A DNA stretch of 64,000 nucleotides from Actinomadura opuntiae (GTDB lineage Bacteria; Actinomycetota; Actinomycetes; Streptosporangiales; Streptosporangiaceae): positions 372,001 to 436,000 of the forward strand of contig NZ_JASNWF010000006.1 of NCBI RefSeq assembly GCF_030283205.1. Direction: 5' to 3'. The position numbers were made by a program, and so were the translations under genes. Positions within the stretch are counted from its first letter, which is position 1. Each line of letters opens with the position of its first letter. This document shows, piece after piece, positions 1 to 64,000 of the stretch. Below the pieces are notes generated by a model. It was not told the DNA's origin, did not search any database, and saw only the letters and a program-made list of their open reading frames with translations.

Positions 1-2
1 CC

Positions 3-881
3 GCTCCCGCCGCGATGGTCGCCGGCGTCGTGCATCCCGACATCTGGTGGACGGTCGCGTCCGGCGTGGCCGGGTCGCGGCTGTACGCGCTGGACGGCAA
101 GGGCCGCACCCGCGCCGCCTACACGCTGACCGGCGTCCCGGCGGGCCGCTGGGACGCCATCACGGTCGTCAAGAACGGGGCCGGGGAGTCGGGGCTGTTC
201 GTCGGCGACCTGAGCGCGGGCCGGGCGGGGAGCCTGGTGCTGCACCGGGTGGCCGAGCCGAAGACGCTGACCGGCGGGGCGCTGGCGGCCAAGTCGTTCA
301 AGGTGAAGTACCCCGACGGCGGGCACCGGGGCGCCGCGCTGCTGGCCGACCCGGCCGAGACCCGCGTCTACATCATCACCCGGGACGCGACGGCCGCGGG
401 CGTGTTCGCGCTGCCGGGGGTGCTCGGCCCGGCGACGAACGCGCTGACGCGGCTGCGGACGCTGCCGTTCCCGGTGCGCGGCGGCGCCTTCGCCCGGGAC
501 GGCCGGGTGATCCTCAAGACGACCACGGACGTGCGGATCCTCGGCGGTATCCGCGACGACGCCGGGCAGGTCGTCAAGACGTCGGCGTCGCTGGCCGGGC
601 ACGCGTTCGGGGTGTCCTCGGACGGCAGGAAGGTGTACCTGTCGAACGCGAGCAGCAGCAGGCCGGTGTTCCGTTCGCTGGCGCTGCCGGCGGTGAACGC
701 GGCGACGCAGCCGGACGCGTCCGCGTCCCCGGCGGCGAACGACGGATCACCGGTCGCGTACCCGTCCAAGTCGGGGATGCCCGGCGGCCTGATCGGCACC
801 GGCGCGCTCGTCGGCCTGGTGCTGCTAGGGCTCCTGGGGGGCGTGTTCTACGTACGGGGTCGCCGTCACAGTGGTGCCTGA
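3..881 (+). CDS. Membrane-anchored secreted propeller-like protein, 5' partial
   Basis: The reading frame is open to the left edge, and the first in-frame ATG (position 15) has no ribosome binding site, so the true start probably lies upstream. The visible part (about 290 residues) is rich in short beta-strand repeats, such as the SGLFVGDLSAGR and SSDGRKVYLSNAS segments, resembling a beta-propeller or YVTN-like fold. A Pro/Ser/Ala linker follows, then one C-terminal membrane helix (GLIGTGALVGLVLLGLLGG) and a short basic tail, so the propeller should sit outside the cell on a C-terminal anchor. The last 57 bp overlap the end of the convergent polymerase gene. No enzymatic motif is recognised; the function is unknown. 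The adjacent polysaccharide genes suggest a cell-envelope role. Confidence 0.6.
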   Translation, partial: APAAMVAGVVHPDIWWTVASGVAGSRLYALDGKGRTRAAYTLTGVPAGRWDAITVVKNGAGESGLFVGDLSAGRAGSLVLHRVAEPKTLTGGALAAKSFKVKYPDGGHRGAALLADPAETRVYIITRDATAAGVFALPGVLGPATNALTRLRTLPFPVRGGAFARDGRVILKTTTDVRILGGIRDDAGQVVKTSASLAGHAFGVSSDGRKVYLSNASSSRPVFRSLALPAVNAATQPDASASPAANDGSPVAYPSKSGMPGGLIGTGALVGLVLLGLLGGVFYVRGRRHSGA

Positions 882-2180
882 GCGGCCGCCCGGCAGCTCC
901 AGCGCCTCCTCGGGCCGCCGCTGGACGGGCGCGGGGTCGCCGCCCTGCCGGCGCAGCGCCTCCGTCCACGCCACGAGGATGAACAGCCACACCGACGACA
1001 CGTTCGCGGGGGCGGCGAGGCCCTCGGTGGTCATGCTGTCGGTGAGGAAGCAGCCGAAGATCCCCAGCAGCATGCCGGCGTCGGCGCGCAGCGTCCGGTG
1101 CCGGCAGAGCGTCAGCAGCACGAACCCGAGCGTCAGCAGCAGCGCCGCGAACGCGATCGTGCCGACGACGCCGTTGTCGACGAGCGCGTTGATGAACGCG
1201 TTGTGGCCGCCGCCGAGGCCGATGCTGTCCAGGAACAGGCCGCGGGACGCGCCGAGGCCCCGGCCGAAGATCGGCTCCTCCCGGAACGCGTCCATCGCCA
1301 GCGACCACAGCTCGGTGCGGGAGTTCAGGGTGGCGAGCTGCTCGGTGCTCTCGCCGCGCGACACGAACGCGAGGATCTTGTCGGAGAACGCCAGCACCGC
1401 CAGCACGGCCACCGCGGCGCCCATCACGATCACGTCGATCCGGCCCTTGGGGCCGCGCGCGGTGGCCAGCAGGACGAGCAGCCCCGCGGCGCAGCCCAGC
1501 GCCGCGCCGCGCGTCCCGGTGGCGACGAGCGCGCCCGTCAGGACCGCCAGCGCCACCACGTAGACGACCGGGTGCCACAGCCGGTCCTGCGGCCGGTTCC
1601 ACCGGATCAGGTAGCCGACGACCAGCAGGATCGCGACGGCGAGGTACACGCCGGCGATGACGGGGTGGACGTACAGCCAGTTGAACCGCGACTCGGTGTG
1701 CAGCGTGCGGGGGAACGGGTGCGCGGCGCCGATCCCCACCGACACCAGCACGATCCCGATGAAGATGTGCGCGAGCTTGCGCAGGTCGGCGGGGGTGGCG
1801 CGGGTCGCGATGGCGTGCGCCACCAGCATCGTGATCAGCAGCTGGACGCCGCGGACGATGCCGAGCGACTTGAACGGCGACCACAGCGCCGAGAACGCCA
1901 CGTACCCGCAGAAGCACCAGGCCGCCAGCAGCAGCCCGGTGGTGCGGCGCCGCGGCAGGTAGAGCCCGAACCGCCACACCAGGTACAGCGCCGCCGCGCC
2001 GTAGACGGCGATCTCCAGCAGGACGGTCATGTCGGCGCTGCCGCTGACGGCGTTGTCGACGTCCCGGCTGCGCAGCTTGTAGTCGCTGGCGAGCATCAGG
2101 GCCAGCGGCAGCGCGTAGGCCCACCACCCGGCGCTCGGCGCGGGCGGCCGGCGGCGCGGGAAGATGCCTTTGACGGTCAT
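825..2180 (-). CDS. O-antigen ligase / polysaccharide polymerase family membrane protein (Wzy/WaaL-like)
   Basis: Polytopic membrane protein of 451 residues with about ten hydrophobic segments. It carries the hallmarks of the O-antigen ligase/polymerase superfamily: a TGTRGA motif near residue 221, a loop with NSRTELW and IFGRGLG, then GGHNAFINALVDNGVVG near residue 323. Family members join lipid-linked repeat units to a growing chain or an acceptor on the outer face of the membrane. The start at 2180 is preceded by a good GGGAGGG-type ribosome binding site; in-frame codons extending to 2222 are less likely. The gene ends inside the neighbouring convergent gene. The nearby flippase, Wzz-like protein and glycosyltransferases support a Wzx/Wzy-type pathway. 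Polymerase versus ligase cannot be decided from sequence alone. Confidence 0.8.
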   Translation of the reverse strand: MTVKGIFPRRRPPAPSAGWWAYALPLALMLASDYKLRSRDVDNAVSGSADMTVLLEIAVYGAAALYLVWRFGLYLPRRRTTGLLLAAWCFCGYVAFSALWSPFKSLGIVRGVQLLITMLVAHAIATRATPADLRKLAHIFIGIVLVSVGIGAAHPFPRTLHTESRFNWLYVHPVIAGVYLAVAILLVVGYLIRWNRPQDRLWHPVVYVVALAVLTGALVATGTRGAALGCAAGLLVLLATARGPKGRIDVIVMGAAVAVLAVLAFSDKILAFVSRGESTEQLATLNSRTELWSLAMDAFREEPIFGRGLGASRGLFLDSIGLGGGHNAFINALVDNGVVGTIAFAALLLTLGFVLLTLCRHRTLRADAGMLLGIFGCFLTDSMTTEGLAAPANVSSVWLFILVAWTEALRRQGGDPAPVQRRPEEALELPGGRSGTTVTATPYVEHAPQEP

Positions 2181-2278
2181 GAGGCCCTCCCTGGGTGAGT
2201 CCGGCCGCCGCCGTGCCCGCACGGGCTCGTTAAAGACGAGACCAAGGATACGGGTGGCGGACCGGTAGCCTGTCCCCC

Positions 2279-3166
2279 GTGAATCGAGGGACTCTTCCCG
2301 GCCCGGTCGTCGCCGCGGGCCGTAGCGTGATCCGTGGGTACGGGATGAGCACGGCGGCGCTGCGCCCCGGCCCCGACTTCCTGCTGATCGGCGCCAAGCG
2401 CGGCGGCTCCACCTCGCTGTACTACACGCTGCTGGAGCATCCGCAGGTCATGCCGCTGTTCCCGAACGCGCGGCTGCTGCCCAAGGACAACCACACCAAG
2501 GGCGTCCACTACTTCGACACCAACTACGACAAGGGCGGCGCCTGGTACCGGTCGCACTTCCCGGCGTCCGCGCGCCGCGCCGGCAAGGTCGTGGGGGAGG
2601 GCTCGCCGTACTACCTGTTCCACCCGCTGGCGGCGGAGCGGGCCGGGCGGGACGTCCCGGACGCCAAGATCCTGCTGGTGCTGCGGGACCCGATCGAGCG
2701 GGCGTTCTCGCACTACCGGGAGCGGCGGCGGCAGAACGCCGAGGACCTGCCCACGTTCGAGGAGGCCCTGGCCGCCGAGGCGGACCGGCTCGCCGGCGAG
2801 GAGGAGCGGATCGTCGCCGAGCAGCCCGGCTACGCCAGCTACGCGCACGAGCAGCAGTCCTACCGGGCGCAGGGCGAGTACGCCCCGCACCTGCGGCGCT
2901 GGATGGAGCACTTCCCGGCCGAGCGGTTCTGCGTGCTGGCGGCGGAGGAGTTCTACGCCGACCCGCAGGCCGCCTGCGACACCGTGGCGCGCTTCCTCGG
3001 GCTCGACCCCGCGCCGCTGCCCCCGTCGGCGATCAAGGTGTGGAACGCGGCGCCCAGCCAGGACCTCGCCCCCGCCACCCGGCAGGCCCTCGCCGAGCAC
3101 TACGCCCCCTTCAACACCGACCTGGAAGCGCTCCTAGGCCGCACCTTCCCCTGGGCGCGTGCTTGA
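2279..3166 (+). CDS. Sulfotransferase (PAPS-dependent)
   Basis: Cytosolic sulfotransferase-fold protein of up to 295 residues. The 5'-phosphosulfate loop is visible as GAKRGGSTSLYYTL (about residues 38-51). The 3'-phosphate-binding stretch is LRDPIERAFSHYRE (about 135-148), matching the RDP...S pattern of the family. The enzyme should transfer sulfate from PAPS to a hydroxyl or amine, most often on a sugar in bacterial members of this type. Its position beside the polymerase and upstream of glycosyltransferases and a PAPS-forming kinase suggests a glycan acceptor (inference). The start is uncertain: GTG at 2279 has no clear ribosome binding site, and ATG at 2345 would give 273 residues and still keep the PAPS loop. 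The stop codon is the first part of a dispersed repeat. Confidence 0.85.
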   Translation: MNRGTLPGPVVAAGRSVIRGYGMSTAALRPGPDFLLIGAKRGGSTSLYYTLLEHPQVMPLFPNARLLPKDNHTKGVHYFDTNYDKGGAWYRSHFPASARRAGKVVGEGSPYYLFHPLAAERAGRDVPDAKILLVLRDPIERAFSHYRERRRQNAEDLPTFEEALAAEADRLAGEEERIVAEQPGYASYAHEQQSYRAQGEYAPHLRRWMEHFPAERFCVLAAEEFYADPQAACDTVARFLGLDPAPLPPSAIKVWNAAPSQDLAPATRQALAEHYAPFNTDLEALLGRTFPWARA

Positions 3167-3390
3167 TTGCATTGCCCTTGGCGTCAGGCGCTGGGGCGCC
3201 TTCCTTCGGCGGGCACTGCGGCGATCGCTGTGTTGATTGCACCGCCCTTGGCGGTCGGGCGTTGGACGCCCTCCCTTCGGCGGGCGCTGCGTGCGATCGC
3301 TGCATCGCTCCGACTCGGCCCTGGGGGCCTCGCTGCGCGATCGGATTCTCGCAAGCTCGAATCCGGCTTCGCACGCGATCGCAACGCCCG
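3163..3390. repeat. Dispersed repeat, two diverged copies in tandem
   Basis: Copy A (3163-3231) begins with the TTGATTGCA that supplies the stop codon of the sulfotransferase gene. Copy B (3232 to about 3390) begins with the same TTGATTGCA and is longer. Both continue with a GCCCTTGGCG...GGCG hairpin-like stretch and a GCGATCGCTG block. Copy B also has GATCGCTGCATCGCTCCG and GCGATCGCAACGCCC. A related copy lies at 62757-62910, again starting at a gene's stop codon. No protein gene is seen in 3167-3425. Confidence 0.7.
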
Positions 3391-3425
3391 GGTCGCTGAC
3401 GGCTGAGGAGGGGCAACGATCCCCG

Positions 3426-5246
3426 TCAGGACGTCCACGCTCCGACGTGGCGGGTGCCGGTGGGTTTGTTGAGGAGGGCGGCGATGGGGGCTGGGAGGGG
3501 GAGGGCGGTGCCGGTGTCCGCCTGGGTGGCGAAACTGCGTTCCAGGGCGCCGTCCTGGCCGGCGGCGCCGCCGGTGGTCTTCAGGACGCCGCGCTTCTCC
3601 TGACCGGTCTCTGACCGGAACCGGCCAAGGTCGGTGAAGTCGGAGGTGCCGCCGGAACCGCGCGCCCACCGCACGACGGCGTGCGGGTTCCCGTCCGGGC
3701 GGACGTAGACGTTGCCGTCGACGGTGAGGCCCATCTGGCCGCCGCCGCGCCGGTGCGTGCCGTCCTCGACGCACAGCAGGCACGGGGTGCGCGGGCGGGC
3801 GTCGGCGAGGGTGTTGTTGCTGATCACGACCTTGGACACCTGCCAGGTCATCGCCGGGTCGCCGTTCTTCTGCCGCGGGTCGCGGCCGGCCGCGTGCGGG
3901 TCGGACGGGCTGCGCGGGTCCTGCGCGAGGTGGATGGTGCGGCCGTTGCCCGCCATCGAGTTGTTCCAGATCTGGACGTCGGAGGTGTTGTTGACCTTCA
4001 GCCCGTCCCCGGCGTTGCCGCCGATCACGTTGCCGGCGACGACCGCCTTGGCGCTCAGCTCCAGCGAGACGCCGTGGTCGGCGTTGCGCAGGATCCGGTT
4101 GCCGGTGAGGGTGATGTCGTAGACGGACTCGTCCATCCACACGCCCTTGCCGAGGTTGTCGGCGAACACGCCGCCGGTCACCGCGACCTGCCGCGACCGG
4201 GTCACCTTCACCCCGCCGGAGACCGGCGAGTACTTGAAGTGCTCGGCGTTGTTGCCGGTGCTGCGGACCCCCTCCAGCCGCAGGTCGTCGGCGTAGTTGG
4301 CGTGGACGCCGAGCATCCCGTTGCCGTCGGCGGTGACGTGCCGGACGCGGGCGTGCGCGGCGAGCACGCTGAGGCCGGTGGTGGCCGAGTCGTCCACGGC
4401 GACGTTCTCGACGGTGACGCGCGGCGCGGTGACCTTCACGCTGCCGAGCTGGGGAAGCGAGGTGGCGTAGCGGCGGACGCCGAGGCCTCGCAGCCGGGAG
4501 CCGGCGCCGCCGACGGTGATCGCCTCCGACAGCGTGCTGGCGCGCACGTCGTGCCCGCGCGGGTCGGATCCGAGGTAGAGCCTGCGGGCGCCCTCGTCGA
4601 CGTAGAAGGTGCCGGGCTTGACGTCGGCACGCGCCCCGACCTGCCGCTGCGGGGCGCCGTCGAGCCACACCTGGTCGGGGTGGGCGGCCATCGGGTGGTC
4701 GGGGGAGACGAACTGGAAGTCGCCGTCCCCGCTGGCCTTGGCGCCCGCGGTGTAGGTGGGGCTGGCGTCGAAGCGGGTCGTCCAGCCCTCGCGGACCCAG
4801 GCGTCGTTGCCGGCCCGCCATCCGCCGACCGGCGAGCTGCCGTCCAGCCAGACGGCCTCGCGCGGCGCCGACTGGATGGTCAGCTTCTTGCCGCCGGGCA
4901 CGGTGACCGACTCGTGGTAGACGCCGCCGCGCAGCACGACCGTGCCGCCGGGGTGCGCCTTGGCGACGGCCCTGGCCAGCGTGCGCAGCGGGTGCTTGCG
5001 GGTGCCGTCCGCGCCGTCGTTCCCGGACGGCGACACGAACAGCGCGCCGTCCGGGACCGGGTAGGCCGTGGAGCCCATGGGCGCCGCGCCGGGCGGCCCC
5101 TGGACGGGGGAGGGCAGCTGGGGCGCCGCGTCGTGGCTGCGCGGCAGCTGCCAGCCCAGGAAGCCCACTCCCGCGATGACCGGCAGGGCGAGCACCCTGA
5201 CGATCATCGTCCGGTTCGAGCTGCGAGACCGGTTCGAGCTAGGCAT
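3426..5246 (-). CDS. Secreted right-handed parallel beta-helix repeat protein
   Basis: 606 residues. An N-terminal signal/anchor segment (about residues 14-32, VRVLALPVIAGVGFLGW) follows Ser/Arg-rich residues. After a Pro-rich linker comes the DUF1565/pectate-lyase-like opening FVSPSGNDGADGTRKHPLRT, then many short repeats with N and G at turns (GNGMLGVHANYADDLRLEG, ILRNADHGVSLELSAKAV), typical of a right-handed beta-helix. Such proteins are often polysaccharide lyases, epimerases or glycan-binding proteins. I see no specific catalytic signature, so the activity is left open. It lies between the sulfotransferase and a lipoprotein in a polysaccharide locus, which suggests it acts on or binds an extracellular glycan (inference). 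The lipoprotein gene just upstream on the same strand ends 57 bp away, so the two may be co-transcribed. Confidence 0.75.
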   Translation of the reverse strand: MPSSNRSRSSNRTMIVRVLALPVIAGVGFLGWQLPRSHDAAPQLPSPVQGPPGAAPMGSTAYPVPDGALFVSPSGNDGADGTRKHPLRTLARAVAKAHPGGTVVLRGGVYHESVTVPGGKKLTIQSAPREAVWLDGSSPVGGWRAGNDAWVREGWTTRFDASPTYTAGAKASGDGDFQFVSPDHPMAAHPDQVWLDGAPQRQVGARADVKPGTFYVDEGARRLYLGSDPRGHDVRASTLSEAITVGGAGSRLRGLGVRRYATSLPQLGSVKVTAPRVTVENVAVDDSATTGLSVLAAHARVRHVTADGNGMLGVHANYADDLRLEGVRSTGNNAEHFKYSPVSGGVKVTRSRQVAVTGGVFADNLGKGVWMDESVYDITLTGNRILRNADHGVSLELSAKAVVAGNVIGGNAGDGLKVNNTSDVQIWNNSMAGNGRTIHLAQDPRSPSDPHAAGRDPRQKNGDPAMTWQVSKVVISNNTLADARPRTPCLLCVEDGTHRRGGGQMGLTVDGNVYVRPDGNPHAVVRWARGSGGTSDFTDLGRFRSETGQEKRGVLKTTGGAAGQDGALERSFATQADTGTALPLPAPIAALLNKPTGTRHVGAWTS

Positions 5247-5303
5247 GGCACGACCCTTTACCCCCGGGGAACGCTGGAATCACGAACGTACCCCGCCGAA
5301 CCC

Positions 5304-5885
5304 TCAGTTGTGCAGGGCCCCCGCGAACAGTGCGGTCTTGTGCTGGGCGTCGAACTTGACACCGACCTTGACGGACTTGTATCCGGACGACGGCAGGTCG
5401 AAGGCGTAGGACGCCGACCTGCGCCCGCCGGGCGGGACGGTGCCGTAGAAGTCGTTCAGGTTGGCGTAGGAGGTGTGCTGCGCGCGCGTCTTCTTCGCCC
5501 CGTAGACGGCGGTGACCTGCACCTTGTTGAGGTCGAGGGGCTTGCTGGAGCCGTTGTCGAACTTCAGCGTGAAGATGGTGAGCACCTTGCCGGTGAGCTC
5601 GCCGGGCCCCTGGTCCTTGTTCTTGACGTAGCGGATGTTGCTGATCGCCACGCTGACCTTGTCGTCGTAGGTGACCGGCTTGCTCAGCCCGCCGGAGGAC
5701 TTCAGCGTGGCCGAGCCGGGCGCGGCGTTGGCCTGCTCGGTCGGCTGCGCGCTCGGCGGCGGGGGCGGGGTCGGGGTCGCCGCCTTCTTCTTCCCCCCGC
5801 CGCATCCGGTCAGCGCCAGCGCGAGGGCGAGCACGGCGCCCGTCGCGGCGAGATGCCTGCGCGGACGCGCTCCCCGATGGGACAT
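5304..5885 (-). CDS. Lipoprotein with DUF4352-like immunoglobulin-type domain
   Basis: 193 residues. An arginine-rich N-terminus and hydrophobic segment end in the lipobox LTGC, followed by GGGKKK and a Pro/Thr linker, so it should be lipid-anchored outside the membrane. The rest has the alternating strand pattern of the DUF4352/telokin-like fold, including ILTFTLKFDN-type wording (VLTIFTLKFDNGS) and a VPPGGRRSASYAFDLP segment. The start at 5885 has an AGGAGAG site a few bases upstream, so the longer form from 5930 is unlikely. It is divergent from the first beta-propeller gene and precedes the beta-helix gene on the same strand. Family members are commonly hypothetical, and no function is assigned. 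Confidence 0.65.
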   Translation of the reverse strand: MSHRGARPRRHLAATGAVLALALALTGCGGGKKKAATPTPPPPPSAQPTEQANAAPGSATLKSSGGLSKPVTYDDKVSVAISNIRYVKNKDQGPGELTGKVLTIFTLKFDNGSSKPLDLNKVQVTAVYGAKKTRAQHTSYANLNDFYGTVPPGGRRSASYAFDLPSSGYKSVKVGVKFDAQHKTALFAGALHN

Positions 5886-6040
5886 CCGGCTCTCTCCTAT
5901 CCAGTGACGGCGAACGTCGTCAAGCGACAACGAACAGAAACTTCCGGAGCAGAACAGTGTAAACAGGGATACCGGATTACCCTGCTTTTACTTCCGTGAC
6001 CGAGGGGGCCACCGGAGACGAGCGGCAGGGGACCGGCCCA

Positions 6041-9000
6041 GTGAGATCTGTACTTTCGCACCGGCGCGCGTGGCGCGTCCGTAAAACGGCGATAGCCGCG
6101 TTCACCGCCTTCTCGACGGCGCTTCTCGGCGCCGCCGCCGTGCCGGCCGCGGCCGACACCGACCCGCCGTCCGGCACGCCCGCGACGGTCAGCGCCGACC
6201 CGCTGCCGACCGCGCAGGTCAACGGGGTCGTGTGGAGCATGGCGACGGTCGGCGGCACCGTCTATGCGACGGGGAACTTCACCAAGGCGCGCCCCGCGGG
6301 CGTCGCCGAGGGAGGGGCGGGCGAGGTCGCGCGCGGCAACATCCTCGCCTTCGACCTCACCACCGGGAACCTCATCTCGTCCTTCGACCACTCCCTGAAC
6401 GGGCAGGGCCTGCGGATCGTCGCCTCGCCCGACGGCAAGCGCGTCTACGTCGGCGGCGATTTCACGACCGTGGACGGCCAGACCCGCAACCACGTCGCCG
6501 CCTTCGACACCGCCACCGGCGCGCTCGTCACGTCGTTCGCCCCCTCGGTGTCGGCCAAGGTCCGCGCGATCGCGGCGACGGACTCGACCGTCTACCTGGG
6601 CGGCAACTTCTTCAACGTCAACGGCGCCGGGCGGACGCGGCTCGCGGCGGTGAAGGCCGCCGACGGCTCCAACATCGACACCTGGCGGCCCACCGCGGAC
6701 GACGACGAGGTCTTCGCGCTGGCGCTCGCGCCCGCAGGCGACCGGGTGATCGTCGGCGGCCGGTTCCAGCAGCTCAACGGCGAGAGGCACGTCGGCATCG
6801 GCGCCGTCAGCGCGGCCAACGGCGGGACGGCGCCGTGGAGCAGCACGCCGATCCCCGGCAAGCTCGGCGACAGCATGTTCTCCTACGTGACGGACCTGTA
6901 CGTGTCCGGCGACACCGTCTACGGCGCCGCGGACGGGGAGGGCTGGCACTGGTTCGACGGCCGGTTCGCCGCCAAGGCCGCCACCGGCGACCTGGTGTGG
7001 CTCGACAACTGCTACGGCGCGACGTACGGGATGTTCGTGCAGGCGCAGGCCGTCTACAGCGTCTCGCACGCGCACGACTGCACCTCGCTCGGCGCCTGGC
7101 CCGACACCAGCCCGCAGACGTTCCAGCGCGCGCTGGCCGAGACGACGGCCCCCACCGGGACCGACCACGGGTCCCCGAGCGTCGGCAGCAGCTACAGCGG
7201 CCAGCCGATCCCGGGCCTGCTGCACTGGTTCCCGAGGCTGGCGATCGGGTCGTTCACCAAGCAGTACCAGGCGGCGTGGGCCGTCACGGGCAACGGCGAC
7301 TACGTCGCGATGGGCGGCGAGTTCCCGAACGTCAACGGCAAGGCGCAGCAGGGCCTGGTGCGGTTCGCGGTGAAGGCGAAGGCGCCGAACAAGGTCGGCC
7401 CGCAGGCCGCCGACCTCGGCACCCCGACGGCGACCCCCATGGCGGACGGCAGCGTCCGCGTGGGCTGGAAGACCACCTGGGACATGGACAACGCGTCGCT
7501 GAAGTACGAGGTGCTGCGCGACGGCGGGAGCACGCCGATCGGGACGGTCGACCGGACGTCAACGTTCTGGGACGAGCCGAACGCCGCCTACTTCGACGCC
7601 ACCGCCGCGCCCGGCACCTCCCACACCTACAAGGTGCGCGCGGTGGACGCCGCCGGTAACGCCGTGACCAGCGCGGCGTCCAACGCGGCGACGACGGGGA
7701 ACGGCACGCCGGGCCCGTATTCGAGCCAGATCAGGGCCGACGGCGCGCAGGCGTACTGGCGGCTCGGCGAGCCGAGCGGTCCCGCCTACGACTACGCGGG
7801 CTCCAACGACCTCACGCTCGGCCTCGGCGTCACCCAGGGCCAGGACGGCGCGATCTCCGGCGACGCCGACAAGGCGGTGGGCTTCGGCGGCTTCTTCGGC
7901 TCGTCCGCGGGCAGCGGCGCCGCTGCCGCGCCGGGCGATTTCAGCGTCGAGGCGTGGGTGCGGACGACGTCCGGCAGCGGCGGGAAGATCATCGGGTACG
8001 GGAGCAGCGCGTCCGGCAACAGCTCGTCCTACGACCGGCACCTGTACATGACCAACGACGGCCGGGTCGTGTTCGGCGTCTATCCGGGCTCCACGAAGAC
8101 GGTCCAGAGCGCGGCCGGGCTGAACGACGGCAAGTGGCACCACGTCGTCGGGACCCTGGACGGCGGCGCCGGGATGAAGCTGTACGTCGACGGCGCGCAG
8201 GCCGCGGCGGACGCCGGCGTGACGTCGGCGCAGAGCTACTCCGGCTACTGGCGGATCGGCGGCGACAACCTCGGCGGCTGGCCGAACCGGCCGTTCAACG
8301 ACTACTTCAACGGGACGATCGACGAGGCGGCGGTGTACCCGCGGGCGCTGACCGCCGACCAGGTAGCCCGCCACCACGGCCTCGGCACCGGCGCCGTCAA
8401 GCCGAACCAGCCGCCGACCGCCGCGTTCACCTCGGCGTGCGACGAGCTGGCCTGCACGTTCGACGGCTCCGCGTCGGCCGACCCGGACGGGACGGTCGCG
8501 GCCTACGCCTGGGACTTCGGTGACGGGACGACCGGCACCGGCGCCAAGCCGTCGCACACCTACGCGGCGGCCGGGAACTACACCGTCAAGCTCACCGTCA
8601 CCGACGACAAGGACGCGACCGGCGAGGTCGTGCACGCGGTCGGGGCGACGTCGTCGCTGCTGGCGTCGGACGCGTTCGGCCGGACGGTCACCGGCGGCTG
8701 GGGCGCCGCCGACACCGGCGGAGCCTGGAGCAAGGTCGGCTCCGGCGGTGTGCTGTCGGCGGGCGGGACCGGGCAGATCGAGCTGCCGGCAGCCAAGAAC
8801 GACGGCGGCGCGAACCTGAACGCGGTGTCGTCGCAGGACACCGACCTGACGTTCACCGTCGCGACCGACAAGGAGGGCACCGGCAACGGCGTCTACGTGT
8901 GGGCGATCGGGCGGCGCGTCGCCGGGCAGGGCGACTACCGGGCCCGGCTCAGGCTGCGCCCGTCCGGGGTGGTGTCGCTGCAGCTCAGCCGGACCGACGC

Positions 9001-9298
9001 GAGCAACGTCGAGACGGCCGTCGGCGCCGAGCAGACCGTCTCCGGCCTCACCTACCGGGCGGGCGTGCCGCTGCACATGCGCCTCCAGGTGACCGGCGGG
9101 TCGCCGACCGCGCTGAAGGCGAAGGTGTGGGCGGACGGCGCGGCCGAGCCGGACTGGCAGGCCACCGGGACCGACGCGACGGGCGGGCTGCAGGCCGCCG
9201 GCGCGGTCGGGATCCGGGCCTACCTGGCGGGCAACGCCACGAACGCGCCCGCGGTCGTGTCCGTCGACGACCTGCGGGCGGCCCGGGTCACCGGCTGA
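6041..9298 (+). CDS. Large secreted beta-propeller protein with FnIII-, LamG- and PKD-like modules
   Basis: About 1085 residues. A signal peptide ends near VPAAADTDPP. A beta-propeller domain of about 430 residues follows (repeats such as GKRVYVGGDFTTVDG and STVYLGGNFFNVNGAG), then a fibronectin-III-like segment (YEVLRDGG...TYKVRAVD). Next are a concanavalin/LamG domain (AYWRLGEPSG, FSVEAWVRTTSG, KWHHVVGTLDGGAGMKLYVDG), a PKD domain (FDGSASADPDGTV...WDFGDGTTG) and a final beta-rich domain (SDAFGRTVTGGWG). The GTG at 6041 has an AGGGGA site, and its position matches the starts of the two paralogues that follow; 5996 is the longer alternative. PKD and LamG modules usually bind glycans or surfaces. 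First of three tandem paralogues, and the only one with the C-terminal modules. No catalytic motif is seen. Confidence 0.75.
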   Translation: MRSVLSHRRAWRVRKTAIAAFTAFSTALLGAAAVPAAADTDPPSGTPATVSADPLPTAQVNGVVWSMATVGGTVYATGNFTKARPAGVAEGGAGEVARGNILAFDLTTGNLISSFDHSLNGQGLRIVASPDGKRVYVGGDFTTVDGQTRNHVAAFDTATGALVTSFAPSVSAKVRAIAATDSTVYLGGNFFNVNGAGRTRLAAVKAADGSNIDTWRPTADDDEVFALALAPAGDRVIVGGRFQQLNGERHVGIGAVSAANGGTAPWSSTPIPGKLGDSMFSYVTDLYVSGDTVYGAADGEGWHWFDGRFAAKAATGDLVWLDNCYGATYGMFVQAQAVYSVSHAHDCTSLGAWPDTSPQTFQRALAETTAPTGTDHGSPSVGSSYSGQPIPGLLHWFPRLAIGSFTKQYQAAWAVTGNGDYVAMGGEFPNVNGKAQQGLVRFAVKAKAPNKVGPQAADLGTPTATPMADGSVRVGWKTTWDMDNASLKYEVLRDGGSTPIGTVDRTSTFWDEPNAAYFDATAAPGTSHTYKVRAVDAAGNAVTSAASNAATTGNGTPGPYSSQIRADGAQAYWRLGEPSGPAYDYAGSNDLTLGLGVTQGQDGAISGDADKAVGFGGFFGSSAGSGAAAAPGDFSVEAWVRTTSGSGGKIIGYGSSASGNSSSYDRHLYMTNDGRVVFGVYPGSTKTVQSAAGLNDGKWHHVVGTLDGGAGMKLYVDGAQAAADAGVTSAQSYSGYWRIGGDNLGGWPNRPFNDYFNGTIDEAAVYPRALTADQVARHHGLGTGAVKPNQPPTAAFTSACDELACTFDGSASADPDGTVAAYAWDFGDGTTGTGAKPSHTYAAAGNYTVKLTVTDDKDATGEVVHAVGATSSLLASDAFGRTVTGGWGAADTGGAWSKVGSGGVLSAGGTGQIELPAAKNDGGANLNAVSSQDTDLTFTVATDKEGTGNGVYVWAIGRRVAGQGDYRARLRLRPSGVVSLQLSRTDASNVETAVGAEQTVSGLTYRAGVPLHMRLQVTGGSPTALKAKVWADGAAEPDWQATGTDATGGLQAAGAVGIRAYLAGNATNAPAVVSVDDLRAARVTG

Positions 9299-9353
9299 CC
9301 GTAAGTCACGAACTGCGGGCGGCCCGCGTCACCGGCTGACCGTAAGTCACGAA
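9272..9353 (+). repeat. 41-bp tandem duplication spanning a stop codon
   Basis: Units 9272-9312 and 9313-9353 are 41 bp each and differ at one position. The unit contains the last codons of the large propeller gene, its TGA stop and GTAAGTCACGAA. The second copy lies downstream of the stop and is non-coding. Confidence 0.9.
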
Positions 9354-9366
9354 AAATGCGAGTTGG

Positions 9367-9473
9367 GTCACGATTTCATAAGACAGCGGATGTATCGGAC
9401 GTGGAGGCCAATAGGATCCCTGCACCGCAGTGGCCGTCGGGGTCACCGGGCCGAGGTCTTGGGGAGCCGACTC
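9367..9473 (+). promoter_or_regulatory. Conserved upstream element and leader of second propeller gene
   Basis: Begins with GTCACGATTTCATAAGAC, which recurs exactly upstream of the third propeller gene. A candidate -10 (TAGGAT) is at 9412-9417. The small hairpin GTGGCC-loop-GGTCAC lies at 9430-9446, and a GGGGAG ribosome binding site precedes the GTG at 9474. Conservation between two paralogues supports function; the assigned promoter hexamer is tentative. Confidence 0.5.
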
Positions 9474-11117
9474 GTGAGAGCTCTTATGCGACAGCGCCGG
9501 ACGGGCGTCCGCGCGGGCGTGGCGGCCGCCGCCCTCTCGCTGGCGGGTGCGGCCTTCATGCCGGCCGGCCCGGCCGCCGCCGACACCGACCCGCCGTCCG
9601 GCACGCCGGCCACGGTCAGCGCCGACCCGCTGCCGACCGCGCAGATCAACGGCGTCGTGTGGAGCATGGCCACGGTCGGCAACACGGTCTACGCGACCGG
9701 GAGCTTCACCAAGGCGCGCCCCGCGGGCGTCGCCGAGGGCGGGGCGGGCGAGGTCGCGCGCGGCAACATCCTCGCCTTCGACCTGACGACCGGGAAGCTC
9801 AGCACCTCGTTCGTGCACACGCTCGACGGCCAGGGCCTGCGGATCATCGCCTCCCCCGACGGCAGCCGGGTGTACGTCGGCGGCGACTTCACCAAGGTCG
9901 ACGGCAAGGCGCACAACCACCTCGCCGCGTTCGACACCACGACGGGCGCGCTGATCGACTCGTTCGCGCCCAACGTGCACAACCGCGTCCGCGCCATCGC
10001 CGCGACGAACTCGACCGTGTACGTCGGCGGCAACTTCTTCAACGTCAACGGCAGCGGGCGGACGCGGCTGGCGGCGGTGAAGGCCTCCGACGGGTCCAAC
10101 ATCGGGACCTGGCGGCCGACCGCCGACGACGACGAGGTCTACGCGCTCGCGCTGTACGGCGACCGCGTGATCGTCGGCGGGAAGTTCCAGAAGGTCAACG
10201 GCCAGTCCCACGTCGGCATCGCGGCGGTCAGCGCGACCAACGGCGGCACGCTGCCGTGGAGCAGCAGGCCGATCCCGACCAGGAGCGACAGCACCCACTT
10301 CTCGTACGTGACGGACCTGCGCGTCGACGACGGCATCGTCTACGCCGGCGCTGACGGGGAGGGCTGGCACTGGTACGACGGCCGGTTCGCCGCTGAGGCC
10401 GACACCGGCGACCTAGTGTGGCTGGACAACTGCTACGGCGCCACCTACGGCGTCTACCCCGTGGCCAACGAGGTCTACAGCGTCTCGCACGCGCACGACT
10501 GCACCTCGCTCGGCGCGTTCCCCGACACCACCCCGCAGACCAACCACCGGGCGCTGTCGGAGACCAAGGCCGCGACCGGCACCGACCGCGGCCTGCCGGG
10601 CGCGAACAGCAACTACAGCAGGCAGCCGGTCCCGAGCCTGCTGCACTGGTTCCCCAGGCTCGCCGTCGGCTCGTTCACCCAGCAGTCCCAGGCGGCCTGG
10701 GCCGTCACCGGCAGCGGCGACTACGTCGCCATGGGCGGCGAGTTCCCCAAGGTGAACGGCAAGGCCCAGCAGGGGCTGGTGCGGTTCGCGCTGAAGGCGA
10801 AGGCGCCGAACAAGGTCGGCCCGGAGGGCGCCAGCCTCAAGGCTCCGACGGCGAGCGCCCGGCTCGGCGGCTCCATCCGCGTGACGTGGAAGACCACCTG
10901 GGACATGGACAACGCCTCGCTGAGGTACGAGGTGCTGCGCGACGGCGGCAAGACCGCGATCGGGACGCTGACCAGGTCCGCCGCGTTCTGGAACCCGGCG
11001 AGCCTGGTCTACACCGACACCACCGCCCCGAGCGGCGCCCACACCTACAAGATCCGCGCCGTGGACGCCAACGGGAACGCGGCGACGAGCGCGGCGTCCA
11101 ACTCCGTCCGGCGGTGA
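9474..11117 (+). CDS. Secreted beta-propeller protein with FnIII-like C-terminus (paralogue 2)
   Basis: 547 residues from the GTG at 9474, which has GGGGAG seven bases upstream and aligns with the start of the third paralogue; a longer frame reaches back to 9363. A signal peptide ends near PAAADTDPP. The protein is the propeller plus FnIII-like part of its upstream neighbour and ends right after the FnIII segment (AASNSVRR), without LamG or PKD domains. Repeats such as SRVYVGGDFTKVDG and STVYVGGNFFNVNGSG are visible. Long stretches of DNA are nearly identical to the third paralogue (compare 9787-10110 with 11681-12000), indicating recent duplication or gene conversion. The cysteine pair (DNCYGATYG and HAHDCTSLG) is conserved in all three and could form a disulfide. 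The role is unknown; it is expected outside the cell. Confidence 0.75.
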   Translation: MRALMRQRRTGVRAGVAAAALSLAGAAFMPAGPAAADTDPPSGTPATVSADPLPTAQINGVVWSMATVGNTVYATGSFTKARPAGVAEGGAGEVARGNILAFDLTTGKLSTSFVHTLDGQGLRIIASPDGSRVYVGGDFTKVDGKAHNHLAAFDTTTGALIDSFAPNVHNRVRAIAATNSTVYVGGNFFNVNGSGRTRLAAVKASDGSNIGTWRPTADDDEVYALALYGDRVIVGGKFQKVNGQSHVGIAAVSATNGGTLPWSSRPIPTRSDSTHFSYVTDLRVDDGIVYAGADGEGWHWYDGRFAAEADTGDLVWLDNCYGATYGVYPVANEVYSVSHAHDCTSLGAFPDTTPQTNHRALSETKAATGTDRGLPGANSNYSRQPVPSLLHWFPRLAVGSFTQQSQAAWAVTGSGDYVAMGGEFPKVNGKAQQGLVRFALKAKAPNKVGPEGASLKAPTASARLGGSIRVTWKTTWDMDNASLRYEVLRDGGKTAIGTLTRSAAFWNPASLVYTDTTAPSGAHTYKIRAVDANGNAATSAASNSVRR

Positions 11118-11154
11118 ACGGCGGCCCCGGAAAGGTGATCGGCCCCGACGCCTG

Positions 11155-11192
11155 AAAGTGCTCCGAGGTTTACACCTCGGAGCACTTTTCTA
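11155..11192 (+). terminator. Strong rho-independent terminator
   Basis: A perfect 15-bp stem (11155-11169 with 11174-11188) around a TTAC loop is followed by TTTTCTATTT. It lies just after the second propeller gene, so the third gene is transcribed from its own promoter. Confidence 0.9.
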
Positions 11193-11253
11193 TTTCCGGA
11201 TGCGGCCATACTGCGCTGAGCAGCCGACTTCAAGCGCAGCGTGAGCGGTTCGC

Positions 11254-11364
11254 GTCACGATTTCATAAGACGGCGGATAGGCCGCGCGGGATTGGCACTA
11301 AGATCGCCAGACCGGAGTGGCCGTCGGGGCCACCGGGGGTCACGTGCTTTAGGGGATCCGACTC
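11254..11364 (+). promoter_or_regulatory. Conserved upstream element and leader of third propeller gene
   Basis: Starts with the same GTCACGATTTCATAAGAC block as 9367-9384 and at nearly the same distance from the start codon (111 versus 107 bases). A candidate -10 (TAAGAT) is at 11299-11304. The hairpin GTGGCC-loop-GGCCAC at 11317-11333 differs from the other copy by one base change that keeps pairing (C-G here, U-G there). The AGGGGAT ribosome binding site precedes the GTG at 11365. Confidence 0.5.
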
Positions 11365-13023
11365 GTGAGAGCTCATCTACGACCGCGCCGTTCCAGCGTG
11401 CGCGCGGGCCTGGGGACCGCCGCCGCGCTCTCGCTCGTGGGCGCCGCACTCCTGCCGGCCGGGACGGCCGGGGCCGACACCATGCCGCCGGCGACGCTGC
11501 CCGCGACCGTGAGCGCCGACCCGCTGCCCACGGCCCAGGTGAACGGCGTCGTGTGGAGCATGGCGACGGTCGGCAACACGGTCTACGCGACCGGGAACTT
11601 CACCAAGGCGCGCCCGGCCGGCGTGAGGGCGGGCGGGGCCGGCGAGGTCGCCCGCGGCAACATCATGGCGTTCGACCTGACGACCGGGAAGCTCAGCACC
11701 TCGTTCGTGCACACGCTCGACGGCCAGGGCCTGCGGCTCATGGCGTCCCCGGACGGCAAGCGCGTCTACGTCGGCGGCGACTTCACCAAGGTCGACGGCA
11801 AGGCGCACAACCACCTCGCCGCGTTCGACACCACGACCGGCGCGCTGATCGACTCGTTCGCGCCCAACGTGCACAACCGCGTCCGCGCCATCGCGGCGAC
11901 GAACTCGACCGTGTACGTCGGCGGCAACTTCTTCAACGTCAACGGCAAGGCGCGGACGCGGCTCGCCGCGGTGAAGGCCTCCGACGGCTCGAACATCGAC
12001 ACCTGGCGGCCCGTCGCCAACGACGACGAGGTGTACGCCCTCGCCGTCTCCGGCGACCGCGTCATCGTCGGCGGCCGGTTCCAGCAGCTGAACGGCCAGA
12101 AGCAGGTCGGCATCGGCGCGGTCAGCGCGACCAACGGCGGCACGCTGCCGTGGAGCAGCAAGCCGATCCCGACCAAGGCCACCGAGCCCGACAGCGAGGG
12201 CAAGTACGGCTTCTCCTACGTCACGGACCTGCGGATCCAGGACGGCGTCGTCTACGGCGCGGCCGACGGCGAGCGGTACCACTGGTTCGACGGCCGGTTC
12301 GCCGCCAAGGCCGACACCGGCGCCCTGGTGTGGCTGGACAACTGCTACGGCGCCACCTACGGCATCCTGCCCGTCGGCCAGACCGTCTACAGCGTCGGGC
12401 ACCCGCACGACTGCTCCTCGCTCGGCGCGTTCCCCGAGACCGACCCGAAGACCTTCCACCGCACGATCGCCGAGACCTTCGACGCGCGCGGCACCGACCA
12501 CGCCAAGCCGGGCACCAACAGCAACTACAGCAAGCAGCCGATCCCGGCGCTGCTGGACTGGTTCCCCAAGCTCGGCATGGGCACCTTCACCCAGCAGTTC
12601 CAGGCCGCCTGGGCCGTCACGGGCAACAGCGGCTACGTCGCGATGGGCGGCGAGTTCCCGAACGTGAACGGCAAGGCGCAGGCCGGCCTGGTGCGGTTCG
12701 CCGTGAAGGCCAAGGCGCCGAACAAGGTCGGCCCGACGACCGGCATGAAGGCGCCGACCGTGACCCGGACGTCCACCGGCCTCAAGGTGTCCTGGAAGGG
12801 CACCTGGGACATGGACAACGGCTGGCTGCACTACGAGGTGCTGCGCGACAGCTCGACCACCGCGCTGACCAGCGTCAAGCGGCTGTCGCAGTTCTGGGCC
12901 GAGCCGTCGATGACCTTCACCGACACCAAGGCCCCCGCGGGCAAGCACACCTACCGGATCCGCGTGAAGGACCCGCTGGGCAACACCATCACCGGCCCGG
13001 CGTCCGCCGCCGTGACGCGGTGA
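11365..13023 (+). CDS. Secreted beta-propeller protein with FnIII-like C-terminus (paralogue 3)
   Basis: 552 residues. The signal peptide has an Arg-rich start (MRAHLRPRRSSVRAG) and ends near TAGADTMPP. The propeller and FnIII-like arrangement is the same as in the second paralogue, with repeats such as KRVYVGGDFTKVDG and STVYVGGNFFNVNGKA, and the conserved Cys pair (DNCYGATYG, HPHDCSSLG). It carries a short extra loop with TEPDSEGKYG near residue 270. It ends at AAVTR without further modules and is followed by a symmetric terminator. The GTG start has an AGGGGAT site upstream and lies inside the conserved leader. It probably encodes an exported or surface-associated protein; no enzymatic residues are identified. 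Confidence 0.75.
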   Translation: MRAHLRPRRSSVRAGLGTAAALSLVGAALLPAGTAGADTMPPATLPATVSADPLPTAQVNGVVWSMATVGNTVYATGNFTKARPAGVRAGGAGEVARGNIMAFDLTTGKLSTSFVHTLDGQGLRLMASPDGKRVYVGGDFTKVDGKAHNHLAAFDTTTGALIDSFAPNVHNRVRAIAATNSTVYVGGNFFNVNGKARTRLAAVKASDGSNIDTWRPVANDDEVYALAVSGDRVIVGGRFQQLNGQKQVGIGAVSATNGGTLPWSSKPIPTKATEPDSEGKYGFSYVTDLRIQDGVVYGAADGERYHWFDGRFAAKADTGALVWLDNCYGATYGILPVGQTVYSVGHPHDCSSLGAFPETDPKTFHRTIAETFDARGTDHAKPGTNSNYSKQPIPALLDWFPKLGMGTFTQQFQAAWAVTGNSGYVAMGGEFPNVNGKAQAGLVRFAVKAKAPNKVGPTTGMKAPTVTRTSTGLKVSWKGTWDMDNGWLHYEVLRDSSTTALTSVKRLSQFWAEPSMTFTDTKAPAGKHTYRIRVKDPLGNTITGPASAAVTR

Positions 13024-13048
13024 GCCGGACGAACTGAGCGCGTGATAC

Positions 13049-13086
13049 GGAACGCCCCCCGGTGGAGCTCCACCGGGGGGCGTTCC
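13049..13086. terminator. Bidirectional terminator
   Basis: Perfect 38-base palindrome (GGAACGCCCCCCGGTGG and its complement around AGCT) between the convergent ends of the third propeller gene and the APH-fold gene. Confidence 0.75.
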
Positions 13087-13099
13087 ATGTCCGCGGGGG

Positions 13100-14017
13100 T
13101 CAGGCGGCGCCCAGCCGCCTCAGGATGTCGCCGAGGCGGGTGTTGAAGGCCGCGTCGTGGTCGCCGGCCGAGCGCTGCGCGACCCGCTTCAGCCAGAACT
13201 CCGCGGCCTCTCCGCAGCCGCTCACGTCGTCGCGCCCGGACGGCTTGCCGAACACCGTGGCGTGCGTCGCCTCGTAGTAGACGAGGTCGGCGCCCGGCGG
13301 GGCCCACGCCGCGTCCTCCCAGTCGATCAGCCACGGCAGGCCCCGGCCGCAGTGCCGCAGGTTCCAGGCCGTCAGGTCGCCGTGCATCGGCGCCCAGTGG
13401 TCCGGGGTCCCGGACGGGCGGGGCAGCACCGCCGCGAGCCGCCGCTGCAGGTCCGCCAGCAGCGGCGCCAGCGCGACGCCGCGCACCGGGCGGGCCGGGC
13501 GCGGCGGCATCGCCTCGATCACCATCCAGTGCCAGCCGGCGGTCTCGTCGCGGTCCAGCACGCGGGGGACGCGGAACCCCTCCGCGCGGCCCTCGGGGAA
13601 CGCCGACAGCGCGCACTCCTCTCGGTCCAGCTCGCCCGCGTCGTCGCGCAGCTTGAGGAACCCGGTCGGCCGTCCGCCGCGCAGCAGCACCGCCGCCAGG
13701 CCCGTCCGGGACGCCTGCGGGCGCTCGTAGAGGGCCAGGCCGTCGAACGTGCCGATCCGCTCCACCAGCGTCCGCCAGCGCTCCGGCCCGCCCGGCGGCT
13801 CCCAGCGGACGCGCGGGCCGGGCAGCACGCGCGGCCCGGCGACCGCCACGGCGCCGTACATCGCCCACTGCGCCGCCAGCGCGGGCAGCTTGGAGCGGGT
13901 GAACAGCGAGACGCCGGCGAGCGCCCCGCGCCGCGACCCGGCCGGGACCAGGACGTTGCCGGTCCCCATCCGCGGCCGGACGAATTCATGACCAGATGTG
14001 GTCATCTGCTCGCTCAT
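13100..14017 (-). CDS. Aminoglycoside phosphotransferase-fold protein
   Basis: 305 residues. The APH/choline-kinase catalytic core is recognisable: HGDLTAWNLR (Brenner-type H-G-D loop, about residue 212) and LIDWEDAAWAPPGADLVYY (metal-binding D segment, about residue 229). The N-terminal half (LKLRDDAGELDREECAL) could hold the nucleotide-binding lysine and glutamate. Members phosphorylate small molecules or sugars; many are unassigned. The gene overlaps nothing and is followed by a GT4 gene on the same strand (5-bp gap), so the pair probably forms one transcript. In a polysaccharide locus a sugar or carrier kinase is more likely than antibiotic resistance, but this is inference. Confidence 0.7.
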   Translation of the reverse strand: MSEQMTTSGHEFVRPRMGTGNVLVPAGSRRGALAGVSLFTRSKLPALAAQWAMYGAVAVAGPRVLPGPRVRWEPPGGPERWRTLVERIGTFDGLALYERPQASRTGLAAVLLRGGRPTGFLKLRDDAGELDREECALSAFPEGRAEGFRVPRVLDRDETAGWHWMVIEAMPPRPARPVRGVALAPLLADLQRRLAAVLPRPSGTPDHWAPMHGDLTAWNLRHCGRGLPWLIDWEDAAWAPPGADLVYYEATHATVFGKPSGRDDVSGCGEAAEFWLKRVAQRSAGDHDAAFNTRLGDILRRLGAA

Positions 14018-14021
14018 GCCG

Positions 14022-15164
14022 TCACTTACCGCGAACGGTCTTGCGCGTACGGCGACCGGCCAGCAGGTCCTCGCACAGCCGCTCGTAGGACGCCGCGACG
14101 TCGTCCCACACGTACCGCTCCGCGGCCCGCTTGCGCGCCGCCGCGCCCCGGTCGCCCGCCGCGCCCGGATCGGCCTCCGCCGCCTCCACCTGCGCCGCCA
14201 GCTCCGCCGCGTCGCCGAAGAACCGGCCCGCCTCCTCGCCCAGCACCTCGCGGTTGAAGTTCACGTCGTAGGCCAGCACCGACGCGCCCGCGCCCATGGC
14301 GCGCAGCAGCGACGGGTTCGTCCCGCCGACCGAGTGGCCGTGGATGTAGGTGAGCGCGCCCGCGTACAGGGCGTCCAGCAGGTCCTGGTCCCACACGCCG
14401 CCCATGAAGGTGATGCGCGGGTCGTCGCCCGCCAGCTCCTTCACCTGCGCGGTGTACTCGTCGGCGTACGGCGCCGAACCGACCACGACCAGCGGCTTCT
14501 CGGCCTTGCTGCGCCGGTAGCCCTCCACCGCCAGGTGCACGTGGTTCTCCGGCTCGAACCGGGCGACGACCAGGTGGAACCCGCCCGGCTCGTACCCCGC
14601 GTCCGCCAGCTTCCCGGTGTCGGTACCGCTCAGGATCGGCGCGCCGTACGGGATGAACACCGTGTCGGCGTCGAACCGCTCCCGGTAGTAGTCCTGGATG
14701 CCGACGGCGTCGGCGATCAGCGCGTCCGACCAGCGCACCGCCATCGCCTCGGCGGCGCGGTAGTACTTCTGCCCGGTCCCGCTCCACTTGGTGCGCTTCC
14801 ACTCCAGGCCGTCGACGTGCGTGGCGACCGGGATCCGCAGCGTCCGCAGGATCGGCAGCATCGGCGCGTTCGCCGCGTTGAACAGCAGCGCGACGTCCGC
14901 GCCCTCCTTGCCGATCTTGCTGCGGAAGGCGTGCAGCACCGACAGGCCGGTGTGGCTGAGCGTCTCGGCGACCTTCTTCTCGATCGCCGGCAGGTACACC
15001 AGCCGCATGCCCAGGTACTCCGGCTCGGGGTGGCGCTCGCCCCGGCAGTAGACGGTGACCTCGTGCCCGCCCGCCACCAGCCGCCTGCCGATCTCCTCGA
15101 CCGCCGTCTCGAAACCGCCGTACCTCGCCGGTACCCCGCGCGTCCCTACCATGGCGATGCGCAC
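14022..15164 (-). CDS. Glycosyltransferase family 4 with DUF1972-type N-terminus
   Basis: 380 residues. The N-terminus MRIAMVGTRGVPARYGGFET is the signature of DUF1972-type glycosyltransferases (often rhamnosyltransferases). The second half has the GT-B sugar-nucleotide site, including HGHSVGGTNPSLLRAMGAG (about residue 275), where the family's usual E-x7-E is replaced by the G-T-N-P-S-L version common in this subgroup. It acts in the cytosol, adding a sugar to a lipid-linked intermediate. The GTG start at 15164 has a GGGGGT purine tract upstream. Divergent from the other glycosyltransferase; the 148-bp gap holds both promoters. The sugar donor cannot be read from sequence. Confidence 0.85.
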   Translation of the reverse strand: MRIAMVGTRGVPARYGGFETAVEEIGRRLVAGGHEVTVYCRGERHPEPEYLGMRLVYLPAIEKKVAETLSHTGLSVLHAFRSKIGKEGADVALLFNAANAPMLPILRTLRIPVATHVDGLEWKRTKWSGTGQKYYRAAEAMAVRWSDALIADAVGIQDYYRERFDADTVFIPYGAPILSGTDTGKLADAGYEPGGFHLVVARFEPENHVHLAVEGYRRSKAEKPLVVVGSAPYADEYTAQVKELAGDDPRITFMGGVWDQDLLDALYAGALTYIHGHSVGGTNPSLLRAMGAGASVLAYDVNFNREVLGEEAGRFFGDAAELAAQVEAAEADPGAAGDRGAAARKRAAERYVWDDVAASYERLCEDLLAGRRTRKTVRGK

Positions 15165-15312
15165 CCTGACCCCCAGCCATTACCGTCGCTTTGTGATTGA
15201 TCCGCACAGATTATGCGGAAGGGCTGCTGCGCGTCCCAGCGGTGAACGACAGTTAATCTGAAGGTTGCGGGAGACTGGTATCCAGGGGGCTGGAGCACCA
15301 GAAGGAGGGCAA

Positions 15313-16473
15313 GTGGCCGAACGGGACGCAAGGTCCGCGGTGGTGCTGGCGCACCCGTCGCCCGACCTCTACGGCTCCGACCGGATGCTCGTGGAGTCGG
15401 TGCGCGCACTGGTCCCGGGCCGCCGCGTCATCGTGGCGCTGCCGGCGGACGGGCCGCTCTCGCCGGTGCTGAGGGACGCGGGCGCGGAGGTCGTCGTGCT
15501 GCCCGTCCCGGTGCTGCGCAAGGCGTACATGTCGCCGTTCGGGCTCGTGCGCCTGGCGTTCGCCGCGACCCGGGCGCTGCCCCGGGCCTGGCGGCTGCTG
15601 CGCCGCGAGCGCGCCGCGGCGCTCTACGTCAACACCGTCACGATCCCGCTGTGGCTGGTCGCCGCGCGGCTCGCCCGGGTGCCCGCGCTGTGCCACGTCC
15701 ACGAGGCCGAGGACGACGTGCCCGGCCCGGTGCGCGCCGCGCTGTCGATGCCGCTGCGGCTCGCCCGCTCCGTCGTCGTCAACAGCCGCGCCAGCGCCGC
15801 CGCGCTCGGCTCCGCCGGGCGGAACGCGCAGATCATCTACAACGGCGTCGAGGAGCCCCCCGGGCCGGTCGAGCCGCCGCGCGCCGAGCTGACCGGGCCC
15901 GCGCGGATCGTGCTGGTCGGCCGGCTGTCGCCGCGCAAGGGCTCCGACGTCGCGGTCCGCGCCGTCCGAGCACTGCGTGATCGCGGCTACGATGCGAACC
16001 TGACCCTGGTCGGCAGCGTCTTCCCTGGATATGAATGGTTCGAGGAGGAGCTGCGGGCCCTGGCCGGCGACGACGGCGCGGTGGCGTTCGCTGGTTTCCG
16101 CCCGTCGGTGTGGAATTCGTTCGCCGAGGCGGACATCGCGATCGTCCCCTCGCGCGTCGAACCCTTCGGTAACGTCGCCGTCGAGGCCATGCTCGCCGGC
16201 CGGCCGGTCGTCGCCAGCGCCACCCAGGGGCTGGTGGAGATCGTCACCGACGGGGAGAACGGGGTCCTGGTCGCTCCGGACGACCCGGACGCCCTGGCGG
16301 CCGGGATCGCCCGGCTGCTGGACGACTGGAACGGCGCGCTGGCGATGGCCAAGCGGGCCGGCGCCGACGCCGCCCGGCGGTTCGGCAAGGACCGCTACCA
16401 CCGCGAGCTGCGGGACACCGTCCGCGGACTCGCCGGACCCGAAGCCGCCCCCCACCCGCCCACGGCCTCCTGA
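15313..16473 (+). CDS. Glycosyltransferase family 4
   Basis: 386 residues. GT-B fold with an N-terminal acceptor part (VVLAHPSPDLYGSDRMLVES) and a C-terminal nucleotide-sugar part with ARIVLVGRLSPRKGSDVAV and VEPFGNVAVEAMLAGRPVV, which includes the E-x7-E pair of GT4 enzymes. GTG at 15313 is chosen because AAGGAGGG lies five bases upstream; the frame is open back to 15265 but only with a TTG. It leads a tight co-directional group with the Wzz-like gene (18-bp gap) and the flippase (overlapping stop/start), consistent with one operon for assembly and export of a polysaccharide. Confidence 0.85.
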   Translation: MAERDARSAVVLAHPSPDLYGSDRMLVESVRALVPGRRVIVALPADGPLSPVLRDAGAEVVVLPVPVLRKAYMSPFGLVRLAFAATRALPRAWRLLRRERAAALYVNTVTIPLWLVAARLARVPALCHVHEAEDDVPGPVRAALSMPLRLARSVVVNSRASAAALGSAGRNAQIIYNGVEEPPGPVEPPRAELTGPARIVLVGRLSPRKGSDVAVRAVRALRDRGYDANLTLVGSVFPGYEWFEEELRALAGDDGAVAFAGFRPSVWNSFAEADIAIVPSRVEPFGNVAVEAMLAGRPVVASATQGLVEIVTDGENGVLVAPDDPDALAAGIARLLDDWNGALAMAKRAGADAARRFGKDRYHRELRDTVRGLAGPEAAPHPPTAS

Positions 16474-16491
16474 GGACTCCAAGAGCATCCG

Positions 16492-18126
16492 ATGACAGCA
16501 CAGACCCCCGTTACACCGGAGATCAGCCTCGTCGAGGCGGTCTGGCGCTACCGGCTGATGTCGCTCATCATCGTGCTGGCCAGCGTCCTCGCCTCGGTCG
16601 CGGCCACCCAGATCCTGTTCGGCGGCGCGACCGCCACCGCCAGGTTCGCGGTCACCGACCCCACCAACAACAACAACGCGCTGCGCATGGGCGTGGTCTC
16701 CGGGCAGGGCTACGCCGCCTACACCGCGCAGCGCGCGGCGTTCGCCGGCTCCACCCCGGTGATGGCCCGCGCCGCCGAGATCGTCAAGAGCAAGCACGGC
16801 CCGAGCCTCACCGGCGAGCAGCTGCGCGGCCGGGTCAAGACCTCCAGCAAGCCGGACGGCGGCGTCGTCGTCGTCACCGCCAACGGCTCGAACATGCCCG
16901 AGGCCGCCGTCATCGCCAACGCGGTGCTGCAGGCCTACCAGGACGTCACCGTCTCCACGAACAACAGCAACCTCGACGAGCAGATCAAGGGGCTGAAGGA
17001 GCAGGAGACGAAGATCACCGAGCAGATGCAGTCGACGCAGGCGGGCACGCACGGCTACAAGGTGCTGGCGAGCCAGCTGGCGAAGATCCAGTCGGACGAG
17101 AGCGGCCTGCTGTCGGCCCGGTCGAAGAACAACGACGGCGTCCAGTTCACCGACACCGCCGACCCGACCGCGCCGACCCCCAGCAAGCTGCCGCAGAACG
17201 GCGCGATCGGCTTCGCGGTCGGCGCGATCCTGGCGTGCATCGTGTCGTTCCTGCGCGCCTCGTCCCGGCCCCGCGCCCAGGTGCTCGGCGGGCCGTCCGC
17301 CGCGATGGGCGGGGCCCCGGGCGGCACGCCCGGCGGGGCGCTCGGCGGCCCGGGCACGCCGATGCCCGAGCTTCCGGCGGGCCGGTCCTACCAGGGCCGC
17401 CGGTCCCTCGGCGACGGGCGCCCGCCCGCGCCGGCGGACGACGGCTACCGCGCCGACTACCGGTCCGACGCCTACGGCGGCTACGCCGACGAGCAGCAGC
17501 CGCCCGAGCGGGGCCGCGGCCGCCGCGCGCGCCGGTCCGCGCCGCCCGCCGACCCCACCGCCGGAGGGGCCTGGGGCCCCGAGGAGGGGCGCGGCGGCCA
17601 GGTCGCGCCGCCCGCGTCGGCCACCCAGGCGATCCCCGCCGCCCCGCCGCCCCTCCCGCCGGAGCGCGGCCGGTCGTCGCGGGCGAACGGGGCCGGGACG
17701 TCCGGGTCGTCGTCGCGCTCGTCGTCCGGCCCGCGCGGCACGCGGGTGGCCGGCAACGGGGCCTCCACCGGGAACGGGGCGTCCGGCGCGCCCAAGACGC
17801 CGCCGGCCAAGCCGCCGTCCGGCAAGGCGCCGCGCAAGGCCGCGCCCAAGGGCCGCGGCGACGCGCCCGCCGAGGCCGACAAGCGGCCCGCCTCCGACAT
17901 CGCCGCCGAGCTGTGGCCCGACGGCGGCGACCCGACCCGCACCGCCGAGGACCCGCTGTACCTGCTCGGCGGCAAGGCGCCCGGCGCGGACAAGCCGTCC
18001 GCCGACAAGCCGGTGTCCGACAAGCCCGCGCCCGACAAGGGCAGGGGCGGCAAGCCCGAGCCGGGCAGCGGGTCCGGCAAGGGAAAAGGCGACACGTCCC
18101 TGATGCACTACGACCTGGACAGGTGA
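16492..18126 (+). CDS. Wzz-like chain-length determinant membrane protein with long disordered tail
   Basis: 544 residues. The N-terminal part is a Wzz/YveK-type co-polymerase: first membrane helix about residues 22-44, an extracytoplasmic region with a helical coiled segment (about 159-200, LDEQIKGLKEQETKITEQMQ), then a second helix (about 237-255) preceded by the Pro-rich TPSKLPQNG typical of the family. The remaining 290 residues form a low-complexity cytoplasmic tail rich in Gly, Pro, Arg, Ala and Lys (repeated DKPSADKPVSDKPAPDK near the end). No tyrosine-kinase domain is fused, and no separate BY-kinase is seen in the window. It probably tunes chain length for the Wzy-like polymerase. 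The stop overlaps the flippase start (GTGA). Confidence 0.75.
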   Translation: MTAQTPVTPEISLVEAVWRYRLMSLIIVLASVLASVAATQILFGGATATARFAVTDPTNNNNALRMGVVSGQGYAAYTAQRAAFAGSTPVMARAAEIVKSKHGPSLTGEQLRGRVKTSSKPDGGVVVVTANGSNMPEAAVIANAVLQAYQDVTVSTNNSNLDEQIKGLKEQETKITEQMQSTQAGTHGYKVLASQLAKIQSDESGLLSARSKNNDGVQFTDTADPTAPTPSKLPQNGAIGFAVGAILACIVSFLRASSRPRAQVLGGPSAAMGGAPGGTPGGALGGPGTPMPELPAGRSYQGRRSLGDGRPPAPADDGYRADYRSDAYGGYADEQQPPERGRGRRARRSAPPADPTAGGAWGPEEGRGGQVAPPASATQAIPAAPPPLPPERGRSSRANGAGTSGSSSRSSSGPRGTRVAGNGASTGNGASGAPKTPPAKPPSGKAPRKAAPKGRGDAPAEADKRPASDIAAELWPDGGDPTRTAEDPLYLLGGKAPGADKPSADKPVSDKPAPDKGRGGKPEPGSGSGKGKGDTSLMHYDLDR

Positions 18127-19610
18127 CGCAGGGGGCTTCGGGACGGAGCTTGAGCACCCCTGAGAGCTCGGTCGAGACGGCCGTCGACATGCCCGCCCTT
18201 CCGGACGGCGTGCTCCCCGCCGCCGGGGGCCCCGGTGGCGCGGCCCCCGGCGGCGGGGCCGGGGGCGCGGCCGTGGCGGGCGCAGGCCGCGGCGGGCGGG
18301 TCGCGGGGAAGGCCGGGCGGCTGCTGGCGTCCGCGGGCGGCGCGGTCGCCGTGCAGTTCGTCACCGCGGGCGGCAGCCTGGTGGTGCAGTCGCTGGCCGC
18401 CCGCACGCTCGGCGCGTCCGGCTACGGCGCGTACGCGCTGCTCTTCTCCATCATCGTCATGATCACCTCGGTGCAGACCAGCTGGGTCGGCGACACCCTC
18501 ACGGTGTTCGACCGGTTCGAGCCGCGGGTGCGCGGCGCGCTGCTGCTGTCGGTCGGCGGCACCGTGGTCGCCGGCGCGGCCGTGGGCGCGGCCGTCGCGG
18601 CCGTCATGCGCCTCGCCGGGCCGCTCGGCATCGCGCTGTTCGCGCTCTCGGTGGCCCTGTGGCTGCTGGAGGAGACCGGGCGGCGGATCTTCACCGCCCG
18701 GATGGAGTTCTGGCGGCTGACCGTCAACGACGGCTGCTACCTGCTGACGACGCTCGCGGTGCTCGGCGCCTCGCTCGGCGCCGGCGCGGACGCCTCGGTG
18801 GAGCTGCTGCTCGCCTCCATGTGCGCGGGGTCGCTGGCCTCGATCCTGCTGGCCCGGGTGCGGCTGCCGCGCGAGGAGTACGCGCTCGCCCCGCTGCGCG
18901 GCACCGCGTTCCGGGAGATCCTCGCGTTCTCGTGGTGGCGGTCGGTGCAGGCCGGCATCCGGCCGACCGCGCTGCTGCTGGCCCGGGTGATGATCGCCGG
19001 GTTCGCGTCCACGGCCGCGCTGGCCGGGGTGGAGGCGGCGCGGCTGCTGCTGTCGCCCGCGCTGACGTTCGTCAACGGGGCCGGCTGGTTCCTGCTCGGC
19101 GACTTCGCCAAGGCGGAGAAGGCCGGCCGGCCGATGCGGGCCCGGCAGGCGGTGCGGGCGTGCGGGCTGATGTCGGGGATCGCGCTGGTGATGAGCCTCG
19201 GCGGGATCGCGCTGGTGGGCTGGCTCGGCCCGGTGGTGACCGGCGGGTCGTTCGACGTGGACCGGACGGCGCTCGGCGGCTGGGCGCTCTACTCGGTGTG
19301 CTTCTCCTGCACGTTGCCGCTGGCCAGCCTCGCGACGGCCCGCAAGCAGTCCCGGTCGGTGTTCGTGATCCGCGGCGTGGAGAGCCTCACCGGCCTCGCG
19401 GTGCTGCTCGGCCTGCTGGCCGCCGACCCGGGGCACGCCGCGATCGCCCCCTACTGCCTGGGCGCCGGCGGCGTCATCTCCGCCGTGATGCTGTGGCGGA
19501 TGCTGCGCAGGGGCGACCCGCCGCGCGGGGGCGTCCCGGCGGCCGCCACGGAGCCGGAAGAGCCGCTGGCGGCCTCCCGGCCGTCCGGGGCCCCCGCCGG
19601 CAACGCCTGA
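18123..19610 (+). CDS. Polysaccharide flippase (Wzx/MATE-like)
   Basis: About 495 residues. After a Gly/Ala/Pro-rich N-terminus there are 10-12 hydrophobic helices. The early motif LAARTLGASGYGAYALLFSI is typical of the polysaccharide-biosynthesis flippase family, which moves lipid-linked oligosaccharides across the membrane. GTG at 18123 overlaps the preceding TGA and implies translational coupling; TTG at 18150 with GGACGGAG, or ATG at 18189, are alternatives that only trim the disordered N-terminus. The last base abuts the end of the convergent permease gene (stop codons at 19608-19610 and 19611-19613), leaving no room for a terminator between them. Confidence 0.8.
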   Translation: MTQGASGRSLSTPESSVETAVDMPALPDGVLPAAGGPGGAAPGGGAGGAAVAGAGRGGRVAGKAGRLLASAGGAVAVQFVTAGGSLVVQSLAARTLGASGYGAYALLFSIIVMITSVQTSWVGDTLTVFDRFEPRVRGALLLSVGGTVVAGAAVGAAVAAVMRLAGPLGIALFALSVALWLLEETGRRIFTARMEFWRLTVNDGCYLLTTLAVLGASLGAGADASVELLLASMCAGSLASILLARVRLPREEYALAPLRGTAFREILAFSWWRSVQAGIRPTALLLARVMIAGFASTAALAGVEAARLLLSPALTFVNGAGWFLLGDFAKAEKAGRPMRARQAVRACGLMSGIALVMSLGGIALVGWLGPVVTGGSFDVDRTALGGWALYSVCFSCTLPLASLATARKQSRSVFVIRGVESLTGLAVLLGLLAADPGHAAIAPYCLGAGGVISAVMLWRMLRRGDPPRGGVPAAATEPEEPLAASRPSGAPAGNA

Positions 19611-20579
19611 TCAGGCGGCGTACTCGTCGGCCGACGCGGCGGCTGGCGTGCGGGCGGACGGAGCGCCGTCCGCGGCCTCGTCGCCGGCGGGGACGGCCGC
19701 CGTTCGGTTCGCGCGCCGCCGTCCGGCCAGCCAGAAGGCGACGGTGCCGGCGGCCAGCACGGTCAGCGTCCACGCGATCGGGACGGCGCCGACGCCGAAC
19801 ATCTTCAGCGCGGACGCGACCAGCACCAGCGCCAGCACGCGGCGGATGAGTCCGCCGGGGGCGCGCGAGGAGATCTTCGAGCCGAGGTAGACGCCGGGGA
19901 TCGAGCCCACCAGCAGCGCGGCGGTGACCTGCATCTGGAAGTCGCCGAACAGCAGGTGGCCGATCGCGGCGGCGAACACCAGCGGCACCGCCTGCAGCAG
20001 GTCGGTGCCGACCAGCTGGTTGGCCTTGAGCGCCGGGTACAGCGCGAGCAGCGCGACGATGATCAGCGAGCCGGAGCCGACCGAGGTGATCCCGACGACC
20101 AGGCCGCCGACGAGCCCGATCAGCACGGTCGGCAGCGGCCGGACCCGGATCTCGGGCGCCTCGCCGTCCGCGGCGCCGGGCCGGTCGCGGTCGCGTCGGG
20201 ACAGCAGCCCGCGGACGACCAGGCCGCCGGCGGCGATCAGCAGCGCGACGCCCATCGCCTTGCTGATGAGGTCCTCGACGCCGCTGCCGTGGCCGAGGGC
20301 GCGGGCCAGCAGGACGCCGGAGAAGGCCGCGGGCACCGAGCCGGCGCAGAGCCAGCCGACGAGCCGCATGTTGATCGTGCCCTGCCGGTAGTGCACCGCG
20401 CTGCCGACGGGCTTCATCACCGCGGCCGCGACGAGGTCGCTGGAGACCGCCGCGAGCGGGCTGACCCCGAAGAACGTGACGAGCATCGGGGTCATCAGGG
20501 CGCCGCCGCCCATCCCCGTCAGGCCGACGACGATCGCGACCAGGAACGAGCCGAGGGCCATGGTCCAGTCGAAGTCCAC
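19611..20579 (-). CDS. TauE/SafE family anion permease
   Basis: 322 residues with eight or so hydrophobic helices in two repeats. The family signatures GLTGMGGGALMTPML (repeat 1) and GITSVGSGSLIIVALL (repeat 2) are clear. Members export or import sulfite, sulfonates or other anions. The GTG start at 20579 has a GAAGG upstream. The APS-kinase gene lies upstream in the same direction with a 154-bp gap, so a role in sulfur-oxyanion movement is reasonable here (inference). The C-terminus is a short Ala/Asp-rich tail. Confidence 0.85.
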   Translation of the reverse strand: MDFDWTMALGSFLVAIVVGLTGMGGGALMTPMLVTFFGVSPLAAVSSDLVAAAVMKPVGSAVHYRQGTINMRLVGWLCAGSVPAAFSGVLLARALGHGSGVEDLISKAMGVALLIAAGGLVVRGLLSRRDRDRPGAADGEAPEIRVRPLPTVLIGLVGGLVVGITSVGSGSLIIVALLALYPALKANQLVGTDLLQAVPLVFAAAIGHLLFGDFQMQVTAALLVGSIPGVYLGSKISSRAPGGLIRRVLALVLVASALKMFGVGAVPIAWTLTVLAAGTVAFWLAGRRRANRTAAVPAGDEAADGAPSARTPAAASADEYAA

Positions 20580-20656
20580 GACGCCTTCACCCCCCTACGG
20601 CGGCATGACCTACCAGCTATATAGGAAAACTCGCCTAACACAGTACGGGACCGCAC

Positions 20657-20674
20657 CCGGGTCTGTTAACCCGG
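20657..20674 (-). terminator. Weak hairpin between APS kinase and permease genes
   Basis: CCGGGT (20657-20662) pairs with ACCCGG (20669-20674) around a six-base loop. There is no clear T-run. It could attenuate read-through from the kinase gene into the permease gene. Confidence 0.3.
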
Positions 20675-20733
20675 CTGCACCGCAACAAACCCGTCGAAAT
20701 TGGCGATCTACCCTCTGACGTGGGGAAACGGGA

Positions 20734-22308
20734 CTACTCAGGGCGGACCCAGCCGCCCGCGACCAGCAGGTCGAGCACCCGGTCGACCGCCTCGTCCGGC
20801 GCCATCGCCGAGGTGTCCAGCGTGAGGTCGGCGTCGTCCGGCACCTCGTAGGGGTCGGAGATGCCGGTGAACTCCGGGATCAGCCCCGCCCGCGCCTTGG
20901 CGTACAGGCCCTTGCGGTCGCGGCGCTCGCACTCCTCCAGCGGCGTCGAGACGTGCACCAGGATGAAGTCGCCCGCCGCCGACACCATCCGCCGCACCTC
21001 GGCGCGGGTCGCCGCGTACGGGGCGATCGGCGCGCAGATCGCCACGCCGCCGTGCCGGGTGATCTCCGCCGCGACGAACCCGATCCGCCGGATGTTCAGG
21101 TCGCGGTCGGCCTTGGAGAACGTCAGGCCCGCCGACAGCATCCGCCGCACGACGTCCCCGTCCAGCAGCGTGACCGTCCGGCCGCCGCGCTCGACCAGGG
21201 CGTCCGCCAGCCCGCGCGCCACCGTGGACTTGCCCGACCCCGACAGGCCGGTGAAGAACACCGTGATGCCGCGCGAGTGCTTGGGCGGGCGCGCCCGCGC
21301 CAGCTCCGCGGCGACGGCCGGCGGGGTGAACCAGTCGGGGACGGGCTCGCCGGCGTCCAGCAGCTCGCCGAGCCGCTCGGGCGTCAGCTCCGCCTGCACG
21401 TGGTCGGGCTCGATCCGCGCGACCGGGCGCCAGATCTCCACGTCCGCGTCGTAGGCCCACGGCTCGGGCACCACGACCGGGACCGCGGTGCCCTCCGCCT
21501 CCTGCTCGGCGAGCAGGTGCGTGGCGCCGTACGCGGCGGCGACGTGCGCGCGCAGCAGCAGGTCGCGCTCGTGGTCGCCGCGCCAGGGCAGCGGCACGGG
21601 GACGATCCGCGTCCCGTCCGGCAGCTCCTTGCGGACGCCCAGCAGCGCCCGGACGAGCGACTCGTCGTGCTCGCCGCTCAGCAGCGGCAGCACCAGGACC
21701 TGCGCGCCGAGCCGCTCGGCGACCTGGCGGATCTGGCCGAGCTGCTTGCGGTGCAGGGGTTCGCGGGTGGCGACACAAAGGCGGTTGCCGGGGGGTGTGG
21801 GGGGTCGCCCCCCCTCGGAAGGCAGGCGGTTGCCGGGGGGTGTGGGGGGTCGCCCCCCCTCGGAAGGCAGGCGGTCGCCGGTCGCTGCCGGGGCGTCCGC
21901 CGGGTCTAGCTCGTCGGGGCGGCGGCGCAGGGAGTGGAACGGTCCGTGGGCGGGGGAGCGGAGCGCCTCGAGCGGCCCCGCCAGGCGCCATCCCTGGGTC
22001 GTCGGGTCCTGCCACGCCTCGGTGACCTTCAGCACCGCCAGCGGCACGCCCTCCGGGTCCTGCAGCACGATCCGCTCGTGCGCGGTCAGCTCCTTGGGCA
22101 CCGACAGGGTGACCGGCACCGGCCAGGGCGTCCCGTCGGCGAGCCGCCCCCCGGCGATCACCATCGCGGCGTCGAACGAGCCGAGGAAGCCGGTCAGCGG
22201 CCGGTACACCCCCGCCAGCAGCAGCTCCAGGTCGGCGAGCTCCACCGCGTCCGGGGCCCACCCGGGCAGGTCGCGCAGCGTGTCGGGAAGGCCGGCTTCG
22301 GCGGTCAC
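20734..22308 (-). CDS. cysC: Adenylylsulfate (APS) kinase fused to a degenerate ATP-sulfurylase-like domain
   Basis: 524 residues. The C-terminal domain (about 345-524) is a complete APS kinase: P-loop FFTGLSGSGKST (about 351-362), LLDGDVVRR (about 381), LNIRRIGFVA, and the lid/substrate region KGLYAKARAGLIPEFTGISD. It should make PAPS from APS and ATP. The N-terminal domain resembles ATP sulfurylase (VYRPLTGFLGS near residue 34), but the catalytic loop, normally R-N-P-x-H-x-x-H, reads TREPLHRKQ (about 181-189), lacking the second histidine, and the GRDHAG loop is not found. A 45-bp unit duplicated in frame inserts about 30 Pro/Gly-rich residues (146-175) just before that loop. APS kinase activity is likely; sulfurylase activity is doubtful, and no CysD/CysN-type sulfurylase gene is present in this window. 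Confidence 0.85.
   Translation of the reverse strand: MTAEAGLPDTLRDLPGWAPDAVELADLELLLAGVYRPLTGFLGSFDAAMVIAGGRLADGTPWPVPVTLSVPKELTAHERIVLQDPEGVPLAVLKVTEAWQDPTTQGWRLAGPLEALRSPAHGPFHSLRRRPDELDPADAPAATGDRLPSEGGRPPTPPGNRLPSEGGRPPTPPGNRLCVATREPLHRKQLGQIRQVAERLGAQVLVLPLLSGEHDESLVRALLGVRKELPDGTRIVPVPLPWRGDHERDLLLRAHVAAAYGATHLLAEQEAEGTAVPVVVPEPWAYDADVEIWRPVARIEPDHVQAELTPERLGELLDAGEPVPDWFTPPAVAAELARARPPKHSRGITVFFTGLSGSGKSTVARGLADALVERGGRTVTLLDGDVVRRMLSAGLTFSKADRDLNIRRIGFVAAEITRHGGVAICAPIAPYAATRAEVRRMVSAAGDFILVHVSTPLEECERRDRKGLYAKARAGLIPEFTGISDPYEVPDDADLTLDTSAMAPDEAVDRVLDLLVAGGWVRPE
21781..21870 (-). repeat. Two exact 45-bp tandem repeats inside a coding region
   Basis: Units 21781-21825 and 21826-21870 are identical, with a partial third start at 21871. 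Each is 15 codons and encodes RLPSEGGRPPTPPGN on the minus strand. The core GGGGGGTCGCCCCCCC is a palindrome also found in related form near 33205 and 53611. Confidence 0.95.
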
Positions 22309-22413
22309 CGCGGTCTCCGATCCCGCCCGGCGCGCGCGCCGGGCCGATGCAGGTCAAGGACGATTTCCCGCCAAATTACTGCGGTCGCGGCGGTGCCCGC
22401 ATCCCCGGCCCCG

Positions 22414-23361
22414 TCAGATGACCCGGGCGAACCGGTTCTCCGGTTTGCGGATGACGAGGGTGACGTCGCTGTGGTCTGCGGTGAGGCGGCCCCGGCTGGC
22501 CGCCGCCACCAGCCGGCACAGCAGGTCGGTGAGGCCGGTTCCGGCCCCGAGCGCGTCGATGGCCTGCCGGGAGGTGTACTCCTCGGAGACCATCAGCCCG
22601 CGCATCACGCAGTACCACTGCATGCCCTGCCGGGACGCGACCCGGTCGTAGATCGCGGGCGGCGGCTGCGGCGGCCGGGCCCGTCCGGCGCGCGGCTCGG
22701 GCGCCGCCGGTGTCGCCGGTGGCGCGGCGGGCGCCGTGCGCTCCTCGGGCCGCTCCGCCTGCGCGTCCCGCGCGAGGACGGCCCGCTCCGGCTCGGCCGG
22801 CGGGCCCGCGGTCTTCGCCGGGCCCCCGGCCGCGCCGTCGGACGGGGCCGGGACGCGGGCGTGCGCGCCCCGCGGGGCCCGGACGGGACGGGCGCGGCGG
22901 GCCCGCCTGCGCCGCCCGGACGCGTGCATCCAGCGCGGCAGGTGCCGGTCGAGGAAGCCGAACGCGGTGTTGCGGTCGCGCAGGTGGACCAGCAGCAGCC
23001 CGCCGGGCTTGAGCGCGGCGACGAACCGGTCGAGGACGAGCTCGGCGTGCGGGACCCGCTCGACCAGGTAGGTCGCGTGGACGATATCGTAGGCGCGCGG
23101 CGGCATCGGGACCGTGCGCAGGTCGCCGAGGTGCCACTCGTCGAGGTCGGGCCGCTCGCAGGCGTGCGCGCGCAGCTCCGGGGACTCCAGGTCGACCCCG
23201 GTCACCACGCGGTCGCGGCCGCCGAGGTCCAGTCCGGTGCCCCAGCCGCAGCCCGCCTCCAGGATGTGGATCCGCTGCAGGGGCTTCTCCAGTGCGTACT
23301 GCCTCGCGCGTTCTGAGAAGAGATCGCCGTCGTTGACCGGCGGCGTACGCAGATCGGTCAC
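22414..23361 (-). CDS. SAM-dependent methyltransferase with low-complexity insertion
   Basis: 315 residues. Class I methyltransferase fold with motif I ILEAGCGWGTGLDLGG (about 33-48), GVDLESPEL, a YDIVHATYLVERV segment and LKPGGLLLVHLRD (post-motif). About residues 145-235 form an Arg/Ala/Pro-rich insertion of unusual length with no expected fold. The C-terminal part (IYDRVASRQGMQWYCVMRGLMVSEE) returns to ordered sequence. The GTG start at 23361 has only a weak purine tract upstream. It is divergent from mfd across a 227-bp gap. The substrate is unknown; a modification of the glycan or of a lipid-linked precursor is possible from position only. Confidence 0.7.
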   Translation of the reverse strand: MTDLRTPPVNDGDLFSERARQYALEKPLQRIHILEAGCGWGTGLDLGGRDRVVTGVDLESPELRAHACERPDLDEWHLGDLRTVPMPPRAYDIVHATYLVERVPHAELVLDRFVAALKPGGLLLVHLRDRNTAFGFLDRHLPRWMHASGRRRRARRARPVRAPRGAHARVPAPSDGAAGGPAKTAGPPAEPERAVLARDAQAERPEERTAPAAPPATPAAPEPRAGRARPPQPPPAIYDRVASRQGMQWYCVMRGLMVSEEYTSRQAIDALGAGTGLTDLLCRLVAAASRGRLTADHSDVTLVIRKPENRFARVI

Positions 23362-23588
23362 AATCTCGCAGCGTAACCGGCCGACTGCGCTCTGTCCGCT
23401 ATTTGCCCATTCTTGGTAACCGCCGTGTCGCCCTGCGCGACCCGCCCGGGCCGGGCCCCGGCCTGCGGCGCCGCCAGCGCGGGCGTGGTCGCGGGCGCGT
23501 AGTCTGGTACGGGAACCGGGTCCGCTCGCGGATTCCGGTTCTTCGGGCTGCCCTGCCCCTCGGGGTGAACGCGAACTTACGGGCGAAG

Positions 23589-27215
<3,627 letters not shown>

Positions 27216-27300
27216 GCTGCCCGGACCCCAGTGATCGGGAACGCAGCCGTCCCGGTGGCGCTGGGCGATGTACGGCGACGAACGACGAGACGAGGAACCC

Positions 27301-27969
27301 GTGCCCGGTAAGTCCGTGAAGGTCGTGGCGGCCGCCGTCGTGGCGGCCGGTGCGCTGGCCGGCTGCGGCGGCCAGCCCCGCGCCGGCACCGCCGCCCTCG
27401 TGGGCGGCGACCGCATCACCGTCACCTCCCTCGACCAGACCGTCCGGGACTGGCGCGGCCAGTTCAAGGACGACCCGGTCGCCAACCAGATCCGGGCGAA
27501 CGCCGGGGGCCTGGCGCCGAACCTCGGCGGCCAGGACTCCGAGACCGACATGCAGGGCGCGCTGAGCCTGCTGGTGAACTTCCGCGTCGCCGACCGGGTC
27601 GCGCGGCGGGCGGGCGTGTCGGTGCCCGACGGGCTGGCCGACCAGACCGCGGCGCTCATGGACCGGCGGGGCGGCGCCGGGTCGATCACCCTGGCCAGCG
27701 GGCTGCCGCGCTCGCGCACCCGCGACCTGGCGCGCTTCATCGCCACCCAGACCGCGGTGATGCAGAGGTTCGGCGCCGACATGAACAACGCGCAGAGCCC
27801 GCTGACGCAGCGGGCCGCGCAGCAGTGGGGGCGGCTGTTCCAGCAGACCGCGGACGGCATGCACATCAAGATCAACCCGCGGTTCGGCCGGTACGACCCG
27901 GCCAAGGTGGACATCGGCCCGGTCGCGTACGAGCTGTCGTCGGCCGAAACGGGCACCACCGACCAATGA
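27301..27969 (+). CDS. Lipoprotein, SurA N-terminal-like
   Basis: 222 residues. The signal peptide ends at the lipobox LAGC, followed by GGQPRAGTAALVGGDRITV, the typical opening of SurA-like N-domain lipoproteins that sit beside mazG in actinobacteria. No peptidyl-prolyl isomerase (parvulin) domain is visible, so a chaperone-like or structural role outside the membrane is more likely than isomerase activity. The GTG at 27301 has GAGGAAC upstream; the frame extends to 27268 but that would place the signal peptide internally. Translationally coupled to mazG (ATGA overlap at 27966-27969). Confidence 0.75.
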   Translation: MPGKSVKVVAAAVVAAGALAGCGGQPRAGTAALVGGDRITVTSLDQTVRDWRGQFKDDPVANQIRANAGGLAPNLGGQDSETDMQGALSLLVNFRVADRVARRAGVSVPDGLADQTAALMDRRGGAGSITLASGLPRSRTRDLARFIATQTAVMQRFGADMNNAQSPLTQRAAQQWGRLFQQTADGMHIKINPRFGRYDPAKVDIGPVAYELSSAETGTTDQ

Positions 27970-28949
27970 GCTTGACCTTGCTCGCGACGACGCATCGGGT
28001 CGCGCCCGGGCTGCTGTCGTGGAAGGCGTGGGACGTGCTCCGGTCGGCGGGGCGGGTGCTCGTCCGGCCCGGCCATCCGCTGCTGCCGTACCTGCGCGAC
28101 GCCGGGGTCGCGGCCGAGGAGACGGCCGTCCCGGACCCGGCCGCGCTGGTCGCCGCCGCGCGGGACGGGGACGTGGTGTGGGTCGCGGCGCCGGAGGGCG
28201 ACGAGGACCTGATGCGCGAAGTCGGCGCCCTCGTCGTGAGCGACCCGCTGGACGTGGAGGTGCTGCACGGCTCCTACGACCTGCCGGGCGCGCGGCTGCT
28301 CGACCTCGTCGCGGTGATGGACACGCTGCGCCGCGACTGCCCGTGGGACCGCGAGCAGACGCACGAGACGCTCGTCCCGTACCTGCTCGAGGAGGCCTAC
28401 GAGGTCCTCGACACGATCGAGAACGGCGACTACGGCGCGCTGCGCGAGGAGCTCGGCGACGTGCTGATGCAGGTGGCGTTCCACTCGGCGGTGGCCGCGG
28501 AGCGCACCGGCGAGGACGCGTTCACCGTCGACGACGTCGCCGCCGGGATCGTCGACAAGCTCGTCCGGCGGCATCCGCACGTGTTCGGGGACGTGGCGGT
28601 GTCGGGCGCCGACGAGGTCAACGCGAACTGGGAGCAGATCAAGGCGGCCGAGCGGGCGGCGAAGAGCGGCGCCGGGGCGTCGGCGCTGGACGGCGTCGCG
28701 ATGGGCCAGCCGTCGCTGTCGCTGGCGGCGAAGCTGCACCGCCGCGCCGGCCGGATCGGGGCCCCGGACGATCTCGCGCCGGCCTCCGCGCGGGACGCCG
28801 GCACCGCCGACGACCTGGGAATACGCCTATTCGCCCTGGTCCGGGAGGCCGTTGATCGCGGACTCGACCCGGAGGCGGAGTTGCGGGCCGTTTCCCGGGT
28901 ATTCCGCGATCGTGTCAGAGCGTGGGAACGAGGGCAGGCGCACGACTGA
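27966..28949 (+). CDS. mazG: Nucleoside triphosphate pyrophosphohydrolase MazG
   Basis: 327 residues. The MazG domain begins at LDLVAVMDTLRRDCPWDREQTH (helix start and DCPWD) and has the metal-binding E-x-x-E helix LLEEAYEVLD and EELGDVLMQ, followed by ADEVNANWEQIKAAER. The first ~110 residues form an additional N-terminal domain seen in actinobacterial MazG proteins. It hydrolyses (d)NTPs to monophosphates and pyrophosphate, cleaning the pool of damaged or excess nucleotides. The ATG at 27966 overlaps the TGA of the lipoprotein gene. A C-terminal extension (SRVFRDRVRAWERGQA) is intact. Confidence 0.93.
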   Translation: MSLTLLATTHRVAPGLLSWKAWDVLRSAGRVLVRPGHPLLPYLRDAGVAAEETAVPDPAALVAAARDGDVVWVAAPEGDEDLMREVGALVVSDPLDVEVLHGSYDLPGARLLDLVAVMDTLRRDCPWDREQTHETLVPYLLEEAYEVLDTIENGDYGALREELGDVLMQVAFHSAVAAERTGEDAFTVDDVAAGIVDKLVRRHPHVFGDVAVSGADEVNANWEQIKAAERAAKSGAGASALDGVAMGQPSLSLAAKLHRRAGRIGAPDDLAPASARDAGTADDLGIRLFALVREAVDRGLDPEAELRAVSRVFRDRVRAWERGQAHD

Positions 28950-29079
28950 GGCCGGTCCCCGGGCGAAGGCCCCGGGGGGCCGGGCCGCCGCCCCCGGGGG
29001 CGGCGGTGGTCCGTGGGGGAGTGACCGGAACATCGCCGATGGGGTGGTCCGTCCGGGACGGCGCGTCTACAGTGATCGC

Positions 29080-31464
29080 GTGCCGAACGGGGCCGCTGGC
29101 GGCGGTGAGGACGGGAACCGGGCACCGGTGCGCCGTCCGCGCCGGCTGCTGACCGCCTCCACGACCCCCGCCGAGAAGCTCCGCGCGCTGCGCGGCCTGG
29201 GCGCCCTCGGCGGGCTCGCCGGGGTGCTGGTCGCGCTGATCGTGCTGCCGACCGCCTGCACGGCCGGGGTCAACGCCCGCGACTCGGCCCGCTGGTTCGA
29301 CAGCGCCCCCGCCGACCTGGACACCTCCGGGGTGCCGCAGCGGTCCCGGATCCTCGCCGCCGACGGCACCACCGTCGCGACGTTCTTCTACCAGAACCGG
29401 GTGGACGTCCAGCTCGGCGGGATCGCGCCGATGGTCCGCAAGGCGGTCGTGGCGATCGAGGACAGCCGCTTCTACGAGCACGGCGCCATCGACGCGCAGG
29501 GCACGCTGCGGGCGCTGGTCAGCGACCTCGGCAGCGGCGAGGTCACCCAGGGCGGCTCCGGCATCACCCAGCAGTACGTGAAGAACCTGCTGCTCACCCA
29601 GGCCGACTCGGTCGCCGAGCGCAGGGCCGCCAAGGAGATCTCCGCGGCCCGCAAGATCCGCGAGCTGCGGTACGCGGTGGCGCTGGAGAAGCGCTACTCC
29701 AAGGACGAGATCCTGCGCCGCTACCTCAACATCGCCTACTACGGCGCGGGCGCCTACGGCATCGAGGCGGCGTCGCGCCGCTACTTCTCCAAGCACGCCT
29801 CGCAGCTGAACCTCGCCGAGTCGGCGCTGCTGGCCGGGATCGTCCGGTACCCGTTCGCCTACGACCCGACCCGGCATCCCGAGGCGGCCCGCAAGCGGCG
29901 CGACACCGTCCTGCAGCGGATGGCCGACCTCGGCTACATCAGCCCGTCCACCGCCAGGACGACCGAACGGCAGCCGGTCAGGCTGCATGTGCAGGAGGTC
30001 AAGAGCGGCTGCGTCACCAGCAGGGCGCCGTTCTTCTGCGACTACGTCCAGCGCGACATCCTCGCGAACCCGGTGTTCGGCAAGACGGCCGCCGACCGGG
30101 AGAAGCTGCTGAAACGCGGCGGGCTCACCATCCGCACCACGCTGGACCGGCGGGCGCAGAAGGCCGCGCAGCGCGCCGTCGACCAGCACGTCCCGGCGAA
30201 GAACTCCGCGCACAAGGCCGCCGCCGAGGCGATGGTGGAGCCCGGCACCGGCCGGATCAGGGCGATGGTCGTCGACCGCAGGCTCGGCTCGGACAGGGTG
30301 CGCGGCAAGACCTGGATCAACTTCGCCGCCGACGCCGACCACGGCTCCAGCATCGGCATGCAGGCCGGGTCGACGTTCAAGGTGTTCACGCTGGCCGCCG
30401 CGCTCGACGAGGACATGCCGTTCGGCACCCGGCTGATGGCGCCCCGGGAGTTCACGCCGGTCGGCTACCGCAACTGCAAGGGCGACCGCGTCGGCGACGC
30501 GGGCACCTCGCTGCACAACGCCGGCGACGGCGAGGGCGGCAAGCCGTTCAGCATCGTCACCGGCACACAGCACTCGGTGAACACCTTCTTCCTCGCGCTG
30601 GAGAAGAAGGTCGGGCTGTGCCCGACCGTGAAGATGGCCGAGAAGCTCGGCATGAAGCAGGCCACCGGCAAGCCGCTGCAGCAGTACCCGTCGTTCACGC
30701 TCGGCATCAACCAGGTGTCGCCGGTCCGGCTCGCCGCCGCCTACGCCGCGTTCGGCGCGCGCGGCAAGTACTGCTCGCCGGTCGCGATCACGCAGATCAC
30801 CAATGCCGCCGGGCACCGCCTCAAGGTGCCGAGCGCGCACTGCGAGCAGGCCGTCAGCAAGGAGACGGCCGACGCCGTCAACTACGTGCTGCGCGGCGTG
30901 CTGACCAAGGGCACCGCCGCCGGGCAGGGGATCGGACGTCCCGCCGCGGGCAAGACCGGGACCGTCGACAACTTCTCCGCCGCCTGGTTCGCCGGCTACA
31001 CCCCCGACCTGGCCTCCGCCGTCTGGGTCGGCGACCCGCGCGGCGGCTACGAGCACCCGATGACCGACCTGTGCATGGACGGCCGCTGCTACGGCCCCGT
31101 CTACGGCGCGACGATCCCCGCGCCGATCTGGCACCAGAGCATGATGGGCGCTCTGGAGGGCACGCCCGGGTCGCCGTTCGTCCGGCCGTCCGCGCGCTTC
31201 TTCAGCAAGGGCTCGGGCGAGGAGCGCGCCAAGCTGCCGGACGTGCGCGGGCTGAAGGTCGGCGACGCCGCCGCCAAGCTGCGCGCCGCCGGGTTCAAGG
31301 TGCGGATCGGCGGCGCGGTCAAGTCCGACTACCCGAAGGGGACGGTCGCCGAGGTCTCCCCGTCGTCTCCCCGGCCCGGCGGCACGGTCACGCTCCGCCC
31401 CAGCGGCGGCAAGCAGAAGCACCGCGACGAGGCGGGCGGGCACCGCCGCGGAATACCCGGCTGA
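29080..31464 (+). CDS. Class A penicillin-binding protein with PASTA domain
   Basis: About 794 residues. Order: basic N-terminus, single membrane anchor (about 41-62), GT51 transglycosylase (VVAIEDSRFYEHGAID near residue 123 with catalytic E, and GGSGITQQYVKNLLLTQAD), then the transpeptidase with SxxK as GSTFKVF (Ser about 430), SVN (TQHSVNTFF) and KTG (AGKTGTVDNF, about 624). It ends with one PASTA-like repeat (LPDVRGLKVGDAAAKLRAAG). It polymerises and cross-links peptidoglycan outside the membrane. The start is GTG at 29080; there is no strong ribosome binding site, but an upstream extension would run into mazG. It lies 130 bp after mazG and may have its own promoter. Confidence 0.93.
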   Translation: MPNGAAGGGEDGNRAPVRRPRRLLTASTTPAEKLRALRGLGALGGLAGVLVALIVLPTACTAGVNARDSARWFDSAPADLDTSGVPQRSRILAADGTTVATFFYQNRVDVQLGGIAPMVRKAVVAIEDSRFYEHGAIDAQGTLRALVSDLGSGEVTQGGSGITQQYVKNLLLTQADSVAERRAAKEISAARKIRELRYAVALEKRYSKDEILRRYLNIAYYGAGAYGIEAASRRYFSKHASQLNLAESALLAGIVRYPFAYDPTRHPEAARKRRDTVLQRMADLGYISPSTARTTERQPVRLHVQEVKSGCVTSRAPFFCDYVQRDILANPVFGKTAADREKLLKRGGLTIRTTLDRRAQKAAQRAVDQHVPAKNSAHKAAAEAMVEPGTGRIRAMVVDRRLGSDRVRGKTWINFAADADHGSSIGMQAGSTFKVFTLAAALDEDMPFGTRLMAPREFTPVGYRNCKGDRVGDAGTSLHNAGDGEGGKPFSIVTGTQHSVNTFFLALEKKVGLCPTVKMAEKLGMKQATGKPLQQYPSFTLGINQVSPVRLAAAYAAFGARGKYCSPVAITQITNAAGHRLKVPSAHCEQAVSKETADAVNYVLRGVLTKGTAAGQGIGRPAAGKTGTVDNFSAAWFAGYTPDLASAVWVGDPRGGYEHPMTDLCMDGRCYGPVYGATIPAPIWHQSMMGALEGTPGSPFVRPSARFFSKGSGEERAKLPDVRGLKVGDAAAKLRAAGFKVRIGGAVKSDYPKGTVAEVSPSSPRPGGTVTLRPSGGKQKHRDEAGGHRRGIPG

Positions 31465-31545
31465 CCTGCGCACCTGTGTGATCGTCGGCCGCCGGGGTAG
31501 ATCATCGGGCGGGGATCCCATCACGCAGTCCATCGGGGGGACGTC

Positions 31546-32490
31546 ATGCGAGCCATCGCCGTGTCCGAATACGGCGCCACACCGGCGCCCACGCACCTGC
31601 CGCGCCCGGAGCCCGGCCCCGGCGAGATCCTGGTCAAGATGATCGCGGCGGGCCTCAACCCGGTCGACTGGAAGATCGCGGACGGGATGCTCAAGGATTC
31701 GGTCGAGGCCCGGTTCCCGCTCGTCCTCGGCCAGGACGGCGCCGGCGTCGTCGAGGCCGCCGGCGAGGGCGTCACCCGGCTGCGGCACGGCGAGCAGGTC
31801 TACGGCGTGTTCCGCGACGTCGGGCGGGGCATCGGCAGCTATGCCGAGTACGCGCTGGCCGCCGAGGACGGCCCGGTCGCCCGGATGCCCGAGGGCATGA
31901 TCTACACGCAGGCCGCCGCGGTGCCGACCGCGTGCGCGACCGCCCTGGCGATGGTGGACGAGGCGAACCTCGACACCGGCCAGACCGCCCTCGTGGTCGG
32001 CGCCACCGGCGGCGTCGGGCAGGCGCTCGTCCAGCTCGCCGCCCGCACCGGCGCCAAGGTCATCGCCACTGCCCGCGACGACATGGCCGGCACGATCCGC
32101 CGCCTCGGCGCCGACGAGACCGTCGACCACTCCATGGGCGACCTGAACGACCAGGTGCTCCGCGTCCACAACGACGGCATCGACGCCGTCCTCGACGTGG
32201 TCAGCGACACCCGGGGCACCGAGCGCCTCGCGCAGCTCCTGCGCCCCGGCGGCGTCTACCTCAGCACCACCTGGTCGGTGAACCCCGACGCCATGCAGGC
32301 CCAGGGCCTGCGCGGGGTCAACCACACGGGCGAGCCGTCCGCCGAGCTGCTGGACCGGCTGTCCGACCTGATCGACGCGGGCGAGCTGCGGGTGATGGTC
32401 GAGCGCGAGGTCCCCCTGGAGGCGGCGGGCGACGCGCTCGCCGACAACCGCGCCGGCGGCGCACGCGGCAAGACCGTGATCAGGATCTAG
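31546..32490 (+). CDS. NADPH:quinone oxidoreductase / zinc-independent alcohol dehydrogenase family
   Basis: 314 residues of the medium-chain dehydrogenase/reductase superfamily. The GroES-like N-terminus includes GEILVKMIAAGLNPVDWKIADG and PLVLGQDGAGVVEAAGEGV. The Rossmann NADPH site is VVGATGGVGQALVQLAA. No structural-zinc cysteine cluster or catalytic Cys/His zinc ligands are seen, so it groups with quinone-oxidoreductase-like enzymes. The ATG at 31546 has a GGGGGGACG site a few bases upstream. Substrate unknown; it may act in stress response or secondary metabolism. Confidence 0.85.
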   Translation: MRAIAVSEYGATPAPTHLPRPEPGPGEILVKMIAAGLNPVDWKIADGMLKDSVEARFPLVLGQDGAGVVEAAGEGVTRLRHGEQVYGVFRDVGRGIGSYAEYALAAEDGPVARMPEGMIYTQAAAVPTACATALAMVDEANLDTGQTALVVGATGGVGQALVQLAARTGAKVIATARDDMAGTIRRLGADETVDHSMGDLNDQVLRVHNDGIDAVLDVVSDTRGTERLAQLLRPGGVYLSTTWSVNPDAMQAQGLRGVNHTGEPSAELLDRLSDLIDAGELRVMVEREVPLEAAGDALADNRAGGARGKTVIRI

Positions 32491-32549
32491 GTGATCGCGG
32501 CGGCCGAGCGGGCATGCAGGCACTGCCGAACCCCGACAAGGAGGGCCCC

Positions 32550-32756
32550 ATGAACGACGACGAGAAGCGCGCCCGGCTCCGCGACCTGGACGCGAACATC
32601 TCCCGGCTGCGCGCCGAGCTGCCCCCGCCGAACGGCGACGCCGCCGACTTCGTCGACGCCGGTCAGAACCTCGCCGCCCGCGAGGAGCTCGCGGGCCAGA
32701 TCGAGGCCCTGGAGAACGAGCGCCAGCAGCTCCGCGACGAGCTCGGGACGTCCTGA
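32550..32756 (+). CDS. Small coiled-coil protein
   Basis: 68 residues, mostly one charged helix (EKRARLRDLDANISRLRAEL and LAGQIEALENERQQLRDEL) with heptad-like leucines and a central Pro-rich break. The AAGGAGGG site just before the ATG argues that it is a real gene. It lies between the oxidoreductase and the TPR protein and is not recognised. Its helices could dimerise; no function is assigned. Confidence 0.65.
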   Translation: MNDDEKRARLRDLDANISRLRAELPPPNGDAADFVDAGQNLAAREELAGQIEALENERQQLRDELGTS

Positions 32757-32823
32757 CCCGCGGGAACAAACGGCCCCGCCGCCCGGTTTCGAGTTGCGTC
32801 AAGCAACCCGGAAAGGGGGCCAC

Positions 32824-33180
32824 GTGACCACCTACGAGGACTTCCAGCGCGCCGCCCTGTTCTTCGACGCCAAGGACTACGCGGGCGCCGCCCGCCTGCT
32901 GGCCCCCATCGCCGCCGAGGAGCCGGGCAACCGTGCCGCGCTGGAGCTGCTGGCCCGCGCCTACTTCCACAGCGCCCAGCTCTCCCGCGCGGAGGAGGCG
33001 TTCCGCCGCCTCGTCGACCTGGACCCCGGCAACGGCTGGGCCCACGAGGCGCTGGCCCGCACCCTCGAACGCCGCAGCCGCCCCGACGAGGCCCGCACCT
33101 ACCGCAACCTCGCCAGGGCAATGGGCGTGGGCCCAGCCGAAAAGGTCGACGTCTCCCTGACAGCCGCCGACCTGGCCTGA
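32824..33180 (+). CDS. Tetratricopeptide repeat protein
   Basis: 118 residues. The body is two to three TPR helices (FFDAKDYAGAARLLAPIAAE, RAYFHSAQLSRAEEAFRRLV, ALARTLERRSRPDEARTYRN) with the spacing of the family. GTG at 32824 is preceded by AAAGGGGG and is preferred over the frame start at 32794. Probably a protein-interaction module; partner unknown. Convergent with the histidine kinase (12-bp gap). Confidence 0.75.
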   Translation: MTTYEDFQRAALFFDAKDYAGAARLLAPIAAEEPGNRAALELLARAYFHSAQLSRAEEAFRRLVDLDPGNGWAHEALARTLERRSRPDEARTYRNLARAMGVGPAEKVDVSLTAADLA

Positions 33181-33192
33181 CCCCAGCGCCCG

Positions 33193-34590
33193 TCAACCGT
33201 GACGGGGGGTTCCAGGGGGGTCGCCCCCCCGGGGCAGACGCAACACGAAGCGTGCCCCCTCGTCCTCCTCCTGTCGGTCGGCGAGGATGAGGGAGCCGCC
33301 GTGGGCGGCGGCGATGTCGCGGGAGATGGCGAGGCCGAGGCCGGTGCCGCCGGCGTCGCGGTGCCGGCCCTCGTTGAGGCGGGTGAAGCGTTCGAAGACC
33401 CGTTCGCGGTCCTCGGGGTCGATGCCGCCGCCGTCGTCGATCACCTCGACCACGGCGGTGGCGGGCTCCTCGGTGCCGACGATCACGGTGACGGCGGACC
33501 TGGCGTGCCGGTCGGCGTTGTCGATCAGGTTGGTGAGCAGGCGGGCCAGCTCGGAGCGTCCGCCGGTCACCGTGACCGGGCCCTCGGAGAGCACGGTGAC
33601 GCGGGCGCGGCGGGGGCGGCGGAGCACCTCCTGGTCGGCCAGCTCGGTCAGGTCCACGGTCTCGCGGGGGAAGTTGCGGTCGGCCTCCAGCCGGGCGAGG
33701 GCGAGCAGGTCGTCCACGACGGCGCCGACCCGGTCGGTGTTGCTGAGCAGGGCGCGCAGCGTGTCGGGCAGGTCGGTGGCGTCCGGGTCGGCGAGCGCCA
33801 GCTCCAGCTCCATCCGCAGGCCGGCGAGGGGGCTGCGCAGCTCGTGCGAGACGTCGACGACGAACGCGCGCTGCCGCGCCACCGCCTCCTCCAGCCGGTC
33901 GAGGGTGGCGTTGATGCTGTTGGCGAGCACGGCGATCTCGTCGCGGCGGTGCGGGACCGGGACGCGGCGCTGGATGTCGGTCGCGGTGATCTCGTCCAGC
34001 TCCCGGCGGATCGCCTCCACCGAGCGCAGCGTCTGGCCCGCCGACAGCCACGTCCCGTAGCCGACCATCCCGGTGACCACGGGGATGGCGAGCGCGAGCA
34101 GCGCCGCGAGCAGCGGACGCGGGAACAGGCCCGGCTCGGGCGCGAGGGTGAGGACGAAGTCCTGGGCCGGTCCCGGCAGGCCCACCCGGTACTCGACGAC
34201 CTGGAAGCAGGGGCCGCCGGGCGCGTCGACGGTGCAGCTGATGCCTTCGCGGCGGTCGTCGCCGGGCGGGGGGCGGGGGAAGGCCAGCGGCGGCCGGCCC
34301 TCCATCCCGGGGCTGGCCGCGATGACGCGGTGCCGGTCGTTCAGCACCTGCGCGAGGCTGCGGTCGGTGGCCGTGTAGACGTGCGGCGACGGCAGCACGT
34401 TCGCGTGGATCAGCGTCGCGATGCGGCGGCCCTCGCGGGACAGGTCGTCGGTGGTGTCGGTCTTGACGTCCCGCCTGATCAGCCACAGGCAGGCCACGTA
34501 GGCGAGGGTGGTCAGCAGCAGCGCGACCGCCGCCGCCATCGCCGTCACCCGCGTCCGGATCCGGGGGCCGTGCAGCGCGACCCGCCACAC
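33193..34590 (-). CDS. Sensor histidine kinase (HAMP, HisKA, HATPase)
   Basis: 465 residues. First membrane helix about 17-38, an extracytoplasmic sensor loop with a C-x8-C pair (CTVDAPGGPC), second helix about 160-182, then HAMP (SVEAIRRELDEITATDIQRR). The H-box is FVVDVSHELRSPLAG (phosphoacceptor His about 249), the N-box LLTNLIDNADRHA, G1 VIDDGGGIDPEDRERVF, and G2 GGTGLGLAISRDIAA. All catalytic boxes are intact. It should autophosphorylate and signal to a response regulator, but none is adjacent on either side, so its partner is elsewhere. The 3' end is a GC-rich palindromic stretch encoding PRGGDPPGTPRHG. The start codon is GTG; the exact start is uncertain. Confidence 0.9.
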   Translation of the reverse strand: MWRVALHGPRIRTRVTAMAAAVALLLTTLAYVACLWLIRRDVKTDTTDDLSREGRRIATLIHANVLPSPHVYTATDRSLAQVLNDRHRVIAASPGMEGRPPLAFPRPPPGDDRREGISCTVDAPGGPCFQVVEYRVGLPGPAQDFVLTLAPEPGLFPRPLLAALLALAIPVVTGMVGYGTWLSAGQTLRSVEAIRRELDEITATDIQRRVPVPHRRDEIAVLANSINATLDRLEEAVARQRAFVVDVSHELRSPLAGLRMELELALADPDATDLPDTLRALLSNTDRVGAVVDDLLALARLEADRNFPRETVDLTELADQEVLRRPRRARVTVLSEGPVTVTGGRSELARLLTNLIDNADRHARSAVTVIVGTEEPATAVVEVIDDGGGIDPEDRERVFERFTRLNEGRHRDAGGTGLGLAISRDIAAAHGGSLILADRQEEDEGARFVLRLPRGGDPPGTPRHG

Positions 34591-34756
34591 CCAGCGGGTC
34601 AGGACCGCTGGGACACGGCGGGACCGGACACCGATGACGACCTCCCGGGTATGGAGCCGATACCCGGTGTTTCTTGCCTGAGCAGGGCAAACGCGACCGT
34701 GGGCGGCGGGTAAAAGATCGGTTGCCCCGCCGGGCCGGCCCGGCGGGGCCGCCCCG

Positions 34757-35662
34757 TCAGTCGTCCAGCCCCCAGCGGCTGCGGATGGCCCGGTCCACCA
34801 CCCCGAACAGCTGGTCGATCACGATCCCGATCACCAGGATGACGATCATGTAGGAGATCATGTCGGCGGTGTTGTTGAGCTCGCGGGCCTGCGACAGCAG
34901 CACGCCGAGCGAGGTGGTGCTGCCGATGATCACCAGCAGCTCGCCGGCCATCAGGCTGCGCCAGGCGAACGCCCAGCCCTGCTTCAGCCCCGCGACGAAC
35001 GACGGCAGCGAGGCCGGCAGCACCAGGTGCCGGTACAGGTTCAGCCCGCGCAGCCCCATCACCTTCCCGGCGCGCAGCAGGATCGGCGGGGTGTAGTCGA
35101 CGCCGGCGATCAGCCCGTTGGCGATGGACGGCGCCGCGCCGAGCACCACCACGAACAGGATCGCGCTCTCGCTCAGCTTGAACAGCAGGATCGCCAGCGG
35201 GAACCAGGCGATCGACGGCATCGTCTGCAGCCCGGTGATCAGCGAGCCGAACGCGCGGCGCAGCACCCGGAACTGCGACACCAGCGCGCCGACCAGGACG
35301 CCGACCGCGATCGAGACCGCGAACCCGATGATCGCGCGCTGCATCGTCAGCGCCACGGCCTTCCAGAACCGCGACGAGGTGACCTGGTCCCACAGCACGG
35401 GGAAGGTGTCGAGCGGGCCGGGCAGCACCCACGGCTTCTTCCAGCCGCTCCAGACCACCACCTGCCAGGCGAGGAGCGCGATGACGACGGCCGCGAGCAT
35501 CGGCCAGGCGGCGGACCAGGTCCGCTGCAGCAGCCGCCGGCCGGTGCCGCCGCCGCCGAGCTCCAGCGCGTCGAGGCCGGCGAGCTCCCGGTTCAGCCGG
35601 TCGCCGGGCGCGGGCGCGGTCTCCGGCGGTGCGTCGTGCCTGCTGGTCGTGTCATGCGCCAT
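34757..35662 (-). CDS. ssuC: ABC transporter permease (SsuC/TauC-type)
   Basis: 301 residues. About six membrane helices and the permease EAA-type loop (GAAPSIANGLIAGVDYTPPILLR, then KVMGLRGLNLYRHLVLPASLP). It groups with permeases for aliphatic sulfonates, taurine, nitrate or similar small anions. The start overlaps the end of the ATPase gene by 11 bp, so the two are translationally coupled. Together with the ATPase and binding protein it completes a single importer. Which substrate is carried cannot be decided from sequence; the sulfonate type is favoured by the binding-protein family. Confidence 0.85.
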   Translation of the reverse strand: MAHDTTSRHDAPPETAPAPGDRLNRELAGLDALELGGGGTGRRLLQRTWSAAWPMLAAVVIALLAWQVVVWSGWKKPWVLPGPLDTFPVLWDQVTSSRFWKAVALTMQRAIIGFAVSIAVGVLVGALVSQFRVLRRAFGSLITGLQTMPSIAWFPLAILLFKLSESAILFVVVLGAAPSIANGLIAGVDYTPPILLRAGKVMGLRGLNLYRHLVLPASLPSFVAGLKQGWAFAWRSLMAGELLVIIGSTTSLGVLLSQARELNNTADMISYMIVILVIGIVIDQLFGVVDRAIRSRWGLDD

Positions 35663-36454
35663 GGCGGCCGACCTCCTCGCGCAACCGGTCGGTGATGGTC
35701 GCGGCGAGCGTCGCGACCTCGGTCGAGTCGATGCGGCGCGGCCGCTCCATCGGGACGGGGAACTCCTGCACGACCCGGCCCGGGCGGCTGCTGAGCAGCA
35801 CCACCCGGTCGCCGAGCCGCACCGCCTCCCGGACGTTGTGCGTGACGAACAGCACCGTCAGGGCGCGCTCGCGCCAGATCCGCTCGATCTCGTCGTGCAG
35901 CAGGTCGCGGGTCATCGCGTCCAGGGCGCCGAACGGCTCGTCCATCAGCAGGACGGTGCCCTGGCCGCCGTCGGTGTCGTCGTCCACGGTCAGCGCGAGC
36001 GCGCGGGCGAGGGCGACGCGCTGGCGCATCCCGCCGGACAGCTGGTGCGGGCGCTTCTTGGCGAACCCGCCCAGGTGCACCGAGTCGAGCAGCTCGGCGG
36101 CGCGGGGCCGGCGGTCGGGACGCGGGACGCCGCGCATCTTCAGCGCCAGCTCGATGTTCGCCGTGACGGTCAGCCACGGGAACAGCGCGGGCTCCTGGAA
36201 CATCAGCGCGACCCGCGCGCCGCCGGTGTCGATCGTCCCGGCGCTGAGCCCGTCGAGCCCGGCGACCAGGTTGAGCAGCGTGCTCTTGCCGCAACCGGAC
36301 GCGCCGAGCAGGCAGACGAACTCGCCCGGCGCGACGTCCAGCGACACCTGGTCGAGCGCGAGCAGCCGGGTCTTGCCGGAACCGAACGCCTTGGAGACGC
36401 CACGGAGCCGGACCGCCTCCGCGGTCCGGCTCGGGGCGGCCGTGACGGCCTCTG

Positions 36455-36458
<4 letters not shown>
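35652..36458 (-). CDS. ssuB: ABC transporter ATP-binding protein (SsuB/TauB-type)
   Basis: 268 residues. Walker A GASGCGKSTLL, Q-loop FQEPALFPWLTV, signature LSGGMRQRVALARAL, Walker B LLMDEPFGAL, and the switch His in FVTHNVREAV are all present. It powers uptake of the anion bound by the upstream lipoprotein. ATG at 36458 overlaps the stop of the binding protein gene (ATGA), and the 3' end overlaps the permease start. An insert with repeated acidic residues (LTVDDDTDGGQ) follows the signature motif. Confidence 0.9.
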
Positions 36459-39000
<2,542 letters not shown>

Positions 39001-39007
39001 CGGCCCC

Positions 39008-39445
39008 GTGTCCCGGGACGAGCGGGACGACCCCCGGGGACAGGACTCCCCGGGGGCGGGCGCGCGCCGCGCCAGCCCGGCGCTGACCAGCCGCGCCGCG
39101 ATCCTGGCGGTGGTGATGTGCGCGATCGCGCTGAGCCTCGCCTACCCTGTGCGCGAGTACATCGCGCAGCGCAAGGAGATCTCCGATCTCCAGCGCAAGC
39201 AGGCCGCCGCCCGCAAGAAGGTCGACGAACTCGCCCAACGCAAGCGCCAACTGGGGGACAAGTCGTACATTGAGCGGGAGGCCACGCGGAGGCTCCACTA
39301 CTGCCGCCCGGACGTGACGTGCTACATCGTCCTGGACGGCGGCGGGGACGACGGGCGCACGGCCCGCAAGGGCGGCCCGGCGAGCACGCCTCCGTGGTAT
39401 GAGACGTTGTGGCGGTCGGTGGAGGCCGCCGACAGGCCGCGCTGA
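39008..39445 (+). CDS. Septum formation initiator family protein (DivIC/FtsB-like)
   Basis: 145 residues. A disordered N-terminus of about 27 residues precedes one membrane helix (about 28-47, AAILAVVMCAIALSLAYPV), then a coiled coil (YIAQRKEISDLQRKQAAARK, continuing to KRQLGD) and a short C-terminal motif (SYIEREATRRLHYCRPDVTC). The single-pass plus coiled-coil layout matches FtsB/DivIC cell-division proteins, which link the septal FtsQ-FtsL complex. GTG start seven bases after the enolase stop suggests co-transcription. Confidence 0.85.
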   Translation: MSRDERDDPRGQDSPGAGARRASPALTSRAAILAVVMCAIALSLAYPVREYIAQRKEISDLQRKQAAARKKVDELAQRKRQLGDKSYIEREATRRLHYCRPDVTCYIVLDGGGDDGRTARKGGPASTPPWYETLWRSVEAADRPR

Positions 39446-39551
39446 CCGCGTCCCGCGGCACGGCGGGACGGACGGCCGCGACCGGCGGGTGGGGCCGGGC
39501 GCGGGCGGACCGGCGCGGCGCGGACGGATCCATGGTCGCGGGTGGGGACGA

Positions 39552-40241
39552 ATGATCGACGAACGTTGCACAGGGGGATCCGGGGGAGCGCCTCCCCGGA
39601 CCGGGACGGCCGGAGCGGCCGCGACGGCGACCGGAGCGGCCGCGACGACCGGGACGACCGGGGCGGCGGCCGCCACGAGGGAGCCGGCGTCCGGCCGGGA
39701 CCTCGCGGCGGTGGCGGCGCAGCTCGGCCGGGAGCCGCGCGGCGTCCGCGCCGTGGCCTACCGCTGCCCGTGCGGGCTGCCGGCCGTGCTGGAGACGGCG
39801 CCGCGGCTGCCCGACGGCACCCCGTTCCCGACGCTGTTCTACCTGACCTGCCCCAAGGCGGCGTCGGCGATCGGCACGCTGGAGGGCAGCGGTGTCATGC
39901 GGGAGATGCAGGCGCGGCTCGCCGACGACCCGGCGCTCGGCGCCGAGTACACCGCCGCCCACGAGGACTACCTGCGCCGCCGCGCCGAGGCGGCCCGCGC
40001 GGACGGCCTCGAGCCGCTGCCGGACGGCATGCAGAGCGCCGGCGGGATGCCCGAGCGGGTCAAGTGCCTGCACGCCCTGGTCGCGCACGAGCTGGCGGTG
40101 CCGGGCGCGAACCCGTTCGGCCGCGAGGCCCTGGCGGCGCTGCCCGAATGGTGGCGGTCCGGGCCGTGCGCCTGCGCGGACGCCGGCGCCGGCCCCCACC
40201 CCGCCGCCCAGGACGCCCCCGACGCCGAGGAGGCCAAGTGA
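39552..40241 (+). CDS. DUF501 domain-containing protein
   Basis: 229 residues. A low-complexity Ala/Thr/Gly N-terminus (about 1-48) is followed by the DUF501 domain: REPRGVRAVAYRCPCGLPAV, DGTPFPTLFYLTCPKA, and VKCLHALVAHELAVPG. The conserved Cys/His residues (CPCG, CLHALVAH) could bind metal. Function unknown; the gene is found between DivIC and Ppx genes across actinobacteria. The stop overlaps the ppx start (GTGA). The ATG at 39552 is chosen because of GGGGACGA upstream; a later start would drop only the low-complexity part. Confidence 0.8.
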   Translation: MIDERCTGGSGGAPPRTGTAGAAATATGAAATTGTTGAAAATREPASGRDLAAVAAQLGREPRGVRAVAYRCPCGLPAVLETAPRLPDGTPFPTLFYLTCPKAASAIGTLEGSGVMREMQARLADDPALGAEYTAAHEDYLRRRAEAARADGLEPLPDGMQSAGGMPERVKCLHALVAHELAVPGANPFGREALAALPEWWRSGPCACADAGAGPHPAAQDAPDAEEAK

Positions 40242-41188
40242 CGCGCGTCGCCGCCATCGACTGCGGGACCAACTCGGTCCGCCTGCTGATCGCCGACATC
40301 GTCCCCGGACCCGACGGCGGCACGCTGACCGACGTCGAGCGCCGGATGGAGATCGTCCGGCTGGGCGAGGGCGTCGACGAGACGGGCCGGCTGTCGCCCG
40401 CCGCGCTCGAGCGGACGTTCACCGCGATGCGCGGGTACGCCGAGCTGATCGAGCGGCACGGCTCCGAGACCGGTGAGGGCCCGATCAAGACCCGGGTGGT
40501 CGCGACCAGCGCCACCCGCGACGCCGGCAACCGCGGCGACTTCGTCAGCGGCGTCGTCGACATCTTCGGCGTCGTCCCCGAGGTGATCAGCGGGGACGAG
40601 GAGGCGGAGCTGTCGTTCACCGGCGCCACCCGGGAGCTCGCCGAGCTGCGTCCCGCCCGCCCCTACCTGGTGGTCGACATCGGCGGCGGGTCCACCGAGT
40701 TCGTGCTCGGCAGCTCGGCGGTGCAGGCGGCCCGGTCGATCGACATCGGCTGCGTCCGGATGACCGAGCGGCACCTGCGCGACGGCGACCCGCCGTCCCC
40801 GGAGCAGATCTCCAACGCGGTCGCCGACATCGACGCCGCGCTCGCCGAGGTGCGCCGGACGGTGCCGGTGGACGAGGCGCGCACGCTGGTCGGGCTCGCC
40901 GGGTCGGTCACCACCGTCTCCGGGATCGCGATGGACCTGCCGGAGTACGACTCGGACCGCATCCACCTGTCCCGGATCACCGCGACGCAGGTGCACGAGG
41001 TGACGCGGCGGCTGCTGCACGCCACGCGCGCCGAGCGGGCGCGGATCGGCGTCATGCACCCGGGCCGGGTCGACGTGATCGGCGCGGGCGCGCTGATCCT
41101 GGACCGGATCATGCGCGAGTACGGGTTCGGCGCGGTCGTCGTCAGCGAGCGCGACATCCTCGACGGGATCGCCTGGTCGCTGGTCTGA
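40238..41188 (+). CDS. ppx: Exopolyphosphatase (Ppx/GppA family)
   Basis: 316 residues. ASKHA-fold phosphatase with VAAIDCGTNSVRLLIADI (phosphate 1), VVATSATRDAGNRGDF, EVISGDEEAELSFTGA, and LVVDIGGGSTEFVLG (phosphate 2). It hydrolyses inorganic polyphosphate or pppGpp. The length fits the short actinobacterial Ppx type without a C-terminal HD domain. GTG at 40238 overlaps the DUF501 stop, with GAGGAGG a few bases upstream. Confidence 0.92.
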   Translation: MTRVAAIDCGTNSVRLLIADIVPGPDGGTLTDVERRMEIVRLGEGVDETGRLSPAALERTFTAMRGYAELIERHGSETGEGPIKTRVVATSATRDAGNRGDFVSGVVDIFGVVPEVISGDEEAELSFTGATRELAELRPARPYLVVDIGGGSTEFVLGSSAVQAARSIDIGCVRMTERHLRDGDPPSPEQISNAVADIDAALAEVRRTVPVDEARTLVGLAGSVTTVSGIAMDLPEYDSDRIHLSRITATQVHEVTRRLLHATRAERARIGVMHPGRVDVIGAGALILDRIMREYGFGAVVVSERDILDGIAWSLV

Positions 41189-41206
41189 CCCGGGCCCGGG
41201 CGCCGG

Positions 41207-41953
41207 TCAGCCCTTGAGGACCGACAGCAGCGCCGGGATCAGCACCGCGTTCGGGTTCTGCTGCGGGACGTACAGCACGGGCGAGCTGCCGCCGGACTGC
41301 CGGATCCAGACCCGCCCGGTGTCCACGACGGCGCCGGAGATCGACGCCCAGCTCAGCGACACCCGGTGGCCCCGCACGCCGCCGGAGTGCACGGTCAGGC
41401 CCTGCGCGACGTCCACCGACTCGCCCGCCCGCACGTGCGCGGCCAGCTCGGCGACCAGCCGCGGCTCGGCGCACGCCTGGCAGAGCCGGATCAGCCGGCC
41501 CCAGACCGTCTCCGGCTCGGCGACGCCGTCGGCCTCGATGACGACCTCGACGCGCGGCCCGCCGTGGAACGGGTGCCGGCCGACCTGGAAGATCCACCGG
41601 GTGCCGGGGGCGTGGCCGGATCCGGCCGGGAGCTGCGCCGCCCAGTAGGCGACCCACTCGACGTGCGGCCACGCCAGCGCCGCCTGCCCGTACGCGACGC
41701 CCTGCTCGTCGGCGTGCAGGCGCAGGCCGTGCACGGTGGCGGCCACGGGCTGGACGGCGGGCGGCCCGCTCCACGAGGGCTGCCACCCGGCGCCGGCGGC
41801 CTGCCCGTACCCCTGCCCGTACCCCTGCTCCGACGTGCGCGGACGCGGCGGGCGGACGGGTTCGGGGTTGAGGCTCTCGGTCCAGGCCCGGCCGTCCCAC
41901 CAGCGCAGGCTGCCGGTTCCGTACGGGTCGGGATACCAGCCCGGTTGCGACAA
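41207..41953 (-). CDS. DUF2510-containing protein
   Basis: 248 residues. The N-terminus is a DUF2510 box ([23 protein letters not shown] in sequence, residues 3-25), common in actinobacterial membrane and envelope proteins. A Gln/Gly/Tyr linker ([11 protein letters not shown]) follows, then a beta-rich domain of unknown family ([33 protein letters not shown]). The start codon is TTG at 41953 with GGAGG eight bases upstream; no ATG or GTG in the frame is as well placed. No membrane helix is seen. Function unknown. Confidence 0.7.
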
Positions 41954-42058
41954 GGCATGCCTCCGCTCGGCATTGGCGCACGCCGGACGCCCCGCGTCCC
42001 CGACCGGCGGAACCGCATCGTACCGAGGGTGCCCGCGGTGCGTGCGAGGATCGTGGGC

Positions 42059-42880
42059 ATGACGGATGCCCGCTCTCCTTACGTGCCACCTGGGACGGGA
42101 TGGCCCGAGGACCCCGCCGCGCCGGACACGCCCGTCGCGCACGGCGCCGGCGAGGTGATCGAGCTGGCCGCCGGGGCGCCGGACCTGGACGAGCTGTGCG
42201 CGCGGCAGTCGGTGTGCCGCGCGTGCGACCGCCTCGTGGAGTGGCGGGAGAAGGTCGCGGTGCAGCGGCGCCGCGCGTTCGCGACCGAGGAGTACTGGGG
42301 GCGGCCGGTCCCCGGATGGGGCGACCCGGAGCCGCGCATCCTCATCGTCGGGCTGGCGCCCGCGGCGCACGGCGGCAACCGCACCGGCCGGATCTTCACC
42401 GGCGACCGGTCGGGCGACTGGCTGTTCGCCTCGCTGCACCGGGTGGGGCTGGCGTCCCAGGCGACGAGCGTGCGCGCGGGCGACGGGCAGCGGCTGACCG
42501 GGGCCCGGATGGCCGCGACGGTGCGGTGCGCGCCGCCCGACAACAAGCCGACGCCGCTGGAGCGCACGACGTGCCTGCCGTGGCTCGCGCGCGAGGTCGA
42601 GGACGTCGCCGCGAGCGTGCGGTGCATCGTGTGCCTGGGCGGTTTCGCCTGGCAGGGCGTGTGGCCCGCGCTGAAGCAGGCCGGGTACGAGGTGCCGCGG
42701 CCGCGCCCGAAGTTCGGGCACGCCGCGGAGGTCGAGCTGGCGCCGCCGCCCCCGGCGGCCCGCCGGGATCCGGTGCTGCTGCTGGGCTGCTACCACCCGA
42801 GCCAGCAGAACACCTTCACCGGACGGGTCACCGAGGACATGCTGGACGCCGTCTTCGTCCGCGCCCGCGACTTCGCCTAG
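42059..42880 (+). CDS. Uracil-DNA glycosylase, type 5 (UdgB-like)
   Basis: 273 residues. The family-5 motif is clear: [20 protein letters not shown], then [17 protein letters not shown], and the C-terminal motif [14 protein letters not shown]. Cysteines in [22 protein letters not shown] and CIVCLGGF are placed like the [4Fe-4S] ligands of families 4 and 5. It removes uracil (and some other deaminated bases) from DNA. ATG at 42059 follows a short intergenic gap; the DUF2510 gene is divergent. Confidence 0.88.
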
Positions 42881-42905
42881 CGCGCCGCGTCCGCGCGGTG
42901 GCGGG

Positions 42906-43526
42906 TCACATCTTGCCGAGCTTGATCGGCGTGAGCCGGATCTGGCCCTGCTGGCATACCGGGCCGCCGATCCAGCCGACGCTGAGGTACGTCGTCTGGT
43001 TCGGCGGGATGACGTGCAGTGCCCTGGCGGTGGGCTGGCACTGGCCGCCCTGGTCGTCGCCCTCGCCCGGGACGACGCCCCAGTGCAGCTGCTCGTAGGC
43101 GGAGGCCCCGGCCGGGATCGTGATCGTGCGGGCGGTGCCCTCGCGGACGACCTTCGTCGGGAGCGCGCCGTCGGCGCCGGCGAGGCCGAGTCCGGACCAG
43201 CCGCCGGTCGTGCAGGACGTCCCGGAGTTGTTGGTCAGCTGGAGCGTGCCGTACCGCTGCCCGGCCCCCGGGTCCCCGTTGGAGTACGCGGACGCGTGCA
43301 GGTCGGAGGTGGTGCAGTGGCGCGTCCCGGAGGCGCCGTTGTGGCGCGTCCCGGTGCCGGTTCCGGACGTGGTGGAGGTACCGCTTCCCCCGGCGGGTGC
43401 GCTAGTCTGTGACGATCCGCCGTTCTGGGTGGAGGAGCTGGGGCTGGCGCTGAAGCTGGCGTCGCATCCGGTGAGGGCGGCCGCCAGTGCGGCGGCGGCC
43501 AGCGTTCCCCAGACGATTCGTGACAT
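42906..43526 (-). CDS. Lipoprotein with DUF4232-like domain
   Basis: 206 residues from the ATG at 43526. The signal peptide ends in the lipobox LTGC, followed by a Ser/Thr/Gly-rich linker (SPSSSTQNGGSSQTSAPAG), then a compact domain with CTTSDLHASAYSNGDPGAGQ, LQLTNNSGTSCTTGGWSGL and WIGGPVCQQGQIRLTPIKL, the pattern of DUF4232 lipoproteins. Four cysteines in this domain could form two disulfides. Expected on the outer face of the membrane; function unknown. The upstream 270 bp (43527-43797) hold no further gene. Confidence 0.75.
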   Translation of the reverse strand: MSRIVWGTLAAAALAAALTGCDASFSASPSSSTQNGGSSQTSAPAGGSGTSTTSGTGTGTRHNGASGTRHCTTSDLHASAYSNGDPGAGQRYGTLQLTNNSGTSCTTGGWSGLGLAGADGALPTKVVREGTARTITIPAGASAYEQLHWGVVPGEGDDQGGQCQPTARALHVIPPNQTTYLSVGWIGGPVCQQGQIRLTPIKLGKM

Positions 43527-43797
43527 GTTCGCGCATCCCCTTCGTGGTGGGAGTCGTCGACGGTGGGGCAGGGCCTTGGCCAAGCGGGGCCCTGAGGGGC
43601 GATGGCCGGCCCCTGTTCCGGTCATCGCGCGAGGTCGCTTGGCGCCCCCGTCCGGCCCTGTCCCGGTCCGTCCTCTCTCTGGTCGGTACACACGGTGAGA
43701 TGGCGCGGCTCACGGAGAAGTTCGCGGACTCCGGTGATCTTTCCGGTGTGACGCGCTTGGCGTGATGCGATGGCGTATGGGGGGTATCGGTCCCGTT

Positions 43798-45147
43798 ATG
43801 CCTTCCGAGCGCAAGCACATCGTGATCGTCGGCGGCGGCTACGTCGGCATGTACACGGCACTGCGGCTGCAGAAGCGGCTGCGCGGCGAGCTGCGGCGCG
43901 GCGAGGTCGCCGTCACCGTCATCGACCCCCAGTCCTACATGACCTACCAGCCGTTCCTGCCGGAGGCCGCGGCCGGGAACCTGGAGCCGCGGCACGTCGT
44001 GGCGCCGCTGCGCCGCGTCCTGCCGCGCTGCCGGATCGTCAACGGCTACGTCACGAGGATCGACCACGCCTCGCGCAGCCTGACCGTCCGCCCGGCGGGC
44101 GCGCAGACCGCCGGGGTGCCGGAGCGGTCGATCGGCTACGACCGGCTCGTGGTGGCCCTCGGCTCGATCTCCCGCACGCTGCCCATCCCCGGCCTCGCCG
44201 AGTGCGGGATCGGCTTCAAGACCGTCGAGGAGGCCATCTACCTGCGCAACCACGTGCTGCACCAGCTCGACATCGCCGCCTCCAACCCCGACGACGAGGA
44301 GGTCCGCAGGCGGGCCCTGACGTTCGTGTTCGTCGGCGCCGGGTTCGCGGGCATCGAGGCGCTCGCCGAGCTGGAGGACCTGGCCCGCGACGCCTGCCGG
44401 TTCTACCCGGACATCGACCCGTCCGACATGCGGTGGATGATGGTCGAGGCGACGGAGCGGATCCTGCCGGAGGTCGGCCCCGAGATGGGGCGCTGGACGA
44501 CCGAGGCGCTGCGCCGCCGCGGCATCGAGGTGAAGCTGAACACGCTGCTGAAGTCCGCCGAGAAGCGGCACATCGTGCTGAGCGACGGCGAGGAGTTCGA
44601 CGCGGGCACCCTCGTCTGGACGGCCGGCGTGAAGCCGCACCCCGTCGTCAGGGACAGCGACCTGCCGCTGGACGACAAGAGCCGGATCAGGACGACCGAC
44701 GAGCTGACCGTCGAGGGCCTCGACGGCGTCTACGCGGCCGGCGACAACGCGGCCGTCCCGGACCGGTCCGGCTTCGCCGAGTTCACCGCGCCCAACGCCC
44801 AGCACGCGGTGCGGCAGGCCAAGCGGCTCGGCGACAACATCGCGGCGGACCTGCACGGCAAGCCCCGCAAGCGGTACGAGCACAAGTACGTCGGGTCCGT
44901 CGCCAGCCTCGGCCTGCACAAGGGCGTGGCGAACGTCTACGGCCTCAAGCTGCGCGGGCTGCCCGCCTGGGTCATGCACCGCACCTACCACCTGTCGCGG
45001 ATGCCGACCCTCAACCGCAAGTTCCGGATCACCGCGGACTGGACGCTCGCGCTGTTCTTCCGGCGCGAGATCGTCTCGCTCGGCGAGCTGGAGTGGCCGC
45101 GCCAGGAGTTCGAGCTGGCGGCGGGCAGGACGACGGAGACCGGCTAG
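43798..45147 (+). CDS. ndh: Type II NADH dehydrogenase
   Basis: 449 residues. FAD site IVIVGGGYVGMYTALRLQ at the N-terminus and NAD(P)H site FVFVGAGFAGIEALAELED in the middle. The second FAD contact is GVYAAGDNAAVPD, followed by FTAPNAQHAVRQAKRLGDNI, typical of NDH-2. It passes electrons from NADH to quinone at the membrane surface without pumping protons. ATG at 43798 is chosen; an in-frame start at 43762 adds 12 residues with no benefit. Confidence 0.92.
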   Translation: MPSERKHIVIVGGGYVGMYTALRLQKRLRGELRRGEVAVTVIDPQSYMTYQPFLPEAAAGNLEPRHVVAPLRRVLPRCRIVNGYVTRIDHASRSLTVRPAGAQTAGVPERSIGYDRLVVALGSISRTLPIPGLAECGIGFKTVEEAIYLRNHVLHQLDIAASNPDDEEVRRRALTFVFVGAGFAGIEALAELEDLARDACRFYPDIDPSDMRWMMVEATERILPEVGPEMGRWTTEALRRRGIEVKLNTLLKSAEKRHIVLSDGEEFDAGTLVWTAGVKPHPVVRDSDLPLDDKSRIRTTDELTVEGLDGVYAAGDNAAVPDRSGFAEFTAPNAQHAVRQAKRLGDNIAADLHGKPRKRYEHKYVGSVASLGLHKGVANVYGLKLRGLPAWVMHRTYHLSRMPTLNRKFRITADWTLALFFRREIVSLGELEWPRQEFELAAGRTTETG

Positions 45148-45187
45148 AGCACGGTGCCCGGGGCCGCCGTCCCGATATGATGACGCC

Positions 45188-45260
45188 GCCCCTGTAGCCC
45201 AATGGCAGAGGCGGGCTCCCTAAAAGAGCCATTGTGTCGGTTCGAGTCCGACCAGGGGCA
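45188..45260 (+). tRNA. tRNA-like gene with anticodon read as UAA, C at position 33
   Basis: Cloverleaf fits: acceptor GCCCCTG/CAGGGGC, U8-A9, a D-arm with a GG-containing loop, anticodon stem GGCTC/GAGCC, five-base variable region ATTGT, T-arm GTCGG/CCGAC with TTCGAGT loop, and discriminator A. The anticodon loop is CCTAAAA, which gives UAA (leucine, codon UUA). Two features are odd: position 33 is C instead of the near-universal U, and the variable arm is short, whereas leucine tRNAs normally have a long one. It may be a functional atypical tRNA or a degenerate copy. CCA is not encoded. Confidence 0.6.
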
Positions 45261-45544
45261 CCCTGCTCTCCCCACCCCGCGGCCCTCGCGCGCCGCCGCC
45301 CTTCCGCGCCGCGCTCCGGCCGGCGCCGGGCGTCGATCAGCCCCCCGCCGGCGGCCGGCGAGGGGCTGATCTGCGTGGGATCTCGGCGCCAGGGTCGTGG
45401 CGGCTGCTCGGGCGCAGCGGCACGACGGCGGGGGCGTCCGTTGGCGGGATCCCACCTGGTCCAGTGCGTCGATCACGTCCGTGCGCGGGGCACGTCGGGA
45501 CGACGTCCGTCAGTATGCGGTTGTCGGGCGGTTCGCGGCGCGCT
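45261..45544. other. Non-coding stretch with GC-rich hairpin
   Basis: No gene with coding support is seen between the tRNA-like gene and the DUF4287-like gene. A 10-bp stem (GATCAGCCCC at 45335-45344 with GGGGCTGATC at 45362-45371) encloses a smaller GCCGGC inverted repeat; it lacks a T-run. Confidence 0.4.
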
Positions 45545-45772
45545 TCAGTAGTGGCGCTCGCGGCGCGCCCGCTCGTGCTCGCGGACGAGAGCCGCGGCGT
45601 AGCCGTGGGAGAGGTTGTGCTCCTCGGCCAGCCAGGTGCTCCGTTCCTCGCAGCGGGTGAACGACGGACCGTTCTCGATCGTGGAGAACCACTCGGGGAG
45701 GTCACGTCCTGTGACCAACGGGATGCGGGCTAGCAGCTTGCTGTGCGTCTCCGGCGAGTGGTTCAGTGACAA
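45545..45772 (-). CDS. Small DUF4287-like protein
   Basis: 75 residues from TTG at 45772, which has GGAGGT about six bases upstream; the frame extends to 45817 without a better site. The motif CEERSTWLAEEHNLSHGYAA near residue 45 resembles the DUF4287 signature (E-R-x-x-W-L-K-E-E-H-G-L-S-H-G-x-A). A tail of ALVREHERARRERHY ends the protein. The biochemical function of this family is unknown. It is a stand-alone gene with AT-richer upstream DNA (45841-45890), which holds an inverted repeat CGTTACG/CGTAACG. Confidence 0.65.
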   Translation of the reverse strand: MSLNHSPETHSKLLARIPLVTGRDLPEWFSTIENGPSFTRCEERSTWLAEEHNLSHGYAAALVREHERARRERHY

Positions 45773-45906
45773 TTGGCACCTCCAGGTCGCGGGGCTCTTC
45801 CTGGCACTCTGCAACACCGGCCCGTATGTGACAACCCCCTAACGGGGACCTATCTATTACGTTACGTAGATCATTCGTAACGGGGATGTCCCCCGGAAAA
45901 AGCGCA

Positions 45907-45950
45907 GGTGGCCCGCACCGGGCGCGAGGACCGCGCCGGTGCGGGCCACC
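45907..45950 (-). terminator. Terminator of thiolase gene
   Basis: A 15-bp stem (GGTGGCCCGCACCGG with its complement) around GCGCGAGGACCGCG, lying 13 bases after the thiolase stop. Confidence 0.7.
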
Positions 45951-45962
45951 GGGGCCCGCGCT

Positions 45963-47183
45963 CTAGGAAAGCCGCTCCAGCACCATCGCCATGCCCTGGC
46001 CGCCGCCCACGCACATGGTCTCCAGCCCGAACTGCTTGTCGTGGAACTTCAGGCTGTTCACCAGCGTGGAGGTGATCCGGGCGCCGGTCATGCCGAACGG
46101 GTGGCCGACCGCGATCGCACCGCCGTTGACGTTCAGCTTGTCGATGTCGATGCCGAGGTCCTCGGCGGACGGCAGCACCTGCGCGGCGAACGCCTCGTTG
46201 ATCTCGACGAGGTCGATGTCGTCGATCGTCATGCCCGCCTTGGCGAGGGCCTTGCGGGAGGCCTCCACCGGGCCGAGGCCCATGATCTCGGGGGACAGGC
46301 CGGTGACGCCGGTCGACACGATCCGGGCCAGCGGCGTCAGGCCGAGCTCGGCGGCCTTGGTGTCGCTCATGATGACGACCGCGGCGGCGCCGTCGTTCAG
46401 CGGGCAGCAGTTGCCCGCGGTGACCGTCCCGTCCGGGCGGAACACCGGCTGCAGCTGCGACACCTTCTCGTAGGTGGTGCCGGGCCGCGGGCCGTCGTCC
46501 TTGGCCACCACGCTGCCGTCGGGCAGCGTGACCGGGGTGATGTCCTTCTCCCAGAAACCGTTGGCGAGCGCCTTCTCCGCCAGGTTCTGCGAGCGGACGC
46601 CGAACTCGTCCTGCGCCTGCCGGCTGACGCCGCGGATGCCGGCGACGTTCTCGGCGGTCTGGCCCATCGCGATGTAGATGTCGGGGACCTGGTCGTCCTG
46701 GCGCGGGTCGTGCCAGACGCCGGCGCCGCCCTCGGCGGTCTTGGCGGTGCGGGCCTGCGCGTCGGCGAAGACCGGGTTCTGGGTGTCGGGCAGCCCGTCG
46801 CTGCTGCCCTTGGCGAACCGGCTGACGGTCTCGACGCCGGCCGACACGATCACGTCCGCCTCGCCGGCCTTGATCGCGTGCAGCGCCATCCGGGTGGTCT
46901 GCAGCGAGGACGAGCAGTACCGGGTGACGGTCGCGCCGGGCACGTTGTCCCAGCCGAGCAGCACCGACACCACGCGGGCCATGTTGTAGCCCTGCTCGCC
47001 GCCGGGCAGCCCGCAGCCGAGCAGCAGGTCGTCGATCTGCGACGGGTCCAGCTGCGGGACCTTCGCCATCGCGGCGGTGATCATCTGGGCGGTGAGGTCG
47101 TCGGGCCGGATGTCCTTCAGCGACCCCTTGAAGGCGCGGCCGATCGGCGAGCGCGCGGTGGCGACGATGACTGCCTCGGGCAT
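45963..47183 (-). CDS. Acetyl-CoA acyltransferase (thiolase)
   Basis: 406 residues. Catalytic Cys in VTRYCSSSLQTTRMA (about residue 90), the NEAFAAQ segment, the catalytic His in GGAIAVGHPFGMTGAR (about 361) and the second Cys in MCVGGGQGMAM (about 391). It catalyses the last step of beta-oxidation or the reverse condensation of acyl-CoAs. The ATG at 47183 has AGGAGA seven bases upstream. A candidate TetR-type operator is at 47322-47350. No partner hydratase or dehydrogenase is adjacent. Confidence 0.92.
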   Translation of the reverse strand: MPEAVIVATARSPIGRAFKGSLKDIRPDDLTAQMITAAMAKVPQLDPSQIDDLLLGCGLPGGEQGYNMARVVSVLLGWDNVPGATVTRYCSSSLQTTRMALHAIKAGEADVIVSAGVETVSRFAKGSSDGLPDTQNPVFADAQARTAKTAEGGAGVWHDPRQDDQVPDIYIAMGQTAENVAGIRGVSRQAQDEFGVRSQNLAEKALANGFWEKDITPVTLPDGSVVAKDDGPRPGTTYEKVSQLQPVFRPDGTVTAGNCCPLNDGAAAVVIMSDTKAAELGLTPLARIVSTGVTGLSPEIMGLGPVEASRKALAKAGMTIDDIDLVEINEAFAAQVLPSAEDLGIDIDKLNVNGGAIAVGHPFGMTGARITSTLVNSLKFHDKQFGLETMCVGGGQGMAMVLERLS

Positions 47184-47321
47184 GTGCGGGTCTCCTGTCT
47201 CAGCGGCCGTCTCCGGACCCCGGCGCGACCGTCGCGGGCGGACGGTGTTACTCGCCGGTCACCAGCAATCTAGCTCCCGCCTCGCACCCGCGTACAATCC
47301 GGCCCCCCGGCTGTGTTGACG

Positions 47322-47350
47322 GTGAGTCCAATAAGTGCGCGCTTACTCAC
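47322..47350 (-). promoter_or_regulatory. Candidate TetR-family operator upstream of thiolase
   Basis: Near-perfect palindrome TAAGTGCGCGCTTA (one mismatched pair), flanked by GTGAGT and ACTCAC, about 140 bp before the thiolase start. The TAAG-GCGC-CTTA type resembles operators of TetR-like regulators of acyl-CoA metabolism in actinobacteria. Confidence 0.4.
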
Positions 47351-47377
47351 CTGCGCGAAGACTCCCGCCCGCGCCGC

Positions 47378-47440
47378 GGCCCGTCAGGCGATGTCCAGGG
47401 CCCGTCAGGCGATGTCCGCGGCCCCTCAGGCGATGTCCGG
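47378..47440 (-). repeat. Three 21-bp tandem repeats across the SGNH hydrolase stop
   Basis: Units 47378-47398, 47399-47419 and 47420-47440 are near-identical (one to three differences). On the minus strand each contains the codons for Asp-Ile-Ala and a TGA in the same frame; the first TGA met (47426-47428) is the used stop. Confidence 0.9.
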
Positions 47441-48445
47441 GGCCACCGCCGTGGACGGCGGCGGCGTGTCGGCGGACGGCGCGGACCGGCGCCGCAGCAG
47501 CGTGGCCCACCGGCCCCGGGGGCCCCGCTCGCGGCCCGCGACGGACGCCCCCGACACCTCGGTGCCGGAGATCTCCGCGGCCTCGGCCGCCGCCAGGTAG
47601 ACCGGCAGCACCCCGTCCCCGAGCCGCGCCCCGGGCAGCGCGTCCAGGCCCGGCTCCAGGCCGAGCGCGTGCGCCATCGACGGCAGCACGGCCGCCGCCG
47701 CGGCCGCGTACCCCCGCGCGGACGGGTGGTAGCGGTCCTCGCTGAACATCGAGATCGGGTCGGCGGCGAACTCGCGGCCCAGCAGGTCGCCGAGCGACAC
47801 CGACCGCCCGCCCTGCTCGACCACCGCGATCGTCTGCGCGGCCGCCAGCTGCCGGCTCGCCCGCCGCGCGATCCACCGCAGCGGCTGCATCAGCGGCTTG
47901 ATCGTGCCGAGGTCCGGGCAGGTGCCGACGACGACCTGGCAGCCCGCCGCGCGCAGCCGCGCCACGGCGTCCGCCAGGTACCGCACCGACGTCCCGGGCG
48001 GCACCCGGCCGGTCACGTCGTTCGCGCCGATCATGACGACGGCGATGTCCGGGCGGACCTGCAGGGCCCGGCCGGTCTGCCCGTCCAGCGCCGCGGACTG
48101 CGCGCCCGAGCGGGCCACGTTCGTCAGCCGGACCGGCCGCCCCGCGATCGCCGCCAGCCCGGCGGCCAGCCCCGCCGCCGGCGTCTCCTCCGGGGTGTGC
48201 ACGCCGAGCCCTGCCGCCGTCGAGTCGCCCAGCATCACCAGGGACAGCGGGGGACCGGGGAGCGTCCCGCCGTAGAGGCCGTCCGCGACCGGCGGGTCGC
48301 CGTTCGGCGTCGCCTGGATGATCCGGCGGGCGAGCTTGGCCTCCGCCACCACCAGCCCGAACGTGATTCCTCCGAGGGCGGTGATGCCCCCGCCTCCGTA
48401 GGCCGCGGCCGCCGCGATCCGGCGCGCCGTGAACGCTCTCAGCAT
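47426..48445 (-). CDS. SGNH/GDSL hydrolase family protein
   Basis: 339 residues. An N-terminal hydrophobic stretch (about 11-34) may act as a signal anchor. Block I LSLVMLGDSTAAGLGVH (nucleophile Ser about 75), block III IAVVMIGANDVTGRVPPG, and block V EDRYHPSARGYAAAA (catalytic Asp/His pair) are all visible. It is expected to be a secreted or membrane-tethered esterase or acetylhydrolase. The C-terminal 90 residues are Ala/Arg/Pro-rich. The ATG at 48445 lies 185 bp from the divergent CBS gene. The 3' end overlaps a tandem repeat array. Confidence 0.85.
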   Translation of the reverse strand: MLRAFTARRIAAAAAYGGGGITALGGITFGLVVAEAKLARRIIQATPNGDPPVADGLYGGTLPGPPLSLVMLGDSTAAGLGVHTPEETPAAGLAAGLAAIAGRPVRLTNVARSGAQSAALDGQTGRALQVRPDIAVVMIGANDVTGRVPPGTSVRYLADAVARLRAAGCQVVVGTCPDLGTIKPLMQPLRWIARRASRQLAAAQTIAVVEQGGRSVSLGDLLGREFAADPISMFSEDRYHPSARGYAAAAAAVLPSMAHALGLEPGLDALPGARLGDGVLPVYLAAAEAAEISGTEVSGASVAGRERGPRGRWATLLRRRSAPSADTPPPSTAVAPDIA

Positions 48446-48630
48446 GTGCCGTTGACCCTCCGTGATTGAGTTGTACCCTCGCGGACGGCGGTTGATGCCC
48501 GGGGCGGCCGATCTCGGCTACCGTCGGTGCTGGGGGATCCTCCCGACGACGCGTCCGTTCCCCGCGGTACCCGCTGGTGGAACAGGGGCGCGACCCGTTG
48601 AATTCCGAACCACTGAACAAGGACGTCGCG

Positions 48631-50019
48631 GTGCACGTACACGACTCGCTCGTCGAACTGATGGGCAACACCCCTCTCGTTCGGCTGCGCAAGGTGACCG
48701 GCGGCTCGCCGAACGGGCACGGCCCGCAGGTGCTGGCCAAGGTGGAGTACTTCAATCCCGGCGGCTCGGTGAAGGACCGCATCGCGGTCCGGATGATCGA
48801 CGCCGCCGAGGCGTCCGGAGCGCTGCGGCCGGGCGGCACGATCGTCGAGCCGACGTCCGGCAACACCGGTGTCGGGCTGGCGATCGTCGCCCAGGAGCGC
48901 GGCTACAAGTGCGTCTTCGTCTGCCCCGACAAGGTCGCCAAGGACAAGGTGGACGTGCTGCGCGCCTACGGCGCGGAGGTCGTCGTCTGCCCGACGGCCG
49001 TCTCGCCGGAGCACCCCGACTCCTACTACTCGGTCTCCGACCGGCTGGCCGCCGAGATCCCGGGTGCCTGGAAGCCGAACCAGTACACCAACCCGCAGAA
49101 CCCCCAGTCGCACTACGAGACGACGGGCCCGGAGCTGTGGGAGCAGACCGAGGGCCGCATCACCCACTTCGTCGCGGGCATCGGCACCGGCGGCACCATC
49201 AGCGGCACCGGCCGCTACCTCAAGGAGGTCTCCGGCGGCCGCGTCCAGATCATCGGCGCCGACCCGGAGGGCTCGGTCTACTCCGGCGGCTCGGGACGCC
49301 CCTACCTGACCGAGGGCGTCGGCGAGGACATCTGGCCGGAGACCTACGACCGCGACATCTGCGACGACGTCATCGCGGTCTCCGACAAGGACTCCTTCCT
49401 GATGACCCGCCGCCTCGCCCGCGAGGAGGCCCTCCTGGTCGGCGGCTCCTGCGGGATGGCCGTCGTCGCCGCCCTCCGCGTCGCCGCCAAGGCCGGCCCG
49501 GACGCGGTGGTGGTCGTGCTGCTGCCCGACGGCGGCCGCGGCTACCTCAGCAAGATCTTCAACGACAGCTGGATGGAGGACTACGGGTTCCTGCCCTCCT
49601 CCACCGAAGAGGCCCGCGTGGACGAGGTGCTGACCCGCAAGGGCGGGTCGCTGCCGGAGTTCGTGCACGTCCACCCGTACGAGAGCGTGCAGACCGCGAT
49701 CTCGATCATGCGCGAGTACGAGGTGTCGCAGCTGCCGGTCATGAAGGAGGAGCCGCCGGTGATGGCGGCCGAGGTGATCGGCTCGGTCGTCGAGAGCGAA
49801 CTGCTCGACGTCCTGGTCAAGGAGCGCTCCGGCCTGCTGGACGCGGTGGAGTCGCACATGTCGCCGCCGCTGCCGACGATCGGGTCGGGCGAGCCGGTGA
49901 GCAAGGCCGTCAGCGTGCTGGAGAAGTCGGGCGCGGCCGTCGTCCTCGTGGACGGCAAGCCGAAGGGCCTGATCACCCGCCAGGACCTCCTCGCCTACCT
50001 GGCCGAGCCGAACTCCTGA
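48631..50019 (+). CDS. Cystathionine beta-synthase
   Basis: 462 residues from GTG at 48631, which has AAGGA six bases upstream; an in-frame GTG at 48577 adds 18 residues. PLP Lys lies in NPGGSVKDRIAVRM (about residue 48), the phosphate loop is GIGTGGTISGTGRY, and PTSGNTGVGLAIVA is the substrate Asn loop. Two C-terminal CBS domains follow (ESVQTAISIMREYEVSQLPV and MSPPLPTIGSGEPVSKAVSV), the usual regulatory pair. It condenses serine and homocysteine to cystathionine (reverse transsulfuration). A cystathionine gamma-synthase/lyase gene lies 2.4 kb downstream. Confidence 0.92.
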   Translation: MHVHDSLVELMGNTPLVRLRKVTGGSPNGHGPQVLAKVEYFNPGGSVKDRIAVRMIDAAEASGALRPGGTIVEPTSGNTGVGLAIVAQERGYKCVFVCPDKVAKDKVDVLRAYGAEVVVCPTAVSPEHPDSYYSVSDRLAAEIPGAWKPNQYTNPQNPQSHYETTGPELWEQTEGRITHFVAGIGTGGTISGTGRYLKEVSGGRVQIIGADPEGSVYSGGSGRPYLTEGVGEDIWPETYDRDICDDVIAVSDKDSFLMTRRLAREEALLVGGSCGMAVVAALRVAAKAGPDAVVVVLLPDGGRGYLSKIFNDSWMEDYGFLPSSTEEARVDEVLTRKGGSLPEFVHVHPYESVQTAISIMREYEVSQLPVMKEEPPVMAAEVIGSVVESELLDVLVKERSGLLDAVESHMSPPLPTIGSGEPVSKAVSVLEKSGAAVVLVDGKPKGLITRQDLLAYLAEPNS

Positions 50020-50030
50020 CGCCCGAACGG

Positions 50031-50067
50031 CGAAGCGCCGGAGACCGTCGCGGTCTCCGGCGCTTCG
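50031..50067 (+). terminator. Terminator after cystathionine beta-synthase
   Basis: A perfect 16-bp stem (CGAAGCGCCGGAGACC with its complement) around GTCGC, followed by TCT. Confidence 0.8.
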
Positions 50068-50077
50068 TCTTGCGGGG

Positions 50078-50135
50078 GTCGGGTCGCGGGGCCCGGTTCG
50101 TGGGCGGCATTTCCGACCGGGTCCCGCGACCCGAC
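50078..50135 (-). terminator. Terminator after MMPL transporter gene
   Basis: A 19-bp stem (50078-50096 with 50117-50135, one G-U pair) lying 15 bases downstream of the MMPL gene stop. Confidence 0.65.
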
Positions 50136-50149
50136 GTTCCGGGGGGCGG

Positions 50150-52306
50150 CTAGGAGCCGACCCGGGTCGGGGCGAACTGGTCCTCCAGCGGGTCCGGGCC
50201 CTTGCGGGGCTTGGGCCGGTCGGCGTGGCCGGGCCACCAGGCCCGGTGGCCGAGCAGCGCCGTGACGCCCGGGACGAGGAACACCGACATCACGAAGGCG
50301 GCCAGCGCGATGCCCATCGCGATGGAGAAGCCCATCTGCTGGAGCATCGAGACCTTCGCCAGCAGCATGACCGAGAAGGTCGCCGCGAGGATCAGGCCCG
50401 CCGCCGCGACGGTCGGCCCGCCGTGCTGGACGGCCAGCGCCGCCGCCTTGCGCGGTTCGTGGCCCTCCTTGGCCTCCTCGCGCAACCGCGCGGTCATCAG
50501 GATGTTGTAGTCGGTGCCGATCGCCAGCACGAACAGGTACAGCATGATCGGCAGGTGGAAGATCTCCCCGGGTTCGCCGCGCAGGCCCTGGAAGACGAAC
50601 ACCGACGAGCCCAGCGTCGCGGCGAAGCCGAGCAGGACGATCGGCACCAGGTACAGCGGCGCGACCACCGACCTCAGCAGGACGAGCAGGATCAGCGCGA
50701 TCAGCACGCCGGCGACCGGGAGGATCACCGACAGGTCCCGGTTCACGACCTTGTTGATGTCGCCGTAGACCGCCGTCGCGCCGCCCACCAGGACCTTCGT
50801 GCCGGAGGGCGCTATCTGGTGCACCGCCGGCCGCAGGTCGTTCTTGACCAGGGAGATCGACTCGTTGCTGTTGGGGTTCTTCTTCAGCAGCAGGTCGACC
50901 CGGACGACCTTGCCGCCCGGCGCGGGCTCGGGGTCCTGGACGCGGCCGACGCCGGGCAGGGAGCCGGCCTTGTCGGTGAACGACTTCAACGTCGCCTTGG
51001 AGATCGCCTTCCCGTCCTGCGACTGCAGGTAGACCTGGACGGGCGTGCTCAGGCCGGGCGGGAAGCCGGTCTGCATGTCCTTGGTGGCCTGGGCCGACTC
51101 GGTGTCCTGCGGGAAGCTCGACTGGAAGTCGTAGTCGGACTTGAAGCTGAACGCCCCGATGGACAGCACGATCAGCAGCGCGCCGGTGCCGAGCGCGACC
51201 AGCGCGGGACGCCGGCCGACGGCGCCGCCGAGCTTGGTGGACAGGGCCGACTTCGGCTGCTTCTTCCACGCCTTGGACGGCCAGAAGACCGCGGTGCCGA
51301 GCAGCGAGATGATCGCCGGGAACAGGGTGAGCGCGGTGACGCCCATGACCAGCACGGCGATGGCGAGCGAGGGGCCCCAGGCGGAGAAAATCCCGAACGA
51401 GGCGAGCATCAGCGCCAGGAACGTCACCGCGATCGCGGCGGCGGCGGAGGTGATGACCTCGCCGACCCGCTCCACCGTGGTGATCATGGCGGTCTTCTTG
51501 TCGTCGCCGGCCCGCAGCCGTTCCCGGAAGCGGAACAGCAGGAACAGGTAGTAGTCGGCGCCGATGCCGAACAGGACGATGGTCAGGATGATCGACAGGC
51601 TGTCGTCGCCGGAGAAGTTCAGCAGCCGGGACGCGGCGCCGATCAGCTTCATCGAGACCGTCTCGGTGGCGAGGATCACCAGGATCGGCAGGATCGCGGC
51701 GATCGGGGCCCGGAAGATCAGCAGGATCAGTCCGATGATCAGCACGAAGGTGCCGATCGAGACCAGCGCGAGGGACTGGGAGAACGACTTCTCGTTGTCG
51801 GCGGAGGAGGCGGGGTCGCCGCCGACCTTGGCGCTCAGCCCGCCGCCGAGTTCGGCCGGCAGGACCTTGCGCATCTCCTTGACGGCCTTGGTCTGCTGTT
51901 TGGAGGCGTCCTGGTCCATGCCCTTCATGGGCACGCTGATGACCTGCACGGCCTTGTTCGGCGCCACGGTCTGCGGCCCGGCGAGGAAGCCCTCGACCGT
52001 CGGGTACCTCTTGGCCGTCAGGTCCTTGGCGACCTTGGCGATCTTCGCGCTGTCCGCAGGAGTGATCTTCCCGCCGTCGGCGCGCTTGACGACGATGAAC
52101 GCCGTGACGTCCGCCTGCTGCGGGAACGCCTTCTCCGAGAGCTTGGCGGCCTGGATCGACTCGTACTTGGAGGGCAGGAAGTCGCCCTGGTCGGACTTGG
52201 TCTGCAGGCTGGGGGAGAACACGACGACCACAGCCGCCGCGACCACCCATGCCAGGATCGTCCACCATGGGTGTCTCACGACGAAGCGCGCGAGCCGTGC
52301 GAACAT
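50150..52306 (-). CDS. MMPL family RND-type exporter
   Basis: 718 residues. About twelve membrane helices with two large extracytoplasmic loops. The MMPL pattern is clear: FVVRHPWWTILAWVVAAAVV at the N-terminus, IGADYYLFLLFRFRERLRAG after the first loop and AIGTDYNILMTARLREEAKEG after the second, each with the Asp-Tyr pair used for proton coupling. Members export lipids, siderophores or peptides in actinobacteria. The cargo is unknown; the flanking transsulfuration genes face the other way and do not suggest a shared role. ATG at 52306; a short AT-rich gap precedes it. Confidence 0.9.
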   Translation of the reverse strand: MFARLARFVVRHPWWTILAWVVAAAVVVVFSPSLQTKSDQGDFLPSKYESIQAAKLSEKAFPQQADVTAFIVVKRADGGKITPADSAKIAKVAKDLTAKRYPTVEGFLAGPQTVAPNKAVQVISVPMKGMDQDASKQQTKAVKEMRKVLPAELGGGLSAKVGGDPASSADNEKSFSQSLALVSIGTFVLIIGLILLIFRAPIAAILPILVILATETVSMKLIGAASRLLNFSGDDSLSIILTIVLFGIGADYYLFLLFRFRERLRAGDDKKTAMITTVERVGEVITSAAAAIAVTFLALMLASFGIFSAWGPSLAIAVLVMGVTALTLFPAIISLLGTAVFWPSKAWKKQPKSALSTKLGGAVGRRPALVALGTGALLIVLSIGAFSFKSDYDFQSSFPQDTESAQATKDMQTGFPPGLSTPVQVYLQSQDGKAISKATLKSFTDKAGSLPGVGRVQDPEPAPGGKVVRVDLLLKKNPNSNESISLVKNDLRPAVHQIAPSGTKVLVGGATAVYGDINKVVNRDLSVILPVAGVLIALILLVLLRSVVAPLYLVPIVLLGFAATLGSSVFVFQGLRGEPGEIFHLPIMLYLFVLAIGTDYNILMTARLREEAKEGHEPRKAAALAVQHGGPTVAAAGLILAATFSVMLLAKVSMLQQMGFSIAMGIALAAFVMSVFLVPGVTALLGHRAWWPGHADRPKPRKGPDPLEDQFAPTRVGS

Positions 52307-52463
52307 GCGTATTCCTTAAATGAAGGGTCAAGTCGGGATACTCGTTAAACGGTAGAGATCGCTCGCGCTCTTGGGGTCAACCCGCGTGCTGAAATGGGGG
52401 CTGATACCTGCGGGGGAGCGCCTCCTCCCAGAGGAGGGTCGGCGGGTGGATAGCCTCGTACCC

Positions 52464-53612
52464 ATGGACAACGAGGTTCACCGGGGGTTCGAGACCCTGG
52501 CCATCCACGCGGGGCAGGAGCCCGACCCCGCCACGGGGGCGGTCGTCCCGCCGATCTACCAGGTCTCCACGTACAAGCAGGACGGCATCGGGGGGCTGCG
52601 CGGCGGCTACGAGTACTCCCGATCGGCCAATCCGACGCGTACCGCGCTGGAGGTATGCCTCGCCGAGATCGAGGCGGGCGCGCGGGGGCTGGCGTTCGCG
52701 TCCGGGCTCGCCGCCGAGGACGCGCTCATCCGCACCGTGTGCCGGCCGGGCGACCATGTGATCATCCCGAACGACGCCTACGGCGGCACCTACCGGCTGT
52801 TCGCGAAGGTCGCCGAGCCGTGGGGCGTGACGTTCGACCCGGCGCCGCTCGGGGACGTGGCGGCGGTGCGCGCGGTGATGCGCCCGGAGACGAAGCTGGT
52901 CTGGGCGGAGACGCCGACGAATCCGCTGCTCGCCCTCGCCGACATCGCGGCGCTGGCGGGCGTCGCGCACGACGCGGGCGCGCTGCTGGCCGTCGACAAC
53001 ACCTTCGCGTCCCCGTACCTGCAGCGGCCGCTGGATCTCGGCGCGGACGTCGTGGTGCACTCCACCACCAAGTACATGGGCGGGCACTCCGACGTCATCG
53101 GCGGCGCGCTCGTCGTCGCGGACGCCGAGCTGGGGGAGCGGCTGGCGTTCCACCAGAACGCGATGGGCGCCGTCGCGGGCCCGTTCGACGCCTGGCTGAC
53201 GCTGCGCGGCATCAGGACGCTGGGCGTGCGGATGGACCGGCACTGCGCCAACGCCGAGAAGGTCGCCGCCATGCTGACCCGGCACGACGCCGTCCGGCAG
53301 GTGCTGTACCCGGGGCTGCCCGACCACCCCGGCCACGAGATCGCCGCCAAGCAGATGCGGGGGTTCGGCGGCATGGTGTCGTTCCGGATGGAGTCGGAGG
53401 AGGCCGCCGTCCGGGTGTGCGAGCGGACGAAGCTGTTCACGCTCGGCGAGTCGCTCGGCGGCGTCGAGTCGCTGATCGAGCACCCGGGCCGGATGACGCA
53501 CGCCTCCGCCGCCGGGTCGCCGCTGGAGGTCCCGCCGGACCTGGTCCGGCTGTCGGTCGGCATCGAGGACGCCGACGACCTGCTGCGCGACCTCGAACTC
53601 GCCCTCGGCTGA
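52464..53612 (+). CDS. Cystathionine gamma-synthase / gamma-lyase (PLP-dependent)
   Basis: 382 residues from ATG at 52464. Cys/Met metabolism PLP family: YSRSANPTRTALEVCLAEIE, LAFASGLAAEDAL, LLAVDNTFASPYLQRPL, and PLP Lys in VVVHSTTKYMGGHSDVIGG (about 203). The C-terminus carries SLGGVESLIEHPGRMTHAS. It makes cystathionine from an activated homoserine, or cleaves it to cysteine; the two activities are hard to separate by sequence. With CBS it completes a transsulfuration route. The gene is followed by a long palindrome. Confidence 0.92.
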   Translation: MDNEVHRGFETLAIHAGQEPDPATGAVVPPIYQVSTYKQDGIGGLRGGYEYSRSANPTRTALEVCLAEIEAGARGLAFASGLAAEDALIRTVCRPGDHVIIPNDAYGGTYRLFAKVAEPWGVTFDPAPLGDVAAVRAVMRPETKLVWAETPTNPLLALADIAALAGVAHDAGALLAVDNTFASPYLQRPLDLGADVVVHSTTKYMGGHSDVIGGALVVADAELGERLAFHQNAMGAVAGPFDAWLTLRGIRTLGVRMDRHCANAEKVAAMLTRHDAVRQVLYPGLPDHPGHEIAAKQMRGFGGMVSFRMESEEAAVRVCERTKLFTLGESLGGVESLIEHPGRMTHASAAGSPLEVPPDLVRLSVGIEDADDLLRDLELALG

Positions 53613-53643
53613 CCCAGGGGGCGCCCCTGGAACCCCCGTTGCG

Positions 53644-53708
53644 GTCGGCAGGCTGTTTCGCGCTCCGCCGGCGCTCCGCCGGCGCTCCGCGCGAAACAGC
53701 CTGCCGAC
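53644..53708. repeat. Long perfect inverted repeat with internal direct repeats
   Basis: 20-bp arms (53644-53663 and 53689-53708) are exact complements, starting GTCGGCAGGC. The loop holds direct repeats of TCCGCCGGCGC. It lies between the cystathionine gamma-synthase and esterase genes. It may act as a terminator or belong to a REP-like family. Confidence 0.85.
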
Positions 53709-53847
53709 CTGCGGAGACGCCCTGACCCGCGTGGGCGGCCGGCCGTCCGCGCGGGCCGCGGGAGGGCGAACCGGGCGCGCTTCCCGCGGCGGACGTGATC
53801 AAACATCTATACTCGGCCCGCCAGGTTCGTTCACGAAAGGGCCCGGG

Positions 53848-55005
53848 GTGCGCAAAGTACTGGTCAGTGGGGCGGCGTTCGCCGCGACGTGTGTCTCCGC
53901 CGTAGCCGTGCCGATGGCCGCCCAGGCCACCACTCCCGGCCCGAGCCCGACGCCCTCGGTATCGGCGCCGACGGGCACGCCGGGGACGGACGCGCCGACG
54001 ACGGGCTCGCCCGGGTCCGGCTCTCCCGGGTCGCAGACGCCCGGCACGGGTTCGCCGTCCGGCACGCCCTCGACGGGCGCCGCGGACGGGGAGCCGCAGG
54101 CCGGCGGCGTGACCACCGACGGCGTCGTCCGGGCGAAGGCCGTCATGGTGACCCCCCGGCTCCCGCGGTCCGCGACGTACGCCTACGGGCCGTCCGCGAG
54201 CCAGCGCGTCGACGCCTACTGGCGGCCGTCCGCGGCCGGGAACGCCAAGACCGGCCGTACGGCGCGGGCCCAGGGCGCGACGCGGCCCGGCGTGCTGATC
54301 GTCCACGGCGGCTACTGGCTGAGCGGCAGCAAGGACAGCTGGAAGTACTTCGCGCGGAAGCTGAGCGACGCCGGCTACGTGGTGCTGGCGGCGAACTACC
54401 GGCTCGCGCCCAAGGCGCAGTGGCCCGCGCAGCGCAACGACGCGCTGGCCGCGCTCACGTTCATGAAGAAGCACGCCGCGACGTGGAACCTCGACCCCGA
54501 CCGCATCGTGGTGCTCGGCTCGTCGTCCGGCGGGCAGCTCGCGACGCAGATCGGCACCCACGGCACCGGCACCGACCTGGTGCGCGGCGTGGTGGCGCTG
54601 TCGCCGCCGAACAACCCGTTCCTGGCCTACAAGGACGGCGCGGCGGCCGACGCGTCGGCCCGGCAGCGCAAGCTGCGCCGCGCCGTCGTCGGCCTCGTGC
54701 ACTGCGCGCCCGGCTCGGTGGACGCGACCCCGGCGGCCGCGGGCTGCTGGAAGCGCGTCGAGGACGCCGACAGCACGACCCACGCGTCCGCCGGCGACGC
54801 GCCGATGCTGCTGATGCACGCCACCGGCGACTTCGTGCCGGTGACGCAGAGCCAGGGCCTGGCGAGCGCGCTGCGCGCCGCCGGCGTCCAGGTGAGGGTG
54901 CAGACGGTCAGGGGCGACCTGCACGCTTCGGACATGCTGAACGTGCCCGGCGTCACGCCCGAGATCCTCAGGTGGATCAAGGCGCACACGAAGGCGCGCC
55001 CCTGA
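53848..55005 (+). CDS. Secreted alpha/beta hydrolase (esterase, HSL-like)
   Basis: 385 residues. The signal peptide (MRKVLVSGAAFAATCVSAVA) ends near QATTPG. A Pro/Thr/Gly/Ser linker of about 70 residues follows. The hydrolase domain has the oxyanion motif VLIVHGGYW (about residue 150), nucleophile GSSSGGQLA (Ser about 226), Asp in HATGDFVPVTQS and His in RGDLHASDM. It resembles the hormone-sensitive-lipase/BD-FAE-type esterases that can act on small esters or glycan acetyl groups. GTG at 53848 has AAAGGG upstream. Two cysteines (LVHCAPGS and GCWKRV) may pair. The stop codon overlaps a hairpin. Confidence 0.85.
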   Translation: MRKVLVSGAAFAATCVSAVAVPMAAQATTPGPSPTPSVSAPTGTPGTDAPTTGSPGSGSPGSQTPGTGSPSGTPSTGAADGEPQAGGVTTDGVVRAKAVMVTPRLPRSATYAYGPSASQRVDAYWRPSAAGNAKTGRTARAQGATRPGVLIVHGGYWLSGSKDSWKYFARKLSDAGYVVLAANYRLAPKAQWPAQRNDALAALTFMKKHAATWNLDPDRIVVLGSSSGGQLATQIGTHGTGTDLVRGVVALSPPNNPFLAYKDGAAADASARQRKLRRAVVGLVHCAPGSVDATPAAAGCWKRVEDADSTTHASAGDAPMLLMHATGDFVPVTQSQGLASALRAAGVQVRVQTVRGDLHASDMLNVPGVTPEILRWIKAHTKARP

Positions 55006-55021
55006 CGCTTCGGGGCGCGCC
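54993..55021 (+). terminator. Hairpin overlapping esterase stop codon
   Basis: GGCGCGCCCC (54993-55002) pairs with GGGGCGCGCC (55012-55021) around TGACGCTTC, in which TGA is the stop codon. Confidence 0.6.
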
Positions 55022-55032
55022 CCCGGGCGGCC

Positions 55033-55632
55033 TCAGCCGTTCCACACCATCAGGATGAGGATCACCAGCCAGATCAGCGCGATGACGCCGGAGAGGGCGG
55101 CGATCCGGCCCCGCTCGACCTGCGCGACCTCGCCGGTCGCCGCGGCGGCCCGGCCGGCCACCGGCGCCTCCCCGGCGGTGGTGCCGGTGGTGCCGGCGGT
55201 CTTGCCGGTCTCGGCGGCGGGCTCGCCGTCCTCCGCGGACGGCGTGCCGGACGGCGTGGACGGCCCCGTGGCGGCGGGCGAGGGCGAGGGCGAGGGCGCG
55301 GGCGCCGGGCCCGCCTCGTCCAGCAGCTTCGCGGCCTTCCGCTGGTCCCGCTCCACGATCAGCAGCAGGACCAGCGCGACGATGAACAGCGTCATCGACA
55401 CCGACAGCCACGCCTGCGCGAAGTGCCCCTCGGCCAGCCACAGCCCGAACAGGAAGATCAGCAGCGTGCCGACGCCGTAGATCTGCGTGGTGCGGTTGAG
55501 GTACCGCACCACCGCGGCGTTGCGGTGGCGGATGTAGCGCGGCGTGGACATCGTCGCGGCCGTCAGCGGGCCCAGCGTGAAGATCGCGAAGCCGATGTGC
55601 AGGATGAGCAGGATGCGGTCGGAGCTCGACAT
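55033..55632 (-). CDS. DUF2269-like integral membrane protein
   Basis: 199 residues. Four hydrophobic helices: residues 7-26, 52-66 and 72-92, and one near the C-terminus (AALSGVIALIWLVILILMVW). Between the last two is a Pro/Ser/Thr/Gly linker of about 60 residues. The opening (DRILLILHIGFAIFTLGPL) matches the DUF2269 pattern. Function unknown. Its start lies 40 bp beyond the end of the VWA gene on the same strand, so it is probably the last gene of the AAA+/VWA transcript. Confidence 0.6.
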   Translation of the reverse strand: MSSSDRILLILHIGFAIFTLGPLTAATMSTPRYIRHRNAAVVRYLNRTTQIYGVGTLLIFLFGLWLAEGHFAQAWLSVSMTLFIVALVLLLIVERDQRKAAKLLDEAGPAPAPSPSPSPAATGPSTPSGTPSAEDGEPAAETGKTAGTTGTTAGEAPVAGRAAAATGEVAQVERGRIAALSGVIALIWLVILILMVWNG

Positions 55633-55671
55633 GGTGCCGACCCTATTCCCCGGCGCCCCGGTCGCGGTGCG

Positions 55672-57753
55672 CTACCGGCGGCCCCGGCGGACCCTCAGGT
55701 AGTCGCTGACGACGTACTCGCCGAGCCGGTCGGCGGCGGGCGCGAACACCCGGCCGCCGTTGCGGCGCGCGACCTCCTCCACGAACGACACCAGCCGCCG
55801 GTCGTCGGCCAGCATGAAGAAGTTCATGGTGGCGCCGCGCCGGGTCATCTTGTCGACCTCGGCGAGCGTCAGCACCAGCGTGTCGGTGGACGGCGGGTAG
55901 TCGAACAGCGAGCGGCCGTCCGGGCGCAGGTGCGCGGTCGGCTCGCCGTCGGTGACGACCAGGACGATCGGCTCGAAGTCGGGGTGCCGGTCCAGGTGCC
56001 GGCCCGCGATCATCAGCGCGTGGTGCAGGTTGGTGCCCTGCACCATGTCCCAGTCGAGCCCGGCCATCTCCTCGGGGTGCAGCGTGCGCGCGTAGTTGGA
56101 GAACCCGATGATCTGGATCGCGTCCTGCGGGAACTTGCTGGTGACGAGCGTGTGCAGCGCGAGGGTGGTCTGCTTGGCCGCCGCCCACGTCCCGCGCAGC
56201 ACCATCGAGTACGACAGGTCGACCAGCAGGCAGACGGCCGCGCCGGTGCGCCGCTCGGTCTCGTGCACCTCGAAGTCGTCGACGCCGAGCCGCACCTTCG
56301 CCGGACGCGCCGGGCGCCGCAGCTCCACCACGTTCGCACCGACCGGCTCCAGCACCTCGGCCGCCGCCAGCCCCTCGGGCGACGCGGCCGGGGCGGCGAC
56401 CAGCCCGGCCGCATCGTCGAGCACAGGGCCCTCCATCGCGCTCCGGCGGATCGCGTTGCTCACCGTCCGGACGACGTCGAGGGGCTGCTCGTCGCCGAAG
56501 CGCCACTCCCGGCTGGACCCGGTCAGCTCGCCCGCCTGGCCGGCGTCGCGCTGGTCGTGGTCGCCCTGCCGGCCGGACGTCAGCTGCGAGAACACCCGGC
56601 GCAGCGCCGTCTCGCCGAGCCGCCGCACCGCCTTCGGCGTCAGCTCCAGCTTGCCGCGGTTGCGCCGCAGGTAGCCCTGCTTCTCCAGCTCCTTCTCGAT
56701 GCGGCGCAGCGCGTCGAGGTCGTCGACGGCCTGCCGGCCGAGCGCCCGCCGCACCGCGTCCTCGTCGACGTCGTCGAGCCGCGCGCCTGGATAGTCCTGG
56801 CCGAGCGCCGCCTCCAGCTCCGACAGGTCGGCGAGTTCCGCCAGCGCGGTCGTCGCGTCGCCCATGCCGAGCGGGTTCTCGCCGTCCATCTGCTCGGGCT
56901 GCCCCCAGCCGAGGTCGGGACGGCGGGCGCGCAGCGCGTCGCCGAGCCGCGTCATCTCCATCGCCAGGCCCGCGTCCTGCATGGCCTGCTCCATCAGCCC
57001 CGCCAGCTCGGCGCGCTGCTCCGGGCTGAGCGAGGCGAGCAGCCGGTCCATCGCGGCGGCGCGGCGGGCGAGCTGGTCGACCAGCTCCTCCAGGTTCTCC
57101 GGACGCTCGGGGAACATGTCGCCGTACTCGTCCATGAACCGGTCGAAGTCGGCCTGGGTGTGCTCGCCCCGCGCGTCCTTCTCCAGCATCTCGTTCAGCG
57201 ACGCCATCATGTCCTTGACGCGCTGCATCGCCGCCGGATCCTGGTTCTGCAGGGCCTGCTTCATGCCCTGGAACTGCGAGTCCAGCACCTCCCGCCGCAG
57301 CAGGTCCTTCAACTGCTCGAACGTCTGCCGCGCCGCGTCGGACCGCCACTGGTAGTCCGACAGCCGCCGGATCGCCTGCGCGGTGTCGGACGGCAGCGCG
57401 TCCAGCTCCGACTCCCGCAGCCGCGCGTCGTCGGACGGGTCGGGGAACAGCTCGGCCCGCTCCTGCCCGATCGCGGTGTCCAGCAGAGCCCGCGCCTCCT
57501 CCAGCGTGCCGTCGAGGCGGCCGCGCTCGCGCAGCGCGCGCCGCCGCTCGCGGACCTCCCGCAGCAGGTCGTCCAGGCCGCGGCGGCCCTGCGCGTTCGG
57601 CAGCCCGCGGCGCAGCAGGTCGCGCAGCGCCTCGTCGGGACGGGTGCCGTCCAGCACCGAGTCGCCCATCGCGTCGAGCGCGTCGCGGACGTCGTAGGGC
57701 GGGGCGAGCGGGTCGGGCCCGTCCTCGTACGCGCCGTACCTGTACCGGCTCAT
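55672..57753 (-). CDS. VWA domain-containing protein (CoxE/BatA-like partner of AAA+)
   Basis: 693 residues. A long helical N-terminal part rich in Arg/Glu/Asp (about 1-490; for example RDLLRRGLPNAQGRRGLDDL) precedes a von Willebrand A domain with MIDAS DLSYS (AAVCLLVDLSYSMVLRG) and VLVVTDGEPTAHLRPDG. VWA proteins of this type work with a MoxR/Mg-chelatase-like AAA+ ATPase encoded next door. The start at 57753 has GAGGAGG five bases upstream. The AAA+ gene ends 34 bp before it on the same strand. Confidence 0.85.
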   Translation of the reverse strand: MSRYRYGAYEDGPDPLAPPYDVRDALDAMGDSVLDGTRPDEALRDLLRRGLPNAQGRRGLDDLLREVRERRRALRERGRLDGTLEEARALLDTAIGQERAELFPDPSDDARLRESELDALPSDTAQAIRRLSDYQWRSDAARQTFEQLKDLLRREVLDSQFQGMKQALQNQDPAAMQRVKDMMASLNEMLEKDARGEHTQADFDRFMDEYGDMFPERPENLEELVDQLARRAAAMDRLLASLSPEQRAELAGLMEQAMQDAGLAMEMTRLGDALRARRPDLGWGQPEQMDGENPLGMGDATTALAELADLSELEAALGQDYPGARLDDVDEDAVRRALGRQAVDDLDALRRIEKELEKQGYLRRNRGKLELTPKAVRRLGETALRRVFSQLTSGRQGDHDQRDAGQAGELTGSSREWRFGDEQPLDVVRTVSNAIRRSAMEGPVLDDAAGLVAAPAASPEGLAAAEVLEPVGANVVELRRPARPAKVRLGVDDFEVHETERRTGAAVCLLVDLSYSMVLRGTWAAAKQTTLALHTLVTSKFPQDAIQIIGFSNYARTLHPEEMAGLDWDMVQGTNLHHALMIAGRHLDRHPDFEPIVLVVTDGEPTAHLRPDGRSLFDYPPSTDTLVLTLAEVDKMTRRGATMNFFMLADDRRLVSFVEEVARRNGGRVFAPAADRLGEYVVSDYLRVRRGRR

Positions 57754-57787
57754 CGAACCTCCTCGGACTTGGCGCTCCAGGACCCGC

Positions 57788-59209
57788 TCAGGTCCGGTAC
57801 GTCGCCGTCCCGTCGGCCCGGCCGCCCTGCACGTCCTTGGACAGCCGCCGGGTCAGGAACAGCCCCTCCAGGGCGAACTCCAGCGCGGCCGCGGCCTGCT
57901 CGGGGGACTCCCCGGACATGCCGAGCCGCTCCATGATCTTGGCGAGTCCGGGCACCTGCCCGATCCGCCGCAGCAGCTCGGTGGAGGGCACCAGCTCGCC
58001 CGACTCGACGGTGTCGCCGGAGTCGAACTTGTCCAGCAGCCCGGACAGGTCGGCGGGGCCGAGCGTGCGCCGGTAGGTCTCGGCGACCGCGCGGCGCAGC
58101 AGGTGCTCCAGCACCTCCTGCTCGCGGCCCTCCTCGCTGACCTCGAACTCCACCTTGCCCATCAGCGACGGCACCACCGCCGGCAGGTCGCAGACCCGCG
58201 CGACGGCGCGCTCCTCGCCGGTCAGCGCCGCGCGCCGCACCGCGCCCGCGGCGACCGTCTCGGCGCCCGCCAGCGCGAACCGCGCCGACACGCCCGACCG
58301 CGCGTCCACCGCGGTCGACTCCCGGACGAGCCGGGTGAACCGGGCGATGATCTCGATCAGGTGGTCGGGCACCTCGGCGGGCAGCCCCGCCAGGCCGGCG
58401 AAGTCGGACTCCTGCCGGATCAGCGCCAGCTCGGCGTCCAGCTCGAGGGGGTAGTGGGTGCGGATCTCCGCGCCGAAGCGGTCCTTCAGCGGGGTGATGA
58501 TCCGGCCGCGGTTGGTGTAGTCCTCGGGGTTGGCGGACGCGACGAGCAGCACGTCCAGCGGCAGCCGCAGCGCGTAGCCGCGGATCTGCACGTCCCGCTC
58601 CTCCAGCACGTTCAGCAGCGCCACCTGGATCCGCTCGGCCAGGTCGGGCAGCTCGTTGATGGAGAAGATCCCGCGGTTGGTGCGCGGGACGAGGCCGAAG
58701 TGCACGGTCTCCGGGTCGCCGAGGGTGCGGCCCTCGGCCACCTTGATCGGGTCGACGTCACCGATGAGGTCGCCGACGCTCGTGTCGGGGGTGGCGAGCT
58801 TCTCGCCGTAGCGGTCGTCGCGGTGCCGCCACTCGACCGGCAGCTCGTCGCCCTTCTCGGCGGCGAGCCGGCGGCAGCGAACGCACACCGGGTCGTAGGG
58901 ATGGTCGTTGATCTCGCAGCCGGCCACCACCGGGGTCCACTCGTCCAGCAGCCCGCCCAGGGTGCGGATCAGCCGCGTCTTGCCCTGCCCGCGCTCGCCC
59001 AGCAGGACGAGGTCGTGCCCGGCGAGCAGCGCCCGCTCCAGGTGGGGGATGACGGTGTCGTCGAAGCCGAGGATGCCCGGGAAGCGCGGCTCGCCGGATC
59101 TCAGCCGGGCGAGCAGGTTGTGGCGGATCTCGGCCTTCACCGATCGCTGGACGTGGCCGCTGGTGCGCAGCTCGCCCAGTGTGGTCTCGCGTGGTGTGGA
59201 TGAACGCAC
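57788..59209 (-). CDS. MoxR/magnesium-chelatase-like AAA+ ATPase
   Basis: 473 residues. Walker A is LLGERGQGKTRLIRTL (about residue 74). Just after it sits a cysteine-rich insert (CEINDHPYDPVCVRCRRLAA) with C-x11-C-x2-C spacing that may bind metal. Walker B and sensor parts include GIFSINELPDLAERIQVALL and VLLVASANPEDY. It ends in a helical lid domain (EQEVLEHLLRRAVAETYRRT). With the VWA partner it is likely a chaperone-like activator for a metal enzyme or membrane complex, target unknown. The GTG start at 59209 lacks a clear ribosome binding site. Confidence 0.88.
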   Translation of the reverse strand: MRSSTPRETTLGELRTSGHVQRSVKAEIRHNLLARLRSGEPRFPGILGFDDTVIPHLERALLAGHDLVLLGERGQGKTRLIRTLGGLLDEWTPVVAGCEINDHPYDPVCVRCRRLAAEKGDELPVEWRHRDDRYGEKLATPDTSVGDLIGDVDPIKVAEGRTLGDPETVHFGLVPRTNRGIFSINELPDLAERIQVALLNVLEERDVQIRGYALRLPLDVLLVASANPEDYTNRGRIITPLKDRFGAEIRTHYPLELDAELALIRQESDFAGLAGLPAEVPDHLIEIIARFTRLVRESTAVDARSGVSARFALAGAETVAAGAVRRAALTGEERAVARVCDLPAVVPSLMGKVEFEVSEEGREQEVLEHLLRRAVAETYRRTLGPADLSGLLDKFDSGDTVESGELVPSTELLRRIGQVPGLAKIMERLGMSGESPEQAAAALEFALEGLFLTRRLSKDVQGGRADGTATYRT

Positions 59210-59388
59210 GCGATCGACACTACGTCGCCGATGCGCGCGATCGCACCCGTCCGCCGCGGATTCCTCGGCCCCCGCGGCCGGGCGGGCCGAGATCGGAGCG
59301 AGACCGCGAGGTTGGGTCAGATGCCTCCGGAGGGGGAGACTGGGAGATGTGATGCGACCCGGTGAACGGAGTGAGGGAGGCGGCGCCG

Positions 59389-60570
59389 ATGGCGCGATTC
59401 GGTGACGGCCTGGCCCTCGGCCCCGACCTGTCCAGTGCCGCCGTGTCCGCGGTCGAGCAGGCGCTCGCGCCGCTGTCCGCGGCGCCCGACCTGGTCTGCG
59501 TCTTCATCTCCGGGGACGACCCGGAGGAGATCGCGGCCGCGGCGCGGCGCGCGGCGCTGTCCGCGGCGCCCGCGCTGATGATCGGCTGCAGCGCGTCCGG
59601 GGTGATCGGCGGGGGCCGCGGCGTGGAGGACGCCGGCGCGGTCAGCGCGTGGGCGGCGGTGCTGCCCGGCGCGCGGCTCGAGCCGTTCCGGCTGGAGACG
59701 CTCAAGGCCGAGGACAAGCTGATCGTGGTCGGCATGCCCGAGGGGCAGGACGACGACGTGGTCGGGCTGCTGCTGGCCGACCCCTACAGCTTCCCGGTGG
59801 ACGCGTTCGTCGAGCGCTCCGACGACGCGCTGCCCGGCCTCGCGCTGGTCGGCGGGCTCGCCGAGGCCGGCGAGCACGGCGAGGCGCGGCTGTTCGTGGA
59901 CGGCGACGTGCACGAGGACGGCGCGGTCGGCGTGGTGATCGGCGGCGCCGTCAGCGCGGCGACCGTCGTCAGCCAGGGCGCCCGCCCGATCGGCCCCGAC
60001 ATGGTCGTGACGAAGGCCGACGAGAACGTGCTGTACGAGCTGGCCGGCGTGCCGGCGCTGGAGAAGCTGGAGCAGATCGTCCTGGAGCTGCCCGAGGAGG
60101 AGCAGGAGCTCGCCGGGCGCGGGCTGCTGATCGGCGTGGCGATGGACGAGTACGCCGACGAGCACGAGCGCGGCGACTTCCTCGTCCGCGGCGTGGTCGG
60201 CGCCGACACCGACAGCGGCGCCATCGCCATCGGCGACGTGGTCGACGTCGGGCGGACCGTCCGGTTCCAGGTCCGCGACGCGGGCGCCGCCGAGGAGGAG
60301 CTGGCCGCGCTGCTCGACCGGTTCGACCTCGCGCCCGTCGAGGGCGCGCTGCTGATCTCCTGCAACGGCCGGGGGCAGGCGATGTTCCCCGACTCCGACC
60401 ACGACGCCAAGGTGCTCGACCGGGCGTTCGGGCCGGCCGGGGTCGGCGGGTTCTTCGCGGCCGGCGAGATCGGCCCGGTCGCCGGGCGCAACCACGTGCA
60501 CGGGTTCACCGCGTCCATCCTCGCCTTCGGCCGCGGGGAGGACCGCGAAGGCGCGGGGCACCGCGAATGA
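59389..60570 (+). CDS. FIST domain-containing sensory protein
   Basis: 393 residues. FIST N domain (LVCVFISGDDPEEIAAAARR, LMIGCSASGVIGGGRGVED) and FIST C domain (LLISCNGRGQAMFPDSDHD and GVGGFFAAGEIGPVAGRNHV). FIST modules bind small ligands such as amino acids in signalling proteins; here no effector domain is fused. ATG at 59389 has GGGAGG about seven bases upstream. The stop overlaps the ROK kinase start (ATGA), so the two are coupled. Confidence 0.87.
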   Translation: MARFGDGLALGPDLSSAAVSAVEQALAPLSAAPDLVCVFISGDDPEEIAAAARRAALSAAPALMIGCSASGVIGGGRGVEDAGAVSAWAAVLPGARLEPFRLETLKAEDKLIVVGMPEGQDDDVVGLLLADPYSFPVDAFVERSDDALPGLALVGGLAEAGEHGEARLFVDGDVHEDGAVGVVIGGAVSAATVVSQGARPIGPDMVVTKADENVLYELAGVPALEKLEQIVLELPEEEQELAGRGLLIGVAMDEYADEHERGDFLVRGVVGADTDSGAIAIGDVVDVGRTVRFQVRDAGAAEEELAALLDRFDLAPVEGALLISCNGRGQAMFPDSDHDAKVLDRAFGPAGVGGFFAAGEIGPVAGRNHVHGFTASILAFGRGEDREGAGHRE

Positions 60571-61511
60571 GCGACGTGCTGGCGGTGGACATCGGCGGCA
60601 CGAAGCTGGCCGCGGCGGTCGTCGAGCCCGGCGGGCGGATCGCCGCCTACGACCGGGTCGCGACCCCGAACGGGCAGGGCCTGGACGCCGAGGGCCTGTG
60701 GCGGACGCTGACCGGGCTGCTCGACAAGGTGCACGCCGACGCCGGGTCGCCGCCGCTCGCCGGGGTCGGCGTCGGCTGCGGCGGTCCGATGACCTGGCCC
60801 GCCGCCGAGGTGTCGCCGCTCAACATCCCGGCGTGGCGGGGGTTCCCGCTGCGCGAACGGCTGCAGGCCCGGCACCCGGACCTGCCCGTCCGCGTCCACA
60901 ACGACGCCATCTGCGTCGCGATCGGCGAGCACTGGCGCGGCGCCGGGCGCGGGCGCGCCAACGTGCTGGGGATGGTGGTGTCCACCGGCGTCGGCGGCGG
61001 CCTGATCCTCGGCGGCCGGCTGGTGGACGGCGCGAGCGGCAACGCCGGGCACATCGGCCACGTGGTCGTCGAGCCGGACGGGCCGCCGTGCGAGTGCGGC
61101 GGGCGCGGCTGCCTGGAGGCGATCGCCCGCGGCCCCGGCCTGGTCGCGTGGGCGCGCGGCCAGGGCTGGCGGCCCGGCGGCCAGGACGTCACCGGCGTCG
61201 AGCTGGCCTCCGACGCGCGCCGCGGCCACCCGGTCGCGGTCGCCGCGATGCGCCGCGCGGGCCATGCCATCGGCGTCGCGATCGCGTCGGCGACCCACCT
61301 GTGCGACCTGGAGGTCGTCGCGATCGGCGGCGGTGTCTCGCAGGCGGGCGCGCTGCTGTTCGACCCGCTGGAGGAGGCGTTCCGGGCGCACGCCCGGATG
61401 GATTTCGCGCGCAAGACGCAGATCGTCCCCGCCGCCCTGGGGCAGACCGCCGGGCTGATCGGCGCCGCCGCGCTGGTCTACGCGCAAGATCGTTACTGGA
61501 GCGGCGGCTGA
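60567..61511 (+). CDS. ROK family sugar kinase
   Basis: 314 residues. ASKHA sugar-kinase fold: VLAVDIGGTKLAAAVVEPGG (phosphate loop), VGVGCGGPMTWPAAEVSPLN, VVSTGVGGGLILGGRLVDGA, and the zinc motif CECGGRGCLEAIARG. It phosphorylates a hexose such as glucose or an N-acetylsugar; no DNA-binding domain is present, so it is a kinase rather than a NagC-type repressor. ATG overlaps the FIST stop. Confidence 0.9.
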   Translation: MSDVLAVDIGGTKLAAAVVEPGGRIAAYDRVATPNGQGLDAEGLWRTLTGLLDKVHADAGSPPLAGVGVGCGGPMTWPAAEVSPLNIPAWRGFPLRERLQARHPDLPVRVHNDAICVAIGEHWRGAGRGRANVLGMVVSTGVGGGLILGGRLVDGASGNAGHIGHVVVEPDGPPCECGGRGCLEAIARGPGLVAWARGQGWRPGGQDVTGVELASDARRGHPVAVAAMRRAGHAIGVAIASATHLCDLEVVAIGGGVSQAGALLFDPLEEAFRAHARMDFARKTQIVPAALGQTAGLIGAAALVYAQDRYWSGG

Positions 61512-61534
61512 CCCGGCCGTGCGAAGATCGTGGG

Positions 61535-62761
61535 ATGAGCACCGTCTCCGTCGACGACATCCGCGCCGCGCGCGACCTGCTCCGCGAGGTGGCGGTGCCC
61601 ACCCCGCTGATCCCGTCCCGGGTCCTGTCGGAGCTGCTCGGCGGGCCGGTGCTGCTCAAGTGCGAGAACCTGCAGCGCACCGGCTCGTTCAAGATCCGCG
61701 GCGCGTACGTGCGGATCGCGCGGCTGAGCGACGCGGAGCGCGCCCGCGGCGTCGTGGCGGCCAGCGCCGGCAACCACGCGCAGGGCGTCGCGCTCGCCGC
61801 GTCCATGCTCGGCTGCGCGTCGACGGTGTTCATGCCGGTCGGCGCGCCGCTGCCGAAGATCGAGGCGACCAAGGGGTACGGCGCGCGGGTGCTGTTCCCC
61901 GGCCCGACCGTCGACGACTGCCTGGTCGCCGCGCAGAAGCACGCGGAGGAGACCGGCGCGGTCTTCATCCACCCGTTCGACCACCCGGACGTGGTCGCCG
62001 GGCAGGCCACGATCGGGCTGGAGATCCTGGAGCAGTGCCCGGACGTCGCGACCGTCGTCGGCGCGGTCGGCGGCGGCGGGCTGATGTCCGGCATCGCCGC
62101 GGCGCTCAAGGGCGCCGCGAAGGAGCTCGGCCGCGACACCGGCATCAAGGTCATCGGCGCGCAGGCCAAGCGGGCCGCGGCGTTCCCGCCCTCGCTGGCG
62201 GCGGGCCGCCCCACCCGCATCGAGCTCCAGCCGACCATGGCGGACGGCATCGCGGTCGGCTGCCCAGGCGACCTCACCTACGCCCTGGTCACCGACCTCG
62301 TCGACGCCGTCGTCACGGTCACCGAGGAGTCGATCTCGCAGGCGCTGCTGCTGTGCCTGGAGCGCGCCAAGCAGGTCGTCGAACCGGCGGGCGCCGCCGG
62401 GGTCGCGGCGCTGCTGGAGCACTCCTACGCGGTGAAACCGCCGGTCGTCGTGCTGCTGTCGGGCGGCAACATCGACCCGCTGCTGCTGTCGAAGGTGCTG
62501 CGGCACGGCCTGGCGGGCGCCGGCCGGTACCTGGTCGTCCGGTGCCGCCTCAAGGACCGCCCCGGCGCGCTCGTCACGCTGCTGAGCGAGCTCGCCGAGC
62601 TGGGCGTCAACGTGCTGGACGTCATGCACGAGCGCGTCGCCGCCCGCCTGCACGTCGAGGAGGCCGAGGTGCTGATGCACCTGGAGACCCGCGGCGCCGA
62701 CCACTCCGAGGACGTCATCGGCCGCCTCCGCGAAAAGGGCTACACCCTGACGCTGAGTTGA
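61535..62761 (+). CDS. ilvA: Threonine ammonia-lyase
   Basis: 408 residues. PLP Lys in NLQRTGSFKIRGAYVR (about residue 53), substrate loop AASAGNHAQGVALAA, glycine loop AVGGGGLMSGIAAAL, and the serine/threonine dehydratase C-part EPAGAAGVAALL. One ACT domain (about 330-408, RLKDRPGALVTLLSELAELG) makes it the single-ACT type, often catabolic. It deaminates threonine to 2-oxobutyrate. ATG at 61535. The TGA stop is the first part of a dispersed repeat. Confidence 0.92.
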   Translation: MSTVSVDDIRAARDLLREVAVPTPLIPSRVLSELLGGPVLLKCENLQRTGSFKIRGAYVRIARLSDAERARGVVAASAGNHAQGVALAASMLGCASTVFMPVGAPLPKIEATKGYGARVLFPGPTVDDCLVAAQKHAEETGAVFIHPFDHPDVVAGQATIGLEILEQCPDVATVVGAVGGGGLMSGIAAALKGAAKELGRDTGIKVIGAQAKRAAAFPPSLAAGRPTRIELQPTMADGIAVGCPGDLTYALVTDLVDAVVTVTEESISQALLLCLERAKQVVEPAGAAGVAALLEHSYAVKPPVVVLLSGGNIDPLLLSKVLRHGLAGAGRYLVVRCRLKDRPGALVTLLSELAELGVNVLDVMHERVAARLHVEEAEVLMHLETRGADHSEDVIGRLREKGYTLTLS

Positions 62762-62910
62762 TTGCATCGCCCTCGGCGTCAGGCGCTGGAGCGCCTTCCT
62801 TCAACGGGCGATGCGGCGATCGCTGCATCGCTCCGACTCGCTAGCGCTCGCTGCGCGATCAGGTTCTCGCTCCGCTCGAACCTGGCTTCGCTCGCGATCG
62901 CAACGCCCAT
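62757..62910. repeat. Dispersed repeat, second locus
   Basis: Begins GTTGATTGCATCGCCC, where TGA is the ilvA stop codon, and continues with GCGATCGCTGCATCGCTCCG and GCGATCGCAACGCCC. Related to 3163-3390. An inverted repeat (62934-62962; 13-bp arms GCGGCGAGGGAGC around TTC) follows. Confidence 0.7.
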
Positions 62911-62933
62911 GTCGTGGGTGGTCGTTCGGGCTT

Positions 62934-62962
62934 GCGGCGAGGGAGCTTCGCTCCCTCGCCGC
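62934..62962 (-). terminator. Hairpin after M1 peptidase gene
   Basis: 13-bp perfect arms with a TTC loop, 8 bases beyond the stop of the M1 peptidase gene on the minus strand. Confidence 0.5.
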
Positions 62963-62970
62963 TGCGCTCG

Positions 62971-63999
62971 TCAGAGGGCGGGCTTGCCTTCGGAGTAGAG
63001 CCACTTGGCGGCCCAGTCGTCCAGGTTCTTGTGCGAGATCTTCTCGGCGAACGCGACGAACTCCTTCGTCGAGGCGTTGCCGTAGCGGTGGCTGGTGGGC
63101 CACGCCTTCAGCAGCTTGTAGAACGCCTTGTCGCCGATCGTCTTGCGCAGGACGTGGATGGCCATCGCGCCGCGGTCGTAGACCAGGCCGTCGAAGATGT
63201 GGTCGCGGCCCGGGTCGGCGACCTTGCCCTTCCACAGGTCGTCGCTCGCGGGCGTGGCGTAGTCGGCGTTGAAGCTCTCCTGGACGGGCTTGCCGGTGAA
63301 CTTCTCGTAGTACAGCCACTCGGAGTACGTCGCGAAGCCCTCGTTGAGCCAGATGTCGGCCCAGCGCTTGGGCGACACCGCGTCGCCGAACCACTGGTGG
63401 CCGAGCTCGTGCGCGAGCAGGTCGCCGCTCGGGATCGCGCCCGGGTGGCGGCCGAGGTCGTACACCGGGCGGCCCTGGGTCTCCAGCGCGTACCCGACGC
63501 CCGCCTTCACCGTGATGCCGCCGGTGGAGGTGAACGGGTAGCGGCCGTAGATCCCGGACTCGAAGTCCACGACCTGCGCGGTCTGCTGGTTGAACTTCTT
63601 GGCGTCCGCAGCGGAGATGCCCATCGCACGGTCGGTCGCGGTCAGGTTGGGGACGCCGCCCTTGGTGCGCCCGTTGACCACGTCGTACTTGCCGAACGCG
63701 ACCATGGCCAGCTCGCTGGCCATCGGGTCGCGCACCTCCCAGCGGGTGGTGGTGAGCCCGCCGGTGGTGCGCCTGCGGGTCAGGTCGCCGTTGGCCAGCG
63801 TGGTGAGGTCCTTCGGCGCGGTGAGGGTGAAGGAGTACGTCGCCTTGTCGGTCGGGTGGTCGTTCACCGGGTAGACGGTGGCGGCGCCGATCGGCTGGTT
63901 CAGCATGATCCCGCCGTCGGCCGTCGGGATCCACCCGGAGACGCCCAGCGCCGGGTCGTTGATCGTCTGCGGGACGCCGGAGTACACGGCCCGGACCTG
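62971..63999 (-). CDS. M1 family metallopeptidase, 5' partial
   Basis: About 343 residues visible; the frame runs off the right edge and the first GTG (63987) is internal in style. It has the M1 zinc-binding motif HELGHQWFGD and the third ligand in IWLNEGFATYSEWLYYEK, plus the upstream beta-strand wording (VNDHPTDKATYSFTLTAP). It is a C-terminal fragment of an aminopeptidase; the usual ERAP1-like C-terminal domain is absent, so it resembles short secreted bacterial members. The signal sequence, if any, is outside the window. Confidence 0.88.
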   Translation of the reverse strand, partial: QVRAVYSGVPQTINDPALGVSGWIPTADGGIMLNQPIGAATVYPVNDHPTDKATYSFTLTAPKDLTTLANGDLTRRRTTGGLTTTRWEVRDPMASELAMVAFGKYDVVNGRTKGGVPNLTATDRAMGISAADAKKFNQQTAQVVDFESGIYGRYPFTSTGGITVKAGVGYALETQGRPVYDLGRHPGAIPSGDLLAHELGHQWFGDAVSPKRWADIWLNEGFATYSEWLYYEKFTGKPVQESFNADYATPASDDLWKGKVADPGRDHIFDGLVYDRGAMAIHVLRKTIGDKAFYKLLKAWPTSHRYGNASTKEFVAFAEKISHKNLDDWAAKWLYSEGKPAL

Positions 64000-64000
64000 G

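What the first reader, a model, noticed from the sequence alone, without database searches (positions are those of the whole stretch)
825..22308. Candidate locus for a sulfated cell-surface polysaccharide
Within about 21 kb there are a Wzy/WaaL-type protein, PAPS-type sulfotransferase, secreted beta-helix protein, three secreted propeller paralogues, two GT4 enzymes, Wzz-like and Wzx-like proteins, a TauE/SafE anion permease and an APS kinase. The sulfotransferase uses PAPS and the kinase makes it, so donor and user are in one block. Sulfated glycans are uncommon in actinomycetes outside sulfolipids. No initiating phosphoglycosyltransferase is seen, so the locus may extend left of the window.
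Basis: partly seen in the sequence, partly recalled or inferred. Interest (0 to 1): 0.75.

Follow-up and report, generated by a model that had tools for sequence, protein, structure and literature searches.

The report
Hub for making sulfated surface sugars
This stretch of an Actinomadura chromosome holds most of a gene set for building a surface sugar chain, making the activated sulfate to decorate it and clearing the by-product; related sets, built around the same sulfate-adding enzyme and a partner kinase, lie in many other actinomycetes, although no sulfate has yet been measured on the product.

Summary
Just outside the window lie the initiating phosphoglycosyltransferase, a CysQ-like phosphatase, CysD, CysN and RmlABDC. 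The ~31-kb block sits between pth and mfd. Its "APS kinase" (satK) has a degenerate ATP-sulfurylase part and is the genome's only APS kinase. CysH carries APS-reductase cysteines, so PAPS is probably made for sulfation. In 23 of 23 complete genus loci PGT-cysQ-cysD-cysN and satK are constant while the glycan cassette varies.

Of 249 genomes of the order, 210 have both, 23 neither, 13 only the kinase, 3 only the sulfotransferase. Eight type-A loci lack both, at two separate places.

Actinoplanes missouriensis wps-1 matches by gene order and domains; its sulfotransferase, kinase and APS-kinase mutants deform sporangia (PMC13390465).

Best reading: a rhamnose-type variant cassette in a PAPS-supplied Wzx/Wzy-type sulfoglycan hub. 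Sulfate on the glycan, kinase substrate and Wzx are unproven.

The parts
15..881 (+). protein with one C-terminal hydrophobic segment (surfMP), in many type-A loci; function unknown
   Evidence: no Pfam family; segment at 259-277; found in many but not all type-A loci
825..2222 (-). Wzy/WaaL-type polymerase or ligase
   Evidence: Wzy_C 61.1 bits vs cut-off 31.7; aligns with the Wzy-like group of sister loci, hhalign probability 95.3
2279..3166 (+). PAPS-type carbohydrate sulfotransferase (ST), WpsH-like
   Evidence: Pfam; its family matches 3rnl sulfotransferase at E=1.1e-39 and heparan sulfate 3-O-sulfotransferase 3A1 at E=2.9e-33
3426..5246 (-). beta-helix protein with an N-terminal hydrophobic segment
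   Evidence: Beta_helix 61.5 bits; family weakly like 3vst xylosidase and 2pyg mannuronan epimerase; kept in type-A loci without ST
5304..5930 (-). lipoprotein-like, DUF4352-like
   Evidence: 21.5 bits, under the cut-off 25.9; conserved in type-A loci
5996..9298 (+). propeller protein 1 with LamG and PKD domains
   Evidence: one N-terminal hydrophobic segment
9363..11117 (+). propeller protein 2
   Evidence: weak Rax2/DUF5122 matches; no hydrophobic segment in the crude scan
11365..13023 (+). propeller protein 3
   Evidence: weak Rax2/DUF5122 matches; one N-terminal hydrophobic segment
13100..14017 (-). APH/protein-kinase-like small-molecule or glycan kinase (WpsI-like), partner of the ST
   Evidence: PF01636 35.8 bits vs cut-off 23.2; HGD, N, DWE and a lysine invariant; hhalign 97.6% to the long kinase family of sister loci; Foldseek best to a lanthipeptide-synthetase kinase domain and APH(3'), low TM scores
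14022..15164 (-). GT4 glycosyltransferase, possibly rhamnosyltransferase
   Evidence: GT4 Pfam models; best NCBIfam match is rhamnosyltransferase Cps2T, 199 bits, under its cut-off 500
15265..16473 (+). GT4 glycosyltransferase
16492..18126 (+). Wzz-like chain-length protein (probable)
   Evidence: 24.2 bits to TIGR01006, under cut-off; hhalign 97.6% to the Wzz group of sister loci
18150..19610 (+). Wzx-like multi-span membrane protein (putative)
   Evidence: no family match; 8 hydrophobic segments in a crude scan; position next to wzz; single-sequence model unusable
19611..20579 (-). TauE/SafE anion permease
   Evidence: PF01925 144.7 bits; in 22 of 23 complete genus loci
20734..22308 (-). two-domain APS kinase with degenerate ATP-sulfurylase-like N-terminal part (satK)
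   Evidence: APS_kinase 193.9 bits; best solved relative 3cr8; sulfurylase motifs lost; the only APS_kinase and the only ATP-sulfurylase Pfam hit of the genome
22414..23361 (-). SAM methyltransferase between satK and mfd; role unknown
   Evidence: in 23 of 23 complete genus loci

Best explanation
The block makes a sulfated, probably rhamnose-containing cell-surface or extracellular polysaccharide by a Wzx/Wzy-type route and carries its own sulfate economy. TauE may move the anion. CysDN (left of the window) makes APS. The two-domain APS kinase makes PAPS. The sulfotransferase moves the sulfate to the glycan unit in the cytoplasm. The CysQ-like phosphatase clears PAP. The PGT starts the unit, GT4 enzymes extend it with dTDP-rhamnose, and the Wzx-, Wzy- and Wzz-like proteins export and polymerise it. 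The APH/WpsI-like kinase acts with the sulfotransferase, most likely by phosphorylating the same unit or its carrier. Shown here: gene content, conserved frame, near-constant sulfotransferase-kinase pairing, loss of sulfurylase motifs, APS-reductase type CysH. Inferred: all enzyme activities, the sugar, the order of steps and the sulfate itself.
For: Part list incl. PGT (429 bits vs cut-off 295.6), CysD, CysN, Rml. Frame constant in 23 of 23 complete genus loci around exchangeable cassettes. Kinase loci with ST 79 of 80; ST loci with kinase 40 of 40; over 249 genomes of the order 210 have both and 23 neither. Eight type-A loci lack both, with short gaps at both sites. Six other sulfotransferase loci of this genome show no kinase of this family, Wzx, Wzy or satK. 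CysH has CC, CxxC and ECGIH. In A. missouriensis single deletions of ST wpsH, kinase wpsI, the predicted wzx, wzy and wzz, and the satK homologue all spoil sporangia (PMC13390465, sections 6, 16 and part 1 of section 17 read). Cobetia marina, with a proven Rha2S polymer, has cysN/C, cysD, cysQ, a permease and ST in its capsule cluster (PMC11766843, passages).
Against: I saw no report of sulfate measured on a product of this locus type. 10 of 65 genus genomes lack this ST, and the 8 whose locus was read keep satK, cysDN and cysQ, so these genes have other uses. In the order 13 of 249 genomes show the kinase without the ST and 3 the ST without the kinase. CysDN is the only ATP sulfurylase found and must also feed cysteine synthesis. 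The CysQ-like match is 73 bits against a cut-off of 229. The glutamate that serves as base in heparan 3-O-sulfotransferases (role recalled) is a glycine here. Wzx is unproven. In A. missouriensis one of two sulfotransferase mutants (wpsB) had normal-looking sporangia, though with tenfold fewer spores released, and the authors note that blocked lipid-linked intermediates may account for defects.
Confidence: 0.74

Rival explanations
1. The cys genes are simply the assimilation operon that happens to lie at the pth-mfd site, and the glycan is sulfated only by chance or not at all; the sulfotransferase modifies a small molecule or lipid.
For: CysDN is the only ATP sulfurylase found in the genome; satK, cysDN and cysQ stay in the 8 read loci without the ST.
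Against: CysH and sulfite reductase lie on another contig; CysH is of APS-reductase type, so assimilation needs no APS kinase. In 80 named kinase loci, of 25 named genera, the ST is present in 79, a Wzy-like gene in 80 and a Wzx in 74. Type-A copies occur in stretches without cys genes (L167, L174, L178).
Confidence: 0.13
2. The product is a glycan whose main anionic group is phosphate or phosphodiester; the kinase is the key enzyme and sulfate is minor or optional.
For: The kinase is as constant as the ST, and 13 genomes of the order show the kinase without the ST; ST-less genus genomes all carry a CDP-alcohol transferase relative instead.
Against: In the genus the kinase is lost with the ST, not kept without it; four ST+ genomes carry the CDP-alcohol transferase as well.
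Confidence: 0.08
3. Capsule-type locus whose propeller and beta-helix proteins are the main product (adhesins or matrix proteins) and the glycan only their anchor.
For: Three large propeller proteins and a beta-helix in the block.
Against: They vary or are missing in sister loci (propeller in 43 of 80 and 6 of 40, beta-helix in 0 of 80 and 3 of 40) while the ST-kinase pair stays.
Confidence: 0.05

Closest known systems
wps-1 cluster of Actinoplanes missouriensis (Tezuka and Ohnishi 2026, PMC13390465)
   Same: Predicted Wzx, Wzy, Wzz, heparan-sulfate-type sulfotransferase, kinase WpsI and an adjacent Sat/APS-kinase gene. In our set 32 of 34 Micromonosporaceae loci show the order Wzz, Wzy, kinase, ST, Wzx, the other two being cut by a contig end.
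   Different: The window's cassette has other Wzx, GT and Wzz genes, no GH26, no GT26, no second sulfotransferase, and adds rhamnose genes, beta-helix and propellers, with CysQ-like, CysD, CysN and PGT on its left. The paper reads AMIS_7390 as a Sat/APS-kinase family member that forms APS; the motifs in our homologues point to APS kinase only. The A. missouriensis sequence itself was not examined here.
Sulfated capsule cluster of Cobetia marina KMM 1449 (PMC11766843, passages)
   Same: dTDP-rhamnose genes, cysN/C, cysD, cysQ, sulfate permease and sulfotransferase in one cluster; polymer with rhamnose 2-sulfate.
   Different: ABC-transporter capsule with Kdo carrier; APS kinase fused to CysN; product also bears phosphoglycerol.
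Synechan xss cluster of Synechocystis (PMC8205485, passages)
   Same: Wzx/Wzy-type locus with sulfotransferase genes.
   Different: Cyanobacterial; two sulfotransferases; the term PAPS does not occur in its text.
Two-domain APS kinase of Thiobacillus denitrificans (3cr8)
   Same: Sulfurylase-like plus APS kinase domains; the sulfurylase part is reported to lack activity (title cited in PMC13213808).
   Different: Here it sits in a glycan locus beside CysDN; oligomeric state and activity unknown.

Membership tests
Wzx/Wzy-dependent polysaccharide locus | initiating polyprenyl phosphoglycosyltransferase | tested here: met
   TIGR03025 429 bits vs cut-off 295.6, 7.3 kb left of the window
Wzx/Wzy-dependent polysaccharide locus | Wzy polymerase | tested here: met
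   Wzy_C over cut-off; ligase and polymerase cannot be told apart
Wzx/Wzy-dependent polysaccharide locus | Wzx flippase | tested here: inconclusive
   no family match, no profile match to the Wzx of sister loci, model unusable
Wzx/Wzy-dependent polysaccharide locus | Wzz chain-length protein | tested here: inconclusive
   under cut-off; profile match to sister Wzz group
wps-1 type sulfoglycan locus | heparan-sulfate-type sulfotransferase | tested here: met
wps-1 type sulfoglycan locus | WpsI-like kinase | tested here: met
   hhalign 97.6% to the long kinase family; the window's form is short, about 290-305 aa; WpsI itself was not compared
wps-1 type sulfoglycan locus | Sat/APS-kinase gene in the locus | tested here: met
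wps-1 type sulfoglycan locus | second sulfotransferase, GH26 and WecG-type transferase | tested here: not met
   not found in the window's cassette; second ST in 39 of 80, GH26-like in 55, WecG in 54 of the named loci. So it is filed as a variant, not as wps-1 proper
wps-1 type sulfoglycan locus | sulfate on the polymer | not testable with these tools
   not shown in A. missouriensis either
APS kinase with inactive sulfurylase domain (T. denitrificans type) | loss of sulfurylase catalytic motifs with intact kinase P-loop | tested here: met
   aligned satK of 31 loci, one too short to read: the Asn of the RNP motif is Glu or Asp in 27 of 27 readable genus rows and absent in the 3 others; GRDHAG absent in 30 of 30; P-loop GLSxxGKST in 30 of 30. 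Catalytic meaning of the motifs is recalled
APS kinase with inactive sulfurylase domain (T. denitrificans type) | no ATP-sulfurylase activity, hexamer | not testable with these tools
   needs enzyme assay and sizing
Assimilatory APS reductase (CysH) | CC and CxxC cluster cysteines | tested here: met
   DLCCHLRK, GCEPCT, ECGIHL read in P0002; meaning of the motif is recalled
APH-fold kinase | ATP lysine, HGDxxxxN loop, metal-binding D | tested here: met
   K, HGD, N and D invariant in 22 aligned rows and 37 rows

The most novel reading that the evidence does not exclude
The sulfotransferase and the APH/WpsI-like kinase are one functional unit: the kinase phosphorylates a sugar of the lipid-linked repeat (or caps it), and this is what the sulfotransferase recognises, a bacterial phospho-then-sulfo code. 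The pair is a removable anionic module on an otherwise unchanged glycan, and in the lineages that drop it the negative charge is supplied by a CDP-alcohol phosphodiester module (cytidylyltransferase and CDP-alcohol transferase), so that one genus exchanges sulfate for phosphodiester.
Probability: 0.25. Interest if true: 0.82.

Novelty: new variant of a known kind. Interest (0 to 1): 0.6.

Why it matters
Two papers of which I saw passages say that bacterial sulfated polysaccharides are known only, or scarcely outside, cyanobacteria (PMC13390465, PMC8205485); the marine Vibrio and Cobetia capsules already contradict this. If the reading is right, a sulfoglycan locus, often with built-in sulfate activation, lies in at least six named orders of actinomycetes. 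It would also offer a reason for the unexpected defect of the A. missouriensis APS-kinase mutant: loss of PAPS for the glycan rather than of cysteine. The near-constant sulfotransferase-kinase pair is a testable enzyme partnership, and heparan-sulfate-type sulfotransferases from soil bacteria are of practical interest.

Tried and rejected
Rejected: (1) a chance neighbourhood: six other sulfotransferase loci of the same genome (L007, L193-L197) have no kinase of this family, Wzx, Wzy or satK; only three weak other-family matches of 27-33 bits. (2) satK as a working bifunctional PAPS synthase: motifs lost. (3) Strict exclusion of sulfotransferase and CDP-alcohol transferase: 4 of 55 ST+ genomes have both. 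(4) A single loss explaining all ST-less type-A loci: 4 changes on the cassette tree (3 forced by well-supported branches) and 4 on the frame tree. But only 3 independent pairs exist, all going the same way for the kinase; the sign test cannot reach significance (p 0.25); for the CDP-alcohol transferase 2 of 3 pairs go the opposite way to ST and 1 does not differ. The Fisher values (1.6e-9 for ST and kinase in 39 genomes, 5.6e-9 for ST and CDP-alcohol transferase in 65) ignore kinship.

Results against the pairing: of 249 genomes of the order, 13 show the kinase (E<=1e-10) without the ST (E<=1e-30): G073, G085, G091, G101, G106, G120, G129, G157, G164, G190, G206, G244, G271. Three show the ST without the kinase: G262 (E 1.8e-101, 970 contigs) and G003 and G272 (only E 7.5e-31 and 3.5e-34, perhaps paralogues). 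None of the 16 was followed up.

Led nowhere: Wzx by family, profile, solved structure and single-sequence model (mean pLDDT 46.2). The kinase model (mean pLDDT 70.4) gave low TM scores (0.28 and 0.35 for the first and third hit) and no substrate. Paper searches gave nothing on the point.

Rows dropped: from the named scan the tool kept the best 80 of 307 confirmed kinase loci. The 40 ST loci were picked by me, mostly one or two per genus, from the rows printed; for some I had already seen a kinase hit nearby. Split-contig genomes G001, G009, G015, G016 and other partial loci (G004, G010, G018, G026, G031) were left out of the 23. Genes were called by a simple script of mine, not by a standard gene caller.
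Full report
Check of the observation. The window is contig 6, 372001-436000, of a 10.5-Mb genome. G+C content is 0.70-0.76 throughout. Reading on to the left gives glmU, prs, rplY, pth (named from their sequence starts and position, not by a family search); then a polyprenyl phosphoglycosyltransferase (TIGR03025, 429 bits, over cut-off), a CysQ-like phosphatase (73 bits, under the CysQ cut-off of 229), CysD, CysN, RmlA, RmlB, RmlD and RmlC; then the window genes as far as mfd. The block therefore runs from about contig position 363262 to 394308, roughly 31 kb, of which the window holds the last 22 kb.

Host. The genus is Actinomadura by name: the 728154-base contig of genome G032, a member of the same genus group, has the length of NZ_FOVH01000003.1 of Actinomadura madurae DSM 43067. 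The species of the window is not known to me.

Sulfate activation. The only APS kinase found in the genome is window 20734-22308. It has a PUA and ATP-sulfurylase-like N-terminal part. The best solved relative is 3cr8; a paper title cited in PMC13213808 (passages seen) calls the T. denitrificans enzyme a two-domain hexameric APS kinase without ATP-sulfurylase activity. In an alignment of 31 satK rows (one too short to read) the asparagine of the first sulfurylase motif is glutamate or aspartate in 27 of 27 genus rows, the arginine before it is glycine in four of them, and the GRDHAG motif is gone in 30 of 30, while the kinase P-loop is kept in 30 of 30. The other sulfate-activating gene found is CysD of the block: PF01507 has two matches in the genome, CysD and a CysH on contig 30, and the sulfurylase model has one, in satK. 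CysH carries CC, CxxC and ECGIH and lies beside a sulfite reductase. By established knowledge (recalled) this is the APS-reductase type, which needs no PAPS. PAPS would then serve sulfotransferases; phosphopantetheinyl transferases also release PAP (recalled), so CysQ may have other work.

Conserved frame, exchangeable middle. Forty-kilobase loci of genus members were fetched, genes called with a codon-position script and compared by BLAST. All 23 complete loci, the window's included, have PGT, cysQ, cysD and cysN on the left and satK and the methyltransferase on the right; tauE is in 22 of 23. The middle comes in kinds. Type A (the window's): rhamnose genes, wzy, ST, beta-helix, lipoprotein, propellers, kinase, two GT4, wzz and wzx; 7 of 23. 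Type A without ST and kinase: 8 of 23. Other cassettes with a 33-46% identical ST, other Wzx, Wzy-like and Wzz genes, and GT2, WecG, GH26-like or further sulfotransferase genes in various mixes: 8 of 23. In other genera of the order the frame recurs: 22 of 40 fetched ST loci contain cysN, 28 satK and 25 mfd within at most 20 kb; these are lower bounds because the stretches are short. Type-A cassettes also occur in other genera in stretches that show no mfd or cys genes (L167, L174, L178). Genome G198 has an ordinary ST locus with the frame as well (L177), and G228 has a second ST with a kinase beside it (not read). So the window looks like a type-A cassette placed in the sulfation hub.

A kinase tied to the sulfotransferase. 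The gene at 13100-14017 has the catalytic motifs of the APH fold. Sister loci have a longer protein that Pfam does not recognise (still none at E<=5 for one member), which profile comparison joins to it (probability 97.6, E 3.5e-12). Starting from the kinase, 79 of the best 80 named loci hold the ST; the exception, L112, ends with its contig 47 bases after the kinase. The 80 carry 25 genus names (3 have none) in six named orders, mostly Actinomadura and Actinoplanes relatives. Starting from the ST, 40 of 40 loci of other genera hold the kinase. Over 249 genomes of the order, 210 have both, 23 neither, 13 the kinase only and 3 the ST only, at the thresholds given. In the genus, 29 of 39 genomes have both; 10 lack the kinase, and of these G003 shows only a weak ST match and the other 9 none. 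In the eight ST-less loci read, six-frame searches at E<=10 find neither gene, and the two sites measure 0.04-0.23 kb where seven ST+ loci have 0.98-1.27 kb. The two genes lie about 10 kb apart in the window, so one deletion would not remove both and leave the genes between. In a class-wide sample 28 of 158 genomes have the kinase at E<=1e-25, so the module is widespread but patchy.

What replaces it. All 10 ST-less genomes of 65 have a CDP-alcohol transferase relative of at least 390 bits, against 4 of 55 ST+ genomes. In the nine loci read that have it, it lies within or beside the block, next to one or two relatives of a cytidylyltransferase (Pfam names from one locus, L033). Kinship is not corrected for. 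This is the basis of the novel case.

How it most likely works. See Best explanation. Sulfation before export is inferred from the absence of hydrophobic segments in ST and kinase and from the need for cytoplasmic PAPS. The rhamnose assignment rests on RmlABCD and on a GT4 closest to Cps2T (under cut-off). The sulfotransferase family resembles heparan sulfate 3-O-sulfotransferase at both nucleotide-binding stretches (naming of the stretches recalled), but the glutamate of its HFF motif region is a glycine here.

Comparison with the known. Paper PMC13390465 (abstract, sections 6 and 16, part 1 of section 17 and passages seen) describes wps-1 of Actinoplanes missouriensis. Genes A-K except wpsD were needed for normal sporangium formation; wpsA, C, G, H (ST), I (kinase), J and K mutants formed squashed sporangia; the AMIS_7390 mutant (Sat/APS kinase family) had an unexpected severe defect. 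Its authors propose a sulfated polysaccharide and say it awaits verification. The word Actinomadura does not occur in it. In our set 32 of 34 Micromonosporaceae loci show Wzz, Wzy, kinase, ST, Wzx in that order, and 33 of 34 have satK. Sulfated bacterial capsules with clustered sulfate-activation genes are described in Cobetia (passages) and Vibrio (passages). Sulfate content has been reported for a Streptomyces exopolysaccharide (abstract start only, PMC9911575). Searches of the held library showed me no description of the hub, its cassettes or the ST-kinase pairing across genomes; most subscription papers are not held.

Verdict. New here, as far as those searches go, are the sulfate economy gathered at one chromosomal site, the exchange of cassettes, the kinase partner across genomes and the likely role of the two-domain APS kinase.

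Noticed in passing
L033:13140-14832 and relatives in 14 of 65 genus genomes: Cytidylyltransferase / CDP-alcohol transferase / cytidylyltransferase trio in the hub of L033; the CDP-alcohol transferase occurs in all 10 genomes that lack the sulfotransferase and in 4 that have it.
   Followed up: partly
L190 (G279:C118) and G279:C136: One genome with seven sulfotransferase matches at E<=1e-30; L190 holds one kinase followed by three sulfotransferases.
   Followed up: no
window 3426-5246: The beta-helix family is weakly like a xylosidase and a mannuronan C5 epimerase and is kept in type-A loci without sulfotransferase; it may trim or remodel the polymer.
   Followed up: partly
window 22414-23361: A methyltransferase beside satK is present in 23 of 23 complete genus loci; role unknown.
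   Followed up: no
L066-L067 (G037, another family of the order): Sulfotransferase, kinase, tauE and satK with two PGT-like genes but no glmU or pth in the 40 kb read, so the cassette is not bound to the pth-mfd site.
   Followed up: no
window 23403-52306: Genes to the right look ordinary: mfd, penicillin-binding protein, enolase, thiolase, cystathionine beta-synthase-like protein, MMPL protein; the ORFs tried at 27268-27969 and 28019-28855 match no Pfam family.
   Followed up: no
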